Assembly: GCA_963082975.1 (NCBI GenBank)
Contig: OY720349.1
Span: forward strand, 65,966,501-66,030,500
Direction: 5' to 3'
Source: Labia minor
Lineage: Eukaryota > Arthropoda > Insecta > Dermaptera > Spongiphoridae
DNA: 64,000 bases
This document shows, piece after piece, positions 1 to 64,000 of the stretch (within the stretch, counting starts at the first letter, position 1; every line of letters begins with the position of its first letter). The notes beneath the pieces are model-generated. The model saw only the letters and a program-made list of their open reading frames with translations. It was not told the DNA's origin and searched no databases. The translations under genes were made by a program, and so were the position numbers.

Positions 1-34
1 AGGGTGAAACAGCGATTATAGCAATCTTCCAAAT

Positions 35-256
35 TTACGATGCCATTTTTATAGAACAATTTGTTTCTGAGATTTCTTCATCAAAGTTAAATTTCTTTTC
101 AATAAACATTCTCTTGAGATCTACAAATAAGGAATAGTTACTGTAGACATTGTCTAAGGGGTATAGTGGATAGAGAACCAATTCATAGCCAAATTTATGC
201 AAATTCATTCTTTTGAAAATAAAATTTGCTTCAGTAAAAATTCTATATCTCGCAAT
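35..256 (-). CDS. Unidentified exon or gene fragment, 73 codons
   Basis: The minus strand is open from just after a TAA (257-259) to a TAA at 35-37. Its composition is coding-like: 'GYELVLYPLYPLDN', then 'YSLFVDLKRMFIEKKF', with mixed charged and hydrophobic residues and several G+C-ending codons, unlike the A+T-rich surroundings. An in-frame ATG lies at 206-208, so either a 57-residue C-terminal reading from that Met or a spliced terminal exon is possible. The frame continues after the stop as 'IWKIAIIAVSP', a hydrophobic stretch, so the TAA could be a mutation in a membrane-protein gene that runs off the left edge. I do not recognise the family, and no splice acceptor is convincing. Confidence 0.4.
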   Translation of the reverse strand: MARYRIFTEANFIFKRMNLHKFGYELVLYPLYPLDNVYSNYSLFVDLKRMFIEKKFNFDEEISETNCSIKMAS

Positions 257-2389
257 TTAATTGTCTGACCACTGTTAAAATTTGACACATCATTTGCAAG
301 ATGACAGATTGGACATACACTTTAGTACAATTGATAGTGCCGCCATCTGTATGTCATTTTACGGACTTGTTGAATTGTCTATTTTCTAATTAATAGTGTA
401 CAATATGTTTTTATTAGTGCCTTTATGCACTAAGCTTATTTTCAAAACACAATCTATAAAACTAACTAAAACAAGAAGAAATAAAAAATAGTATGGCATA
501 GAGCAGTGGATGTCAAAAGACCCATATTACTATGAAAATAAAGCTAGTTAAAAAGGATTTAGGGGAAATTAGGAGATGAATGAATGGGAATGATATATAT
601 ATTTATATATCAGAATATTCATCATAAGAATGATCAAGTAGAAGTGTTACATATAGACATAAATATTTTGTTTGTTATGATAATTATTTACTAAATTTAT
701 TAAATTTATTAATGATTAAAATGATATAAATGTAAATGACGATTTGTATTTTAGAAATGACAATAATCATAATATAATTCATATCTGTGATTATAAAGAT
801 TACTTTTAGTGCAGTAACTTTTTGAAATAATAATAAAAGATATATGCACATTTTATGAACATAGATACTAATATGATATGAATATTCAAATAATATCTCA
901 ACTAGAATGTATACAATAATAGAACAGAAATGTCTAAATGGTTGCATATCTTACAGGCTTCTTAATGCTAATTTTAAATAACTCTATCAAATAAATTGAA
1001 AGTATTAATATATGTAAATTAAAAAAAGACAATTATTTTTAATATTTGTATATAAACTTCAAATTATTTTCCTCCGATGTATAATATATTCAATTTATTG
1101 CTTGATAATATAATTTTTGGTAAAAAAAATAATTTCATTTTTTGATTATTTTGTATTATTATATATGTCATGTTCAATCATTATTAATTTTATAAATTAG
1201 ATACTTCAGTACATATGTGAAAGTGAGACAGACAAAGCACCTACTAAATAAAGGGATATTAAATTATTATTCAATAAAAAATTGCTTGATTTGCATTCAC
1301 ATATGGCTCGACAGGTTTATTGCGCGACACATGATTCCTAAAGTATTATTTTTATACAATATACAATATATATATATATATATAATTGTAAAAGGTTTAT
1401 TTATATAAATAAATAAAAATGCTTTATTTTAATTAATAAAAATAAAATTATATTGTATGTATTTGTATATTATTATCTTTCGAAGACATTCATACATATA
1501 ATACATGTTTATGTGTATGTATGTACATATATAATAGTACTTTATTGATATTAATAACATTTTGTTATTTATTAAAATAATAAATATTAATGTAATATTT
1601 TTTGTATTGTTTTTTTAATTAATAATCGTAAAAAAAAAATTAAATAAATATTCAATTTAATATTATTTTATATATTTTGAAAAATATTTATTTTAAATAT
1701 GTAAATAATTTGTAAAAATTGCATAAATTATATGTTATTATTGTATTACAGAGAAGTTTATAAGAAGAAAATTTGTTTCAATAGAAGAAAAATTATCAAA
1801 ATTATATAAAAATAAAATATTTTATTTATTTTTATATTTTATATTCAAATTTATTTTAATTTTTAGAGCTTACACAAATCAATAAGTATATACAAAGATA
1901 TGTAATAAGTAATAAGATACATACCTATTGAGAAAGTAAGCATAATTTGGCGATAAGATTTAAAGAAATATTGATAAATTAGTGATGGTGGCTGAGAGTG
2001 GAGATGTGGTCGCTGTATCAAAGAAGAATAGTTCACTAGTGGAAAGCAATCCAATCTAAGCTCTTGGGTCTTTTGAATTAAATAACAAAGATTAAAAGCG
2101 ACATATCCGTTTAAGGGCTAATGTAATTAAAATAAATATTTCATTAAACGGAGTAGATAAATAAATAAAATATCTATCTAAGTTAATAAATAATATTAGA
2201 TGATACTAAATATTATCTTTTTCTTTAAATAAAAATAACAACAAAACTATTAATGTATCTCAAGAATTCAAGATAAAATTTAGTCAAAATAATAAGATAA
2301 TTGCAGATTTTTCATTAAAAGTCATTCACTATGTATCTCTGTGGATCTATGAAACTCGAAACACTCTCCTAACTCTCACGTTCCTTCCT
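257..2389. other. A+T-rich stretch without a recognisable gene
   Basis: Low-complexity A+T sequence with short (AT)n runs near 590-610, 1366-1384 and 1510-1540. Short open frames at 684-947, 1217-1408 and 1863-2054 are rich in I, Y, F, K and N codons, as expected of random A+T-rich DNA. I see nothing else supportable. Confidence 0.6.
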
Positions 2390-2655
2390 AAATTATTCAC
2401 CCACCGAGCTTCCTTGGTCTCCCAAGTGGACGTTTCCCAATCGGTCTCCCCACCAATATATTTTTCGAAATTCTTTCCTCTTCCATTCTAGCCACGTGCC
2501 CTAAATATATCTGGAGATGCATAGAGGTCAGGCAATTTCTCGTTATGCATTCTCCACCATTCATTCCCATCTCATCTTTCTTTGTCCCATAAATGCTGCG
2601 AAGAATTCTATTCTCAAATACTCTAAATCTACTCTCATTTCCTACGGTCATAGAC
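2390..2655 (-). mobile_element. Non-LTR (LINE) retrotransposon 3' coding fragment, copy 1
   Basis: The minus strand encodes the characteristic C-terminal region of a reverse-transcriptase polyprotein: 'FENRILRSIYG', then 'YLGHVARMEEERI' and 'GRPIGKRPLGRPRK'. In LINE ORF2 proteins this block follows the reverse transcriptase domain. Only about 84 codons remain. The fragment is 5'-truncated, as is usual for LINEs. Related fragments lie at about 6090-6400 and 30060-30440. Confidence 0.75.
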
Positions 2656-2659
2656 CTTG

Positions 2660-3834
2660 CCTCACCGGCAAAATAATTGTTTTTATAATGATGAAACAGA
2701 TAATATTATATATTTATATTTTGTTGTATATAATATATTAATTGATTTAATTTCTTTATTATTATATTTTATTGGCGAAAAAAAATAAATAGTAATTTAA
2801 ATTGTATAAAAAATATTAAAAATTATAAACATAATTATATAGGAAAATTTCTATATTAATAATTAATTTAAAATATACGGGAGAATGGTTCACCTTGGGA
2901 CACCGTTTTCAATCTTTGTTATTTTAATTTGTTTCAATATATGAATTATTGAAAAGTTATTTATTGTTAGTATTGGTGCAACTATTACATTATTTAATAA
3001 CTTTCAATCTCATATCTATTTTAGAAAAATTAAAAATAAATACTTAGTAGACATGTATCTTATCTCCAGTGGCTTAGAACAGTTAAATAAATTACATTAC
3101 AAAATTTACTTGAAATTGTTACTTCAAGAAAAAAAGACTATTTTAAGTGATCAAAATTTTATATTTAATAATAATAATAATTTTATTTATAAAAAATAAA
3201 AATCATATATAATAAATCAAATAAATATTTATTGAATGAATATATTGTATCATTTAAAATAAATTTCATTAATTCACATTTATTTAGTTTGGTCGAAGAA
3301 TAGATAACTGTAATTGTTTCAATTGATAACATTTTAATTGATAAATTCATTTCGACAATATTTATATTTGTTGCAAAATAACAATGAAAAATAACCGGAT
3401 GTAATTGTGAACAATAACTGAATGAACTGGAGTCAATTTGTTACACCATTATAATTTTGGATTAAAAATAAGTGAGGATGAGGAAGAAAAATATATAATA
3501 AATTATGATTCTCCCAGATCTGATTTAATTAACGGTTGTTTAAATGTCAATGTATGTTTTGTTTAACTTCAGAGAAACGTTTTATTATTTAATTTAATTT
3601 TTAGGAAAAAAAATATAAATTAATTATTTTTATTTTAAATTGTCTTTAAATATTATTTGATTATGATTATTTTGGTTATAATTATAATTATTATTATTAT
3701 TATTGTAAGTTGATGGGAGAAACGATAACATTGAGTGTAGAAGAGCAAGTTTGTCTTTATATATATATTTGAATATATAAAATAAATATAATAAAATTGA
3801 CATACACACTGATATGATAATATGATCTCATATT
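2660..3834. other. A+T-rich stretch without a recognisable gene
   Basis: Holds ATT/TTA trinucleotide runs (about 3170-3185 and 3685-3705). No coding-like composition or transposon end was seen. Confidence 0.6.
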
Positions 3835-4870
3835 ATTAAATAGAAATATTTTTCTATTTCTAAGCCAGATATATTTCCAAATATTAAATAATTTTTTAAT
3901 TCCGAAAAGCTGCAAAGCACGTTTTTACCGACCGACGATAGTAAGGGAGGTATTGTTTTCACACCAAATTTCACATGTGGAGATTTTTACATATCTCCAC
4001 GAATCATGCATTTTCTAAACAGAAAAAAGTATTTTTAGCATGATGTCTGTCCGTCCGTCTGTCCGTCTGTCCGTCTGTCCGTCCGTATAGATGTGTACAG
4101 CCTGAACGGCTCAACCGATTTTGATGAAATTTGGTATATTTACTTAATGCATCAGTGGAATGAATTGATCAACTTTTGGTGCAAATCCGTGAACCGGAAG
4201 TGGTAGTATTAGCGATCGACGATAGGAAGGGAAGGGTTATTTTCACACCAAATTTCACATGAGGAGATTTTTTTATATATCACCACGAATCATGCACTTT
4301 GTATTGGTTTTATCCTCGGGAAAATCATATTTATTAGTTTTTTCTTGATTTAAAATTATATGACGTCATCCAGCCATTCATGACGTCACAGTCTGGTCTT
4401 ACATATAAATATATACATATATTATAAATAAAATAAAATTAAAAATATTTATGTTATATGCCTATCTGTTTTTTATTACATTAATAGATATATTAAAATT
4501 ATTTGAAATTGTTTCTGTAGCTGGAAATTAATTTACTTCAAACCGTCGGTCGGCCACAGGTCAACTTATTTTGTTTTTAGTTTGTTTTATAACCACTTGG
4601 GGCGATAAACAGTTTTTCAAAAAAACACTATAGAAAAAAAATATATGTATATATTATATATTTATGTATTATTGAGGAGCACAAGTTCATTCATTTTAAT
4701 CAGATTGATGCAAATGTGTAACATTTAATAATTTTAATAAATAATTAAAGAATTGTATATCAATATTTTTTAAAGGGTAGAGCGAGGTATTAATATTACC
4801 AGCCAAATCCAATAATAATGAATCATTTTTTTTAACTTAAGTACCGAGCCGAGGCTCGGGGTCCCGGTAC
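3835..4870 (+). repeat. Complex repeat R5, copy 1, interrupted by Helentron-like A1
   Basis: Flanks 3835-3926 and 4571-4870 match, in reverse orientation, the block around 24115-24500 and 24985-25030. The right part ends with a G+C-rich palindrome near 4845-4870 ('GAGCCGAGGCTCGG') followed by 'GGTCCCGGTACT', also present at 24117-24140 and 40955-40982. The A1 element (3927-4570) interrupts the copy. The 24.4 kb copy shows the uninterrupted site. Confidence 0.6.
3927..4570 (+). mobile_element. Helentron-like non-autonomous element, family A, copy A1
   Basis: Starts 'TTTTT-ACCGACCGACGATAG', carries a TCTGTCCGTCCG minisatellite near 4045-4086, contains a cAMP-response-like TGACGTCA palindrome near 4361-4388, and ends 'GTCGGTCGG...CAACTTATT'. 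The start motif ACCGACCGAC and the near-terminal GTCGGTCGGT are inverse. The other full copies follow this with the hairpin GACCTGGCCACAGGTC, but A1 has lost about nine bases there. No protein is encoded; open frames through the minisatellite are artefacts. Confidence 0.65.
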
Positions 4871-4974
4871 TGTTGACATTATCAGCCATTTTGGATCAGT
4901 AGTTTGTTTTTGACAACTGAAAAAGTTTTTGTGTATATAAAAAGTCACTTTTTTGTGTATTCTTCGATATTTAC

Positions 4975-5020
4975 TTAAAATAAGTTGACGTGTGGCCAGG
5001 CGCAGAACCGACCGACGTCC
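4975..5020 (-). mobile_element. Family A 3'-terminal fragment
   Basis: The minus strand carries CGTCGGTCGGTT followed by the GCCTGGCCAC hairpin region and CAACTTA. Only the 3' end of a family A element is present. Confidence 0.5.
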
Positions 5021-5362
5021 AAGGGTAAAGGACATGATTCCTCCAGGTAGAAGAGGGATTTAGAAGAAATCATGAGCTCACGTGAGGGCAGGGACGCCAA
5101 TCCCTGAAATAGAATTCTTTTCTACTGGGTTTATAGAAAAGAATCTACTCGTTACCCGGGATATTATTTTTAAATTTATTAAAAATTAATTTTATATTTC
5201 ATGAAACTTATTCAATTTTTTCTTATTTCTTCATAAATAAAAACAATAAATTATTTCCTTCCTTTTCAAGTAATAGTTATGTTATTTTAAGTTATTTATT
5301 TTTGAATATAAAATTTGAAAATAGAATAGAATAGCAGGAGAAATGTTTCAATGTTAAAATAC

Positions 5363-5730
5363 AATAAGTTTTCGTGTGGCCAGGCGCAGAACCGTCCGAC
5401 GGTTTGAAATTAATTAATTTCCAGCTACAGAAACAATTTCAAATAATTTTAATGTATCTATTAATGCAATAAAAAGCAGATATGAATATAACATAAATAT
5501 TTTTAATTTTATATTATTTATAATATATGTATATGTAAGACCAGGCTGTCACGTCATGAATGGCTGGATGACGTCATATAATTTTAAATTAAGAAAAAAC
5601 TAATAATAAAGATGATTTTTCTCGAGTATAAAACATACAAAGTGCATGCATGATTCGTGGTGATATGTAAAAACTCTCCTCATGTGAAATTTGGTGTGAA
5701 AACAACACCTCCCTTACTATCGCCGATCGG
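5363..5730 (-). mobile_element. Helentron-like element, family A, internally deleted copy A7
   Basis: Both ends of family A are recognisable on the minus strand: ACCGATCGGCGATAGTAAGG at the 5' end, and CCGTCGGACGGTT plus GGCCAC and AACTTATT at the 3' end. The copy is about 370 bp instead of about 630; the minisatellite half is missing. Confidence 0.55.
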
Positions 5731-6089
5731 TAAAAATGGATCAAAGAATCTGTATTAAATTTTGCGTTAAAATTGGAATAAAGTGCTCCAACGCACTTAA
5801 ATGTTGACTGTGGCATTCAGCGAGTATATTTTGTTTTAAAAAAAAAAGTTTATAAGTGGTACAAGCGCTCGAGATGTTGATGACGATGAGCATTTGCTCA
5901 CTGTTTTCTTCGAATAAAATGGCGAATGGCGTGGTGCATCATGGGTTCTTGCCAACAGGTATATATATATATAGATTTTATTATTGATAAATAATATTGA
6001 TTAATTTTTTAAAATAAAATTTTTTATAACTTTTATTTATTTATTTATTTTGTAAAATTCTCTTATAATGAGATACAACATTTTTCAAA

Positions 6090-6400
6090 TATAATCTCTG
6101 TGCCACCACGGTAATCAAAAGTTCTTGGGCACAGCAATCACATTTCCCCCAAGTATCCCTATCCTGAGTTATAACCATCCAACTCCTACTTTCTCCCATC
6201 TCTCTCACGCCCCTTCCTTCATTGTTCACCCACCGAGCCTCCTTGGTCTTCCAAGCGGACGTTTCCCAATCGGTCTCCCCACAAATATATTTTTCTCCAT
6301 TCTTTCCTCTCCCATTCTAGCCACGAGTTCTGCGGGTTTTTGATTTTACAATCATAACTATGTCTGGAGATGTATAGAGATCATGCAATTCTTCAAATAT
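6090..6400 (-). mobile_element. LINE 3' fragment, copy 2
   Basis: The plus strand at 6220-6345 repeats copy 1 nearly word for word (CCACCGAGC..TCCTTGGTCT, then CGGACGTTTCCCAATCGG, then CATTCTAGCCACG). It is antisense to the 'GRPIGKRPLGRP' segment of a LINE reverse-transcriptase polyprotein and is degraded by indels. Confidence 0.6.
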
Positions 6401-7459
6401 AATATCAACAATAAATATCATTCAAAAATATATGAATATATGATTAATAGATATTTGAATCATTATAAGGATTGAAATATTGTCCATTAAAGATTTAGAT
6501 AATTTATTATCAATTAAGAAAAAAATATACAATGGATTTGAAATAATTTTTTCATTTATCCTAATAGTATTTTTTTCCCCTCTTTTTATTAAATGAATTT
6601 ATCTTTTTTCTTCATTTATTTCTATTACTATTAAAAAATGAAAAGAAGTATTCATTCATGAAGAAAAAGATGAAAGATTAATTTTATCTTAAGAAACTTT
6701 CCAAGATCATTAGCCGATGAATCAGATGGTTTTAAATATCAAATCCAAATAAAAGGATGTTTATTATAATTTAATTTATTTATTTAATTTTTTTTTTTCA
6801 TTTCTTATATAGCATATAAAATTAAAAATTTCTACGATGAATGATGTTGATATACACTTCTATAAATTATATAATAAAACATTTAAGAAACTACAATGTA
6901 TATTTATATAATTATGCAGGTATTAGAAGTTAGGTAAGCTTATTTCTATAATTTTAAAAGTTTATTTTAGTGTAAGTCTTATTTCAATCAAAATTAATTT
7001 ATAAATATTTTTAAAAATTTAATTATGTTCGAATAACCTTCTTTAAGTCTCATAGCTCATGCTAAGCTAATTTATGGTTGAATTCCTTTAAATTATTTTT
7101 AATTATTAATAACATGATCATAAATAAATGTAAATATTAATAATTAATAGGATTGAAAATTTGAAATATATTTAAAATTTTTATAAATTAAGTAGAAATG
7201 AAAATCTACAATTATTTGAAATATATCTAAATGTCAATAACTAATTAATGATAAAAACACATATATATATTCATAACGGTTTTATGATTTATCAAGAAAA
7301 AAACTCTCACTAAATGACCAGAAATAACCTTCAATTAAATTATTGAGAAATAAATAAATATCTATAATAGTTTATAAAGAATTTCTGTAAGAATTCCAAT
7401 GAATAATTATAGTGTATATGAAGAAATGATGCCAGGATATATGATTTCCTTTTCATTGA
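6401..7459. other. A+T-rich stretch without a recognisable gene
   Basis: No coding-like composition, transposon terminus or structured repeat was seen. Confidence 0.6.
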
Positions 7460-7585
7460 TTAAAAACTTTCACAATGAAGCCGCTTTAGCATTCCTAAGC
7501 TCCTAAGCATCGATGTTTCTATGTTACCGCACCCTCCAGAATCCATTCGAATAGATAACTGATTATATTCTTTCTTTAAAATCAT
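7460..7585 (-). CDS. Possible small ORF or exon, 41 codons
   Basis: A minus-strand frame runs from an ATG at 7583-7585 to a TAA at 7460-7462. The C-terminal half is unusually G+C-rich for this window and reads 'MDSGGCGNIETSMLRSLGML'. It also contains a possible donor (GTGCG|GTAACA), so it could instead be part of an exon in another frame. I do not recognise it and rank it low. Confidence 0.22.
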   Translation of the reverse strand: MILKKEYNQLSIRMDSGGCGNIETSMLRSLGMLKRLHCESF

Positions 7586-7932
7586 TTGTAAATAACGAAG
7601 CAAATTTTTAAATCATTGAAAATAAAATTTTCATTTATTTCATGGTGAATATTTGATCATTTTGTTTTTCTAAATAGAATTAGGAACCATGTTTCGTTTT
7701 TATGTTTTATTTATTTACATATTTTTCGGTATTTATTTAGACCGCTCTGGTTATGTATATATATACATATAATATATTATATAAACTATATTCTATTTAT
7801 ATATTCACAAAACGTTATATATATATATTATAATGTTTTATAGAACTGGGATGAAACGACTAAAATAAGAAATACAAATAAAACAAATTTTTATTTCAAT
7901 TAGCCAAACAAATGTGAAAAAAAAATATTTAA

Positions 7933-8296
7933 CTAGACGAACCCGTTGCAAACGGTGTTTGCGATTTCAGTTTAAACTGAATTTATCGTGGTTTGAGGCA
8001 AGTAATTAAATAGTTCTTTGAAAACAATATTTTTCGTATACCAATCATCATTTTTTAGTAATCTGCCTTGTGTGGAGTTTTCTTTAATTGTTATTTTGAT
8101 GTTGTTGGCAGTTTTGGTTCTGAATATTAAAAAACGATCCATTTTGTCGATAAGTTCATGTCTGAGATTGACATTTGTCAGTTGCGCTAATCTATCAGAT
8201 GTTTCCTGTGTGGAATCCATGACATTTAGTATCTCGATGATTGGGAATGCTACTCCTGGCTCATGTTGGCTGGCATCTAGACTCGTTCGTGTCTAG
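7933..8296 (-). mobile_element. Helitron-like 3' terminus with adjoining 108-codon frame
   Basis: Read on the minus strand, a perfect 6-bp hairpin GCAAAC-ACC-GTTTGC (7948-7962) is followed by 11 nt and then CTAG (7933-7936) abutting T. That is the Helitron 3' signature: hairpin, short spacer, CTRR, insertion before T. Immediately upstream, 7972-8296 is open on the minus strand for about 108 codons with coding-like composition ('EPGVAFPIIEILNVMDST', 'LAQLTNVNLRHELIDKMDRF'). The frame begins after a TAG, with an ATG at 8218-8220. It is unlike the Rep/helicase blocks I know and may be captured host sequence or a degraded element protein. The 5' TC end was not located. Confidence 0.45.
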
Positions 8297-8469
8297 GCTT
8301 GTCTAGGTGCAGGCGAATCGGAGGGTGCGATACTCTGACTACTGCGACTGATCCCTTGCCTTATTGGTGACTGCTGCTTACAAATCTTACATTAATGTAA
8401 AATCATGGGAAAATGTATTCGCAACCTGCTATCGGCCAATGTTAATGCGCCTTTTTTTCAGCAACCTGC

Positions 8470-11413
8470 AACGTAGATCTGATAATTTGATAATCCATAT
8501 AAATAAATAAAAAAAGCTATTGTTGTTGAAATTAAATAGAAAAATATTAAATTTAATAATTGTATTAAAATGATTAATTTTCAATTCTGAATAAAAAAGT
8601 TATATTTAATAAGTAAAAAAAATTAATCTCAGTGAGTTGATGCTCATCTCGTTGTCATTTTTTGCTCATTAAATCGCAGATTTTAATTACAATCACGGAT
8701 GACATCATTTCTAAAATTATATCTAACACGAACTAGTGCATTAAATTTAGAATTATTAATTTATTATGTTTATTCAAATAATTATAATAAATAATTCTGT
8801 TAAAAATGTTTACAGTTTGATTTATGAAAAGATATTTTGCCACTGCTATAGTTTGATTCCTAGATAGAAATATAATAAATAATTTGATACTCGTTATTAT
8901 TCTGACTGTTAAAATGGCATATTTGCCATGTCAGAGTTTGGACAAACATTTATAGTTAAAAAAATTAATTAAGAGAAATGTATGATAATAGTTTTTAATT
9001 TTACTAAAAATAGAAGTAGAATCTTTAAAATTAAAAAAAATTATAAATTTAATTAAGTTCTATTTTTTACATATTATCATATGATATATATCTTCATATG
9101 TAAATTTATCAATATATATATATATATATATATACTATTTACTACCGATATATATATATATATATATTCAAATTTAGGATCACTTTAGTAAAAATAATAT
9201 TGATTAAGTTTTTTATTATTAGATAATGCAAATCAGCTTTCCAGACTATGAACTCCACACTAGAATTTTTATTCACGAATTTTTTAATATATAAATAATA
9301 GTGAAATAAAGAGTTTTTCAATAAATAAATAAATAGCGAAATATTTAAATAAATAAATATATACAAAAAAATAAATTACTTAAAGCCTTAGAGTGACTGT
9401 AGAGTGGCGACTCTGAACTTAAAACTTAAATAAACATTAAGGCTAATTAGAAATTACTCTAAAATGATAACATAGAGACAATATATATATACATGCATTT
9501 ACTACTTTTAATAATATTATATAGAATTATGTTATTTTAATATTTATATCTATAGATAAAAATAATTAATTAATAATTTTTAAAGTATAAATATAATTTT
9601 AAATAAATACAATTTTTTAATTTGAGATTAAATAAGATTATAGTTTCGAGGGCGACGTCGTAATACTCGTAATCGCCAGTCGTGCATAAACAACAAATGG
9701 TTATGCTCTGGTGTATTTGAGACTATAGTCATCCAAGTTCCTATTTTTTTTTATATTTAATGTTTCTACATGAATTTTTTTAGTGTTCTCGAATTGTATT
9801 TATGCATTTATAATTTTTTACTTCTTGGAATGTCCTCGACCTTGAATGGTCAAGCACCGATGAATGTATGTATATAGATATCTACCTGGCAAAAGGCACA
9901 CCTGTACAATGAAAATCATCCCATAACTTATGAATGTCTCAAGTTAATTATTCCATGGGAAAAAAACATTAGTTTAAATAGTACTTGTTGTTGGATTGCA
10001 AACACGAAGGGGGAAAAAACAATGCTTTTCGTTATTTAAATATTCCTCAGAAGCCGGTAGAATAGGTTCTATTGACAGGTGTATACATCTATTTTAGTTT
10101 CTATTTATCTAAAAGTTTAAATGGAAACGTGGCCAGGTGACAAAAGCAACAGAACTAGTTGTGAGAGGGTTTCATTCATAAACAGTGTTATCATGTCATT
10201 TCATAAAGATTTTAATCATAGATTTAACTCAAAAGCAAACTTTAATCAAAGGATGTCCACTATCAGTTAATTTATCATTATTTTGAAAATGACAAACACC
10301 ATTTCGTATATGGAATTCAACCTTTGTTGATATTAACTTCTTGAATGGCATTATGCAACAAAAAATTATCGAGTTTAATTTTTTTGCTCGCCTATGTCAT
10401 GAGAATTGAGAAGAAGAAACTGATGGTTTAAAAAGCAAATGCGCATAAAGCAAATATAAAAATTAAAAATTTCTCTTTTTAAGTTAAGTTTTGTTGTTAT
10501 TATTCAAGTTTAATTTAAATAACATAAAAATTGTTAAACTAAAATATTCTGTCAAATCTATTAAAATCATTAAACATTTTTATTTACTAATATATATAAA
10601 GTTTTTGAATAAAGTGAAAAACTAGTATTGATTTTAAAAATAATTTAAAAAATTTAACTTTAAAAAACAAACATGAATAGTTTATAATTTTTAAAAATAA
10701 TAAAACTATGATTAAATTATGAAAAAAATATTAAATAGCTTCTAACAGAAGAGAAATTAAAAATTATGGTTAGGGTTCAACATATGCATATTTAAAAAGA
10801 ATAATTTATATATATATAGAGAGAGAGAATGGAATGGGAGGAGGTTAGAATCGCGTAAGCCCCCATCGGATGCGTGTCTATATATCAACCTACAGATAAT
10901 TGCCAAAGCAATAGCTCATGGATGCATAAGATAAAGCACCGGATCAATTTTTAATCACCTCTCTACATTTGATATTTGCATTCAAACCATTTGGATACAA
11001 TTTCTTTTAATTATCTTTTATGTTATATTTTTATATTTTTCTTTGATCTATCAATAATTAAATGTTTTTGTTTACTATGTTTATTAAATAATTTTCTAAT
11101 TCTCATGCTTTACACAATAAAAAGCAGTTAATTATTTAATAAATGAAAAAAAAACAAATTTAAAATTTTCAGTAACCATAAACACAGATTCAAAATTTAG
11201 TAAAAACTGTTAAATTGAATAAATCAATTAATAATTCATTCATTAATAGAAAAAATATTTTTTTATAGATACAATAATAATAATAATTCAATATATTTAT
11301 ATATATATATTTTAGAAATAGTTAATTAATCTTGTTTTATTATTACTTAAATAATAATAATAATCTAATGAAAAAATATTTTAATGAAAAGAAGTTAAAA
11401 TTAATTAATTTTT
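8470..11413. other. Mostly A+T-rich intergenic or intronic sequence
   Basis: Contains (AT)n tracts at 9113-9133 and 9148-9168. Less A+T-rich patches occur at about 9645-9735 (several CpGs; a 31-codon minus-strand frame beginning 'MTIVSNTPEH'), 9830-10200 and 10830-10965. These patches could be exons or conserved non-coding elements, but none has convincing splice sites. No transposon ends were recognised. Confidence 0.45.
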
Positions 11414-12044
11414 ACCGACTGACGATAGTAAGGGAGGTATTGTTTTCACACCAAATTTCACATGTGGAGATTTTTACATATCTCCACGAATCATGCATTT
11501 TCTAAACAGAAAAAAGTATTTTTAGCATGATGTCTGTCCGTCCGTCTGTCCGTCCGTCCGTATAGATGTGTACAGCCTGAACGGCTCAACCGATTTTGAT
11601 GAAATTTGGTATATTTACTTAATGCATCAGTGGGATGAATTGATCAACTTTTGGTGCAATTCCGGAAACCGGAAGTGGTAGTATTAGCGATCGACGATAG
11701 GAAGGAAAGGGTTATTTTCACACCAAAGGAGATTTTTTTATATATCACCACGAATCATGCACTTTGTATTGGTTTTATCCTCGAGAAAAATCATATTTAT
11801 TAGTTTTTTCTTGATTTAAAATTATATGACGTCATCCAGCCATTCATGACGTCACAGCCTGGTCTTGAATATATATTATAAATAAAATAAAATTAAAAAT
11901 GTTTATATTTATTATTTATGTATCCATATCTGTTTTTTATTACATTAATAGATATATTAAAATTATTTGAAATTGTTTCTGTAGCTGGAAATTAATTTAT
12001 TTCAAACAGTCGGTCGGTTCGGACCTGGCCACAGGTCAACTTAT
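11414..12044 (+). mobile_element. Helentron-like element, family A, copy A2
   Basis: A near-complete copy: TTTTTACCGACTGACGATAG at the start, minisatellite at 11531-11562, GTCGGTCGGTTCGGACCTGG, the hairpin GACCTGGCCACAGGTC (12021-12036) and AACTTATT at the end. About 630 bp, no coding capacity. It lies about 540 bp from copy A3 in the same orientation. Confidence 0.7.
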
Positions 12045-12500
12045 TTTTTCTATAATAGATATAGGTATATATAAGATAATAAAAAATAATTTACCTATAA
12101 ATACAAAAATTGTAGATTATAGATTATTTTTTTTAAATATCATAATTTCTTTGTACATCTTGTAAAAATGTAAAATTTAGACATAATATTATGAAAATTA
12201 AAAATATATTCTGTATTTTATTAGGATAATTTAGAAGAAACGCGTCCTTTTTCAATCTCACACGCTTGAATACATTTTTTTAGTATATTTAGTTATTCAC
12301 ATCTACATACCAATTTTAATATTTTAATATTTTTCAAATCATTATAAATAGTTCAACTATGTATATATTAGATACTAATATAAATTTTTAGATAATTTCT
12401 ATAATTCACATAAAAAGTTTCGAATAGGCTCAGATTTGTATTAAGAGAATTAATATATCTATATCTATTTAAATATATATTAAATCTATATTACCAATAT

Positions 12501-12531
<31 letters not shown>

Positions 12532-12580
12532 TTATATAATCATTACATAAAATTATTTTTTATTTTATTTTTTTTTAATT

Positions 12581-13140
12581 ACCGACCGACGATAGTAAGG
12601 GAGGTATTGTTTTCACACAAAATTTCACATGTGGAGATTTTTACATATCTCCACGAATCATGCATTTTCTTAACAGAAAAAAAGTATTTTTAGCATGATG
12701 TCTATATATTTAATTAATGCATCAGTGGGATGAACTGATCAACTTTTGGTGCAAATCCGGAAACCGGAAGTGGTAGTATTAGCGATCGACGATAGGAAGG
12801 GAAGGGTTATTTTCATACCAAATTTCACATGAGGAGATTTTTTTACATATTATCACGAATCATGCACTTTGTATTGGTTTTATCCTCGAGAAAAATCATC
12901 TTTATTAGTTTTTTTCTTAATTTAAAATTATATGACGTCATCCAGCCATTCATGACGTCACAGCCTGGTCTTGCATATATATTATAAATAAAATAAAATT
13001 AAAAATATTTATGTTATATGCCTATCTGTTTTTTATTACATTAATAGATATATTAAAATTATTTGAAATTGTTTCTGTACCTGGAAATTAATTTATTTCA
13101 AACCGTCGGTCGGTTCGGACCTGGCCACAGGTCAACTTAT
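12581..13140 (+). mobile_element. Helentron-like element, family A, copy A3
   Basis: Start ACCGACCGACGATAG and 3' hairpin GACCTGGCCACAGGTC plus AACTTAT are intact. The minisatellite and the following segment are deleted, giving about 560 bp. The remainder is nearly identical to A2. Confidence 0.7.
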
Positions 13141-13719
13141 TTTTGTTTTATTTTAAGTATTCAAACAGAAAAAAAATATTTTAAATTATATAAATACGTA
13201 CGCTGGATAGGAAGAAAAACAAGTTAAAGTAATAGTACATCCGCATACCTGAAACAGCAAAAAAAAAACATAAATTAGTTAAATGTTTAAACAAGCTTTT
13301 CATAAAGAACAAAAATAAAAAAATAAAATATTTTAAAATTAATCAATTAATTTTTATTTTAGCGTTAATGAAATTGCTATAAAAATAATGTTGAAGGAAA
13401 TTGAATAATTTTTTAAATTTTTAGTACGAAAAAACTATAATTTAGTTTTACATGATAAATTGAAAATTTTTGACTCTTAGAGAAAGGATGAAAACAAATC
13501 ATTAACAAAATAATAACAAATGATTTCTATATATCTATATTTTTAATGTCGTTGGAATTATATTTATATTATTAAATTAAAATCTAGAAAAATATAATAT
13601 AATAATCATAATAAGGGTTTTTCTGTTCATTCGGTCGAAATAATTTATCAATTTCTATTATAAATCAGTAGTAATTGAAGATCTAAATAATAAAGTGATC
13701 AAATATTTTATTCATATTT

Positions 13720-14390
13720 TAATGGGTCATCTAAAAAGTATTTTCAAATTTGTGCCAATAAATGATATTAGTGGTCCTGTTTCGCGTATCGGTAACCACA
13801 CTAATCTGTTGGTATCAATTTAACGCGCGTTTGACACCTGACATGTGACGCTACATTTCTTGAGTTGACAATTTCGTTATGCATTGTTTTGGTTATCATT
13901 TATAAAAGTTCGGAAATGAGTGAAATGTCTGAATAAATTCATCATCTGATGTTTTTTCACTATTGAAAAAGCTCCAATGCATCAAAAACATCCAGAGAAG
14001 TCTGTGCCTTTACCTTAGAATGCTGTAAATGATTATAATCGGTTTGAATGTTTTCGTGGTGAAAATTTGATTGTGAAAGATTTTCGCTTCGGCCGGCTTC
14101 TTGCTGAAAAAGTCTCCCAAATTTGGGTAATTAGCAAGATAGACCGGCATGCAAGCTGCCAGGACATCGCTGAATCCTTGAGCATCAACCACCAAACAGT
14201 TTGGAATCATGAAAAGGGCAGTTTTCTCAAGAAAACTCGATGTTTGGGTGCCACATGAATTGGCTATGCGAAATTTGATCAACCGTGTCGACAACTCGAA
14301 ACGTTGGTAAATTGAAACAAAATGGATAAAATATAAAACGCAAACGATTGGTCAAAGCATGATAAAACGTCACAAAGCCGGGATTGATAT
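13720..14390 (+). pseudogene. Mariner transposase relic M1
   Basis: Broken reading frames on the plus strand carry mariner N-terminal features. 'WFECFRGENLIVKDFRFGR' (about 14042-14096) matches the linker between the two helix-turn-helix domains. 'DIAESLSINHQTVWNH' (about 14164-14211) is the second helix-turn-helix. After a frame change comes 'VWVPHELAMRNLINR', the (W)VPHEL motif. The DDD catalytic core is absent: the element is truncated against a family B repeat at about 14390. The left flank from 13723 (GGGTCATCTAAAAAGTATT) resembles a mariner terminal repeat. Confidence 0.75.
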
Positions 14391-14858
14391 AATATTTATT
14401 AAACAAGCGCATGTTTGGCTCTTTGTTGATGGCGCCACGTCACGTGTTGGCGCGTGAGATCTGTAGTGTTAAAAAATTAATTCTGGTACTTTCAGCGATT
14501 CAATCAAGCTGAAATTCTATATATAGCAGTTTTATACAAATTTTAATCATGTGAAAAATTATTAATTATCATTACAGTCACTTTAGAGGAAAACAAATCA
14601 AATCGTTGTAGGTAATGACCTTCTTCCGGTTGAGCTATATTTCTCAAAAGTTGATAGAAAACTACCAATTTTGAATAATGCCCATATACCAAATTTCATG
14701 ACGTTTTTGAGTAATCTTGTCTACATACATACATATACCCACACCCACACACACAGAGAGAGAGACAGACAGACATTTTTCTCAACCTTAATGAAAATGA
14801 TTCAGGAACCTTGAAAACGTATAAAAACATCAAAATCTCAACATCGAAAATTTCTTAA
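14390..14858 (-). mobile_element. Helentron-like element, family B, truncated copy
   Basis: Shares with the full B copies the GCGCATGTTTGGCTCTT region, the GACCTTCTTCCGGTTGAGC block, an ACACAC/GAGA microsatellite at 14736-14776, and the TCAGGAACCTTGAAAACG block. Both terminal structures (ACTATCTCGC and the GAGTG hairpin) are missing. It joins the mariner relic M1. Confidence 0.55.
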
Positions 14859-14859
14859 A

Positions 14860-15859
14860 AAAAATAATATCAAGAATCTACTTGACTAACTACTTTCACA
14901 AAGATGATACTTACAATTTTTTATCGTTTTCTTTTAAAATATTTTTTCCCTTTCACTTAATAGATTGTTCAAAGTATAAATCATATTTCTATTTATCAAA
15001 TAATTAACACCTTCTAAAAATAACTAAATCATTTTTAAAAATAAATAATGGTTAATATTCTAGAAAAATATCTTTATTTTTTTCAATAAATTCATTAAAA
15101 AAATCACTTTAATTTAACTTGTTTATCTAATCAATTTCTAAAATTAAATAATTTAATTAGAAAATAAATTGATATATTTAAATTAAAAATAATATCAAAT
15201 AAAACAATAATAAACAAATATAAATGTTTTTTTATCAAGTGCCCATATCTATTTGCTATTTGCTATATATTACTCAAGATATAAGGTATAAAAATTCTCG
15301 TACTAGTAAATAAAAATTTTAAATATAGATTGATTTTGAATATTTAGTCTCTATAAAATAAATATCAAGACCTTCCGTATAATTTTGATAAAAATAATAT
15401 TTAAATAAATAAAATATAAATAATAAAAAAAAAATCAGAAAATAAATTATTAATAAGGTATTTTCTATTTCTGTTTGTGATTTATTGAAGTTTAATGCGT
15501 ACTTTATATATTATTTTATCAAAACTATATTTTTTCTCAACTAATAGTATTCTACTCTCTCTAAATGTGTAAAAAATAATAAATTTTTTAATAAATAAAT
15601 GTTTGAATCAATTGAAATGTATACACTCTCTCTCTCTCTCTCTATTTATATGATATATAAGGTCAAAAAATTTAAAAAAATCTATACAATTATTATTTAA
15701 TTTAAGTGAATAGTTATGACCGTCACACTGCCAGATTGTTATAAGAATAAATTAATAATCTAATTGGAGTTGTTATGAGACTTAAATTTAAAATAAATAA
15801 TTCAATGACGATTAAAAGATTGGAAATCACTAGGGACTGCAACATAGACGCCTTTTAAC
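14860..15859. other. A+T-rich stretch without a recognisable gene
   Basis: Contains a (TC)n microsatellite at 15627-15645. Nothing else supportable. Confidence 0.6.
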
Positions 15860-16068
15860 TAGGGTGACCAAACGTCCCGGTTTTCCGGCGTCCCGTAAAA
15901 TGTTTTCGGGACAGTCTATTGTCCCGATGTGAAATATTTAGGTCCGACGAGTGTAAAAAATGTTTAAACATTTTCGATTTTCCATTCAATATGGCTCTAA
16001 AAAAATACAATCAATGTGTTTTTTTGACAATTGTCCCGGATTGGTGTTTTCGAAATAAGGTCACCCTA
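15860..16068. mobile_element. MITE with TAGGGTGACCA termini, copy I1
   Basis: Terminal inverted repeats TAGGGTGACCAAACGTCCCG at the left and AAGGTCACCCTA at the right enclose about 209 bp with no coding capacity. Flanks CTTTTAAC and CCTTTAAC look like an imperfect 8-bp target duplication, as in hAT elements. A partial internal match lies at about 58690-58755. Confidence 0.6.
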
Positions 16069-16351
16069 CCTTTAACATCATTTATTTATATGTTTGATTT
16101 ATAGGAATATATTTGAAAAAGGATATATTTTTAATTATATATATAGACATTAGACATATGTAAAAAAATTATTTAATATGTAATTAATAATAATAACAAC
16201 AATCATTTAAAGTTCTCTCTTTCTAATTTCCTTAATCGTAAAATTATGAATAATTCGTATTACTATTATTATTATTATTATTATTATTATATGGTAAATA
16301 CAGATTAGCATGATATACCATAGATAAGCAATTTAATTTCCGCCTCTCCAA

Positions 16352-16436
16352 ATGGCCAGTTTTGCGCAAATTTCTTACATTTTAATGACTTGTAAATTTT
16401 TCTTTTTTCAACGAAATCTACCTGCAAGGGCAGGTA
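16352..16436 (+). CDS. Possible first exon, weak
   Basis: ATG at 16352 opens a 28-codon stretch ('MASFAQISYILMTCKFFF', ending in 'NLPARAG') that meets a good donor, GGCAG|GTAAAC, at 16436/16437. The frame stays open to 16552 through a poly-T run. Hydrophobic content could suit a signal or membrane segment, but random A+T-rich DNA can also give this. Confidence 0.22.
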
Positions 16437-16971
16437 AACAAAATCAAGTTCATGGATGTTGTTTTATTCTTACGTTGTTTTTTTTTTGTCTTTTTTGTTT
16501 GAGAACAATAGCGGGAAGAACATTTACAATGTTAATAAGGAATGTTGAATGAAGAGTCAAAAATGAAGGTGGAGCGAGTTACTAGACAGTGGAAGGAAGG
16601 GGAAGGGGCAAGCGAGGGTTTCTTGTCTATTCGTTTGCTGTTTAAAAGAAAACACTTTGGTTCCCACGAACAGTGCTATTAATTGCCCACAAATTGTCTG
16701 TAAATGAACGGACTTTTTTTCCTATGCCCAATCTCTTTAATTTATTAGTATATAAGAATAATAATTATGAACTTGGAAAAAGGCACTGGCAAAATTGCAA
16801 ACGGATGTTCTTTACGAATTAGTTATTTCGACGTTACTGTTCTTTTATAAATTTATTCTTAATTAATTATGATAAACGCAAATACTCACTCTAATGAGTA
16901 TCAAAGGAAATAAATATATTATACATACAATAAATTAATAGGATGAAAAATTATTCTAAAAAAATTAAACA

Positions 16972-17132
16972 AGATAAAAGGACTCCAAATGGAAAATTAA
17001 GATTGGTAAATATTGGAATTACTATACTAAACCATTCAATATGGAGAAAATAAATAGAGACATAGGCTTTCAAATATATATTTGGAAAAAATACTTGAAT
17101 GATTGGCAGAAATTCAAATCACGAAAGTTAGA
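16972..17132 (+). repeat. 161-bp direct repeat, copy 1
   Basis: Matches 20313-20473 at all but about two positions by eye (A versus T at 16983, and C versus G in ACTATACTA). It contains a short open frame 'MEKINRDIGFQIYIWKKY'. The boundary is sharp at both sides, 3.3 kb apart, suggesting a recent copying event or an unrecognised interspersed repeat. Confidence 0.7.
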
Positions 17133-17164
17133 GTTTATCATGCAATTTTTATCTGTTAAAATTT

Positions 17165-17232
17165 ATAGGGGCGAATTTTGAAGCCGGCCTTACGAAGTGG
17201 GCGTTTGGTCCAAAAAGGTTGAGAAACGCTAT
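17165..17232. mobile_element. Possible hAT terminal fragment
   Basis: GGTTGAGAAACGCT at about 17218-17231 resembles the end of many hAT elements, and the preceding G+C-richer bases (GAAGCCGGCCTTACG) may belong to it. No partner end was found. Confidence 0.3.
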
Positions 17233-17348
17233 TTTAGAGCATATTAATTTTCTTTTATAATTATTTCATTTGATTCTATGTGGCATAATTAATAAATAAA
17301 TAAATTTATTAAAAATCTTACTACACATATCTATCAATACATATATAG

Positions 17349-17576
17349 AGGGTGACCATATTTTGAAAACACCAAATCGGGACATTTTACATTTTTTTAA
17401 GGGGCAAATTTAAAAAATTTTGAAAATAAATTCGGAAATGTTCAAAAGCTTAGTCCAAAAAACATTTGACTTTTTTTTAGAAGCAAATTGAAAAAAATTT
17501 TGAAAAAAAGTACGAAATGTCCTAATTTTCAGGACGCCGGGTCAGAGCACCTAAAAATGGGACGTTTGGTCACCCT
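17349..17576. mobile_element. MITE with AGGGTGACCA termini, copy I2
   Basis: AGGGTGACCATATTTTG at the left and TTTGGTCACCCT at the right enclose 228 bp. Flanks ATATATAG and ACATATAG are a near 8-bp duplication. Related to I1 by its termini. Confidence 0.6.
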
Positions 17577-17814
17577 ACATATAGATATAATTAGAATATT
17601 ATCAAATTTTTAACAGTTATTTTTTGATTGTTTTTTACTCCTATATTAAAAAAAAAATCAAAATAACCATTGGTAAATTTCAAAATATCAATATCTTAAA
17701 CAATAAATAATCAAGAAAAAAACAAAAAACAAAAGTAAATCAATTATTTTTATTCTCGTCTCTCAGATCACTGGTATATATTAACGTATAAAAAGTTGAA
17801 ACATTTTTTGTTTT

Positions 17815-18087
17815 TTTTTTTTGTTGTAAGCGTCAGGGAAGGGGAGGATTTTCGAGTGCGTGTCCTTGGCGAGAGCTGCAGCCGCAGTTACGCAGCAACA
17901 GCAGCCCAGTGACCAGCCGGGTTAGATTCCTCGGCCGAAACGTGCTTGTTCATTGACTCACACAGTTGGCAATTGCGCCAAACTGATGGCCCTTTCACAA
18001 ATTATAAAAGAGTTATTTGAGAGAATGAAATCTAATGACTTTGGAGTTAAAAAGAAGATTCTTTCAACGGTTTTAACTCAACATTAA
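17815..18087 (+). other. G+C-rich patch with coding-like frames, strand uncertain
   Basis: About 180 bp of clearly higher G+C. One plus-strand frame is open from after a TAA near 17830 to TAA 18085-18087 except for a single TAG at 17923-17925. Its second half includes an ATG at 17986 and reads 'MALSQIIKELFERMKSNDFG', an amphipathic helix-like peptide of 33 residues. The first half is A/Q-rich ('ARAAAAVTQQQQP'). On the minus strand another frame is open for 37 codons ('WRNCQLCESMNKHVSAEE'), and GTGAGT offers a donor. It may be a 5' exon plus promoter. Confidence 0.35.
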
Positions 18088-18175
18088 AAAGTTACGTTTT
18101 AAATTTTGAGTTCCAAAATTATTTATGTTAGGATAATTCTTATCACTTTATGCTTAATCTATTAATCCTATAAGT

Positions 18176-18197
18176 ATATATATATATATATATATAT
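18176..18197. repeat. (AT)n microsatellite
   Basis: Uninterrupted TA dinucleotides next to the family B element B1. Confidence 0.8.
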
Positions 18198-18238
18198 CTG
18201 TTCATGATACGAGCAACCGACTCTTAAATGGAAAAATC

Positions 18239-18829
18239 TGGAGTGTCTCCGCTCGACTATCTCGCAAATTTGTATCGGAATAATTAAAACATATATTATA
18301 TTTAAATTAAATTTAATTAATTATAAATTATAAATTAAAATTAATAAATAATATTTATTAAACCAGCGCGTGTTTGGCTCTGTTGATGGCACCACTTCAC
18401 GTGCTAGAGCTGATTTGCAGTCAACGAGTTATTCTGGTACTTTAAGCGATTCAATCAAGCTGAAATTCTATATATAGCAGTTTTAAACAATTTTTAATCA
18501 TGTGAAAACTATCAAACATATATCTTTATTTTTACGGTCAGTTTAGAGGAAAAAAAATGGTAACCCCTGGTTGGTAATGACCCTCTTCCGGATGAGCTAC
18601 ATTTTTGAAAAGGTGATAGAAAACTACAAATTTTGAAAAATGCCCGCGTACCAAATTTCAATATTCTAGCTCAAACCGTATTTGCGAAATCTTGTCTACA
18701 TACACACATACAGAGACATTTTTCTCAACTTTAGTGAAAATGACTTAAGGACCTTCAAAACGTATAAAAACATCAAAATATCGACATCGAAAATTTTCGT
18801 GATCGCATTACTATCTCTTGTGAGATAGT
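18239..18829 (-). mobile_element. Helentron-like element, family B, copy B1
   Basis: On the minus strand it starts TTTTTACTATCTCACAAG and ends GCGAGATAGTCGAGCGGAGACACTCCAG. The inverse motif ACTATCTCGC/GCGAGATAGT lies just inside the 3' hairpin GAG-GAGA-CTC type structure. The internal CA microsatellite is reduced to one short run here. Confidence 0.65.
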
Positions 18830-20312
18830 AAAAATAACAAAGAGAAGAAATACAATAAGCTATTCTAAATATTTAAATTTTTATATTTATATTCACCAGA
18901 AATTACTTATATCAAAAATTAGATCGATCTATATAGATATTTTTATATAGATTTTATTTTTCGAAAAATTATTTATTTAATTATTTCTATTATATATGAA
19001 TTCAATTATAAATCTTACTTCATTTGATGTTATATTAATATTTCCTAGGTTAAAAAATTCCTTAATTAGTTTGTAACAAATATCATGTTATTTAAAAGTT
19101 GGATAAATTGACGAATATTTTCAATTGAAATATCTTTATTGTTATTTTAATAAAATGAATTATTCAAAATTTTATATTATTATTAATATTCGAAATGAGA
19201 TATATTAATGACACAAGATAATAATTCTATTCACTTGATAAAGGAATTTTACAAATTGATAAGGAAATGATCCCATTTCTTTTATTTACTCCTTACTTTC
19301 TGCAACCTAACCAAACGTTAATCTCTATCTATTAAAAAAATCCGTATTACAAAGAATTGAATTATTTATTTATTTAAGTTCTTAATGGGGTCACCCGTAA
19401 AGTTCTTTAAATAACACGAAATAAATATTTCAATAGTATATTTTTTAAGGTAGTTATTAGCTAGAATCATTGAAAGATTAAAATGAAAAATTATCATCTA
19501 CGAGTATGCCATGACATTTCGTTTCATTTGCAAGTTTAATGCAGTTGATGGCATCCTAGCCCTGTAGTCTTATGGTGTGGATGCCAATTGTTAAATGTTT
19601 CATTAGTTTAAATAAGTCAATGATTCATAGAGTCGATCCCCTGGGGCGTGGTTTTTTTACTTTAATAAACATGAAACGAATGAACTTTAAGACGCACATC
19701 AATTGAAGGTCTCTTATTCATCTAATAAGAAAGAAAATGTAACATTTCATTAACATTCTTTCTATTAATTATCTTATAGAAGTATTTCTCTTTTGTTATA
19801 TTAATTTTATAAAAATAAAATTTATTCGTTTATTTTTTTTTTTATTTGAATAATATAATTTTTATTAAATTCAAACCCAAATTGGAAAACTTTTTAATAA
19901 TTTAGATCGAAATAAGAAAATTTGTAGTAATAATTTTTTATTTGAATATATATGCTCTCTATATAACATATTCAACATAAGGCTTATATATATTTTTTTT
20001 TGTAGAAATATGAAATGTTCAAAATAATTTTATTATAAAAAAATAACGAAAAGTGAAATCGTGTGTTGTTTTAATGAAAAGATGCTATTTTGCATTATTA
20101 TCAAACAAAATATTGGAAAGTATCGATAAAAAAAAGAAAGAATACACGAAAATGTAAATTTTTGAATATATCGAATAGAGAGGATGTAGAATAGATGTTG
20201 AGATCTTTAGCTAAAGATTAGATAATAAAGGAATGGTATGTTAATAATTGGAATTACAAAGTCAAGATAGAAACATATAAGAAAGCAAATTCCCGGATTT
20301 TTGATGTCAGAC
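18830..20312. other. A+T-rich stretch without a recognisable gene
   Basis: A slightly less A+T-rich patch at about 19480-19700 has no open frame or transposon end that I recognise. Confidence 0.55.
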
Positions 20313-20473
20313 AGATAAAAGGTCTCCAAATGGAAAATTAAGATTGGTAAATATTGGAATTACTATAGTAAACCATTCAATATGGAGAAAATAAATAGAG
20401 ACATAGGCTTTCAAATATATATTTGGAAAAAATACTTGAATGATTGGCAGAAATTCAAATCACGAAAGTTAGA
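20313..20473 (+). repeat. 161-bp direct repeat, copy 2
   Basis: Partner of 16972-17132, same orientation. Flanks differ immediately outside the repeat. The open frame at 20382-20573 runs out of it and is probably not a gene. Confidence 0.7.
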
Positions 20474-20687
20474 TTGTTTTAATTACACATTTGAAAGGTT
20501 ACAGCTCAAGACTATTTATATTTACTTAATAATTTTAGTGGCACGGTATCAACATTTTATTCATTTTAATTGAAAAATATTAATTTCTTCAAATAAATTA
20601 TTCTGCCTTTTTACAAGTCTTCGGTTTATTAAAAAATTAAAGAAAAATAAAAATTGGTATAATTTAAAGAATTTAACTTCATTTTTT

Positions 20688-20802
20688 ACTATCTCGCCAG
20701 AGATAGTATTGCGATCATGAAAATTTTCGATGTTGAGATTTTGATGTTTTTATACGTTTTGAAGGTTCCTGAATCATTTTCACTAAGGTTGAGAAAAATG
20801 TC

Positions 20803-20866
<64 letters not shown>

Positions 20867-21319
20867 GACAAGATTACGCAAAAACGGTTTGAGCTAGAAT
20901 GATGAAATTTGGTACCTGGACATTATTCAAAATTCATAGTTTTCTATCAACTTTTGAGAAATGTAGCTCAACCGGAAGAGGGTCATTACCTACAACGTTT
21001 TGATTTTTTTTCCTCTAAAGTGACCGTAAAAATAAAAATATATGTTTGATAATTTTTCACATGATTAATAATTGTATAAAACTGCTACATATAGAATTTC
21101 AGCTTGATTGAATAGCTGAAAGTACCAGAATTAATTTTTTAACACTGCAAATCTTACGCGCCAACACGTGCCATGGTGCCATCAATAAAAAGCCAAACAT
21201 GCGCTGGTTTAATATTTATTATTTATAATTTATAATTAATTAAATTTAATTTAAATATAATATATTATGTTATTTAATCCAATTCAAATTGCGAGATAGT
21301 CGAGTGGAGACACTCCAGC
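20688..21319 (+). mobile_element. Helentron-like element, family B, copy B2
   Basis: Starts TTTTTTACTATCTCGCCAGA. A (TG)n microsatellite fills 20808-20857. It ends GCGAGATAGTCGAGTGGAGACACTCCAG. The hairpin GAGTG-GAGA-CACTC (21302-21315) follows the inverse terminal motif. The TG run gives false V-C repeat and H-T repeat frames on the two strands, which are not genes. Confidence 0.7.
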
Positions 21320-22356
21320 TAATTTTTATTTTTTGATTTTATATAATTTTATTTCTTGTATTCTTGTTTGTTTTAAAAATTATTTTTTTTTCATTTACTT
21401 CTGTTCCAGTATTGTTAATAATATACCAATAAATATATAATTTTTAGCTAGTTATCATATTACAAATAATTTAATAAATATTTCCATTTTTTATTAGTTT
21501 TTTATATTTGCCATTTTAAGATTTTTTTTACTTAAATATTAGACGAAAATTAATTTAATTTCTATATAATTATATATATTACATAACTATTATGAAGGAA
21601 TTTAATAATAAATAAAAGTTGTGAAAGTCACTAATTTTATAGATAAACAACCTTAAAAAATAGGATAAATCAACTGGAGGTGGGTTTATTCGTCCTAGAT
21701 GAAAATATCGTAGTTTCAATGTTTAAATCCATAGTTACAAATCAAATCTGACTAAATTCAAAAATTTGACATAAAAAAACAAAATAAAATATATAATAAA
21801 AATGAAATTGTAAAGAATCAATATAATAATACTCAATAAATAAAATAATAATCAATTATGGTTGATATGAGTTTAGATTTCAATAGCTTTATAAAAATAG
21901 AGTAAAACAAAATAAATGTAATATCTAAAATGTGTATATTAAGAAATCAATTTATTTTAAGTCGAAATATTTACATATTTATTAATATGGATTAAATAAC
22001 GAACTCATTATATTTATATAAATTATTTATAATGATTTAAAAAATTGACTTTTTTAAAAATCAATAAATAAATAAGTATATACCTATATTTTGTATAGAA
22101 TAACAAGGATATGATTTAGTGATAATAAAATATATATAAAATATATTTAAAATAAAATCGAAATGTATTAAATTAAAATAAAAATTTAAAAATATAAATA
22201 AAAATAAATGATGAAAGTCGCAATTAAATTTATTCTTAATAAAATTATTTCATTTTTAAATAAATATAATTACATGATTAAGTTTTGTCCCCGTTTTTAA
22301 AAAAAAAATAACAAAACAAATTGATGTGTTAAGGTTACGGTAGGGGAACGTATAAT
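21320..22356. other. A+T-rich stretch without a recognisable gene
   Basis: No structured feature seen. Confidence 0.6.
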
Positions 22357-22379
22357 CTTTGTATTTGGGGTAACTTAAC

Positions 22380-22439
22380 AGGGAAACTGTTTGTGCGGGT
22401 CCCTCTTGCTAATTCTATTGATAACATGCGGGTTAAAAA
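22380..22439 (-). CDS. Possible internal exon, 20 codons
   Basis: On the minus strand an acceptor-like ATCTTTATTAG precedes 60 nt without stop in the frame 'FLTRMLSIELARG', followed by GTTAAGT as a weak donor. The patch is G+C-richer than its surroundings. It would continue in phase 0 from the first exon proposed at 26946-26996, but that link is only arithmetic. Confidence 0.22.
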
Positions 22440-24114
22440 CTAATAAAGATTTTATATTCAATTAATCTTTCTAGCATCCCTCAAAGAATTCAATGAAACT
22501 TATTTGTCTTAATTAAATCATAATACTATTATTACTCCATTTAAGAATTTAGTTTCTAAATATTTACATGAATATGCATGATAATAAAAAAATATAATTA
22601 ATTTATAACTATTTAAATTATGTATATAATTATTTAATTTATATAATTAATTTAAATATTTTTATTTATTTGGAGGAAAGTGATGCCACGAGTGAGAATC
22701 GTTTCGAGGAAGTGATTGATAGCGTCAGAATGCAAGAAATAAAGAATTCATTTAAATCTATAATTTATTATTTCTTATTTTATAATAGAAATGTGCTCAA
22801 GAATAAACTTAAATATAGATAAGGTAAATTTAAATGAAAATTTATTAAATTACATGAAAAACGATTTCTATTAATTAAAATATGTATAATTTTTCAATTA
22901 TTTTGTTTTTGATTCCTAGCAAGAATAATTGAATCAAATCTCTATTGAACATTCTTAAGTCATGAAAAAATAAATTATTTAGAAATAATATATTTTAACT
23001 ATCGCAATTTATTATATTAAATAGAATGAGAATAGACATACTTTAGAAAATTTCTAAAAGTGTAATCTAAAATTAAAACTAAAATTAAGATATAATTCTT
23101 AAATTATTAAATGTAATATTATGGCGATAAATAATTGTATAATTATAATTTAATCTATCTAGTCTAATTTTATTGTTTTTCTTAATTAAAATAGATGTTA
23201 TAATAAATCTTATATAGTGAAAGTTGGCCAAGGATTAAATAAAACAATCCACCTTATTCATAAATAAATAAAAAAAATTTCTCTTATAGTGGTTGTACAT
23301 ATGTAAACTACGTCCATCTGAATCAATATAATGAAATTATATAATGTAAAATATTTTTTTAAAGAGTAGAGTACAATAATTTAATGTTATGTATTTATAA
23401 TATTTATTAAAGTAATTTTTTTTAATTGATTAATGTCAATTCATTAATTCAATTCATTTGAGTTAATTTAATTTAATTTAAGAATCTGTCTACATTATTA
23501 ATTAATCATTTAAAATATTTTTTTTAATAAATTGGTTTTTAGCAAAATCAATATAAATATTTTCTTAAGTGAATTGCAAATTCCAATGATATTCTAGGCG
23601 AATTCTTAGATTTTACGAATTATTTTCTTTTGGATTTCTCTTTCTTTCTATTTCTTGATCTGCGAAGGTCTTCGACCTGTATTTAACCACCGGAGGACAT
23701 CACTTTTTTGAATTGTCATTCATTAGATAAACTTTTTTGACGTATGATGTGATACATGAGAAATTTAGGTATATTTATATTTTATTTTCTTTTAAAATTT
23801 TGAATTGATTTTTAAAATTTTATTATTAATAATGTATCATTTTAAATAGACAAACATTATTTTGATAATTAATCGTCCTCATTAATAAAGGGAGGGAAGG
23901 AGTAAATGGAAATGTAAAAAAAGAAGGGGTTGATACGTTTCAACTAAAGAATGACTTATTTCCGTTCATACAATGGACATGGTTATTTCATAGTTTCTAT
24001 AAAATAAATAATTGAAACATTATTCTATTTTGGATTAATACAAAATTTAAATTTGTATATTTTATTTTTATATAATATATATTTACATAATTTCTCACTT
24101 ATGAATTAATAGAT
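22440..24114. other. A+T-rich stretch without a recognisable gene
   Basis: Nothing beyond short A+T repeats. A modest patch near 23640-23710 (CTGCGAAGGTCTTCGACC) has no supported function. Confidence 0.55.
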
Positions 24115-25030
24115 TAGTACCGGGACCCCGAGCCTCGGCTCGGTACTTAAGTTAAAAAAAATGATTCATTATTATTGGATTTGGCTGGTAATATTAATAC
24201 CTGGGACACCGAGCTCTCGCTCTACCCTTTAAAAAATATTGATACACAATTCTTTAATTATTTATTACAATTATTAAATGTTACACATTTGCATCAATCT
24301 GATTAAAATTAATGAACTTGTGCTCCTCAATAATACATAAATATATAATATATAGGTACATATATTTTTTTTCTATAGTGTTTTTTTGAAAAACTGTTTA
24401 GCGCCCCAAGTGGTTATAAAACAAACTAAAGACAAAAAAACGTGCTTTGCAGCTTTTCGGAATTAAAAAAGCAAAATTGGCAGTCGTGGGACTGGCCGAC
24501 AGAAGTGAAAACTTCTGCGTAAGAAATTTTAAAACAGACGAAATTCGCGCTATTTCACGAGAAAGATGAATTTCATATGCATGTATATATATATAACTTA
24601 TATATTATTTTAAACATATATTTTAAACAAATTTGTAACTTATATTTATATATATATAAATACACAACTTTGTTTAAAATATTGCAATACGAACTGTTTT
24701 ATAATTCTTATCTCTAACATAAAATATATATTTATTATGTGAAGTTCATTTCGTATAATTTTGATTATATATGTATATATGAAATGAACTTTACATAATA
24801 AATATATATTTATATGTTAGAGATAATTTATAAAACAGTTCTAATGACAATTCAAATTTCGCGCTCTGTTATAAGAAATTTGAAAGCAGATGGTTTCATG
24901 GTGTTGGTCACGATCACGCGAGTTCTATACTTTTTCCCCATCCCGCAAAAGTGCTCAACGCCGCTAAAGAAGTTTTCACTTCAAAAATTATTTAATATTT
25001 GGAAATATATCTGACTTATAGAAAAAATGA
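24115..25030 (-). repeat. Complex repeat R5, copy 2, with 62-bp foldback
   Basis: Reverse copy of the R5 block at 3.8-4.9 kb and 40.8-41.0 kb, starting with the GAGCCTCGGCTCGG palindrome. Inside, 24692-24755 and 24779-24842 are inverted arms of about 62 bp around a 23-nt A+T loop, so a transcript would fold into a hairpin. The open frame at 24814-25014 lies within the repeat and is probably not a gene. Near 24431 it preserves the empty site of insertion A1. Confidence 0.6.
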
Positions 25031-25079
25031 ATATTAATTAAAGAAAGAAATAGTTTTTAAAATATCCTGAATAATATGT

Positions 25080-25740
25080 AACAATTTTCAAGATAGAAAT
25101 TTATTACAATATTACAATTATTAACTGTTGCATCATTGCATCAATCTGATTAAAATGAATGGAACTTCGGGTACTCAATAATAATAAATAAAATAATATT
25201 AATAAATATATTGAATAATATTTTATTGAAAAAATATTAAAACTTATAAAACTATCTAAAACTTTATTAATAAAAGAACAATGAATAAATAAATATAGAA
25301 TAGTAATTTATTAAAAAGTAAACAATAGATAAAAAGAAAAAAAAATAACAAAATCATTATTTTCATTTTTAAATAACGATTCACCCGGCGAGTTTCGAAC
25401 CGACGAAATCCACTCGTTAAAACATCAGTCCAACCGCTGGACTATATGTATTTAGATAAAAAATTGTCATTTTTTTACTGTCTTAGCAGGCAGTATTAAA
25501 AATTTTGACGTTTTCCATATAATATATAATTTTCAATTAAGAAATTAATAATGAAGCTGTATGTTTCAAGAGATATCATCAATAAAACTTAATTTTTCTT
25601 TATAAATACTATATCTAGTGTGAATTTGAAAAAAATCGTTAGAGCGGTTTTTGAGAACCATGATATATAGATAAATACATATATACAATTTTAGCTAGCA
25701 TAATAAGATAAGATATTTTTAAATAAAATTTTTATTTTAT
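25080..25740 (-). repeat. Complex repeat R5-related block
   Basis: Reverse complement of parts of 39830-40010 and 40690-40860, including the segments around TTCTCAAAAACCGCTCTAAC and GCTAGCTAAAATTG. It holds the tRNA-like segment at 25380-25447. Confidence 0.5.
25380..25447 (-). ncRNA. tRNA-like (SINE head or degenerate tRNA)
   Basis: On the minus strand TAGTCCAGCGGTTGGAC gives an A-box and a D-arm with a perfect 4-bp stem GTCC/GGAC. GGTTCGAAACTC lies at B-box distance. The anticodon stem and parts of the T stem do not pair well, and no clean acceptor stem is visible. This is a tRNA-derived pseudogene or repeat head, not a working tRNA. Confidence 0.5.
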
Positions 25741-26700
25741 TAATTAATAAATCAAAGTCAAATGAATGATATTTTTTCTAAGAATTTTTTTAATTTTAAA
25801 GATTTATACATTTTTAAAAACAAAATTAATAAGAAGTATATATATATATATATATTTATATATGAATGAAAAACATAAGTGAAAGGTAGTTAATTAGTTA
25901 TCAATATATGGAACGAAACAAGTTGAATTTTGTTTTTCATTCAACTTATAAAGCTTGTCAATTTTCTACTTTTACTGTTTTTAAAATGAATTTTTGAATG
26001 AATTTGTAAAATTTTTAAACCGTGTTGTTTTTATTTATAGTGTATTTATAGAAACATATACATGTTATTAAGAAAATTAAAAAATTAATATGTCTCAATA
26101 TTACTTTTTTAAGCTGAATACCAATTTTGTCATTAATATAAACAAATCACATTAAATTATAATTTAATAAATATATTTTATATTTTTATTTATTTATTAT
26201 TTTATACATTATTATTAGTTCATATTTTTTATATACTGTTGATTCTTTCTATACCATAATCTTAATATATATAAATATTAGGTTCTCTTTAAATAAATCT
26301 TTTAATAAAATTTATTTAAAGTTTTAAAGGAGTGTTCAACTTAAAATTTAATTATGATGTATTGTGTGTGTGTGAATTGATATGATAGTTTTAAGATTTA
26401 ATAAATATATACAGAAATATTAATATATAATAAATAGAAAAATGCAATAAATTTTATTACAATCGAATGATTTTTCTTTTAAAAATATTTAATTATTTTC
26501 TTAAATATTAATTAGAAATGACATTGGTAATAGTATATTATAAAAAATGATATAATTATATATTAATTTTGTTGAAATAGAAAGTATATATAGAGGCAAT
26601 ATATGTTTCTAGTTGGTCAAGAATGTAAATCGAATGTATTAATAAAAAATTATATTTTTATCCTTGAGATAACCTCCTAGATAAATAATAAAAAATAATT
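25741..26700. other. A+T-rich stretch without a recognisable gene
   Basis: (TA)n at about 25835-25862; nothing else supportable. Confidence 0.6.
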
Positions 26701-26945
26701 ATTTCCCGATATGCATATTTCAGCCTTTCCATTTGGTCCCACCTGTTGATCTTCCTACAAGACAGCGCATTCAAGTCTCCGGGCAGGAATTTGGGAATAT
26801 AACTTAAGCAGGTGGGATTGCGCAGAGATTGAGAATGAAAAAAGAGACCTAGTCAAAGAAGAAGACAAGGAGGGGTGCACCTGATCAAGGCCGTTCATCG
26901 TCATGACACCTGAGGAATGTTCAATTCTCTCATTGATTATTTTAC

Positions 26946-26996
26946 CTGATCAAGAGCGCCGGCATCCGGGTGACTTCCTCGCGATTGGGACTCCAT
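26946..26996 (-). CDS. Candidate first coding exon, 17 codons
   Basis: ATG at 26994-26996 on the minus strand opens 'MESQSRGSHPDAGALDQ' and runs straight into a consensus donor, CAG|GTAAAA. The exon is hydrophilic and G+C-rich and sits directly below a promoter-like region. A second short ATG segment lies at 26881-26909 ('MTMNGLDQ'). It ends in the same CTTGATCAG|GT motif but would hit a stop if joined in phase, so it may be an alternative first exon. Later exons would lie at lower coordinates and are not securely identified. Product unknown. Confidence 0.42.
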
Positions 26997-27250
26997 TAGC
27001 ACAGAGGATGAGCACAAAATAAATACACCACACTTGAAAGGAACACACACATGTTTTTCATAGGCACAATGAGAACGAATCACAACCGTACCGAGTGAAT
27101 GCCACAACGCGACTCTCCCAGGAATGCCGTAGTCGCTCGAGCCCGGCTCAAGAGTACATGCAACATGGCGGCCGGCCTAGTAACCTTGCCAGGCAACGTT
27201 GCCATATTGCCCTGGTCCAGCTTCTCCATCCAACCCAGCCTTCCAGTGGA
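26997..27250 (-). promoter_or_regulatory. G+C-rich promoter and 5' leader of a minus-strand gene
   Basis: About 250 bp of high G+C with CpGs, upstream of the ATG at 26996 on the minus strand. It contains GCCGCCATGTTG (minus strand, about 27159-27170), which matches the YY1 consensus often placed near metazoan transcription starts, and a palindrome GGCAACGTTGCC (27192-27203) flanked by further TTGCC units, resembling RFX X-box half sites. The YY1-like motif also supplies a strong-context ATG for a 28-codon upstream ORF ('MLHVLLSRARATTAFLGE'). A 20-odd-nt A run (plus strand, about 27251-27274) marks the outer edge. Confidence 0.4.
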
Positions 27251-27274
27251 TTCACAAAAAAAAAAAAAAAAAAA

Positions 27275-28579
27275 AATCTTACACTCAACAAGAGTTCGAA
27301 GAAATTATCTTTTAGTCTCTGCCAAAATAAACCAGCTGATAGTCAAATATTTGCTCTCAAATATCAACAAACAGAAAAAAATTGATCACCATTCAAATTG
27401 ATTTTGTTTATAAAATATGTAATTGTAAATATATTTAGAATTTATTTTTTTAAACAAATATTATCATTTATATTTAGGAATAATATTTTACTATATTTTT
27501 ATTAAAATTATTTAAAGATTTGAATATTAATAATAAGAATATTATATTATAGAAATTTCAGCTAATAATAGATATATAAAAATTATAATTTATGCTTTAA
27601 AATAATTTATTTATTTATTAAGTTAAATATTCGATTTAAAAAATAGTAGTTTTTGAAAACAAATTTCTAAAGTATCATATAGAATTAAAGAAATTATATA
27701 TATATATAATCACTTTACCTTTCATCTTTTTAGTAAATTAATTAATTTATTACTTTTACCAATTATCAAATAATTAATTTTCATTTTAAATCACTCATAG
27801 ATGATTTGTTTGTTTTTTTTTTGACTTTTAAATGACCATTTTTACCTGAACTTCTTGTCACACAAATTCCTTTCAATTATATTGCTTGTAAGAAAAAATC
27901 GTAAAATATCTACCAGTTCTCCATCACTTAGATTTGAACAAAGATAAAATTTGTCTAGTCTTTTATATTTTATTAAATTTTATATAATTAGTATTTCTAA
28001 ATTTTCTTTCTACATCTTTTTACAATTAAAATCCTTCACACCATTAAAAATTTTATAATCAGTATTGTAAAAATTCATCTGGTTGAATATTATTTATCAT
28101 ATATTTATATTTATATTTATTTATTATTAAATTTATTAAAATTATAGTGTTATAGGTTCTAATATTGCAATATCAATAGAAAGAAGTGCTTTCACCTCGT
28201 TCTTCGTTTAGATATTTTATAAATTCAAGTAATTTTTTATATTATTTTTTAGTTTATATTTAATAAAACGATCTTAATAATCGAAATTTCAATCGTTATA
28301 TATATTATCCAGTTGAATAAATAAATTAATAAATAAATAAATATTAATTATGTACACCTAAAATGTTATATTTTAAAGTACAATATTTTGTAATTTGCTA
28401 ATAATTAGTTTATTTATTATGAATTATGCCATAATATTTTAAAATATAATTGTAATTATTAAAATATATATAAACAAATATTTTAAAATTCAAATTTTTT
28501 TTTCAGTCCAGAATATAAATTTCTATAAATAATAAAACATTTATTATTACATTTATTATTGTATTTTTATTCGATCATG
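27275..28579. other. A+T-rich stretch without a recognisable gene
   Basis: Nothing supportable. The open frames starting at 27095 and 27099 on the plus strand run through the antisense of the promoter and the A run and are not genes. Confidence 0.55.
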
Positions 28580-28614
28580 TGAGCTACAAATTAAAAAAAA
28601 AAGTAGGTAGAGAA

Positions 28615-28690
28615 ATTCCCTTGTCAGGCCCTGGACTTGAACCCGGGACCACGAGAATGTAAGTCAACGCTGTTAAGTCTTTAGTTAAGT
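28615..28690 (-). ncRNA. tRNA-derived SINE fragment
   Basis: On the minus strand GGTCCCGGGTTCAAGTCCAGG contains a good B-box and a CCCGG-type T stem. A matching A-box-like segment (GGTTGAGAGGCAACAGCG) lies at about 29425-29450 on the same strand, beyond the family A element A4. The tRNA-like unit may have been split by that insertion, though both parts share a GCGTTGAC stretch. Confidence 0.4.
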
Positions 28691-28751
28691 TTAAAAAAGT
28701 ATGTTTTTATTAGTCAATTAGAGATACATTTTTTTATTCCATAACATAACA

Positions 28752-29367
28752 AATAAGTTGACCTGTGGCCAGGTCCGAACCGACCGACGGTTTAAAATAA
28801 ATTAATTTCCAGCTACAGAAACAATTTCAAATAATTTTAATACAACTATTAATGTAATAAAAACAGATATGGATATAACATAAATATTTTTAATTTTATT
28901 TTATTTATAATATTGCCGGCGTTACCCGAGGCTGTGACGTCATGAAGGGCTGGGTGACGTCATATAATTTTAAATTAAGAAAAACATAATGAAGATGATT
29001 TTTCCCGAGGATAAAACCAATACATTCGTGGTGATATGTAAAAAAATCTCCTTATGTGAAATTTGGTGCGAAAATAACCCTTCTCTTCTTATCGTCGATC
29101 GCTAATACTACCACTTCCGGTTTCCGGATTTGCACCAAAAGTTGATCAATTCATCCCACTGATGCATTAAGTAAATATACCAAATTTCATCAAAATCCGT
29201 TCAGCCGTTCAGGCTGTACACATCTATACGGACGGACAGACGGACAGACATCATGCTAAAAATACTTTTTTCTGTTAAGAAAATGCATGATTCGTGGAGA
29301 TATGTAAAAATCTCCACATGTGAAATTTGGTGTGAAAACAATACCTCCCTTACTATCGTCGGTCGGT
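28752..29367 (-). mobile_element. Helentron-like element, family A, copy A4
   Basis: Minus-strand copy with TTTTTACCGACCGACGATAG at the right, minisatellite at 29229-29250, and CCGTCGGTCGGTTCGGACCTG plus CACAGGTCAACTTATT at the left. About 616 bp, no coding capacity. Confidence 0.7.
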
Positions 29368-30000
29368 AAAAAACGTTATAAAAACCTAGTCAATATATTG
29401 ATGGGGAAAGCCGAGAAATAAGTGTCAACGCTGTTGCCTCTCAACCTTTGGCGCCTTCATAACCCAGTGATACTCATACATATATTTTATATTTATTATT
29501 AAAATTGTTTAGTTTTTAAATTAATAAGGAGATGGATGAAATATTAACTCTAATCAAATCCAAATTTAATCGAAAAAGAGAAATAAGTAAAAAATTATTA
29601 ACAATCATATTGTAGTAATAATGATCAATTCTGTTATTTTTGCTTAAAATAATAATTCGTCATAGGGCCTGGTTCACCGGTTTACTTGCTATTTTGTATT
29701 CTCTTTTTAAGCTGTTATATTCTTTAAAAAATCAACAACTGTTTTATACCAACCGTTACTATTAAAAAAGACAATTATACTCGTATTTAATAAAATCCAG
29801 ATCAAATTAATAATATTTAATAATTAAAAAAAAGAATAATAAAAACTGTAAATATTATATTTTGGAAATCGGAATTTTCAAGCAATTTATGAAACAAAAT
29901 AAAAATTCTCAAGTGTTATGATTTTCAATTTAATAAAGATAAGTAGGAAGTATCATAATATCAAGTATGGCCAAAAAAGCTAAACCCAGAAATAGAGCAT
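29368..30000. other. A+T-rich stretch with a tRNA-like remnant
   Basis: 29390-29470 is G+C-richer and holds the A-box-like segment described with the SINE fragment. The rest shows nothing recognisable. Confidence 0.4.
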
Positions 30001-30059
30001 TCTAGAAGGATCTACTCATTATCTATCTGTATATCTGTCTACTCTGTGGCTCTACGATA

Positions 30060-30440
30060 CTCGAAGGTTCTTGATCGCAGCAACCACATTATTCCAAGTT
30101 TCCCTATATAGTTACAACCATCCTACTTTCTCCCAACTCTCACGTCCCTTCCTACATTGTCCACCCACCGCGTCCTTGGTCTTCCAAGTGGACGTTTCCC
30201 AACCGGTCTCCCCAACAATATATTTTTCCCCCTTCTTTCTTCTCCTATTCTAGCCACATGCCCTTCCCATCGCAGTCTTCACGATTTTATAACCCTAACT
30301 ATGTCTGGAGAAGCATAGAGGTCATGCAATTCCTCTTTAAGCAGTCTCCGCCTTTCCCCGGTGACCTCATCTTTTTTTTTGCCCATAAATGCTTCGCAGA
30401 ATCTTATTCACAAATACTCTAAATCTACTCTTATCTCCCG
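30060..30440 (-). mobile_element. LINE 3' fragment, copy 3
   Basis: Antisense to the plus strand: CCACCG..GTCCTTGGTCTTCC, GTGGACGTTTCCCAACCGG and ATTCTAGCCACATGCCC correspond to the 'GRP.GKR..GRPR' and 'GHVARMEE' segments of the reverse-transcriptase polyprotein seen in copy 1. Frameshifts break it. The plus-strand frame at 30071-30253 is a shadow of it. Confidence 0.6.
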
Positions 30441-31139
30441 TCAAAATAATTATTTTATATATTTTAATTTTGATCCCCTTTGATAATAATTTTGTCTTGT
30501 AAACGTAAAGAAAAATTTACAGATTGTAATATATAATTTTATTTTGCACAAATAAAAATAATAAATTTATTTAGTTTTATATTAAATAAAAAGTTATCTT
30601 TATATAAAGTTAAAAATAAAGTAATTAATACGAAAAATTCTTTAAGGTCAATTTACATTTAAGGTAAAACCGAGAGATATTACGTGATTAGGGATTTTGT
30701 TTATCGTTTTTTATATTCTTATTAAAATAATAATTGACAAAAGCCCGAATTGTGTGTCTTATATTTACATCTATGCTTGACCAAATATTATACAATAACT
30801 TCATAATATAATAGAAACTTGTCGATCGTATCCAAAACTTCTTTTGCTAGGTGAATTATAGTTAAGATGACTAAAATTCAGATATTTTATAGACATGTTT
30901 ACCAATACAATAACGAAAGAAACAGACGAAGTATATAGCCTGGAAATTACTAAAATTCGGTGAATTTTTGAACAGATCTCATATGTAAGTATGGTTAGTA
31001 AAATGTTGATGTTTAAGTGAGAGTAGGAATAATTAAAGAGAGAAGAAGCCATTGCAGTGGTTTTCCTCGATTATTCAAAGGTTTCTTTCTTTTGGGTCAT
31101 ATGACACTGGATCGTCTCCATTAAAAGATTACAAATTAG
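30441..31139. other. A+T-rich stretch without a recognisable gene
   Basis: A minus-strand open frame at 30801-31052 (83 codons, 'MASSLFNYSYSHLNINILLT') is longer than most here. It has low complexity and no recognisable domain, so I do not call it a gene. Confidence 0.4.
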
Positions 31140-31622
31140 CTGGAGTGTCTCCACTCGACTATCTCGCAATTTGAATTGGATTAAATAACATAATATATTA
31201 TATTTAAATTAAATTTAATTAATTATAAATTATAAATAATAAATAATAAATATTAAACCAGCGCATGTTTGGCTTTTTGTTGATGGCACCACGTTACGTG
31301 TTGGCGCGTGAGATTTGCAGTGTTAAAAAATTAATTCTGGTAATTTTAGCGAATCAATCAAGCTGAAATTCTATATATAGCAGTTTTATACAATTATTAA
31401 TCATGTGAAAAATTATCAAACATATATCTTTATTTTTACGGTCACTTTAGAGGAAAAAAAATCAAAACGTTGTAGGTAATGACCCTCTTCCGGTTGACCT
31501 ACATTTCTCAAAAGTTGATAGAAAACTATGAATTTTGAATAATGTCCATGTACCAAATTTCATCATTCTAGCTCAAACCGTTTTTGCGTAATCTTGCCTA
31601 CATACATACACACACACACACT

Positions 31623-31654
<32 letters not shown>

Positions 31655-31769
31655 GACATTTTTCTCAACCTTAGTGAAAATGATTCAGGAACCTTCAAAA
31701 CGTATAAAAACATCAAAATCTCAACATCGAAAATTTTCGTGATCGCAATACTATCTCTGGCGAGATAGT
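31140..31769 (-). mobile_element. Helentron-like element, family B, copy B3
   Basis: Minus-strand full-length copy: TTTTTACTATCTCGCCAGAG at the right, CA microsatellite at 31608-31648, and GCGAGATAGTCGAGTGGAG plus ACACTCCAG at the left. It is close to B2 along its whole length. Confidence 0.7.
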
Positions 31770-32276
31770 AAAAAGAAAGAATTATTTATAGAAATAAAAT
31801 AAAATCATTTTTGAATATTAATTATAATTTTAATAATATTTTATAATTAATATATAATTTAAAGAATATTTTCATATTATTCCTACAGTTTGAGAGTGAG
31901 TTTGGTTTCCTAAATATACATTTCTAAATTAAATAAATACACTATGATTACTTTATATAATAGTCTTATCTGATTCCAATTAAAATGAATTATTGTTTAG
32001 ACTAAGTACATAGAAATTTATAAAATTATTATATTATTAATTACTAAATTTTACTATAATCGAATAATCTTTATAATTTATTTGTAAAATACATATATGT
32101 CAAAAACAATATTAGATAATTTCTCATTTTCGGATAATAGATGTTGATAATAACTTTTTATATTCTTATTAAAATAATAATAATTCAATAATTGCTAAAT
32201 AAATTTTGAATGATTTCCAAGAAAAATATTAATTTAGTTCAAAAGTAACAAAATGATAAATATCAATATATTTTTT
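31770..32276. other. A+T-rich stretch without a recognisable gene
   Basis: No structured feature seen. Confidence 0.6.
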
Positions 32277-33002
32277 ACCGGCCGACGATATGAAGGGAAG
32301 GTATTGTTTTCACTCCAAATTTCACATGTGGAGATTTTTACATATCTCCACGAATCATGCATTTTGTTAACAGAAAAAAGTATTTTTAGCATCATGTCTG
32401 TCCGTCCGTCCGTCTGTCCATTGTGTGTCCGTAAAGACGTGTATAGTTTGAACGGCTCAACGGATTTTGATAAAATTTGGTATATTTAGTTAATGCATCA
32501 GTAGCATGAATTCATCAACTTTTGGTGTATATTCGGAAATCGGAAGTGGTAGTTTATAAAGTATTAATTTTATATTCATTGTCAGAAAATATTTAATTTG
32601 ATAAATAATTGATTAATTAAACTAAAAATACAAACTAAGATAATATAATTTAGACATTTTAATTCAAGTTTTAAAAATATTTTTTTTGATACTTTATATA
32701 AATATATATATATATATAATCAGTGGTGTTACGGGAACGCGTTCCGGACTCCGGTTCACGGTTCGGAAAAACAAGCCGGTTCGTTCCGGTTTTTGTTTCG
32801 GTTCGGGTTCGGTTCAAACCCTTGTTTATAATAATACATATAAAAATTCGTCAAAAATTAGAAAAAAAAATCAGCAATTCTTTTTAATTTTTTTTTTTCA
32901 ACGTTCCGGAGCGTTCCGGCTCGACAACACCACTGTATATAATATTGTTTGCAAATTAATTTATTTCAAATCGTCGGTCGGTTCTGTGCCTGGCCACAGC
33001 TA
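32277..33002 (+). mobile_element. Helentron-like element, family A, copy A5, disrupted
   Basis: The 5' part (ACCGGCCGACGATATGAAGG and minisatellite at 32396-32418) and the 3' end (CGTCGGTCGGTTCTGTGCC, then TGGCCACAG) are separated by unrelated sequence that includes the hAT element H. A second 5'-end fragment (ACCGACCGACGCTAGG) begins at about 33009. The open frame at 32253-32489 reads through the minisatellite and is an artefact. Confidence 0.55.
32721..32935. mobile_element. hAT-type MITE H with perfect 8-bp target duplication
   Basis: Terminal inverted repeats CAGTGGTGTT and AACACCACTG enclose 215 bp rich in GTTCCGG repeats (CGCGTTCCGGACTCCGG at the left, CGTTCCGGAGCGTTCCGG at the right). 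Flanks are TATATAAT on both sides, an exact 8-bp duplication as expected of hAT transposases. It sits inside the disrupted family A copy A5. Confidence 0.8.
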
Positions 33003-33248
33003 ATTTTGACCGACCGACGCTAGGAAAGGAATGAATTGGATATAACTTTATTATTATTATTTAATGTTTTAGTTTTGGAGGGGTAACGTGGTTCATTATT
33101 TGAGAAAAAATTAATAAAAAATTTATTAAAAGAAGCCAATCCAATTATTTCTTAATTTGACTGAATTTGATTTTTCTATAATAAATATCATTGTGAATAT
33201 CATGTTTAAGGATTGATAAATAATAAGGGGTGATGATTATTGGCTCAC

Positions 33249-33390
33249 CCGGTGTCGCGTGCTACGTCGTCGGCCACTTGAATGGCTCCTGCGTTTCGAC
33301 CGTCGATGACCATGACTAGAGGCAGGTTCCTTGATTCACCGATCCAATAAAAACAAACCATCGCATCTTTTATAATCGAGATCAAATTCA
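33249..33390 (-). CDS. Internal exon of an unidentified gene, 47 codons
   Basis: The minus strand is open in one frame ('NLISIIKDAMVCFYWIGESR', then 'NLPLVMVIDGRNAGAIQVAD', then 'DVARDTG'). It ends at a consensus donor GG|GTGAGCC, just before the frame would hit TGA. Upstream, AAAAAG|TG can serve as acceptor, and a long pyrimidine-rich run on the minus strand (33416-33486) fits a polypyrimidine tract or branch region. G+C content and codon choice differ sharply from the flanks. The 'LPLVMVIDGRNA' strand resembles a buried beta strand of an alpha/beta domain. I considered a SEC14-like domain but cannot support a family. Phase 2 donor. Confidence 0.5.
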
Positions 33391-33415
33391 CTTTTTAAAC
33401 AAAACGACTAAATAG

Positions 33416-33486
33416 AAGGAGATAGAAAGAAGTGAGAAGAAGAAGAACGGGAAGAGAGAGAGAGGAGAGGAAAGGGGAGAGGGTAG
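33416..33486 (-). promoter_or_regulatory. Long polypyrimidine tract upstream of the exon
   Basis: On the minus strand this is an almost pure C/T run (GA-rich on plus: GAGAAGAAGAAG, GAGAGAGAGAGG). It lies about 25 nt upstream of the proposed acceptor at 33390. It could also be only a degenerate (GA)n microsatellite. Confidence 0.35.
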
Positions 33487-33499
33487 AAAAAAGTAGTAT

Positions 33500-34187
33500 G
33501 GGCTTTCGATTTCTGATCACTTTCAAACAGATCCACTTTCTTATTTTAAAACTAGTCTCAATTCGAACGATTGAATAATTGATTAATTGTATTTATAACA
33601 AATTTTATATACGCCTACACCTGTTATACTAAATAAATAAATTCTTAAATTTCTAATATAACATCATCTATATATTTCATTATTTAATAATGTTTATCGC
33701 TAATTAACCAACTCCAGAGAATATCGTTTCTAAAGTGGCTGAATGGAAAATGATAAGAATGTATAAGATTATATTAAATTTACGATATGATCTTTATTTT
33801 AATATAATATTAATGATTTTATATCAAAGGGGTGATACTATATGTTTAATATAATCTTGGTATATTTGCTGTTGAATGATAAGATAAAACTATTAACAAA
33901 TAAAAAAAAAATAAAATAAAATAAAATAAAAACTTAGATAAAAATATTATCTTCATATGAGAGTAAATAAAATTTTTTGTATCAAAAATAATGAAATAAT
34001 AAATAAGAATTTTATAGAAGTTTCTGTATATGAATTCTAATAGTTGAATAAAAATGTGAAAAATATTAAGAATTAATAGAAATTAAGTAGTAGGTTTGTA
34101 AAATGAAATAAATATGTATATAACTGGATTTTTAATCAATTTTTTAAGTACGTAGGTAGGTAGGTGTATATTTAATTTTAATTAATT
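33500..34187. other. A+T-rich stretch without a recognisable gene
   Basis: No structured feature seen. Confidence 0.6.
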
Positions 34188-34637
34188 GGTCTGAAAAGTT
34201 TCCGACCTGACCAAGAAAATCGATGTTTTTCAATTTTTTGTTTGTATTATTTTTCAAAATTCAAGATAGCTGAGACCTGTACGATGTCAGCTGAACGTGT
34301 GCGAAATATTTTGCAAAACCATTTGAATAGGGAAAGCTGTGTGCAACGTGGGTGCCGCATTTCCTAACGTTAGTCCAAAAATTGCTTTGAAAAACCATTT
34401 CTAACGACAATTTGGCGCTGTAGGCGTAATCCAAACGAATTTTTGCGTCGATTCATAACTGTTGATGAGACTTAAATTAAATTGAATCAAATTTAATTAA
34501 TTAATTAAATTAATTAGAACACCGTTATGAGAAATGTATCAGTGTTGATGGAGATTATGTTGAAAATATAGCAAAAAAAAAAATTAAAAACATCGTTTTT
34601 CTTGGTCAGGTCGGAAACTTTTCAGACCACCCTCGTA
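34188..34637 (+). mobile_element. Mariner deletion derivative M2 with 38-bp inverted ends
   Basis: GGTCTGAAAAGTTTCCGACC at 34188 and its inverse ending at 34628 form terminal repeats of at least 38 bp with one mismatch. The right end extends to ACCCTCGTA (34637). Inside are transposase remnants: 'RRNPNEFLRRFITVDE' in the plus orientation (about 34418-34470), matching the mariner TVDE(T) catalytic-core motif, and 'YEKCISVDGDYVEN' from the C-terminus (about 34528-34568). Most of the coding sequence is deleted, so it is a non-autonomous, MITE-like element about 450 bp long. Confidence 0.8.
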
Positions 34638-34639
34638 TT

Positions 34640-35248
34640 TAGATTTAGAGTAAAAAAATTAAAAAAAACTTATGCATTGATGAAAACGAAAATATGATAA
34701 AGTAAATAATTTATTGAAGTTATATTTAAATTTTAAATGAAAAATTAGGATAATATAGTACTCGAATTTATAGATGGCATATACATATGTAAATATAAAT
34801 ATATAAATATATTATATACACATATAGAAGTATAATTTATATTTAAATCAGAAAAGTAGTAAATCAATTGTTAATAATTTATATATTTATAAAATTATAA
34901 TAATTCTTGGAGATGGTTTAGCAATTAAAAAAAATATAAAAGAAGAAAACTTTCTTTTAAATGATTCAATTATTTAAGAATGTTTTTAATGTATTCTATC
35001 AAAATCTAAAAAAAAATTAATTTAAGGGGTGCTAAGAAGTTTTATCATGATTACATGATTGTGTAATATTCATTAGCAAGATCTAATTATTGTATAATTA
35101 ATATTTTAATTAGTTAATTTAAATTTTTATTTCAAGTCATATAATAATAATGAAAAAGCAAAATAAAGTGTCTTGTTATTTGGGATGTGAAGAAGTCATT
35201 TGAAAAAGTGTTTAATGATCAAAAAGGAGTGACGGAATATTTTTTATA
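34640..35248. other. A+T-rich stretch without a recognisable gene
   Basis: No structured feature seen. Confidence 0.6.
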
Positions 35249-35608
35249 ATGAACTACCTGACGAGGCTTCTTCAAAAAGCTCCAAAAGCCGCGCATTCCA
35301 TTAAACAACTGACGTTTGTGACTCGACGGAAGCCATACAAGACACCGAGTCAATCCTCCCCCTCAACAAGACACAATCCAGAATGGGTGGATCTGTCTGT
35401 CACTGATAACAGCCTGTGGACACTGATATCTCGGCATAATACATCAACTGATAGTTGTTTTTTAATTGTTCCCATTCAACATACAAATATTCATATACAA
35501 ACACACCCACTCAAATACTTTTATCTTCGTTTACATTGCAGGGCCTCAGGTTTTTTATACATTAATGTTTTTTTTTTCTTCATTAAAATTATTAAAAATA
35601 TTCTATGA
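35249..35608 (+). CDS. Candidate N-terminal exon with mitochondrial-presequence-like start
   Basis: The frame opens with ATG at 35249 after a long A+T-rich leader. The first 28 residues ('MNYLTRLLQKAPKAAHSIKQ' and on to 'RRK') lack acidic residues and are rich in R, K, A and L, as in mitochondrial targeting peptides. Residues 29-63 remain coding-like ('SPSTRHNPEWVDLSVTDN'), with G+C-richer codons up to about 35440. The rest becomes A+T-rich and ends in an F/I/K run, so a donor probably lies before 35560 (for example CCTCAG|GTTTTT near 35549). I do not recognise the protein. Confidence 0.4.
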   Translation: MNYLTRLLQKAPKAAHSIKQLTFVTRRKPYKTPSQSSPSTRHNPEWVDLSVTDNSLWTLISRHNTSTDSCFLIVPIQHTNIHIQTHPLKYFYLRLHCRASGFLYINVFFFFIKIIKNIL

Positions 35609-36869
35609 ATTGAGAATAAATAAAAACGGTTAAATATTTTTTTTTTAAGATACCAAGTAGTATAATATATATAATTAAACTTTAAACTAATAATTTATAA
35701 TAGGATAATAATAAAAGGTGTTTTCTTTTAAGATAAAAACAATTAGGGAGCAAAAATTGTCGAATCTTTGAATTTTAAATAGAAATAAAGTTAATTAAAC
35801 AAAAATGGACTAACTTTTAGTTAGATTTCTTAGAAAATTAAATTGGAAAAATGATAATATGTATTAATGAAATAAATACTAATAAATTATTTAATATTTT
35901 AATATTTTTTTTTTTATGAAATACATTTTTTTTAATTATAATAAGTAATTAAAATTTATATATTATACATTTTCATTAAAATATTGTAAAAATATTATCA
36001 ATATATTTATTAAAATATATAACATATTAAATGGCTGTAATCAGTCTTCTTCAGTATATTCCATTCTAACATTATTAAATCTTCTTATAACGGGTTTTTG
36101 TTAAAATTAATACTTTAATTAATATATTTCAATTTATTTATTTGTTTTCAATCTTCGTAAATTACAAAAATAAAACGAAAAATTAAAATAATAATTATTT
36201 GTTTATCCAAAAAGTTTTATGGAATTTTAAGTAAGCTGCTATTTCTTGTCCTTTTTAAATACAGACGATTTGGATGTCAGTCGTAACCTTCTTTAAAGGC
36301 AATAAATTATCAACAAAATTGAAATATTATTGAATAATAGCCATAAAATTTAAAGTATTAGTGACGTAAGTAAATGTAAAATATGTGTTAAAGTAATAAT
36401 ATATTATATATTATTATTAAGAAATTATTAAATTCTTATTTTTCTATTCAAATATTAATTCTTAGAGAAATACGGTTAATTATAGTTTATAACTATTGTA
36501 TCATTTATAATATTAAACCAAGACTTCAATCTCAGTTGTAATAATAAATGTTTTTTTACGTTTAAAGTAGGAGGAGAAATTTAAAAAAAAACAATTAGAT
36601 TTGGAAATGATGAAGATGCGAGCATTCCACCTAAATTCCACATAAATAAAAATGATATAGTATATAAACTTCAATTGTTTTGAAGAGAAAATATTTCTTA
36701 GGGTTAGTTATGTCAAATTAAAATCAGTTTTGATGAACAAGTAATGATAAGATCTTCTTTCATGTTGAAAATTGCATGTTAGAAATCACTTGTATGATCA
36801 GAATCAAAATAAGAGCAGCACATATACTTACATGATTTTATAAAAAAAATGAAATAATTATTATGAAGT
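35609..36869. other. A+T-rich stretch without a recognisable gene
   Basis: Nothing supportable. Confidence 0.6.
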
Positions 36870-36876
36870 AATATAC

Positions 36877-37290
36877 GAGGACAGGTTCAATAAGTCCGTG
36901 ACTTTTTTAATGAAACACAGATTTTTGGATAAAAAATTATTTGATTTTTCAACGTAGTCTCCTTTGAGCTCTATACACATCTTTATCCCTTCCAAAAAAT
37001 AAGATTTGTCGAGGATATCTTTGCTGTCTATTCACCCCGAGAAACCCATTGTTTTGATTGCTGATTAGTCTCTGGTGGGTTGTGATAGATCCACGTTTAC
37101 GAAACAGGGCAAAACCTGGGTTTCAAAGATGTTTTTTCCCGCCAAAATAATGCTTAATGAAATTCACTTTTTTCCATTTTCTTCTCAAATCACGAGATAG
37201 TCTGCTATTAATGGATGCCAAACAAAAACTAAAAGACTCAGCTTGTTCAAATTTCGACAGGAGTTAGTCGGTACTGGACCTTCCTATGGC
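36877..37290 (-). pseudogene. Mariner relic M3
   Basis: The left end (ACGAGGACAGGTTCAATAAG) is a mariner-like terminal repeat. Reading the minus strand inward from it gives 'DSKDILDKSYFLEGIKMC' and 'IELKGDYVEKS', the C-terminal region of mariner transposases. The catalytic core is lost. The far side is fused to the E2 element copy. Confidence 0.6.
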
Positions 37291-38322
37291 AAAAAAAATT
37301 TAATTTTGTATTTCATTTACTCGTATTCACAGTTTTAGAAAGAAAATATTTTTTTCCAGCTATAAGTAAATCATTTTAGCTTTCCTCATGGAATGAGGAT
37401 AGCTTATACGATGGTCGGAAAATTTTGAAAATTTTTGCTCCGAGATTTTTTGAGATCTCCACTTTTCAGACCGTTCTGAATCCAAAACTGCAAAAAATTT
37501 TTTGAACCGGCCGGCCGTTCGTTTCAAATATTATGTCTAAACAAAATAAGATATTGTCTTGAAATTTGATATTTAGATGTTTTTTTTTTGGGAATGATGG
37601 GCGGGGATTGGAATGTTTTTGGACAAGTTCGGACCATAAGTAAGGGTAGTTTAAAGAGGTGTCAAAGCACATTTTATTGATTTTCTCAATAAATACCGAT
37701 TTTTATGAAAATTATCATTCTGTCGTATTAAATTTATAGGGAATCGAATTTACTAAAAGTTTCATTATATTCATTTTATGCATAAACTTAATAATAAAGG
37801 AGTTATTTATAAAAAACTACTTTAAGATTTCGAAAGCTTTTCGTCCGCCCGTAGTGGCAGGATATTTTGGAAAAATTAGTCTTCACTTCACAATTTTTAT
37901 GAAATTAGCAATTAATATATTAATAATAAAAAATATTTAGAATTTGAGTAATATCTTTATTTATTTTATATTTTATATTTAAATAATAGTCAAATTGGAA
38001 AATCTCACAATCATCTAGTAATCTTATATTAATTCTTTTGTTTTTTATGATTTAGGAGAAATAATAAAATAATTTTTTTATTTCTTATATTAAATTCTAA
38101 GCAATTTTTATTTTTGTCAAAATTTTTTTAAAATAAAATAAACTTACTTTTTATACACTAAGTTAGACATTAAGAATTTTTTTTTTAAATAAAAAGGATT
38201 ATATTGTTTATATTTTCTATTTGAAATATACTACATAATATATAGCAATTTGAATTTTTTTTCTCTTCTGGGGGGGGGGGGGGGCTTAAAACCCTAAACC
38301 CCCCCCCCTGGTTGCGCCACTG
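37291..38322 (-). mobile_element. hAT-type element E2, partial inverted copy of E1
   Basis: The right end CCTGG-TTGCGCCACTG at 38306-38322 is the inverse of the E1 start, followed inward by a C-run, a G-run (38269-38284) and about 280 bp matching 46237-46500 in reverse. It lacks the MULE-like coding block of E1 but carries family D at the equivalent position (37378-37868). It is truncated against mariner relic M3 on the left, so no target duplication can be read. Confidence 0.6.
37378..37868 (+). mobile_element. Family D element, copy D1
   Basis: Starts TTTT-AGCTTTCCTCATGG and ends GAAAGCTTTTCGTCCG plus CCCGTAGTGGCAGGATATTT. AGCTTTC and GAAAGCT are inverse near-terminal motifs. Central CGGCCGGCCG-type palindrome at about 37509. 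The layout resembles families A-C, but the 3' hairpin is imperfect, so assignment to Helentron-like elements is tentative. Confidence 0.4.
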
Positions 38323-39410
38323 CATATTCATACTTCATAACAAAATTTCTATAATTAAATAAATCAAACTATTTATAAAAGTGAAGTGTAGGCGTAAGAT
38401 TAATTTTAAACTTAAAAAAAGAACAAATTATAGAAAGTGAGAAGTTTGACAGATAATATAAAGCATAAACATTTATAAAAAATAAATTATTCAAAATCTT
38501 AGTATTATTCGAAAACAATATTATTTCCAACTAGAATTGACGTCATGGAAAAAGAATGTGATCGAATGAAAAAAATATAAATAAATAAATAAAAAAAAGT
38601 ACAATGCATTTTATTATAAGCTTTCGCAATAAATGTTTCATTTGAAAGTCAGTCGAGATGTAATTATAGGTAAAATAAAAAATGAAAGGTAGATTTATTA
38701 CGCTAAAAAGAATTTCAATTCCCTGAGGCAATGGCACAAAAGGGCATTTGATTGTGCAAAAAAATTCAGAATAATTATCTAACTTAAACTAATTTGAATA
38801 TTAATTAATGACATTGAATAGATAATTTTATATAAACAAAATAACATCAATACTTAAATAATAAAGTGGATAATTAAATGTTTCTATTTATTTTATATTT
38901 TTTCTTTAATATTAATTGAACTGTTAGACATTTCGTTATTAAGCTTTTTTTAATATATTGTATCCTATTATAATTTTTTATGGAATTAACTATCAAATCA
39001 CTTTTTATCAAATGGGAGCTTGAATATACCTGTTGCAAAATGTGTTAAATATTGAAAATCGCTTTATAAATTCTTAAATTCTTAAATGTTAAATTAATTA
39101 CTTATATAAAGCTTATATTATGTATATTTATAATTGTATATATCTAAATTATTTTTAAATTTGATTAATTTTAATCATTTTTAGTTTAAGTACAAATATG
39201 TATATTACATTTGTACAGAACATAATCATTTTTATGCAGTTTTTTCAAGATATTTATTATTTTATAACATAATTTAAAAGAAAATTTATAATTAAGGTAT
39301 TATATCAACTGAATATTAAATAAAATATATTTACAATTCACAAAAATATAAAAAGAAAATAGGACTTAAGATGACTCGATTTAAAGACGGTAGGAGTTAC
39401 TGTATCCAAT
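38323..39410. other. A+T-rich stretch without a recognisable gene
   Basis: Nothing supportable. The minus-strand open frame at 38543-38737 is low-complexity. Confidence 0.6.
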
Positions 39411-39794
39411 CAGTGGCGGATTAAATTGATCCCGGGCCCCGGGCGGTAAAATTGAAATGGGCCCTCTGTTATTTACAATTATAATTGAAAGACAAATTTT
39501 GTTTATATTATAATTTAGGCTGTTTTATACTTACATATATAGTACTTAGGTGAAAAATACATCATTTTTACTGTGGACGCCGAGACTCAAAATTGATTAT
39601 ATTTTCTTAAGTTAGTCGGGGTTCAAACACGACCGAATAAAGATCTGTTGTTCAATAAAGATCTGTATCAAGAATAACTTGTTTTATTTAAACTGCGATT
39701 ATCCATAAACTTAACAGTTTTTTTAAATTATTTTTAAGGAAATATTTTTATTTAGGTTTCGGTGGGCCCCGGGCGGCCGCCCGATCCGCCTCTG
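39411..39794. mobile_element. hAT-type MITE G with perfect 8-bp target duplication
   Basis: Termini CAGTGGCGGAT and ATCCGCCTCTG, with subterminal CCGGGCCCCGGGCGG at the left and GGGCCCCGGGCGGCCG at the right, enclose 384 bp without coding capacity. Flanks are TATCCAAT on both sides. Confidence 0.8.
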
Positions 39795-39819
39795 TATCCA
39801 ATAATAAATATATTATATT

Positions 39820-40985
39820 TTTATCTTATCTTATTATGCTAGCTAAAATTGTATATATATATATATATGTATATATATATAGCCATGGGTTCTCAAAAAC
39901 CGCTCTAACGATTTTTTCAAATTATAGATATAGTATTTATAAAGAAAAATTGAGTTTTATTGATCACATCTCAGGAAACGTACATTTTCATTAATTATTT
40001 CTTAATTTAAAATTATATATGGGTGACGTCACATGACATCCATTTTTATTTTTTAACTGAAATTGTATTAATATTTTTTTTTATTTAAAATATTTTAAAA
40101 TTTATTATTTAATTTCGGGTATATATTTCTGACCCCCTACACCTCGCAGAATTTAATGAAACTTCGCCACTTGATTCTTTGATTAATTCTAAGAAACTTT
40201 TTCCTTAGGCATTTCTTGGGAGAACTTCTAGTTTTCGAGATACAAGTGATTAAAGATTGGATATCAATCCATTGATATCCCATTTAGCTACCATGTCTTA
40301 GCAGTTTGACCATCAGAGGGCGCGACTAATTTTCGGTTTTTTCAGTTCGGATTGTATATAGAAAAATTAAAAAATTAATTAATAAAATAATTTTCCTATA
40401 TCCAAACCGAACAGAAAAAAACTAAAATTAGTGAATATGTGAATAATTAGTGAATTAGTCAATGAAAATTTCTTAATGGCTGCACATTTCGACATTCATA
40501 ACCATCTAATTGATATCCAATCATTAATCACTTGTATCTCGAAAACTAGAAGTTCTCCCAAGAAATGCCTAAGGAAAAAGTTTCTTAGAATTAAAGAATC
40601 AACTGGCGAAGTTTCATTAAATTCTGCGAGGTGTAGTGGGTCAGAAATATATACCGTTAGAACAATTGTTTTTACTCCCCGAGTTCGAAGGATCGAAACT
40701 CGCCAAGTGCATTTTTTTTATCTATTTTCGTGATTTATTTATTCATTGTTCTTTTATTAATTAAGTTTTAGATAGTTTTATAATTTTTAATATTTTTTCA
40801 ATAAAATATTATTTAATACATTTAATAATTGTAATAAATAATTAAAGAATTGTATATCAATATTTTTTAAAGGGTAGAGCGATAGCTCGGTGTCCCAGGT
40901 ATTAATATTACCAGCCAAATCCAATAATAATGAATCATTTTTTTTAACTTAAGTACCGAGCCAAGGCTCGGGGTCCCGGTACTTG
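39820..40985 (+). repeat. Complex repeat R5, long copy, with large foldback
   Basis: Shares its left part with 25480-25740 (reverse) and its right part with 4740-4870 and 24115-24260. Arms 40119-40268 and 40509-40653 are inverted and nearly identical over about 147 bp. A second inner pair (around 40327-40365 and 40390-40435) approaches the centre near 40380. The plus-strand open frame at 40476-40733 lies in the right arm and is not a credible gene. The copy ends in the GAGCCAAGGCTCGG palindrome. Confidence 0.65.
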
Positions 40986-41112
40986 TAATTAAAGCCGAGC
41001 TTAAAATGAATCAGATGATATAGAAATAGGTCAAAATACATTTTAAAGTTAACTTTTTTAAATTATTTTTGTTATATATTTTTGAATAAACATTTAATTA
41101 ATTTAAGTATGT

Positions 41113-42837
41113 TCAACCATGTTTTTTCTTATTTATAAAATGAATAAATAATTCACCAAAATATAATAAAGTTGACAATAATAAACCAATAAATAGTATA
41201 AAGAATGCAAATTGTAAATCATGAATTTTAAAAATCTTAAGTCTTTTAATTTGGCTCAAACTGTAAAAAATACGAGAATCATTCCAATAGAACATTTTTT
41301 CACCCCATTGACGAATTCCACTCTCGGTAAATGCATTCAATACACGACGATATTCTTTATCAAACGGAAATGGACTTGCATACAGTGGGAAAGAAGCAAT
41401 AATTTCTTTAACAATATGAATATTTGTTGTGTAGCCTGATAATACTTGCTTATAGTAATTTGTTAAAGTACAAGGAGCTATTAAAGTTAGCCTTCTATTT
41501 GTCAAAATTCCATCAAGATTGAAATTAGTATCAACACTCGGATTTTCGAATTTATCTAATTTAAAATCGACCTGTTTAACCATTTCTTTCATTAATGGAT
41601 CATGTTGGTCATGCCTATAAAACCATTTATTAGGGAATATTGATAAACACACAGAATTAAAAACACATTCAATTGTTAAATTTGCTTCTTTGATTTGTTC
41701 AATTTTGTTTATAGATGGTTTTAATTTTGGAACTTGCATGTTGCTGAAAATTTCACTCTGAAGACCACAGATAGTTATTATTGATGAGAGCATGAGAAGC
41801 CCTGCTATAACTCGAAGCTTCAAATTTGCTATGGAACTCCTCCATGTAATTGGATAGGCAACTATGAGATTGCCAATTTGATATAAAGCCTCAAAGTAAG
41901 AAATGTTGGTTTTGATGAACTTCCAACTCAAACTGGTTATTAGCCACAATACAATAAAAGCTAACCAAAGCTTCCATTCGAAACACCAGATGATTATTTG
42001 CCATCTGGGTCGTTCTTCTCCTTTCTGAAGAACAAAACACATCGACATTATATCATAAGCATCTGAAATTTCAAAAAATTCATATGGTTGGCTTGCAATA
42101 ACGTTTTCCAAAGTATATTGAAATCTTTTATTAGTCCTAGTAGTTACATTCCATTTTTCACATATATAATTTCGAATCAGTGTAAAAACATAACTAGAGT
42201 TTCCATATTTTCTATCATCTCTATTTGAATCAAAATAAACTGTTGTTCCATATAAATTTGGATTTTTATTAAAATAGGCTTCTTTTTTAATATTTTTTAT
42301 TTCTCTACCATGCGTATAAAACCATGGTTCATAGGTCCACATTTCAAATTTTTTTTCACATGTTTTATGGAACTGATATATAAATAGAGTTTGGTATAAA
42401 CCTCCATGTCGCTTGTTTTCAAATACTTGTAAAAACTTAAATCGAGAGCAAATTATTTCATAATAGTCTCTTAAATCATTATAAATAATAATTTTATTTC
42501 TTGGGTGCATATATTCATCAGATATAATGTTCTGTGAAGGAAAAGCCACATATAACACATTGATTTCCCTATTAGGTTTTGAAAACAACATCTCTTCATT
42601 ATATCCAATTAATACGATTGGCCAATTTTTGCTGAAAATTTGACACAGTTCACTCCAAAATGGATATTGAAAATGCGTTCGTTCAAATATATAGATGCTT
42701 TTATTAGGATAAAAATGTTCCCGTGAAGCGTTCAATAAATCATCAAAATTTAATTCTTGAATTAACAATAATTTTCCATCAGTATAATTTTTTATAAATA
42801 TAAACCAAATTATTAAATAGCTTTTTAATGGAATCAT
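41113..42837 (-). CDS. Divergent ionotropic receptor, intact and intronless (IR-1)
   Basis: 574 residues, full length for an insect ionotropic receptor, which are chemosensory cation-channel subunits related to glutamate receptors and located in the dendritic plasma membrane. The order matches: a hydrophobic N-terminus, an extracellular region with 'PRNKIIIY' (112-119) and 'MWTYEPW' (166-172), 'YICEKWN' (224-230), and 'KGEERPRW' just before TM1 (about 289-308). A re-entrant pore segment follows (about 316-332), then TM2 (about 341-360), a 'NMQVPKL' block, the second ligand-binding half, and TM3 (about 541-562). It lacks the canonical SYTANLAAF motif of true glutamate receptors. TTTAAT at 41093-41098 is an ATTAAA poly(A) signal on its strand. 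It is the most diverged copy in the window. Confidence 0.9.
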   Translation of the reverse strand: MIPLKSYLIIWFIFIKNYTDGKLLLIQELNFDDLLNASREHFYPNKSIYIFERTHFQYPFWSELCQIFSKNWPIVLIGYNEEMLFSKPNREINVLYVAFPSQNIISDEYMHPRNKIIIYNDLRDYYEIICSRFKFLQVFENKRHGGLYQTLFIYQFHKTCEKKFEMWTYEPWFYTHGREIKNIKKEAYFNKNPNLYGTTVYFDSNRDDRKYGNSSYVFTLIRNYICEKWNVTTRTNKRFQYTLENVIASQPYEFFEISDAYDIMSMCFVLQKGEERPRWQIIIWCFEWKLWLAFIVLWLITSLSWKFIKTNISYFEALYQIGNLIVAYPITWRSSIANLKLRVIAGLLMLSSIITICGLQSEIFSNMQVPKLKPSINKIEQIKEANLTIECVFNSVCLSIFPNKWFYRHDQHDPLMKEMVKQVDFKLDKFENPSVDTNFNLDGILTNRRLTLIAPCTLTNYYKQVLSGYTTNIHIVKEIIASFPLYASPFPFDKEYRRVLNAFTESGIRQWGEKMFYWNDSRIFYSLSQIKRLKIFKIHDLQFAFFILFIGLLLSTLLYFGELFIHFINKKKHG

Positions 42838-44440
42838 TATAATTTCTAGTAAAAACTAACTGTTTTTAACAAATAATTATGTGAAACTGAAATAGAAATA
42901 TTAATTCCTATAACTAATAATTTGGCCTTTAATGAGGCTTTATCAAGATATTACACCAAGTGTTACTATTATATTTGTTGCTAATGCATACTATAAATCG
43001 ATAATTCAAGTGAAGATAGGGTGAACATGTTTAATGATATTTAAAAAAAAAAAGATTAATCATTTTTTATACTTATCTTTTATTCCATGTAATACAAATT
43101 TATTTTAATTAGTTAATCAATATTTTTGAATAATAATAATTTATTTATATGTCCCATGAGATTCAATTATTTTTATTTTCCTGGGAAATAATATCATATG
43201 TAATTTTAATATGGCTGAAAATGTAGATAATTTATGAATGAATATTATATAATATTATTTTCAAAAATTACAAAAATAATATAATCTTAATGAATCCGAC
43301 AGCTTGAGAAATCGTGGGTATCTATCATTTAATTTATTATTATTATTGATTTGTTTTTCTTTATTAATATGAATATATAATTATATCTAATTAGATATCA
43401 ACGGCCTTGGCCTGATGGGAAACATTCTAAGATTATCTCTGTTAAAAATCGGACTGAATTTTTAAGTGATATCCATTTGATCTTATTTTCATGCCATTAA
43501 TTAATATATAGATGGTTGAACTGTATAGTATTATATCCAAAAGAATATAAAAACTTGAATATCTTAATATTTTAGAGAAGTTGTTCACTATATTTTGTTA
43601 ATAATTAATTTTTAATTTGTTTTGGTAATTAAAATTTAAATGTTGTGAAAACAGGGAGGTAGGGAAGGAATAAAGAGAACAAAGTTTGTCGCCTATCTGA
43701 CCTCACAGCCGCCATTTTGGATGTTCCAAAACATTATATTTCCCATATCATCAAATTTCGGGCCTTTTTTGTGGAAAATTATCTGAGCAAAAATTTCCTC
43801 ATGAAGCAAAAACTCTTTAAATTTTATTTTATTTGTACTGCAGGCCATTTAGATATGCATATATATATATATATATGAAACTTTCAGGGATTGTTGTGGG
43901 CATAACAAGGAAGGTTTTAGTGTAGTTAAATCCAAAATTAATTTAATTAGTGATATTTTGGTAAAGTCTATTCATGATTACCATGGTTACATTGAAAAAT
44001 TTACAATAAATAAATAAAAATAATTGGAAATCTTTTCAACTTATTATTTTGATAAATTTTATTAATATTTTTAATTTTTTTTAAACTGTCAAAAATAACA
44101 TACCTATAAAAAAATAACATACCTATAAAAATATAAATCACAATGTAGGTAAATATGCAGGTAATTTGAACTCCAACATGTAATATTAACAAATATTCTG
44201 GGATGGGAAAAATACTAAGATCATGTCATGTCCTAGTAAATATTTTGAATTTTATTAATCAATCTAATATAATGAAAATAAATTAATACTAAGATCATGT
44301 CATGTCCTATCAAATATTTTGAATTTTATTTTGAATCATACAATGGTAATGAAATAATGTAGGTAGACTTGTGAGACAAACAATTTGTTTTTGTTAACTT
44401 TTTTTTTAAATCGGCAGCCATGGTATTTGGAAACATTTCA
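42838..44440. other. Upstream region of IR-1, no further gene recognised
   Basis: A+T-rich. A patch at 43670-43760 contains GCCGCCATTTTGGATG, a YY1-type motif, but no adjoining coding start was found. Confidence 0.45.
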
Positions 44441-44960
44441 TAACTACCATTGACAGCTGTTCTATAACACCAACTTAGCTCGAAAGCTTTCAATTTTGTC
44501 CGAAGAAGTTAAAATATTAGAATTCCTGCCTTGCATTTTTCTGTTGAGCTCATTTAAATGAACGAATATGTCCGCCAGATATGCAAGTTTTACTACCCAT
44601 TCTTCTTTTTTAAACACATAAGCAAAATCTGAACCCTGTGCCTTTAGAAACAACTGGGTCTCATTTTTTAGCTCGTAAATCCGAGATAGAACTTTTCCGC
44701 GAGAAAGCCATCGGACTTCTTGTATGAAACAGAAGTGACTGATGACTGTTGATCTTCTCCCACCATTTTTTTCACTCACAATAAGCGGTTAATTTGTACC
44801 TTTTGAAGTAAAAGGTGTACTGAACGTTAAACTGTATCCAACAAGTAAAATTTTATTCAATGGCGCGTATTTTAAACTCAGATGGTAACTATTACTTTTT
44901 TCCGCGACACACCAACTGATGACCACGGTACACCAGTGTGCCGCGGCACAATAGTATAGG
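44440..44960 (-). pseudogene. hAT transposase relic
   Basis: The minus strand at 44462-44779 encodes 105 codons with hAT (Ac/ZBED-related) transposase features: 'VRWLSRGKVLSRIYEL', then 'WVVKLAYLADIFVHLNELN' and 'MQGRN'. This is the region before the C-terminal dimerisation domain. Upstream on the same strand the palindromic TGTGCCGCGGCACA (about 44939-44952) with CACTGGTGTACCG is typical of an end of this hAT group. Both the N-terminal part and the dimerisation domain are missing. The ATG at 44777 is not the original start. Confidence 0.7.
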
Positions 44961-45124
44961 TTTCCTTATGATATTGAGTGATGAAATATTTCATTTTTCT
45001 ATGATTTAGTGATTAGTAATTAATTAAATTAAATAAATTAATTAAATAGATAATTATATCTCCGTCTCTTGGATCCCTCGACCAATCAAAAGCTGTGTAC
45101 AAACATACCCACATTTCACTTTTT

Positions 45125-45259
45125 ACTTTCCCGCATACTTCGTATAAGGGAAGTATTGGAATCGTCAAAAATTTCGACTTCGAGATTTCGATAGATCTTG
45201 ACGTTTTAGACCTCCCTGAGTCGGAAAATACCATTTTTCGAATTATGTCTGTGTGTGTG

Positions 45260-45290
<31 letters not shown>

Positions 45291-45727
45291 TGTCTGTGAG
45301 CAAATTTACTCAAAAACTAATCAAGCTAGGACTTCAAATTTGGTACACCGATATTATTCACAGTTTGTAGATTTCTATCAAAATTTCGTCAAAATCGGTT
45401 AACCGGAAGTGGTACTTTACCTACACTGGTTGCGTTTACCTTTCAAGTAAAGTACCAGTTTGCTTCGAGATATTTGCTTCCTATTTTGTATATAGATTTA
45501 AAAATATGAAAAAAATCAGATACCAAATTTCATCATGATCTGACTACCGGAAGTGACATTTTACCTATAGCTTTAGGTGTAGATTATAAATATATATAAT
45601 AGTGTTAAACCATTTTACTTTATAATTTAAATTAATTGGTTTGTTTATTTTTATTGTTTTTAAAACATAATAATAATAACCTAATTACCTATTTATATGC
45701 GGGAAAGTCTAGGGGAGGACACTCCCG
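45125..45727 (+). mobile_element. Helentron-like element, family C, copy C1
   Basis: Starts TTTTTACTTTCCCGCATACT, has (TG)n and (TATG)n repeats at 45248-45290, and ends TATGCGGGAAAGTCTAGG plus GGAGGACACTCCCG. ACTTTCCCGCATA and TATGCGGGAAAGT are inverse near-terminal motifs; GGGAG-GACA-CTCCC forms the 3' hairpin. The frames through the repeat (V-C-M-Y) are artefacts. C2 at 56395 is nearly identical. Confidence 0.7.
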
Positions 45728-45733
45728 CTTTTT

Positions 45734-45765
45734 ACCGACCGACGATAGTAAGGGAGGTATTGTTT
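45734..45765 (+). mobile_element. Family A 5'-end fragment
   Basis: Exactly the first 32 bp of family A (ACCGACCGACGATAGTAAGG and on), placed four T/C bases after the end of C1, then abruptly unrelated sequence. Confidence 0.6.
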
Positions 45766-46228
45766 ATATCTATAAATAAACGTTATGTTTGTTTAAGAAA
45801 ATATTAAAAAAAATACTTAAATAATATGTTTTATTCAATTGAATTATAAAATCATATTTTTTCTTTCTTTGTATTATGAAAATCCAAATGTAATAAATTA
45901 AGTTATTTTGTTAACAAATTTAGTCAGATTTCATCCCCATCGGCAATGTAAATATACACTAACCAAAATTTAATTTTAAATACTTTAATCTTAATATAAT
46001 TGAAAGAATGGTATTGAATTTTATATAAAACAAAATTTATAATAAATTCTACATTTTAAGTGAATAAATTATAAAATTAATATTTTAAATTTTTATAAAA
46101 GAAATATAATTAATATAATCATTTAAATATATAATCGAATCAAGTCAAATACATCATTAAACAATTAAACAATTAAATTAAAAAAATTCTTGGAAATAAA
46201 TGCTCATTAAGTTTTGGTGATAATAATC
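45766..46228. other. A+T-rich stretch without a recognisable gene
   Basis: No structured feature seen. Confidence 0.6.
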
Positions 46229-46689
46229 ACTTATTCCAGTGGCGCAACCAGGGGGAGGGGGTTTGGGGGTTAAACCCCCCCCCCCCCAGGAGAGAAAAAA
46301 ATATAAATTGCTGTATATTTTATGTACTATATTACAAATACAAAAGAAAAAATATAATCCTTTTTATTTGAAAAAAAAAATAATTCTTTAAGTATAACTT
46401 AGTGTATAATAAGTAAGTTTATTTTATTTTAAAAAAAATTTAACAAAAATAAAAATTGCTTATTTTTTCGTACAGAATTAAATATAAGAAATAAAAAATT
46501 ATTTTTACACCCAGTTGCCTGAGACACGACCTCCCAAGGAGGTAATCGGGCCTGTACCGAAAGTAGGGAAAAATAGGTCAAAAAATACAGAACCCACACA
46601 CTCATTGTGGTTGGACGACAAACAGGGCAAAACTTCGTGATCTTTTTTCTTACTTCGAGCGCACTTGGCTAGGTGAACAATTTTTGGCT

Positions 46690-46924
46690 GGCTTTTATGA
46701 CCCCGAATTCGACATTGGAACATTGGAACATCTACGATGCCACTTTGATGGGTTTGCCTCGAACAAACAATGCTCTTCGTTCACGCTTACGAGGTTACAA
46801 GAAATCAGTATGGGACCTGATTAAGCAAATCCATATTGAGCATAACCTTATCTCTTTGGAAATCTTTCGTGACGTTCGTGGTAAGAAGCCTGATCCACCA
46901 AGGACGATTCTGCGACTCGCATGA
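46690..46924 (+). pseudogene. MULE-type transposase C-terminal fragment inside E1
   Basis: The plus frame reads 'LEHWNIYDATLMGLPRTNNA' followed by 'GYKKSVWDLIKQIHIEHN'. The pattern W-x-x-[FY]-x-x-x-[LM]-x-x-x-P-R-T-N-N-A and the following 'VWdfI..i..e' are typical of the C-terminal part of Mutator-like (MULE/FLYWCH-associated) transposases. The catalytic DDE part and zinc finger are absent and the frame is broken soon after. It is foreign to a hAT element and was presumably captured. Confidence 0.6.
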
Positions 46925-47166
46925 TGAGCTTCTGACCATAATGAAGGCAAACCATGAAAAATGGGACGCTAAAAAACCATATGGAACAGATGTGATGACA
47001 CCAAGCATGATGTATTCATTCAAGTCTCTTCGGCTATTATTAAATAAGTAAAAAAAAATTCGGCTATTATTAAATAAGTAAAAAAAAATTAGGGAAATTT
47101 TTTTTTATTTAGGGATTTATTCTTTAGGGATATTTGCATTTAGGGATTTTTACATGATTTCTTTCA

Positions 47167-47637
47167 AAATATCCTGCCACTACGGGCGGACGAAAAGCTT
47201 TCGAAATCTTAAAGTAGTTTTTTTATAAATAACTCCTTTATTATTAAGTTTAGGTAAAAATGAATATAATGAAACTTTTAGTAAATTCGATTCACTATAA
47301 ATTTAATACGATAGTATGATAATTTTCATAAAAATCGGTATTAATTGAGAATTGACACCTCTTTAAACTACCCTTACTTATGGTCCGATCTTGTCCAAAA
47401 GCAATCCAATCCCCGCCCATCATTCCCAAAATAAACATCTAAATATCAAATTTCAAGACAATATCTTATTTTGTTTAGACATAATATTTGAAACGAACGG
47501 CCGGCCGGTTCAAAAATTTTTTTGCAGTTTTGGATTCAGAACGGTCTGAAAAGTGGAGATCTCAAAAAATCTCGGAGCAAAAATTTTCAAAATTTTCCGA
47601 TAATCGTATAAGCTATCCTTATTTCATGAGGAAAGCT
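47167..47637 (-). mobile_element. Family D element, copy D2, nested in E1
   Basis: Reverse copy of D1 with the same flanking sequence on the AGCTTTC side (for example CTTTCTAAAACTGTGAATAC). The insertion therefore predates the duplication of E1/E2. Ends AGCTTTCCTCATG and GAAAGCTTTTCGTCCG are preserved. Confidence 0.45.
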
Positions 47638-47913
47638 AAAATGATTTACTTATAGCTTGAAAAAAAATATTTTCTTTCTAAAACTGTGAATACGAGTAAA
47701 TAAAATACAAAATTAAATTTTTTTACCAGATTTTGTAAAATGAGTGTTTCATTTACAATACTTTTTTTTTAAATATTTAATATAAAAAAAAATCTTAATG
47801 AAAATTTGTCTTTGAGAGAGTCCGGGGGGGGGGGGGGCGTCATAGGAAGGTGGAGCGGCTAATCAAACCCCCCCTCCCCAGGATCAAATCCTGGTTGCGC
47901 CACTGACTTATTC

Positions 47914-48380
47914 ACAGAAATACTTATTTGATTCCTCGAGTTGGAGAGGCATTGGACATTTTCCCTCTTGGTATAAAAATGGGCGTCGGCGACAAACAAA
48001 TTGTCCTAAAGACTTAAAATATGTCGGATGAGCTTTAATCTTCAGACACCTTGAGAAATGTTGAATTGCTTATAGCGACTTAGAAAACAAAATGAGAAAC
48101 AAAAAGTGTCCTGAGACATCTCTGTCTCCCTTATACATTCAATGAAAAATAACAGAAATAACAAAGATGATCCATTCTTACATTTAATGCCCCCAGAATA
48201 ATAAAAAAAAAAGAAATGCCAAACTACAATTTAACAACTTTTATTTTCATTAATTTATTTTGTAGTTTATACTATTTTGTTTCACTCATAATCACTAAAA
48301 ATAGTTTTGATATTTAAACAAATTTGAGGTCAGCAGGATGAAGGATCAATGAAAGGCCGAAGTGTTTTTTATTTAATCTG
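47914..48380. other. A+T-rich stretch without a recognisable gene
   Basis: Nothing supportable. Confidence 0.55.
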
Positions 48381-48382
48381 GT

Positions 48383-48883
48383 TTATTGTTGATTGATGGG
48401 TTTAGGAGCAGAGGATACAAAGCGTATGTGGTGGTCTCTTAGTGCTAGAAGATGGTCAAAGGTGAGCCGTGGGCGGAGGAGTGCGAAGTCCTCTCTCGGA
48501 GTGCTGCGGAATAACCCTAGGCGGTCGGAGAGCGATGCGGCCGAGTCGGAAGATGGCCGGGGGCGATATGCGTGGACAGGAGGACGACTCGTGGACGATG
48601 AGCGAGTACCGGAGGGTGATCCGTGTACGGCGTACTGGGACCGGAGGATGATCTGTGGACGATGCCCATGGCCCGGAGGGTAGTAAGTGGCTTGCGTAAT
48701 CTCAATCTGCCTACTCCTCGGTAGCCGGAAAGAATAAGAGAGGTATGGCTTACAGAGTCTCAATCTGCCTTCTCTCTGCAAGCCAGGAAGGGAAGGAAGG
48801 GAATGGGTGCTCTGACTGGGCAGCCCAGATCGAGCATGATTGACCGGCCCGCCTCGTGTTGTGAAGCGCCTCCACAAATTCAT
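48383..48883 (-). other. 500-bp G+C-rich island with a 166-codon open frame
   Basis: The most G+C-rich stretch of the window. A minus-strand frame stays open from an ATG at 48881-48883 to 48383, giving a basic, S/R/P-rich protein ('MNLWRRFTTRGGPVNHARSG', later 'SSTSRPPVHAYRPRPSSDS') with no recognisable domain. Two plus-strand frames are also open, as expected in G+C-rich DNA where stops are rare, so translation is unproven. Short internal near-repeats (GGAGGATGATC, GTGGACGATG, GGAGGGTGATC; also TAGTAAGTGGCTT and its CTCAATCTGCCT neighbours twice) suggest decayed tandem structure. It could be a repeat, an exon-rich segment or transferred DNA. Confidence 0.4.
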
Positions 48884-48885
48884 AG

Positions 48886-49102
48886 AATAAAATATATATT
48901 TTTAATTTCAAATTAAAAGTCTAATGTAAAAAAATCATTTGATAATGATAATAATAAAAAAGTGAAAGGATAAATTTTAATACTAAGTAGATTTCTGCTT
49001 ACTCTTAAAATTTTATATGTTCTAATTAAATGGAATAGTAGGTGGTAAATGGTATATGTGTCAAAAATATAAATTGTAAATAGTAGAATTGTTTTTTACA
49101 AA
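48886..49102. other. A+T-rich stretch without a recognisable gene
   Basis: No structured feature seen. Confidence 0.55.
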
Positions 49103-50107
49103 TGAAGACCACAGGGGAAAAACTTGGTAACTCACAATTTCATAATTCTTCAGGAGAGCCATTTTAAGTTTTTCAAGTCATAAAACGGTCTTATAATACA
49201 TAATGATTTACTTTTGTATATATTTTTACCGACCGACGATAGTAAGGGAGGTATTGTTTTCACACCAAATTTCACATGTGGAGATTTTTACATATCTCCA
49301 CGAATCATGCATTTTCTAAACAGAAAAAAGTATTTTTAGCATGATGTCTGTCCGTCCGTCTGTCCGTCCGTCCGTATAGATGTGTACAGCCTGAACGGCT
49401 CAACCGATTTTGATGAAATTTGGTATATTTACTTAATGCATCAGTGGGATGAATTGATCAACTTTTGGTGCAATTCCGGAAACCGGAAGTGGTAGTATTA
49501 GCAATCGACGATAGGAAGGAAAGGGTTATTTTTTATATATCACCACGAATCATGCACTTTGTATTGGTTTTATCCTCGAGAAAAATCATATTTATTAGTT
49601 TTTTCTTGATTTAAAATTATATGACGTCATCCAGCCATTCATGACGTCACAGCCTGGTCTTGCATATATATTATAAATAAAATAAAATTAAAAATGTTTA
49701 TATTTATTATTTATGTATGCCTATCTGTTTTTTATTACATTAATAGATATATTAAAATTATTTGAAATTGTTTCTGTAGCTGGAAATTAATTTATTTCAA
49801 ACCGTCGGTCGGTTCGGACCTGGCCACAGGTCAACTTATTTACTATGTCATATATCTGTACATGTATTTTTATAAAACAGTATATAAAGTTGTTTGTAAA
49901 TAAAATTAAATAATAAAAAATATGTCTTGGACTTAAGTTCTTCCCCTGTATGGAATATTTTCAAATGCTTATCTATCTCTGGAGTTGCCAAATTATTTCC
50001 CAGGATGATTTTACTATCATAAAATACCCTATTTAGTGTATCCTATGACAACAAAATCAGAAAAAAACAAAAATTGGAGTTACCAAGTTTTTCCCCTGTA
50101 GTCTTCA
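49103..50107. mobile_element. Inverted-repeat element J, host of insertion A6
   Basis: About 31-bp inverted ends: TGAAGACCACAGGGGAAAAA at 49103 and its inverse closing at 50107, with one difference (C versus T after GAAGAC). CAGGGG at the core of the end resembles hAT termini, but no clean target duplication is visible. Without A6 (49228-49840) it would be about 390 bp. A third TTCCCCTGTA lies at about 49940-49950. No coding capacity. Confidence 0.6.
49228..49840 (+). mobile_element. Helentron-like element, family A, copy A6
   Basis: Complete copy: TTTTTACCGACCGACGATAG, minisatellite 49345-49376, GTCGGTCGGTTCGGACCTGG, hairpin GACCTGGCCACAGGTC (49817-49832), AACTTATT. About 35 bp around the second half differ from A2 by deletion. 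It sits within element J. Confidence 0.7.
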
Positions 50108-50362
50108 AATGTGATCAAAAATGTAAAAAATACTACAAATATAAGTTGTAAACAAATAATAACATTAATAATAAATTATTGTTATAATAATTTTAGTATT
50201 GAATTAATTATATTTATTTTATGTAAATAAAATAAAAATTTTAAAATATCGTTCCTTTTCTTTTACAATTTATTTTTATTTTTAGTTTCATATGAATTTT
50301 CAACATAATTCAAATTGATTATCAATACATAAATATATAATTATAAAGGGATTAATTTGTAA

Positions 50363-52129
50363 TTATGATATATAGAAGTATACTGGTGTATTATTATTGT
50401 TTGAATTAAGTAAACACATTTCTATAATAAATACGATAAATGAAATAGACAAACCAAAGATTAAAATAAAAAAAACAATTTGTAAATCTATTATAGTGAA
50501 TGATTTAACAGTCGAGTCTTCATTCATCGAATTCATAAATTCTTTGAATACAAACCATTCATTTAAATGATTTTCTAATTGCTGAAGTCCACTTTCTGAA
50601 TAGGAAAGTAATGCCTGGCGAAACTCTTTATCAAATATAAATGGCATAGCATTTAAAGGGAAGGAAGCAATTCTTTCATCTATTACATGTATGTTATCAG
50701 ACAGAAGTGTTACCTTAGAAATCAGGCTATGAAAAATGCTGCAGGGTCCTATGTATGTGAGTGTATTATTCAAAAGACCTTCGAAATTTTCTTTAGAAAA
50801 ATGGTTTTTTTCTTGTAAGTCATTAACCATTGATAATTGATTGCTCATTTCAATTAGTAAGGAATCCCCGCTATATTTAGAACTGTGAGCAAGAAAAAGC
50901 AAGGAACACATAGAAATATATATACATTTGATGGTTAAATTTGCTTCTTTGACATTTATAATTCGTCTCATTGGTGGATATAATAAGGGAACTCGCAAGT
51001 TGGTGTAAAATCTACTTTGAAAAGCTGTGACGGTGATTATTGAGGTTAAGATGAGAATACTTGCTACTAAACGGGTTCTAATGTTTTTTAAATTGCTTAT
51101 CCATGAAATAGGTTGACTTATCATAAGACTTCCAATTTGACAAAAAGAGTCAAAAAAAGAAATATTTTGAGTGATAAAAGACCATACTATTCCAGAGACT
51201 AACCATGCCACAAATATAGACAACCACAAGTCCCATTGGTATAACCTAACAATTGTTTCCCATTTGGGACGTTCCATACCTTTTTTGACAAAAAAGCACA
51301 TTGATACTATAGAATAGGGTTCAGCATCACGGTCTATATCTATTGGTTCAACGGCAATTCCATTTAAAATTGAATTAATCCCTCGATTTTTTTCTTCAAT
51401 CATTACAGTGATATTCCACTTTTCACATAAATATTCTCTAAGAATTTTAAATTCATAATTTTCTTTAATATCAATCAAAGTAGAATTAAAATCTTCAAGT
51501 TTTGTAGCAAAAAACACTTCTGCTCCATTTAAATTTGGTTTCTTATTAAAATAAGCTTGTTCGATTTTTTTAATTTTTCTTCCTCCAGATTCAAGCCAAG
51601 GTTCATAAGTCCAAAGTTGATATTTCTCAGTGCAATTTTGATGAAACTCAATAATAATTATAGTTTGAAACAAATAAGCAGCCGTGAAGTTACCAAAAAC
51701 TTTTTTATTGTATTGCTCTTTTGAACATATTTTAACCTGGAACGTTAAATCAATATATATAATAATTTTATTTCTTGGATGTGGCATTACAGTGTTTTCT
51801 ATATAAAAAAAATCCACATATAAAACATTGATTTCACTTGCAGGCTTCATTTTATGTTCTTCATTTGCAATTACTACCGTTGGATAGTTTATACTTATCA
51901 TATGACACAGTTCTTTCCAGTATATATATTTTGTATCTGATTTATCTACAATATAAACCTCTTTGTTCAAATAAAAATGTTGTCTTGAGATATTTAATAA
52001 AAAATCAAAATTTTTTTCTTTCGTAGATATTATTTGGTTGTTTAGTGAATTTACAATCAATCCAATAAAGATCAGAAACATAAACAAAAGCTTTTGCTGT
52101 TTAAATGTTGAAAATATATTCATATACAT
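50363..52129 (-). CDS. Divergent ionotropic receptor, intact and intronless (IR-2)
   Basis: 588 residues. A signal-anchor-like hydrophobic stretch (12-29) is followed by 'FDFLLNISRQHFYLNKEVYI', almost the same as in IR-3. Conserved blocks are 'PRNKIIIYIDL' (118-128), 'LWTYEPW' (172-178), 'YFNKKPNLNGAEV' (193-205), 'YLCEKWNI' (233-240) and 'KKGMERPKWE' (282-291). TM1 is about 300-320, the pore segment 'FCQIGSLMISQPIS' 329-342, TM2 about 352-371, then 'FYTNLRVPLL', and TM3 about 549-571. A likely odorant or taste receptor channel subunit. Met-4 is an alternative start. TTTATT at 50269-50274 and 50275-50280 gives AATAAA signals about 85-95 nt after the stop. It is head-to-head with IR-3. Confidence 0.92.
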   Translation of the reverse strand: MYMNIFSTFKQQKLLFMFLIFIGLIVNSLNNQIISTKEKNFDFLLNISRQHFYLNKEVYIVDKSDTKYIYWKELCHMISINYPTVVIANEEHKMKPASEINVLYVDFFYIENTVMPHPRNKIIIYIDLTFQVKICSKEQYNKKVFGNFTAAYLFQTIIIIEFHQNCTEKYQLWTYEPWLESGGRKIKKIEQAYFNKKPNLNGAEVFFATKLEDFNSTLIDIKENYEFKILREYLCEKWNITVMIEEKNRGINSILNGIAVEPIDIDRDAEPYSIVSMCFFVKKGMERPKWETIVRLYQWDLWLSIFVAWLVSGIVWSFITQNISFFDSFCQIGSLMISQPISWISNLKNIRTRLVASILILTSIITVTAFQSRFYTNLRVPLLYPPMRRIINVKEANLTIKCIYISMCSLLFLAHSSKYSGDSLLIEMSNQLSMVNDLQEKNHFSKENFEGLLNNTLTYIGPCSIFHSLISKVTLLSDNIHVIDERIASFPLNAMPFIFDKEFRQALLSYSESGLQQLENHLNEWFVFKEFMNSMNEDSTVKSFTIIDLQIVFFILIFGLSISFIVFIIEMCLLNSNNNNTPVYFYIS

Positions 52130-52256
52130 TCTTAAAAGTTTTACAATAACTGATATGTATTAATATGTTTACAGTTAAAGTAAGCTAATAAAAAATTTTC
52201 ATATAATGTAGTAATTATATCCACATATAATTATTCTCTGGTGAATATTTTTAAAT

Positions 52257-52297
<41 letters not shown>

Positions 52298-53180
52298 TTA
52301 CTATAATCATATTTTTATTTTTTTATTTTGGTGATATTTCATATTTTAATCTACTAAATAGTCATTTTATAGGAAACGAACCTTTTATGGTAAATTAAAG
52401 CAATTTCACTTAGGGATTTTAAATATTAATAGATATAATTATGAATTATTACATTGATAGTTTTCATAACTAATTCGTAGTAATCATAATATAGACTTTT
52501 GAATGTTTATCTATTTTTAAATTATAATATGAGAATGAATTTTTTTATTTTATAATAATAATTCATATTTAATTATGATTAATATTAAATCAATATATTT
52601 AATTTTATTTAATATATATAGTCTACTGATTTATTTAGTGCCATTTGAGATGTTTAGCAATTAAAATATTTAAAATATAGACATATAAATTAAGAAAAGA
52701 ATTTTAACAAATTACTAATTTTTTAAATTTATAATTTATTAAACTCAATTATCCAACTCTATGTTAATTTGTTAACAATTATAACAAAAATAATAATAAA
52801 AAACAATTTGGTATTCGAAGTAGTTTACCTAAGTGTTTACTATAGATTCATGCTTAAAATAACTCGAGTTTTTAAGATTTTAGATTTATCTACATATCTA
52901 CAATAGAGATATATCTCTAGATCCATATAAAGAAATTTAATAGAATATCAAATTTTTTTCTATAATCATTATTTAGGTGTTCGGTGATTTTACTATCAAT
53001 TCAATAAAAATCAATTTAGTCAAAAAAATTATTTTATTTAGTAAGATTTCTGCCTTCCTCTTTGTACGGTTTGTTTAGGCTACATTTAACTATTATAATT
53101 AGTATTAAACTTAATTCTATAAGATACAAATAGAATATTAAGATATCACAATTATATCATAATACATTACAAAGATAAAT
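52130..53180. promoter_or_regulatory. Divergent intergenic region between IR-2 and IR-3, left half
   Basis: Upstream of IR-2. Holds an (AT)n tract at 52258-52293. No specific promoter element can be asserted. With the degraded gene at 53.2-53.8 kb it separates the two IR starts by 2.0 kb, so separate promoters are as likely as a shared one. Confidence 0.35.
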
Positions 53181-53192
53181 TTATTTTGTTTA

Positions 53193-53830
53193 TTTTTCCT
53201 TTTCAATTATTTGAAGAAACTCGCACCATTTAGTCTTTATATCGAGATTAAATTGGTCTAATATATTATAATTGTCCTTTTCCCATAACGTTCTTTGGTG
53301 TCTTGTCTCAATTTTTTCCATTGGTCGGTAACGTGTAGGTATGTCTATTTTTGTGCCTGTCAGTAAATGATACCAAGTATTATAGTCTTCCTCACAGTAT
53401 TTTAAATATATTATATTTTCCTTGTCTATTTATACTTCTCATTCGAGTATTTTTGTTTTTTTCTGAATGTCTGTTGTTTGTCAGATAATCTTTTACCTTT
53501 ATTATGTCTTTTAAATGTCTATATGGAGGGTATAAAGTCAGATTTTGATATTGTCTATACTTAATTGTCCCAAGCTACTTTCAAAATATCCACCAGTTGT
53601 TAAATTATTAAAGCTTTGGTGCCTATTTTTATTTATAAGGGAATTTTGTAAATAAAACCACATATTGATAAAATTGTTAATTGCTTTTGCTATGCCATTT
53701 CTACTAGCTAAGTCTTAACAGATCTAAAATTATTCACATTTATTAGATACCCCATAACTTTTTTAAATATTATAACTGTGAGATATTTTTCATAATAATA
53801 CTTACTTATTATCTTTTTATTAATAAATAA
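53193..53830 (-). pseudogene. Unidentified degraded gene between two receptors
   Basis: Three successive minus-strand frames are coding-like and adjoin each other. 53193-53410 ends in TAA and includes 'YCEEDYNTWYHLLTGTKI' and 'RYRPMEKIETRHQRTLWEKD'. About 53410-53560 includes 'LTLYPPYRHLKDIIKVKD'. About 53560-53720 includes 'FINMWFYLQNSLINKN' and 'LTTGGYFESSLGQLSIDN'. A remnant upstream to about 53830 reads 'KKVMGYLINVNNFRSV'. Each switch occurs where one frame stops and the next opens, as expected of frameshift decay of one gene at least 200 codons long. I do not recognise the family, so no function is given. It is not similar to the receptors. Confidence 0.5.
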
Positions 53831-54131
53831 ATTTAAAAGTGAAAATAGATAAACTACTAACAGTATATAATAATATAATCAATTAGAAAAGACATATATG
53901 TATATAACCAAAAAAAAGTTTCCAATTAAGTAAATTAATATTTTTAATAAAAAACAAAACACAAATATTGATTAAAGGATAATAAAAGACAATTTTTTTA
54001 ATATTTAATGTCAGAATCATTTGACAATAATAAATTATTGGTTTAATTAATTACCAGCTTTTAATTTATTTTCAATTGTGAAGAACATTTGTTATACAAA
54101 GATCATTTAATTTAGAACATTTAATCCTAAT

Positions 54132-55832
54132 ATGAGTTTGTTAAAAATTTTTATTCTTCTTGGATTAATTATAAAATTACTAAATGCCCAATTAATAGTT
54201 ATGAAAGAAAAAAAGTTTGATTTTTTATTAAATATCTCCAAAGAACATTTTTATTTAGATAAAGAGACATATATTGTGGATAAATCAAAAGTAAAATATT
54301 TATTCGTAAAAGAACTGTGTCGAGTGTTGAGTGAATTTTGGCCAATTGTTGTGGATGTCTCAACAGTCCAGATTTATCGAAGAGAGATCAATGTGTTATT
54401 TGTGGATATTTTTGACATTCCTTATGAATATGAAAAATTACATCCAAGAAATAAAATTATAATTTATGTGGATTTAACGGATCAAATTAAAATATGTAAA
54501 AAAGAACAATACAACCAAATAATTAAAAATTATAATTTGTTTCAGGCAATCATTCTTTATGAGTTTCATGAAAATTGCAGAAAATCTTATGAACTTTGGA
54601 CTTATGAGCCTTGGCTCGCAACTGAAGGAAGAAAAATTAACAAAATTAAAGATGCTTATTTTAATAAGAAACCAAACTTTAATGGAGCAGAAGTGTATTT
54701 TATTACAAAACCTGGTGATATAAATTCTTCCTTGATTAAGATTAATGAAAATTATGAATTTAAAATACTAAGGGAATATTTATGTGAAAAGTGGAATATC
54801 ACTTTGTTAACTGAAGAAAATCATACGCTAATTGACTCACTTCTAAATGTGATTGCCAGTGAACCATCAATACTAACATTACTTCCATATGCAAGCGATT
54901 CTTATTCACTAGAACCAATATGTTGCCTAGTCAAAAAAGGCGATGAACGTCCAAAGTGGGAAACTATTTCGAAATGTTTCCAGTGGTCATTATGGTTGGC
55001 TTTATTTGTGGTTTGGTTAATCTCTGGAATGGTTTGGTGGCTTATCAAACAAGATATTTCTATTTTAGAGTCATTCTGGCAGGTGGGCTCTCTAATTGTG
55101 TCCCATCCTATTTCATCGGTGAGCAATATACGTTGCAACAGAATTCGCATTGTAACTGGTATTCTGATCTTAACATCAATAATTATTGTGACAGCTTTTC
55201 AAAGTAAACTTTACACCAACTTACGAGTTCCCTTATTAAATCCACCAATGACACAAATTAAAGATATTAATATAGCAAATCTAACTATCAGATGTAGATT
55301 TACTCTTCTTTGTATGATGTTATTTTCTAATAAATTAATGAATAATAGTCTTGATGAAATAAGAGATCCATTATTTGTTAGAATGTCCACTCAATATTCA
55401 ATTCCTTATAACATCGATGGAAATATAGATTTTTCTACTGAAATTGATTTAGAAGGTATTCTTAATCAAACAGTAGCATACATAGCACCCTGCAGTTTAT
55501 CTCAAAACGTGATTTCCAAGGATCCATTTTTATCTGACCAAATACATACAATTGAAGAAAGAATTGGTTCTTTTCCTTTATTTATATCTCCTTTTCCTTT
55601 TGATAAGAACTTTACTCAAGCACTCTTTTATTATATAGAGAGTGGACTTCACAATTGGGAGTTCCAAAGAAAAGAATGGTTGAAATTTTTTAAATATTTA
55701 TTGAATATGCAAAAATTCAAACCCTTGAAATCCTTCTCTTTAGAAGATTTACAAATTGTCTTTTATTTTCTGATCATTGGTTGGTTTTTCTCTTTATTCA
55801 CATTTATTGTAGAATTGTATTTTTCTAGTTAA
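54132..55832 (+). CDS. Divergent ionotropic receptor, intact and intronless (IR-3)
   Basis: 566 residues. Signal peptide 1-19 (hydrophobic, ending LLNA-Q). Blocks: 'FDFLLNISKEHFYLDKETYI' (29-48), 'PRNKIIIYVDL' (105-115), 'LWTYEPW' (155-161), 'YFNKKPNFNGAEV' (176-188), 'YLCEKWNI' (216-223), 'KKGDERPKWE' (268-277). TM1 285-305, pore segment 'FWQVGSLIVSHPIS' (315-328), TM2 338-357, 'YTNLRVPLL' (361-369), second ligand-binding lobe to about 535, TM3 541-561. The start is chosen at the first Met, which gives a complete signal peptide. AATAAA at 55871-55876 with a GT-rich tail is a good poly(A) site 39 nt past the stop. Closest in the window to IR-2. Role inferred: chemosensory cation-channel subunit. 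Confidence 0.92.
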   Translation: MSLLKIFILLGLIIKLLNAQLIVMKEKKFDFLLNISKEHFYLDKETYIVDKSKVKYLFVKELCRVLSEFWPIVVDVSTVQIYRREINVLFVDIFDIPYEYEKLHPRNKIIIYVDLTDQIKICKKEQYNQIIKNYNLFQAIILYEFHENCRKSYELWTYEPWLATEGRKINKIKDAYFNKKPNFNGAEVYFITKPGDINSSLIKINENYEFKILREYLCEKWNITLLTEENHTLIDSLLNVIASEPSILTLLPYASDSYSLEPICCLVKKGDERPKWETISKCFQWSLWLALFVVWLISGMVWWLIKQDISILESFWQVGSLIVSHPISSVSNIRCNRIRIVTGILILTSIIIVTAFQSKLYTNLRVPLLNPPMTQIKDINIANLTIRCRFTLLCMMLFSNKLMNNSLDEIRDPLFVRMSTQYSIPYNIDGNIDFSTEIDLEGILNQTVAYIAPCSLSQNVISKDPFLSDQIHTIEERIGSFPLFISPFPFDKNFTQALFYYIESGLHNWEFQRKEWLKFFKYLLNMQKFKPLKSFSLEDLQIVFYFLIIGWFFSLFTFIVELYFSS

Positions 55833-55870
55833 ATAATTTCAAATTTATTAGAATTAGATTAGTAATGTCA

Positions 55871-55876
55871 AATAAA
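55871..55876 (+). terminator. Poly(A) signal of IR-3
   Basis: AATAAA 39 nt after the stop codon, followed by TTGTTTGAGTG, a G/T-rich downstream element. Confidence 0.5.
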
Positions 55877-56040
55877 TTGTTTGAGTGAAAGCTATTTAAC
55901 TGCTGTTTACGATCTCTCCCTACCTCTCGACGACTTTTCTAGAAAATTCGTCCGGTCTTGTATCTAAGAAGTTTTTGAGTCAGTTTTTAATGTACATCGT
56001 CTTCTACTGCTCAAATTTGGTTTTATATAGAGCGGGAAAG

Positions 56041-56102
56041 ATGGTGCAAGGTTCAAAGAATACGGAGGATACTGCTATTCGAGCTCTTGAATTGTTAAAG
56101 AA
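56041..56102 (+). CDS. Candidate first coding exon, 20 codons
   Basis: ATG in good context (GGGAAAGATGG) opens 'MVQGSKNTEDTAIRALELLK' and meets a consensus donor AA|GTAAGG. The surrounding 55890-56300 is less A+T-rich than the flanks and has several CpGs, suiting a promoter, 5' leader and start of intron 1. The helical, charged peptide is not recognised. Its phase (two bases left over) does not match the cysteine-rich exon at 61174, so the two are not shown to belong together. The family C element C2 begins 290 bp downstream, within the putative intron. Confidence 0.38.
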
Positions 56103-56394
56103 GTAAGGTTTGACTTCTCACTCGAGTATTTTCATCTGAATAGCCTCACTCACGCGCTGTAGCTTGGCTTATTTGACAATTCTCCTCCCTAAAAGATGTT
56201 TTCAGACTCTTTTCATCAAATTAGGAAACGACTTCCGCTGCGAGACATTTTTGAACTTTGAAAGCAATTTCCGCGTGCTGTAAATTCGCCTCTGATGTCA
56301 GAAAATGTAACATTTATATTTACTAGAAAAATATAGTAAACATAATTTTTGCTCGTCTGGTTTTATATTGTCGAAAAAAATTGTTTAAATTTTT

Positions 56395-56529
56395 ACTTTC
56401 CCGCATACTTCGTATAAGGGAAGTATTGGAATCGTCAAAAATTTCGACTTCGAGATTTCGATAGATCTTGACGTTTTAGACCTCCCTGAGTCGGAAAATA
56501 CCATTTTTCGAATTATGTCTGTGTGTGTG

Positions 56530-56560
<31 letters not shown>

Positions 56561-57008
56561 TGTCTGTGAGCAAATTTACTCAAAAACTAATCAAGCTAGG
56601 ACTTCGAAATTTGGTACACCGATATTATTCACAGTTTATAGATTTCTATCAAAATTTCGTCAAAATCGGTGAACCGGAAGTGGTACTTTACCTACACTGG
56701 TTGCGTTTACCTTTCAAGTAAAGTACCAGTTTGCTTCGAGATATTTGCTTCATATTTTGTAGATAGATTTAAAAATATGAAAAAAATTCAGATACCAAAT
56801 TTCATCATGATCTGACTACCGGAAGTGACATTTTACCTATACAAGTAGCGTTAGGTGTAAATTATAAATATATATAATAGTGTTAAACCATTTTACTTTA
56901 TAATTTAAATTAATTAGTTTGTTTATTTTTATTGTTGTTAAAACATAATAATAATAATAACCTAATTTTCTATTTATATGCGGGAAAGTCTAGGGGAGGA
57001 CACTCCCG
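56395..57008 (+). mobile_element. Helentron-like element, family C, copy C2
   Basis: Nearly identical to C1: TTTTTACTTTCCCGCATACT, (TG)n/(TATG)n repeats at 56518-56560, TATGCGGGAAAGT and the hairpin GGGAG-GACA-CTCCC, ending CCCG before a T run. The high identity between copies 11 kb apart points to recent activity. Confidence 0.7.
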
Positions 57009-57331
57009 AATTTTTTACTTTCAATAAAATAATTATATATTATAAATTATCAATTATAAATTATAAATTTATTTTTAATAAAATAAAATGACAATAGAAA
57101 AATCAAAGTGTTTTCAGTTATGAATAATAACTCAACTAATAAATATTGTATGTTAAATAAAAGAAAATTTATAATACTTGTAATATTCAATGTGTTTTCA
57201 ACAAAATCTTATTTTAATAAATCATAATATTTAAGAAGATTATTTATTATTAAATATAATTTGTACAAAATATCAATTTCGTTTTATTACCATATAATAC
57301 ATTTTCCTATACGAAAATATGTATATTTGAC

Positions 57332-58016
57332 CAGTGGCGTACCTAGAACTTTTGCCGCCCGGGGCGATCTTCAGTTTGCCGCCCTTTCTATCATAAGTCA
57401 ATCAAATAGTGGTTTTTATAAATTAATACACATAAATAAATTATTAAGTTATTTAATCAATATTAATTAATACACAGAGTAAATTTTTTTACACATATTT
57501 GTATGCATTCGTAAACATATTTATATAATATTTACTCTTCAAGCTTTCATACTATAAAATCGTGTATAATGCTCTCAAAATTTATATTATTTGTAATTTC
57601 TTGTTCTATTGACAATATTGCAAGATTTTGTAGTCTTAATTGACTCATTGTAGAACGAAGATAATTTTGCCGAACAAAATCTTAAAGATGCGTTTACGAA
57701 TTCAACGAATTTTAATGAATACAATAAAATAAAATTATTATCCTGTTCTTGGAATCAGAATTCAAAATTTACACTAAAATGCATTTATATACACCGAGGA
57801 ATAATATTCGAAATCATATAGTTGATCATAATTTATATAAATCAAATAGTAAACTTATAATAATCATAATAATCATTTATTATTCAAGAAAGAAAAAAAA
57901 ATAAATTTGAAATGAATAAGTTGCTTTTTACAACTATAACTAAATATAAAAAATGCCGCCCCAAGATAAGTGCCGCCCGGTGCGGACCGCCCCCCCCCCC
58001 CTTAGGTACGCCACTG
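57332..58016. mobile_element. hAT-type element F with perfect 8-bp target duplication
   Basis: CAGTGGCGTACCTA at the left and TAGGTACGCCACTG at the right, with subterminal GCCGCCCGGGGCG / GTGCCGCCCGGTGCGG, enclose 685 bp. TATTTGAC flanks both ends. Interior is A+T-rich without a transposase. Open frames at 57261-57470 and 57912-58112 cross its ends and are not genes. Confidence 0.85.
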
Positions 58017-58576
58017 TATTTGACTCACATTTTGGATTATATCACATTATTTTGTATTTTGCCTAGTATTGAAAATTTAAGTCAATATGATCAACTAAAA
58101 AATTTACTATAAATAATAATAAAATATATTAACAATTTTTCGAAATTGTTTAAAATAATCTTCTTTTCTAGAATCTTTCAGAGAAAATTTGTTTATAAAG
58201 ACGCCGAAAGACATAATAACATTTTCAATAGTAAAAGAATTTTTGAAGTGTAAATCACAAAATTAAATTTTAATATAGTTTTTTTTTAATTTAGAATATT
58301 TTCAATTTTATATTTATTTCTGAAATATAAAAAATTTTAAATAAACGATTATACCCAAAAAAATATTTTTTATTTAGGGTAACTTTCACACCGGGCGTTT
58401 TAATATGACAATGCGGCTCTGAATGGAAATCACATTTTTGTTTTTAAATGATTGGCCTTTGATTACATATTTTTTAAGTACATTTATAATATATGTATTC
58501 ATATAAAAAAATTATTAAATGTTGTTTAGGGGTAAACTAGTAAATTGCTAGCACAGAGAATTAACCTCCCTTTTAT

Positions 58577-58862
58577 CGTGCAACGAAAAGTTTGATAACA
58601 GGTGATGAAAAATAAATTATTTATGAAACCATCAGGAGATGAATACATTAGAGTAGTGATTCTCAACCTGGGAGGTAAGATGATTTTGCGAACAGGCTTT
58701 TAAACATTTTCGCTTTTTTTCAATTTTTTTCAATATGGTTCTAAAAAAACAGGTCAGAACTATTTCGAAATGTTTCCAGTGGTCAACGAAAAGTTTGATA
58801 ACAGATGATGAAAAATAAATTATTTATCAAACCATGAGGAGGTGAATACAGTAGAGAGTATA
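58577..58862 (+). repeat. Tandem duplication enclosing a 28-bp piece of receptor coding sequence
   Basis: A segment beginning CAACGAAAAGTTTGATAACA is present at 58579-58655 and again at 58784-58860 with a few differences. Between them, 58758-58785 is identical over 28 nt to 54962-54989, the codons for 'TISKCFQWS' at the start of TM1 in IR-3. The rest of the interval (about 58690-58755) resembles the interior of MITE I1. Confidence 0.6.
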
Positions 58863-58879
58863 CAGATAAAGATAGGTAG

Positions 58880-59345
58880 CCATTTGCAAAACAAATTATC
58901 ATGTATTATCATTTTAAAAAGATACTTTTAAGTATAAAATGGGATATCTATGGTGAGAATTATTATGAGTTGTTAGAACCTAATCAAAACATTAATTCAG
59001 ATGTTTACAGAGAAATATGTAGTTTCAATATAAATTAATTAAAAAACGAATATCAACAAAGCGTATTTTCATTAGAGACCTTGTGATTCAAATAACGACG
59101 AAAAAATTAGTGAATTTAATTTCAAGTATTTCTCACATCCAGTTTACAGTCCTGATATTACCTCAAATGATTTTCATTTATTTCCTGTCTTACAAAATTT
59201 TGATTTAGGGAAAACGTGAAATTTCAAACAGGATGTTCAAAATGACCAATCTATCTTGTTTATCCAAGAACATTAGAGGTGTGTGTGACCTAAAGATACT
59301 AAATGTTGATAAAGAATTCAGAATAGTAATGGAACATTTATTATA
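58880..59345 (+). pseudogene. Mariner transposase relic M4
   Basis: Plus-strand frames read 'ILLSIKWDIYGENYYELLEP' and 'NQNINSDVYREI', then after frame changes 'FSHPVYSPDITSNDFHLF'-type residues. This is the second catalytic region of mariner, where the last catalytic aspartate lies in YSPDLAP(S/T)D(Y/F)HLF. The equivalent here has ITSNDF. Stops and frameshifts are frequent, so the copy is old. Confidence 0.7.
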
Positions 59346-59877
59346 ATGTGTACTTTTGTATAAATGACTATTGGATGTAATTGGAGTTATGGTGCCTTGT
59401 GGTGGATGGATTTTCTATAAATGTATTTTATATTTTATACTTTCCATCGTTTCTTTATTAAATTAAAAAGTTTTTAAAGATATTTAATAAATAAAAAATA
59501 TTTTTTTTGTTGCTTTGTGAAGAAATTAATTGACTTTACTAATTTTAAATTCAACCCAATAATAATAAAAAATTATATCAAAACCATTGTAGGATTAAAT
59601 CTTGAAAATGTTATCTACTTTCTATCAATAATTAATAGAAATATATTTGGATTGATCTGATAAAAACTTCACATAAAATTTAGTAATTATCCAAAAGAAC
59701 TTATTCTCTTGTGAATTTATAGATTTTTTTTTATTTATATTTAATTCATATTGTTTATACTCACGCGACTTTGGTTGTATTCAAGGATTAATTTTTATTA
59801 AAAAAATTAATCAATTAATATGTGAAAATAATTTTTTGTTAAGTATCTACTTTTTTCTTGGTTTTAATAATTACCAT
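59346..59877. other. A+T-rich stretch without a recognisable gene
   Basis: No structured feature seen. Confidence 0.6.
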
Positions 59878-59879
59878 TA

Positions 59880-60932
59880 CAGTGGATGATCGGTTAACGA
59901 ACAGTTCGGACAATGAACAAAAGAGATAACGAACATTTTCACGAAAGATTTTTATGTTCGGACACCGAACACAATTCGGTCAACGAACTAAACCGAATTC
60001 TAACGAATAATAACTTCCAAAGGTCCTGGGAGATATTTTGACAGACTTTCCCTGGCTGACAGTTCAATTTCTACCACCCAATACGAGGTTATTGTGGGTT
60101 TCAAGAAATTGTACACTCGTGTGCTGTTTCATCGGTTTTTTGAAGCAAGCCAATACTAGTCAACATTGACGTTAAAATATTTTTTAAGAGAAAAATTTCA
60201 CATTGTTGAAGCTATACGAATCATTGAAAAGGCGTGGTCAGAAGTCACACAGCGTCAGTTGATTTCTGCTTGATGAAAGTTGTCTCCCTCCTTCGTCCAA
60301 GGACAAGATCAAACGGACATCCATGAAATTATAGCTGAAATTTTGACAACTGCCAGAGATCTGGAATTGGAGGTGAATGAGGATGACATAGAAGAGCTCA
60401 TAATGGGCCATGAAGAACAATTGAGAACAGAAGAACTCCAAGAGCTCTTGAATGAAGAACACCAAGAAATAAATCAAAATGAATCTGAACAAGAGGAAGA
60501 CAAAAGAGAACAAACAAATGCAATCAACACAATCTGACATTAAAGATCTTTTGAAGAAGGGGGAGGATGTAAGATCAATGGTTTTAAAATGGCATCCAAA
60601 TCAAGCTGACATGAGCAGGGCTGAAGATATCTATAATGATAATGCTATTACCAATTTTCGGAATATCCTTAAAAAAAGAAAAAAAGCAATTGACGTTAGA
60701 TATGTTTTTTATACAGATGGATTAAAGTGCAAAATTATAGGTATGTTTTATTTTTTGAAATAAATTAACCGAAAACATATACAGCCTTTTTCATTTTAAT
60801 GTTTAGGGTCTCCAGAACAAATTAATCGATTTTAAATAAAAATCTATGGTAAATCGATGATCGGTTAACGAACAATTCGGATAGCGAACATAGTCTTGGA
60901 ACGGATTAAGTTCGTTAACCGATCACCCACTG
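59880..60932 (+). mobile_element. pogo/Tigger-type element with TA target duplication
   Basis: CAGTGGATGATCGGTTAACG at the left and CGTTAACCGATCACCCACTG at the right are inverted ends of about 23 bp, flanked by TA (59878-59879 and 60933-60934). GTTCGGACA..AACGAAC units recur just inside the left end and at about 60866-60912. The 1.05 kb interior holds only the C-terminal part of a Tigger transposase, so this is an internally deleted element. Confidence 0.85.
60040..60763 (+). pseudogene. Tigger/pogo transposase C-terminal relic
   Basis: Broken plus-strand frames: 'VQFLPPNT' (about 60060-60084, the motif after the DDE core), 'FKKLYTRVLFHRFFEAS', 'FHIVEAIRIIEKAWSEVTQR' (about 60194-60255), then two overlapping acidic frames at 60280-60537 ('LNEEHQEINQNESEQEEDKR') and 60479-60763. 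The last carries 'MVLKWHPNQADMSRAEDIY' and 'ITNFRNILKKRKK', the C-terminal tail of Tigger/jerky-type transposases. The N-terminal DNA-binding domains and catalytic acids are gone. Several frameshifts and a stop rule out function. Confidence 0.8.
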
Positions 60933-60934
60933 TA

Positions 60935-61173
60935 TTACAAATAAATAATTTAAAATTATTTATTTTTATTATATTTTAAGAAATTAATTTTATCATAAGC
61001 CAATGTTACAATCATTACTACTTTTTTGTAAAGTTTAAAAAAATAAAGATATAATATTTAAATTAGGCAAGAAAACTTAGTACTAGTATGATAATTTGGA
61101 ACTTTATTATTTGAAATTTAAAGTTAGAGTAATCAGAAAATTTTTGTGAAGTCTTTATTTATTATTTTTTAAG
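60935..61173. other. Presumed intron upstream of the cysteine-rich exon
   Basis: A+T-rich, ending in a T-rich acceptor at 61171-61173. Confidence 0.35.
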
Positions 61174-61370
61174 GTATTGGACTTCAATTTTCAGCCTTTC
61201 CAATTCATGAACACCCAACGTACAGCTGTCCATGTGAGAAGCATGGATTTATCAAATTTAATCCCCATACTTGCAATGATTGTTCCTGTGCTTTGTTAAT
61301 AGACATTGCAAAGGCTAGTCATACAGGAAACTGTACACGTTTGAATTCATCTAAATTAATAAACTTTTGA
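61174..61370 (+). CDS. Terminal exon, cysteine-rich pacifastin-like domain
   Basis: A T-rich acceptor (TTATTTTTTAAG) precedes 64 codons open to TGA 61368-61370. The peptide includes 'YSCPCEKHGFIKFN' followed by 'PHTCNDCSCALL' and 'GNCTRLNSS'. The spacing C-x12-C-N-x-C-x-C ... C-T matches the pacifastin light-chain serine-protease-inhibitor signature, secreted by arthropods. The final cysteine expected three residues after CT is a serine here, and an extra Cys lies two residues before the first. The loop between CxC and CT is longer than usual. It may be a diverged or decaying domain; antistasin-like domains are an alternative. Upstream exons with the signal peptide were not identified. Confidence 0.5.
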
Positions 61371-62916
61371 ATTGAACTGGTGTTATTCTTAAACACTGTC
61401 TAAATTCTTCATGATCTTCAATTGCTAATTCTCTTAAAAGTCGTGCTAACACCCATGCGTATCTCTTCTTAACAACCAATTCCTAGTCCAAATTCTTTTT
61501 TTTTATTTAACTCTTCGTCAAGTTCTTTTATTAATGATGATATAATTAGTTTTTTGTAATAATTTATAATGCGGCGTTTGACAATTATGCTTTCCATGAT
61601 GACAGATGACTGACAGCTTTTCACTAAACCCTAACATAACCTGGCTACATGTTGTAGAATACGTGTAAACGACTTCTAATGACTTAGTTAGCTAAGCAGC
61701 AAGAAAGTGGACTAGTAACTAATGACAAGAACTAAGCCCGTGTGAACTAGGCATAAAGCAAATCAAAACGATTCAAAAAATCAGAAACATTTGAATTATT
61801 TAAATATTGTGGAAGATAACAAGGCAAATAGGTTGTGTCCGAAAAATATTTCAAAATTCGCAAAAAAAAAAAAACCTAAAATATAATCATCCAGCCATCC
61901 TATATGGAAATCTCGATAAATATTTTTGATAAATCTACTTTCGAAATGAGGATACTAAATCAAAAAGACTAATTTCAACTGAATTATAAAAAAATGATAA
62001 AGACTAAATGAAAATCTAAAAAAAAACTAAAAATTGAACAAATTGATATCTCATTAGATTGTCTACCTTTTTTAGTTTAAATAATATAAATAAAATAATG
62101 TTATTTTAAAGAAACTTTTCGAATGAACTCAAAATGTTTAGTTTGATATTAAAATTAATAATAAACTCATTCAGATATTATTTTCTTGTATTGTGAAATC
62201 ATCAGAAATTAGTTTGAAATATAAAGTAAGATAACAAATATAAATACGAAATAACAAATGAATGTAAATGAACACAAAAATTGAACAAAACTTGTATAGA
62301 TCACAAAAATAATAATTTGCCACCAATTGTTTCTAGATTTAACTGTGTTTTACAAAGAAATAATACAAATCATTATTCTGACAAATTAATTTCTATGGAT
62401 ATTATATTATTTGTGTCAATATGTTTCGAAAGAATAATCTTAATTATAAATAATTTAAATATAATATCCAAATAAAAAAAAAGAAAATATATTTCAGTTA
62501 AAACAATTATGCGAAATTAATTATCAAAAATATTTATGAAATACATCTTGAAATCCAAAATTAGATACAATTATAATAGGTTTATGTTAATTGCATACAC
62601 AGTAAAGTGCGTGTTTAGACGAATTTCATTTCACATTTTAGCAAAATTCAAGTCATCCTTAAAATTAATTAAACCGTCACATCATTTATCATCATTGACA
62701 TTAATCCTACCTTCACTACAAATCCTTAACAGTTAACACACATTACATCTTAGAATAAATTTGAACATGAACAAAATGTTTCTGGATAACTCTTCAATTT
62801 TTTTTTTTCTATCATAGATGGCGAATTTTTAGGCGTTAATGTTAATGTTTCTCAGTGGTCCTACCATCTTGTTGCAACAACTTTAAGAACAAGCCTGGAT
62901 CAACAGTTACAGATAT
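61371..62916. other. Mostly A+T-rich stretch
   Basis: 61400-61760 is slightly less A+T-rich and could contain 3' UTR or further remnants. I see no supportable gene. Open frames at 62281-62475 and 62536-62736 are low-complexity. Confidence 0.45.
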
Positions 62917-63390
62917 TTAATATGGTCCATTTCTGGGGGAATCGTTCTTATACAAACATTCAGGATTCATGACTTCACGATCTCTTGGAAAAACATATGT
63001 GTAGTTAAATTTAATAAATATCAATCCCCCAAGTATTTATCAATTGGTGAAATAGACGCCATTTCTATTATAGACGTGATTATCATTATTTTCTATGATC
63101 TTCAGAAGTTATACAAAATAACAATTTAAATTCGATGAACTAATTTTGATTCAATTCATATTCTGAAAGTAATAATTAACTATTTAAAAAAAAATTGTCA
63201 ATGAAATAAATTAATTGTATTATAAAAAATATAGATTTGATAATTACCTTTAAGAGAATTTATCACTTTAATCGAGAAATGACAATCGTCATCACTTTGG
63301 TAATAAATGATGGGATATTGTAAAGCATCATCATCTGTTGTTCCCTCAATTCTGACGATTACATTTTTATAATAGTTTTGATTTCTATTT
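62917..63390 (-). pseudogene. Unidentified multi-exon gene, apparently broken
   Basis: Upstream exon, about 63248-63390: 'NVIVRIEGTTDDDALQYPII' then 'YYQSDDDCHFSIKVINSLK', ending in a good donor AAAG|GTAATT. Then a segment after an AATAG acceptor (about 63080): 'MASISPIDKYLG', which loses frame at a run of five G. Then 62917-63036: 'FIKFNYTYVFPRDREVMNPE' and 'CLYKNDSPRNGPY', ended by TAA, after which the same frame continues coding-like ('ISVTVDPGLFLKLLQQDGR'). The alternation of strands and charged residues suggests an extracellular beta-rich domain. The family is not recognised. The frameshift and the in-frame TAA suggest a pseudogene, or exon borders that I have placed wrongly. Confidence 0.45.
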
Positions 63391-63839
63391 TAATTTTCTC
63401 ATCCATTAAAAATAAATATAAAATTCAATTATACATCTTGGAGAATATTCGATTTTGAAAATTTTAAATGAATTCATAGAATGAAAATTTTCTTTTAATT
63501 AATTAATAATTTCCATAAGAATAATAATTATAAAAAATTGATATTCTCTCTTGCAAAGAATCCAAATTGTTTTGTAATTTTTAAAAGTGAAAATTAAAAA
63601 TTAAAAGAAAAATATATGCACTAAAGATATTATATATATAGAGGACGAACTTGAAAAATAAATTAAACTAGATAACCACAACATCCATGATACGAGACAC
63701 GAACAAACACACTAAGAATGAGTAAAATAATATATTGAGACTACAATATGAGAATGTTTTGCTTATGGTAGTGTCAATTTTAGCTGTAATGGTTTGTGTA
63801 TATAGTACTTATATAGATATTAGTTTGTTATTAAGATAT
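63391..63839. other. A+T-rich stretch between exon candidates and IR-4
   Basis: No structured feature seen. Confidence 0.5.
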
Positions 63840-63998
63840 TTATATAAATATGTTATGATTGAATAAGAAATAAGATATCTCTAAAATAAATACGAAAAAA
63901 GAAAATAACAAACCACTAATTAGGATATAAAAACATATCTGTAAATCATCTATGTTGAATACTTTAACAAGAGGGTCTTCCTTGATAGTTTTTAATGA
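63840..63998 (-). CDS. Ionotropic receptor C-terminus, cut by the window edge (IR-4)
   Basis: 53 codons ending in TAA (63840-63842) read 'VKVFNIDDLQICFYILISGL' and 'LFSFFVFILEISYF'. The match to the last segment of IR-2 ('VKSFTIIDLQIVFFILIFGL') and IR-3 ('LKSFSLEDLQIVFYFLIIGW') is direct: the short amphipathic approach, conserved D-L-Q-I, then TM3 and a glutamate at its end. It is a fourth member of the family, and the gene continues beyond position 64000. Whether it is intact cannot be seen. Confidence 0.85.
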   Translation of the reverse strand, partial: SLKTIKEDPLVKVFNIDDLQICFYILISGLLFSFFVFILEISYFLFNHNIFI

Positions 63999-64000
63999 TT

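Follow-up and report, generated by a model that had tools for sequence, protein, structure and literature searches.

The repeat families A, B and C in a 64,000-nucleotide stretch of Labia minor DNA (the window), probably together with a decayed repeat, E, are interpreted with a probability of about 0.87 as non-autonomous Helentron-associated elements (HINEs, of the DINE-1 kind) of common descent. To judge from their sequences, the 5' blocks of the three families are homologous, and the original prediction that the families are unrelated and without sequence similarity is refuted by leave-one-family-out profiles and by alignments compared with shuffled sequence; the plan shared by the families is therefore best read as inherited rather than convergent.

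Copies of the elements in the window

The original inventory was incomplete: A-short, the lone A-type 3' end, the lone A starts at 33009 and 45734, the truncated B1 and repeat E had not been named. The features are as follows (the full plan is defined in the next section).

3927..4570, + strand: A1, long A element within repeat D, identified by alignment and an empty site
4979..5016, - strand: isolated A-type 3' end (inverse of the subterminal inverted repeat, or subTIR, and the following stretch), downstream of A-short
5363..5731, - strand: A-short, a 5' segment fused directly to a 3' half, with no microsatellite or module
11414..12045, + strand: A2, long A element with one substitution in the 5' subTIR
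12581..13141, + strand: A3, A element from which the microsatellite and some of the module after it are missing
14389..14853, - strand: B1, B element truncated at both ends
18238..18829, - strand: B2, diverged B element, identified by alignment
20688..21325, + strand: B3, B element with the full plan (alignment, plan scan)
24116..24470, - strand: repeat D without an insertion, serving as the A1 empty site (joined-flank alignment)
28752..29367, - strand: A4, long A element with the full plan (alignment, plan scan)
31133..31769, - strand: B4, B element with the full plan (alignment, plan scan)
32277..33005, + strand: A5, an A-type 5' block and 3' end enclosing a different body
33009..33038, + strand: lone A-type 5' start, an exact 10-mer 3 nt past the A5 3' end
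37292..37875, + strand: E1, decayed repeat, ends not defined, its interior probably matching the shared 5' block
45125..45727, + strand: C1, C element with the full plan (alignment, plan scan, profile)
45734..45765, + strand: lone A 5' start of 32 bp after the C1 3' end and a T-run (profile E 7.7e-7)
47159..47724, - strand: E2, second E copy, 93% to E1
49228..49840, + strand: A6, long A element with the full plan (alignment, plan scan)
56395..57008, + strand: C2, C element with the full plan (alignment, plan scan, profile)

Relative to the other A copies, A1 has a 12-bp gap in the region of the 3' subTIR and hairpin. The lone start at 33009..33038 has a profile match of only E 0.24 (A) or 0.12 (A+C).

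Anatomical plan

A scan of the window for a T-run followed by a 9-mer, the inverse of that 9-mer 300-1200 nt on, and then a 5-bp stem with a 4-nt loop found six sites compared to none in 100 shuffles, and all six are copies of A, B or C (A4, A6, B3, B4, C1 and C2), which confirms that the common plan is real. Twelve bounded copies were tabulated, namely these six plus A1, A2, A3, A5, A-short and B2; A3 fails the strict scan because AATT rather than TTT precedes its start, and the other five fail because of substitution or deletion in the subTIR or the hairpin. The T-run predicted before the start was borne out, with at least two T's upstream in 12/12 tabulated copies. The start motif of A (ACCGACCGAC) has 16 matches in the window with at most one mismatch, versus 0.29 expected; that of B (ACTATCTCGC) has 7 versus 1.07 expected; and that of C (ACTTTCCCGCATA) has 4 with up to two mismatches allowed, all of them exact, versus 0.78 expected, a count that was reached by one of 100 shuffles. 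The subTIRs are 10 bp long in A, 10 bp in B and 13 bp in C, with both ends matching in the six full-plan copies, and the 3' inverted motif stops about 19-27 nt short of the element's edge.

As predicted, the inverse of the start motif near the 3' end is followed by a hairpin with the loop GCCA (A), GAGA (B) or GACA (C), which lies between the 3' subTIR and the 3' end in the six full-plan copies and folds with z of -2.3 (A), -2.0 (B) and -3.7 (C) against shuffles, the best fold of the C 3' end being the subTIR paired with the 3' arm. This hairpin is altered in A5 and in the lone A 3' end, whose folding does not exceed that of shuffled sequence (z -0.18 and +0.97, respectively), and by reading it is also changed in A1, A-short and B2. 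A candidate partial inverted repeat beside the 5' subTIR folds with z of -7.3 in B (in B3, ACTATCTC-GCCA-GAGATAGT) and -2.4 in C, and none is clear in A (z -0.37). The predicted microsatellite in the first half of each element was found in the 5' block of most copies, but is absent from A3 and A-short and short in B2.

In a Pfam scan (E 0.01) of all 28 window ORFs of at least 90 aa, no ORF with a match lay inside any element. The same scan gave a single sub-threshold match, to Lig_chan. The window has no Rfam match at gathering score, and no tRNA was found in it.

Homology of the 5' block

The 5' block has the same order of parts in all three families: an arm, a TGTCT microsatellite, and a module of ~130 bp with GAAATTTGGTA followed by CCGGAAG. 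All 12 window sites of GAAATTTGGTA (0.18 expected) and all 12 of CCGGAAGWG (0.07 expected) are inside copies of A, B or C. Under stricter local scoring, the core score was reached by 3/1000 (A-B), 0/1000 (A-C) and 0/1000 (B-C) shuffles and the score of the 5' arms by 17/1000, 6/1000 and 0/1000, respectively; because this local scoring was weaker, two further tests were made, by global alignment and by leaving out one family at a time. Over the 140 bp past the microsatellite, global alignment scored 70.0 for A-B, 61.5 for A-C and 127 for B-C, against shuffle maxima of 49.5, 42.0 and 52.0, so that 0/2000 shuffles reached the score of any pair; for the 5' arms, the score was reached by 0/2000 shuffles for A-C and B-C and by 28/2000 for A-B. 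With microsatellites removed, a profile was made from two families and the third was sought in the window: the A+C profile recovered B4, B3, B2 and B1 (E 1.5e-14 to 1.5e-10), the A+B profile recovered C2 and C1 (E 7.4e-22 and 9e-21), and the B+C profile recovered A1, A4, A6, A2, A3 and A5 (E 6.7e-6 to 5.8e-3), compared to best matches outside A, B, C and E of 0.57 (A+C), 6.6 (A+B) and 2.3 (B+C). The same kind of evidence suggests that repeat E is probably a relative, with profile E values for E1 and E2, respectively, of 1.3e-7 and 5.8e-7 (A+C), 0.0084 and 0.035 (B+C), 0.1 and 0.14 (A+B), and 0.42 and 1.1 (A alone). The core 20-mer and two gapped core patterns had no matches in viral contigs, and core-like words had no match in a literal text search of papers; three matches of the core 20-mer in bacterial contigs were taken as chance.

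The homologous 5' block in all three families implies that common descent explains the plan in the 5' half. The proposal that three unrelated sequences gained a common terminal plan under the demands of a single replicase draws on the subTIRs and 3' hairpins of A, which are strongly unlike those of B and C, and on the little or no significant similarity between the 3' halves, but the homology and identical order of parts in the 5' blocks make such convergent parasitism very improbable. The prediction that the plan is convergent, or that several independent replicases are at work, relied on an absence of similarity, and is left unsupported now that the 5' block is found to be homologous.

The scores of the 3' parts were reached by 42/1000 (A-B), 66/1000 (A-C) and 5/1000 (B-C) shuffles; no relationship between the 3' halves is demonstrated, and the case for common descent is therefore confined to the 5' block. 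It is possible, although this is not the favoured reading, that the families are chimeras rather than simple diverged descendants, one conserved 5' block having been joined to various 3' halves and termini through rolling-circle end bypass or template switching. Such exchange is suggested by A-type ends that enclose different bodies (long A and A5), by a lone 3' end that follows other sequence, by A-short, a mosaic made from both 5' segments of long A, and by the likeness of B and C in the 5' block and less so in the 3' part, but fast divergence of a non-coding body would look alike, and each family is represented by only a small number of copies.

Insertion sites

A1 interrupts repeat D, and the uninterrupted copy of D is the sole empty site found. 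The joined flanks of A1 align with 24470-24365 at 97.2% over 106 columns, and the empty site GCACG-T7-GTCTTTAG compared with the filled site GCACG-T5|A1|TTTT-GTTTTTAG reveals that, apart from T's, no target sequence was duplicated when A1 entered the T-run. Joined-flank matches for A2, A3, A6, B3 and C2 consist of AT-rich DNA aligned at 68-89% and were left out of the count; the first match for A5 was its own locus, and the second for A5 and those for C1 were other A starts. Each of the two C copies lies between short repeats containing bases other than T (CTTTTT twice for C1, AATTTTT twice for C2), which could be target duplications; among the 903 window runs of at least five T's, the chance of a preceding C is 0.148 and of a preceding AA is 0.235, for a post hoc product of ~0.035.

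These 6-7 bp repeats flanking C, together with the short, non-coding nature of the elements, their inverted repeats and the former filing of DINE-1 in the same category (as related in PMC2374699), might suggest MITEs mobilised by a cut-and-paste transposase, but the 3' inverted motif is not terminal and nothing but T's is duplicated at the A1 empty site, so that this origin is extremely unlikely. Consistent target duplications or true terminal inverted repeats had been named as signs of cut-and-paste transposons: in A the inverse is subterminal and the one empty site is clean, and a cut-and-paste MITE was rejected for A on that site, whereas the C flanks carry the repeats described above.

Comparison with known elements

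The assignment to Helentron/HINE elements is well supported by the subTIRs, the 3' stem-loop, the T-run targets, the microsatellite and the one clean empty site of A1. The elements do not fit a canonical Helitron, which has a 5' TC and a 3' CTRR and inserts between A and T; they start with AC after T's, and their 3' ends are CTTATT, CTAATTT and CTCCCG. The source used here for DINE-1, PMC2374699, is Yang and Barbash (2008). Similar anatomy is described in papers on DINE-1, mite, oyster and blowfly elements (PMC2374699, PMC4067079, PMC7492417, PMC3630058). According to PMC2374699, DINE-1/INE-1 of Drosophila is non-coding and inserts at TT, with subterminal inverted repeats, a 3' stem-loop, a conserved core, a partial inverted repeat next to its 5' subterminal repeat (here in B and C) and a microsatellite inside a conserved 5' block (here of GTCY type in A), but its motifs and body differ from those of A, B and C, and one type is reported in 11/12 Drosophila species whereas three families, probably four, are present here in 64 kb. 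With a single, provisional INE-1 core sequence as the query, similarity was weak or absent, the score being reached by 3/2000 shuffles for C2, 58/2000 for B3 and 1980/2000 for A6.

The HINEs of Metaseiulus, Culex and Drosophila (Thomas et al. 2014, PMC4067079) are likewise described as multiple families that share one plan within a genome, with T-run targets of variable T number and empty sites without target modification; a difference is that those of the mite are said there to lack the partial inverted repeat and the core. That account attributes HINE clusters and captures to bypassed termination, and reports autonomous partners in its systems (PMC4067079). Here, none of six Rep/helicase motif patterns occurred in the six frames of the window, and so no autonomous partner is shown. 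The eleven Cg_HINE elements in one genome of the Pacific oyster, as presented in PMC7492417, resemble A, B and C in having related modules in some elements and independent ones in others, GTCY, GTCC or GTCK microsatellites in several, and element-specific changes in subTIR, inverted repeat and stem, but they have satellite-like central arrays, of which none was seen in the A, B and C copies. In Calliphora, two DINE1-like families, Helitron2_Cv and Helitron3_Cv, are reported within one 600-kb region, with a GTCY-rich microsatellite and a 3' stem-loop; host and sequences differ from the present case, and Helitron3_Cv is described as having no 3' subTIR (PMC3630058).

Proposed mechanism and significance

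In the proposed mechanism, a Rep/helicase(-endonuclease) encoded elsewhere would nick at the T just before AC, and a single strand would be rolled off, stop at the 3' hairpin and be joined into another T-run. The two subterminal repeats of a family would be read by a single protein and, for that reason, change in concert. Bypassed or premature stops could generate composites such as A-short, long A with its additional 5' segment, elements whose A-type ends surround different bodies, and lone starts beside the 3' ends of other elements. The module past the microsatellite (GAAATTTGGTA to CCGGAAG) might be a working part of its own, a cis site required for transposition onto which different terminal pairs and bodies are exchanged as cassettes, although this is unlikely; such a site would be, for instance, a replication start or a host-factor site. 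The sequence ACCGGAAGT is the ETS-factor consensus. The conserved core was previously suggested to be important for DINE-1 (in the account of PMC2374699), and the idea of a cis module is therefore an extension of that suggestion.

The apparent convergence of these families is thus removed: elements that are built to one plan and seem unrelated can have a homologous 5' block in common that is masked by microsatellites and by ends that change fast. If the module is functional, Helentron-type transposition would have, in addition to the hairpin and the terminal repeats, a further requirement in cis that can be tested.

Relatedness of the families

The original prediction held that A, B and C, three families of small non-coding repeats, were unrelated in sequence. 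This is contradicted by comparisons of their 5' block, which consists of an arm, a microsatellite and a module of about 130 bp. Alignment gave these copies of A, B and C, listed here with repeat E:

3927, 11414, 12581, 29367 (-), 32277, 49228: family A (A1 to A6)
14853 (-, without both ends), 18829 (-), 20688, 31769 (-): family B (B1 to B4)
45125, 56395: family C (C1, C2)
37292-37875 (+), 47159-47724 (-): decayed repeat E (E1, E2)

In global alignments of the 140 bp following the microsatellite, A-B, A-C and B-C each scored above all 2000 shuffles, as did the 5' arms of A-C and B-C; the A-B arm score was reached by 28 of 2000. Profiles were made with the microsatellite removed and one family omitted, and the window was searched with each. 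The A+C profile recovered B4 (1.5e-14), B3 (1.3e-12), B2 (4.5e-11) and B1 (1.5e-10); the A+B profile recovered C2 (7.4e-22) and C1 (9e-21); and the B+C profile recovered A1 (6.7e-6), A4 (3.3e-5), A6 (2.2e-4), A2 (2.3e-4), A3 (4.5e-3) and A5 (5.8e-3). A alone matched C2 (2.2e-5), C1 (6.6e-5), B4 (1.9e-4), B1 (2.9e-3) and B3 (3.9e-3), with B2 absent from its matches in the window. The best matches outside A, B, C and E were 0.57 (A+C), 6.6 (A+B), 2.3 (B+C) and 5.7 (A). Judged by sequence, A, B and C are mutually related. Their 3' parts are not convincingly so, the scores being reached by 42 (A-B), 66 (A-C) and 5 (B-C) of 1000 shuffles. Repeat E, whose ends are not defined, matched A+C at 1.3e-7 and 5.8e-7 but B+C at 0.0084 and 0.035 and A+B at 0.1 and 0.14, and is therefore a probable relative.

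The words GAAATTTGGTA and CCGGAAGWG each occur at 12 sites in the window, 12/12 within A, B or C elements; three of the GAAATTTGGTA sites (A3, C1, C2) are inverse and outside the module. Exact GAAATTTGGTA was not found in the modules of A3, A5 and C1, nor exact CCGGAAGWG in A5 and B1. At 45519-45555 and 56789-56827 the C elements hold a second CCGGAAGTG and, further on, inverse GAAATTTGGTA; the module seems partly duplicated inside C.

Insertion sites

A1 is inserted in repeat D, three of whose four copies have a common 3' end holding a GC-rich palindrome (GTACCGAGCC...GGTACT), with variable 5' extents:

3892-3926 and 4573-4871 (+): D, interrupted by A1
24116-24470 (-): D, uninterrupted at the A1 site
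40818-40983 (+): D
25110-25212 (-): D

In the uninterrupted copy GCACG is followed by seven T's and GTCTTTAG; in the interrupted one GCACG and five T's precede the element, whose end, CAACTTA, is followed by four T's and GTTTTTAG. If the element ends at CAACTTATT, five plus two T's account for the seven seen without the insertion. Once joined, the flanks of A1 match uninterrupted D at 97.2% over 106 columns. Comparison of filled and empty sites excludes any duplication other than of T's at this locus, which favours the Helentron-like reading. That reading is left qualified by C1 (CTTTTT at 45119-45124 and 45728-45733) and C2 (AATTTTT at 56388-56394 and 57009-57015), where bases left of the T-run recur right of the last hairpin base and so may represent short target duplications. 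For the 11 tabulated copies other than A1, the window showed no credible empty site.

Composite forms

The first ~90 bp of long A recur in its middle as a diverged second copy; the beginning of A-short, a short form at 5363-5731 (-), mostly resembles the first copy and its continuation the second. A5 has a different body between an A-type 5' block and an A-type 3' end. Isolated pieces occur too: an A-type 3' end downstream of A-short, and A starts directly adjoining C1 and A5 on their 3' side (the one at A5 a weak profile match, E 0.24). Thomas et al. (PMC4067079) attribute clusters and captures to bypassed ends, from which the composite A forms may likewise have arisen.

Other features

41113-42855 (-), 50363-52159 (-), 54111-55832 (+): homologous stop-to-stop open frames
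2365-2642, 6096-6394, 30042-30438: repeats of one family, each lying across short open frames
16972-17132, 20313-20473: 161-bp repeat, 98.8% identity between copies
47029-47090: roughly two perfect tandem copies of 30 bp, close to E2

The three long frames (573-598 aa; identity to the first 55% and 40%) look like an insect ionotropic-receptor cluster; one has a sub-threshold ligand-gated channel (Lig_chan) match (27 bits, cut-off 30.8) and the other two have none. The repeat family overlapping short frames looks like a decayed retroelement, with no Pfam match.

Structural plan, affiliation and ends

The predicted common plan was borne out by a scan given no motifs, which required TTT, a 9-mer with A as its first base and three or more G/C, its inverse 300-1200 nt on, and a 5-bp stem with 4-nt loop within 30 nt. 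On both strands of the window six sites were found (A4, A6, B3, B4, C1, C2), and in dinucleotide shuffles sites in 0 of 100; the limits were chosen after the elements had been seen, so that the scan tests chance, not discovery. In the window (26.2% GC) the start motifs are commoner than in shuffles, marginally for C with mismatches allowed (four matches, reached by 1 of 100 shuffles).

The anatomy is that of DINE-1/HINE elements; it is described, as are several families per genome, in PMC2374699, PMC4067079, PMC7492417 and PMC3630058, the first describing a conserved DINE-1 core. As far as can be told from literature and window scans, these are new families of that kind. A six-frame motif scan of the window found no autonomous Rep/helicase partner.

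The 5' end of B folds as ACTATCTC-GCCA-GAGATAGT (z -7.3) and that of C more weakly (z -2.4); no fold was found for A (z -0.4). The starts of B and C (ACTATCTCGC, ACTTTCCCGC) differ at two of their first ten bases, and their 3' inverses at the same two positions; the start of A differs more, again mirrored at both ends. The two ends of a family change together, which is consistent with both being read by one protein, or by pairing.
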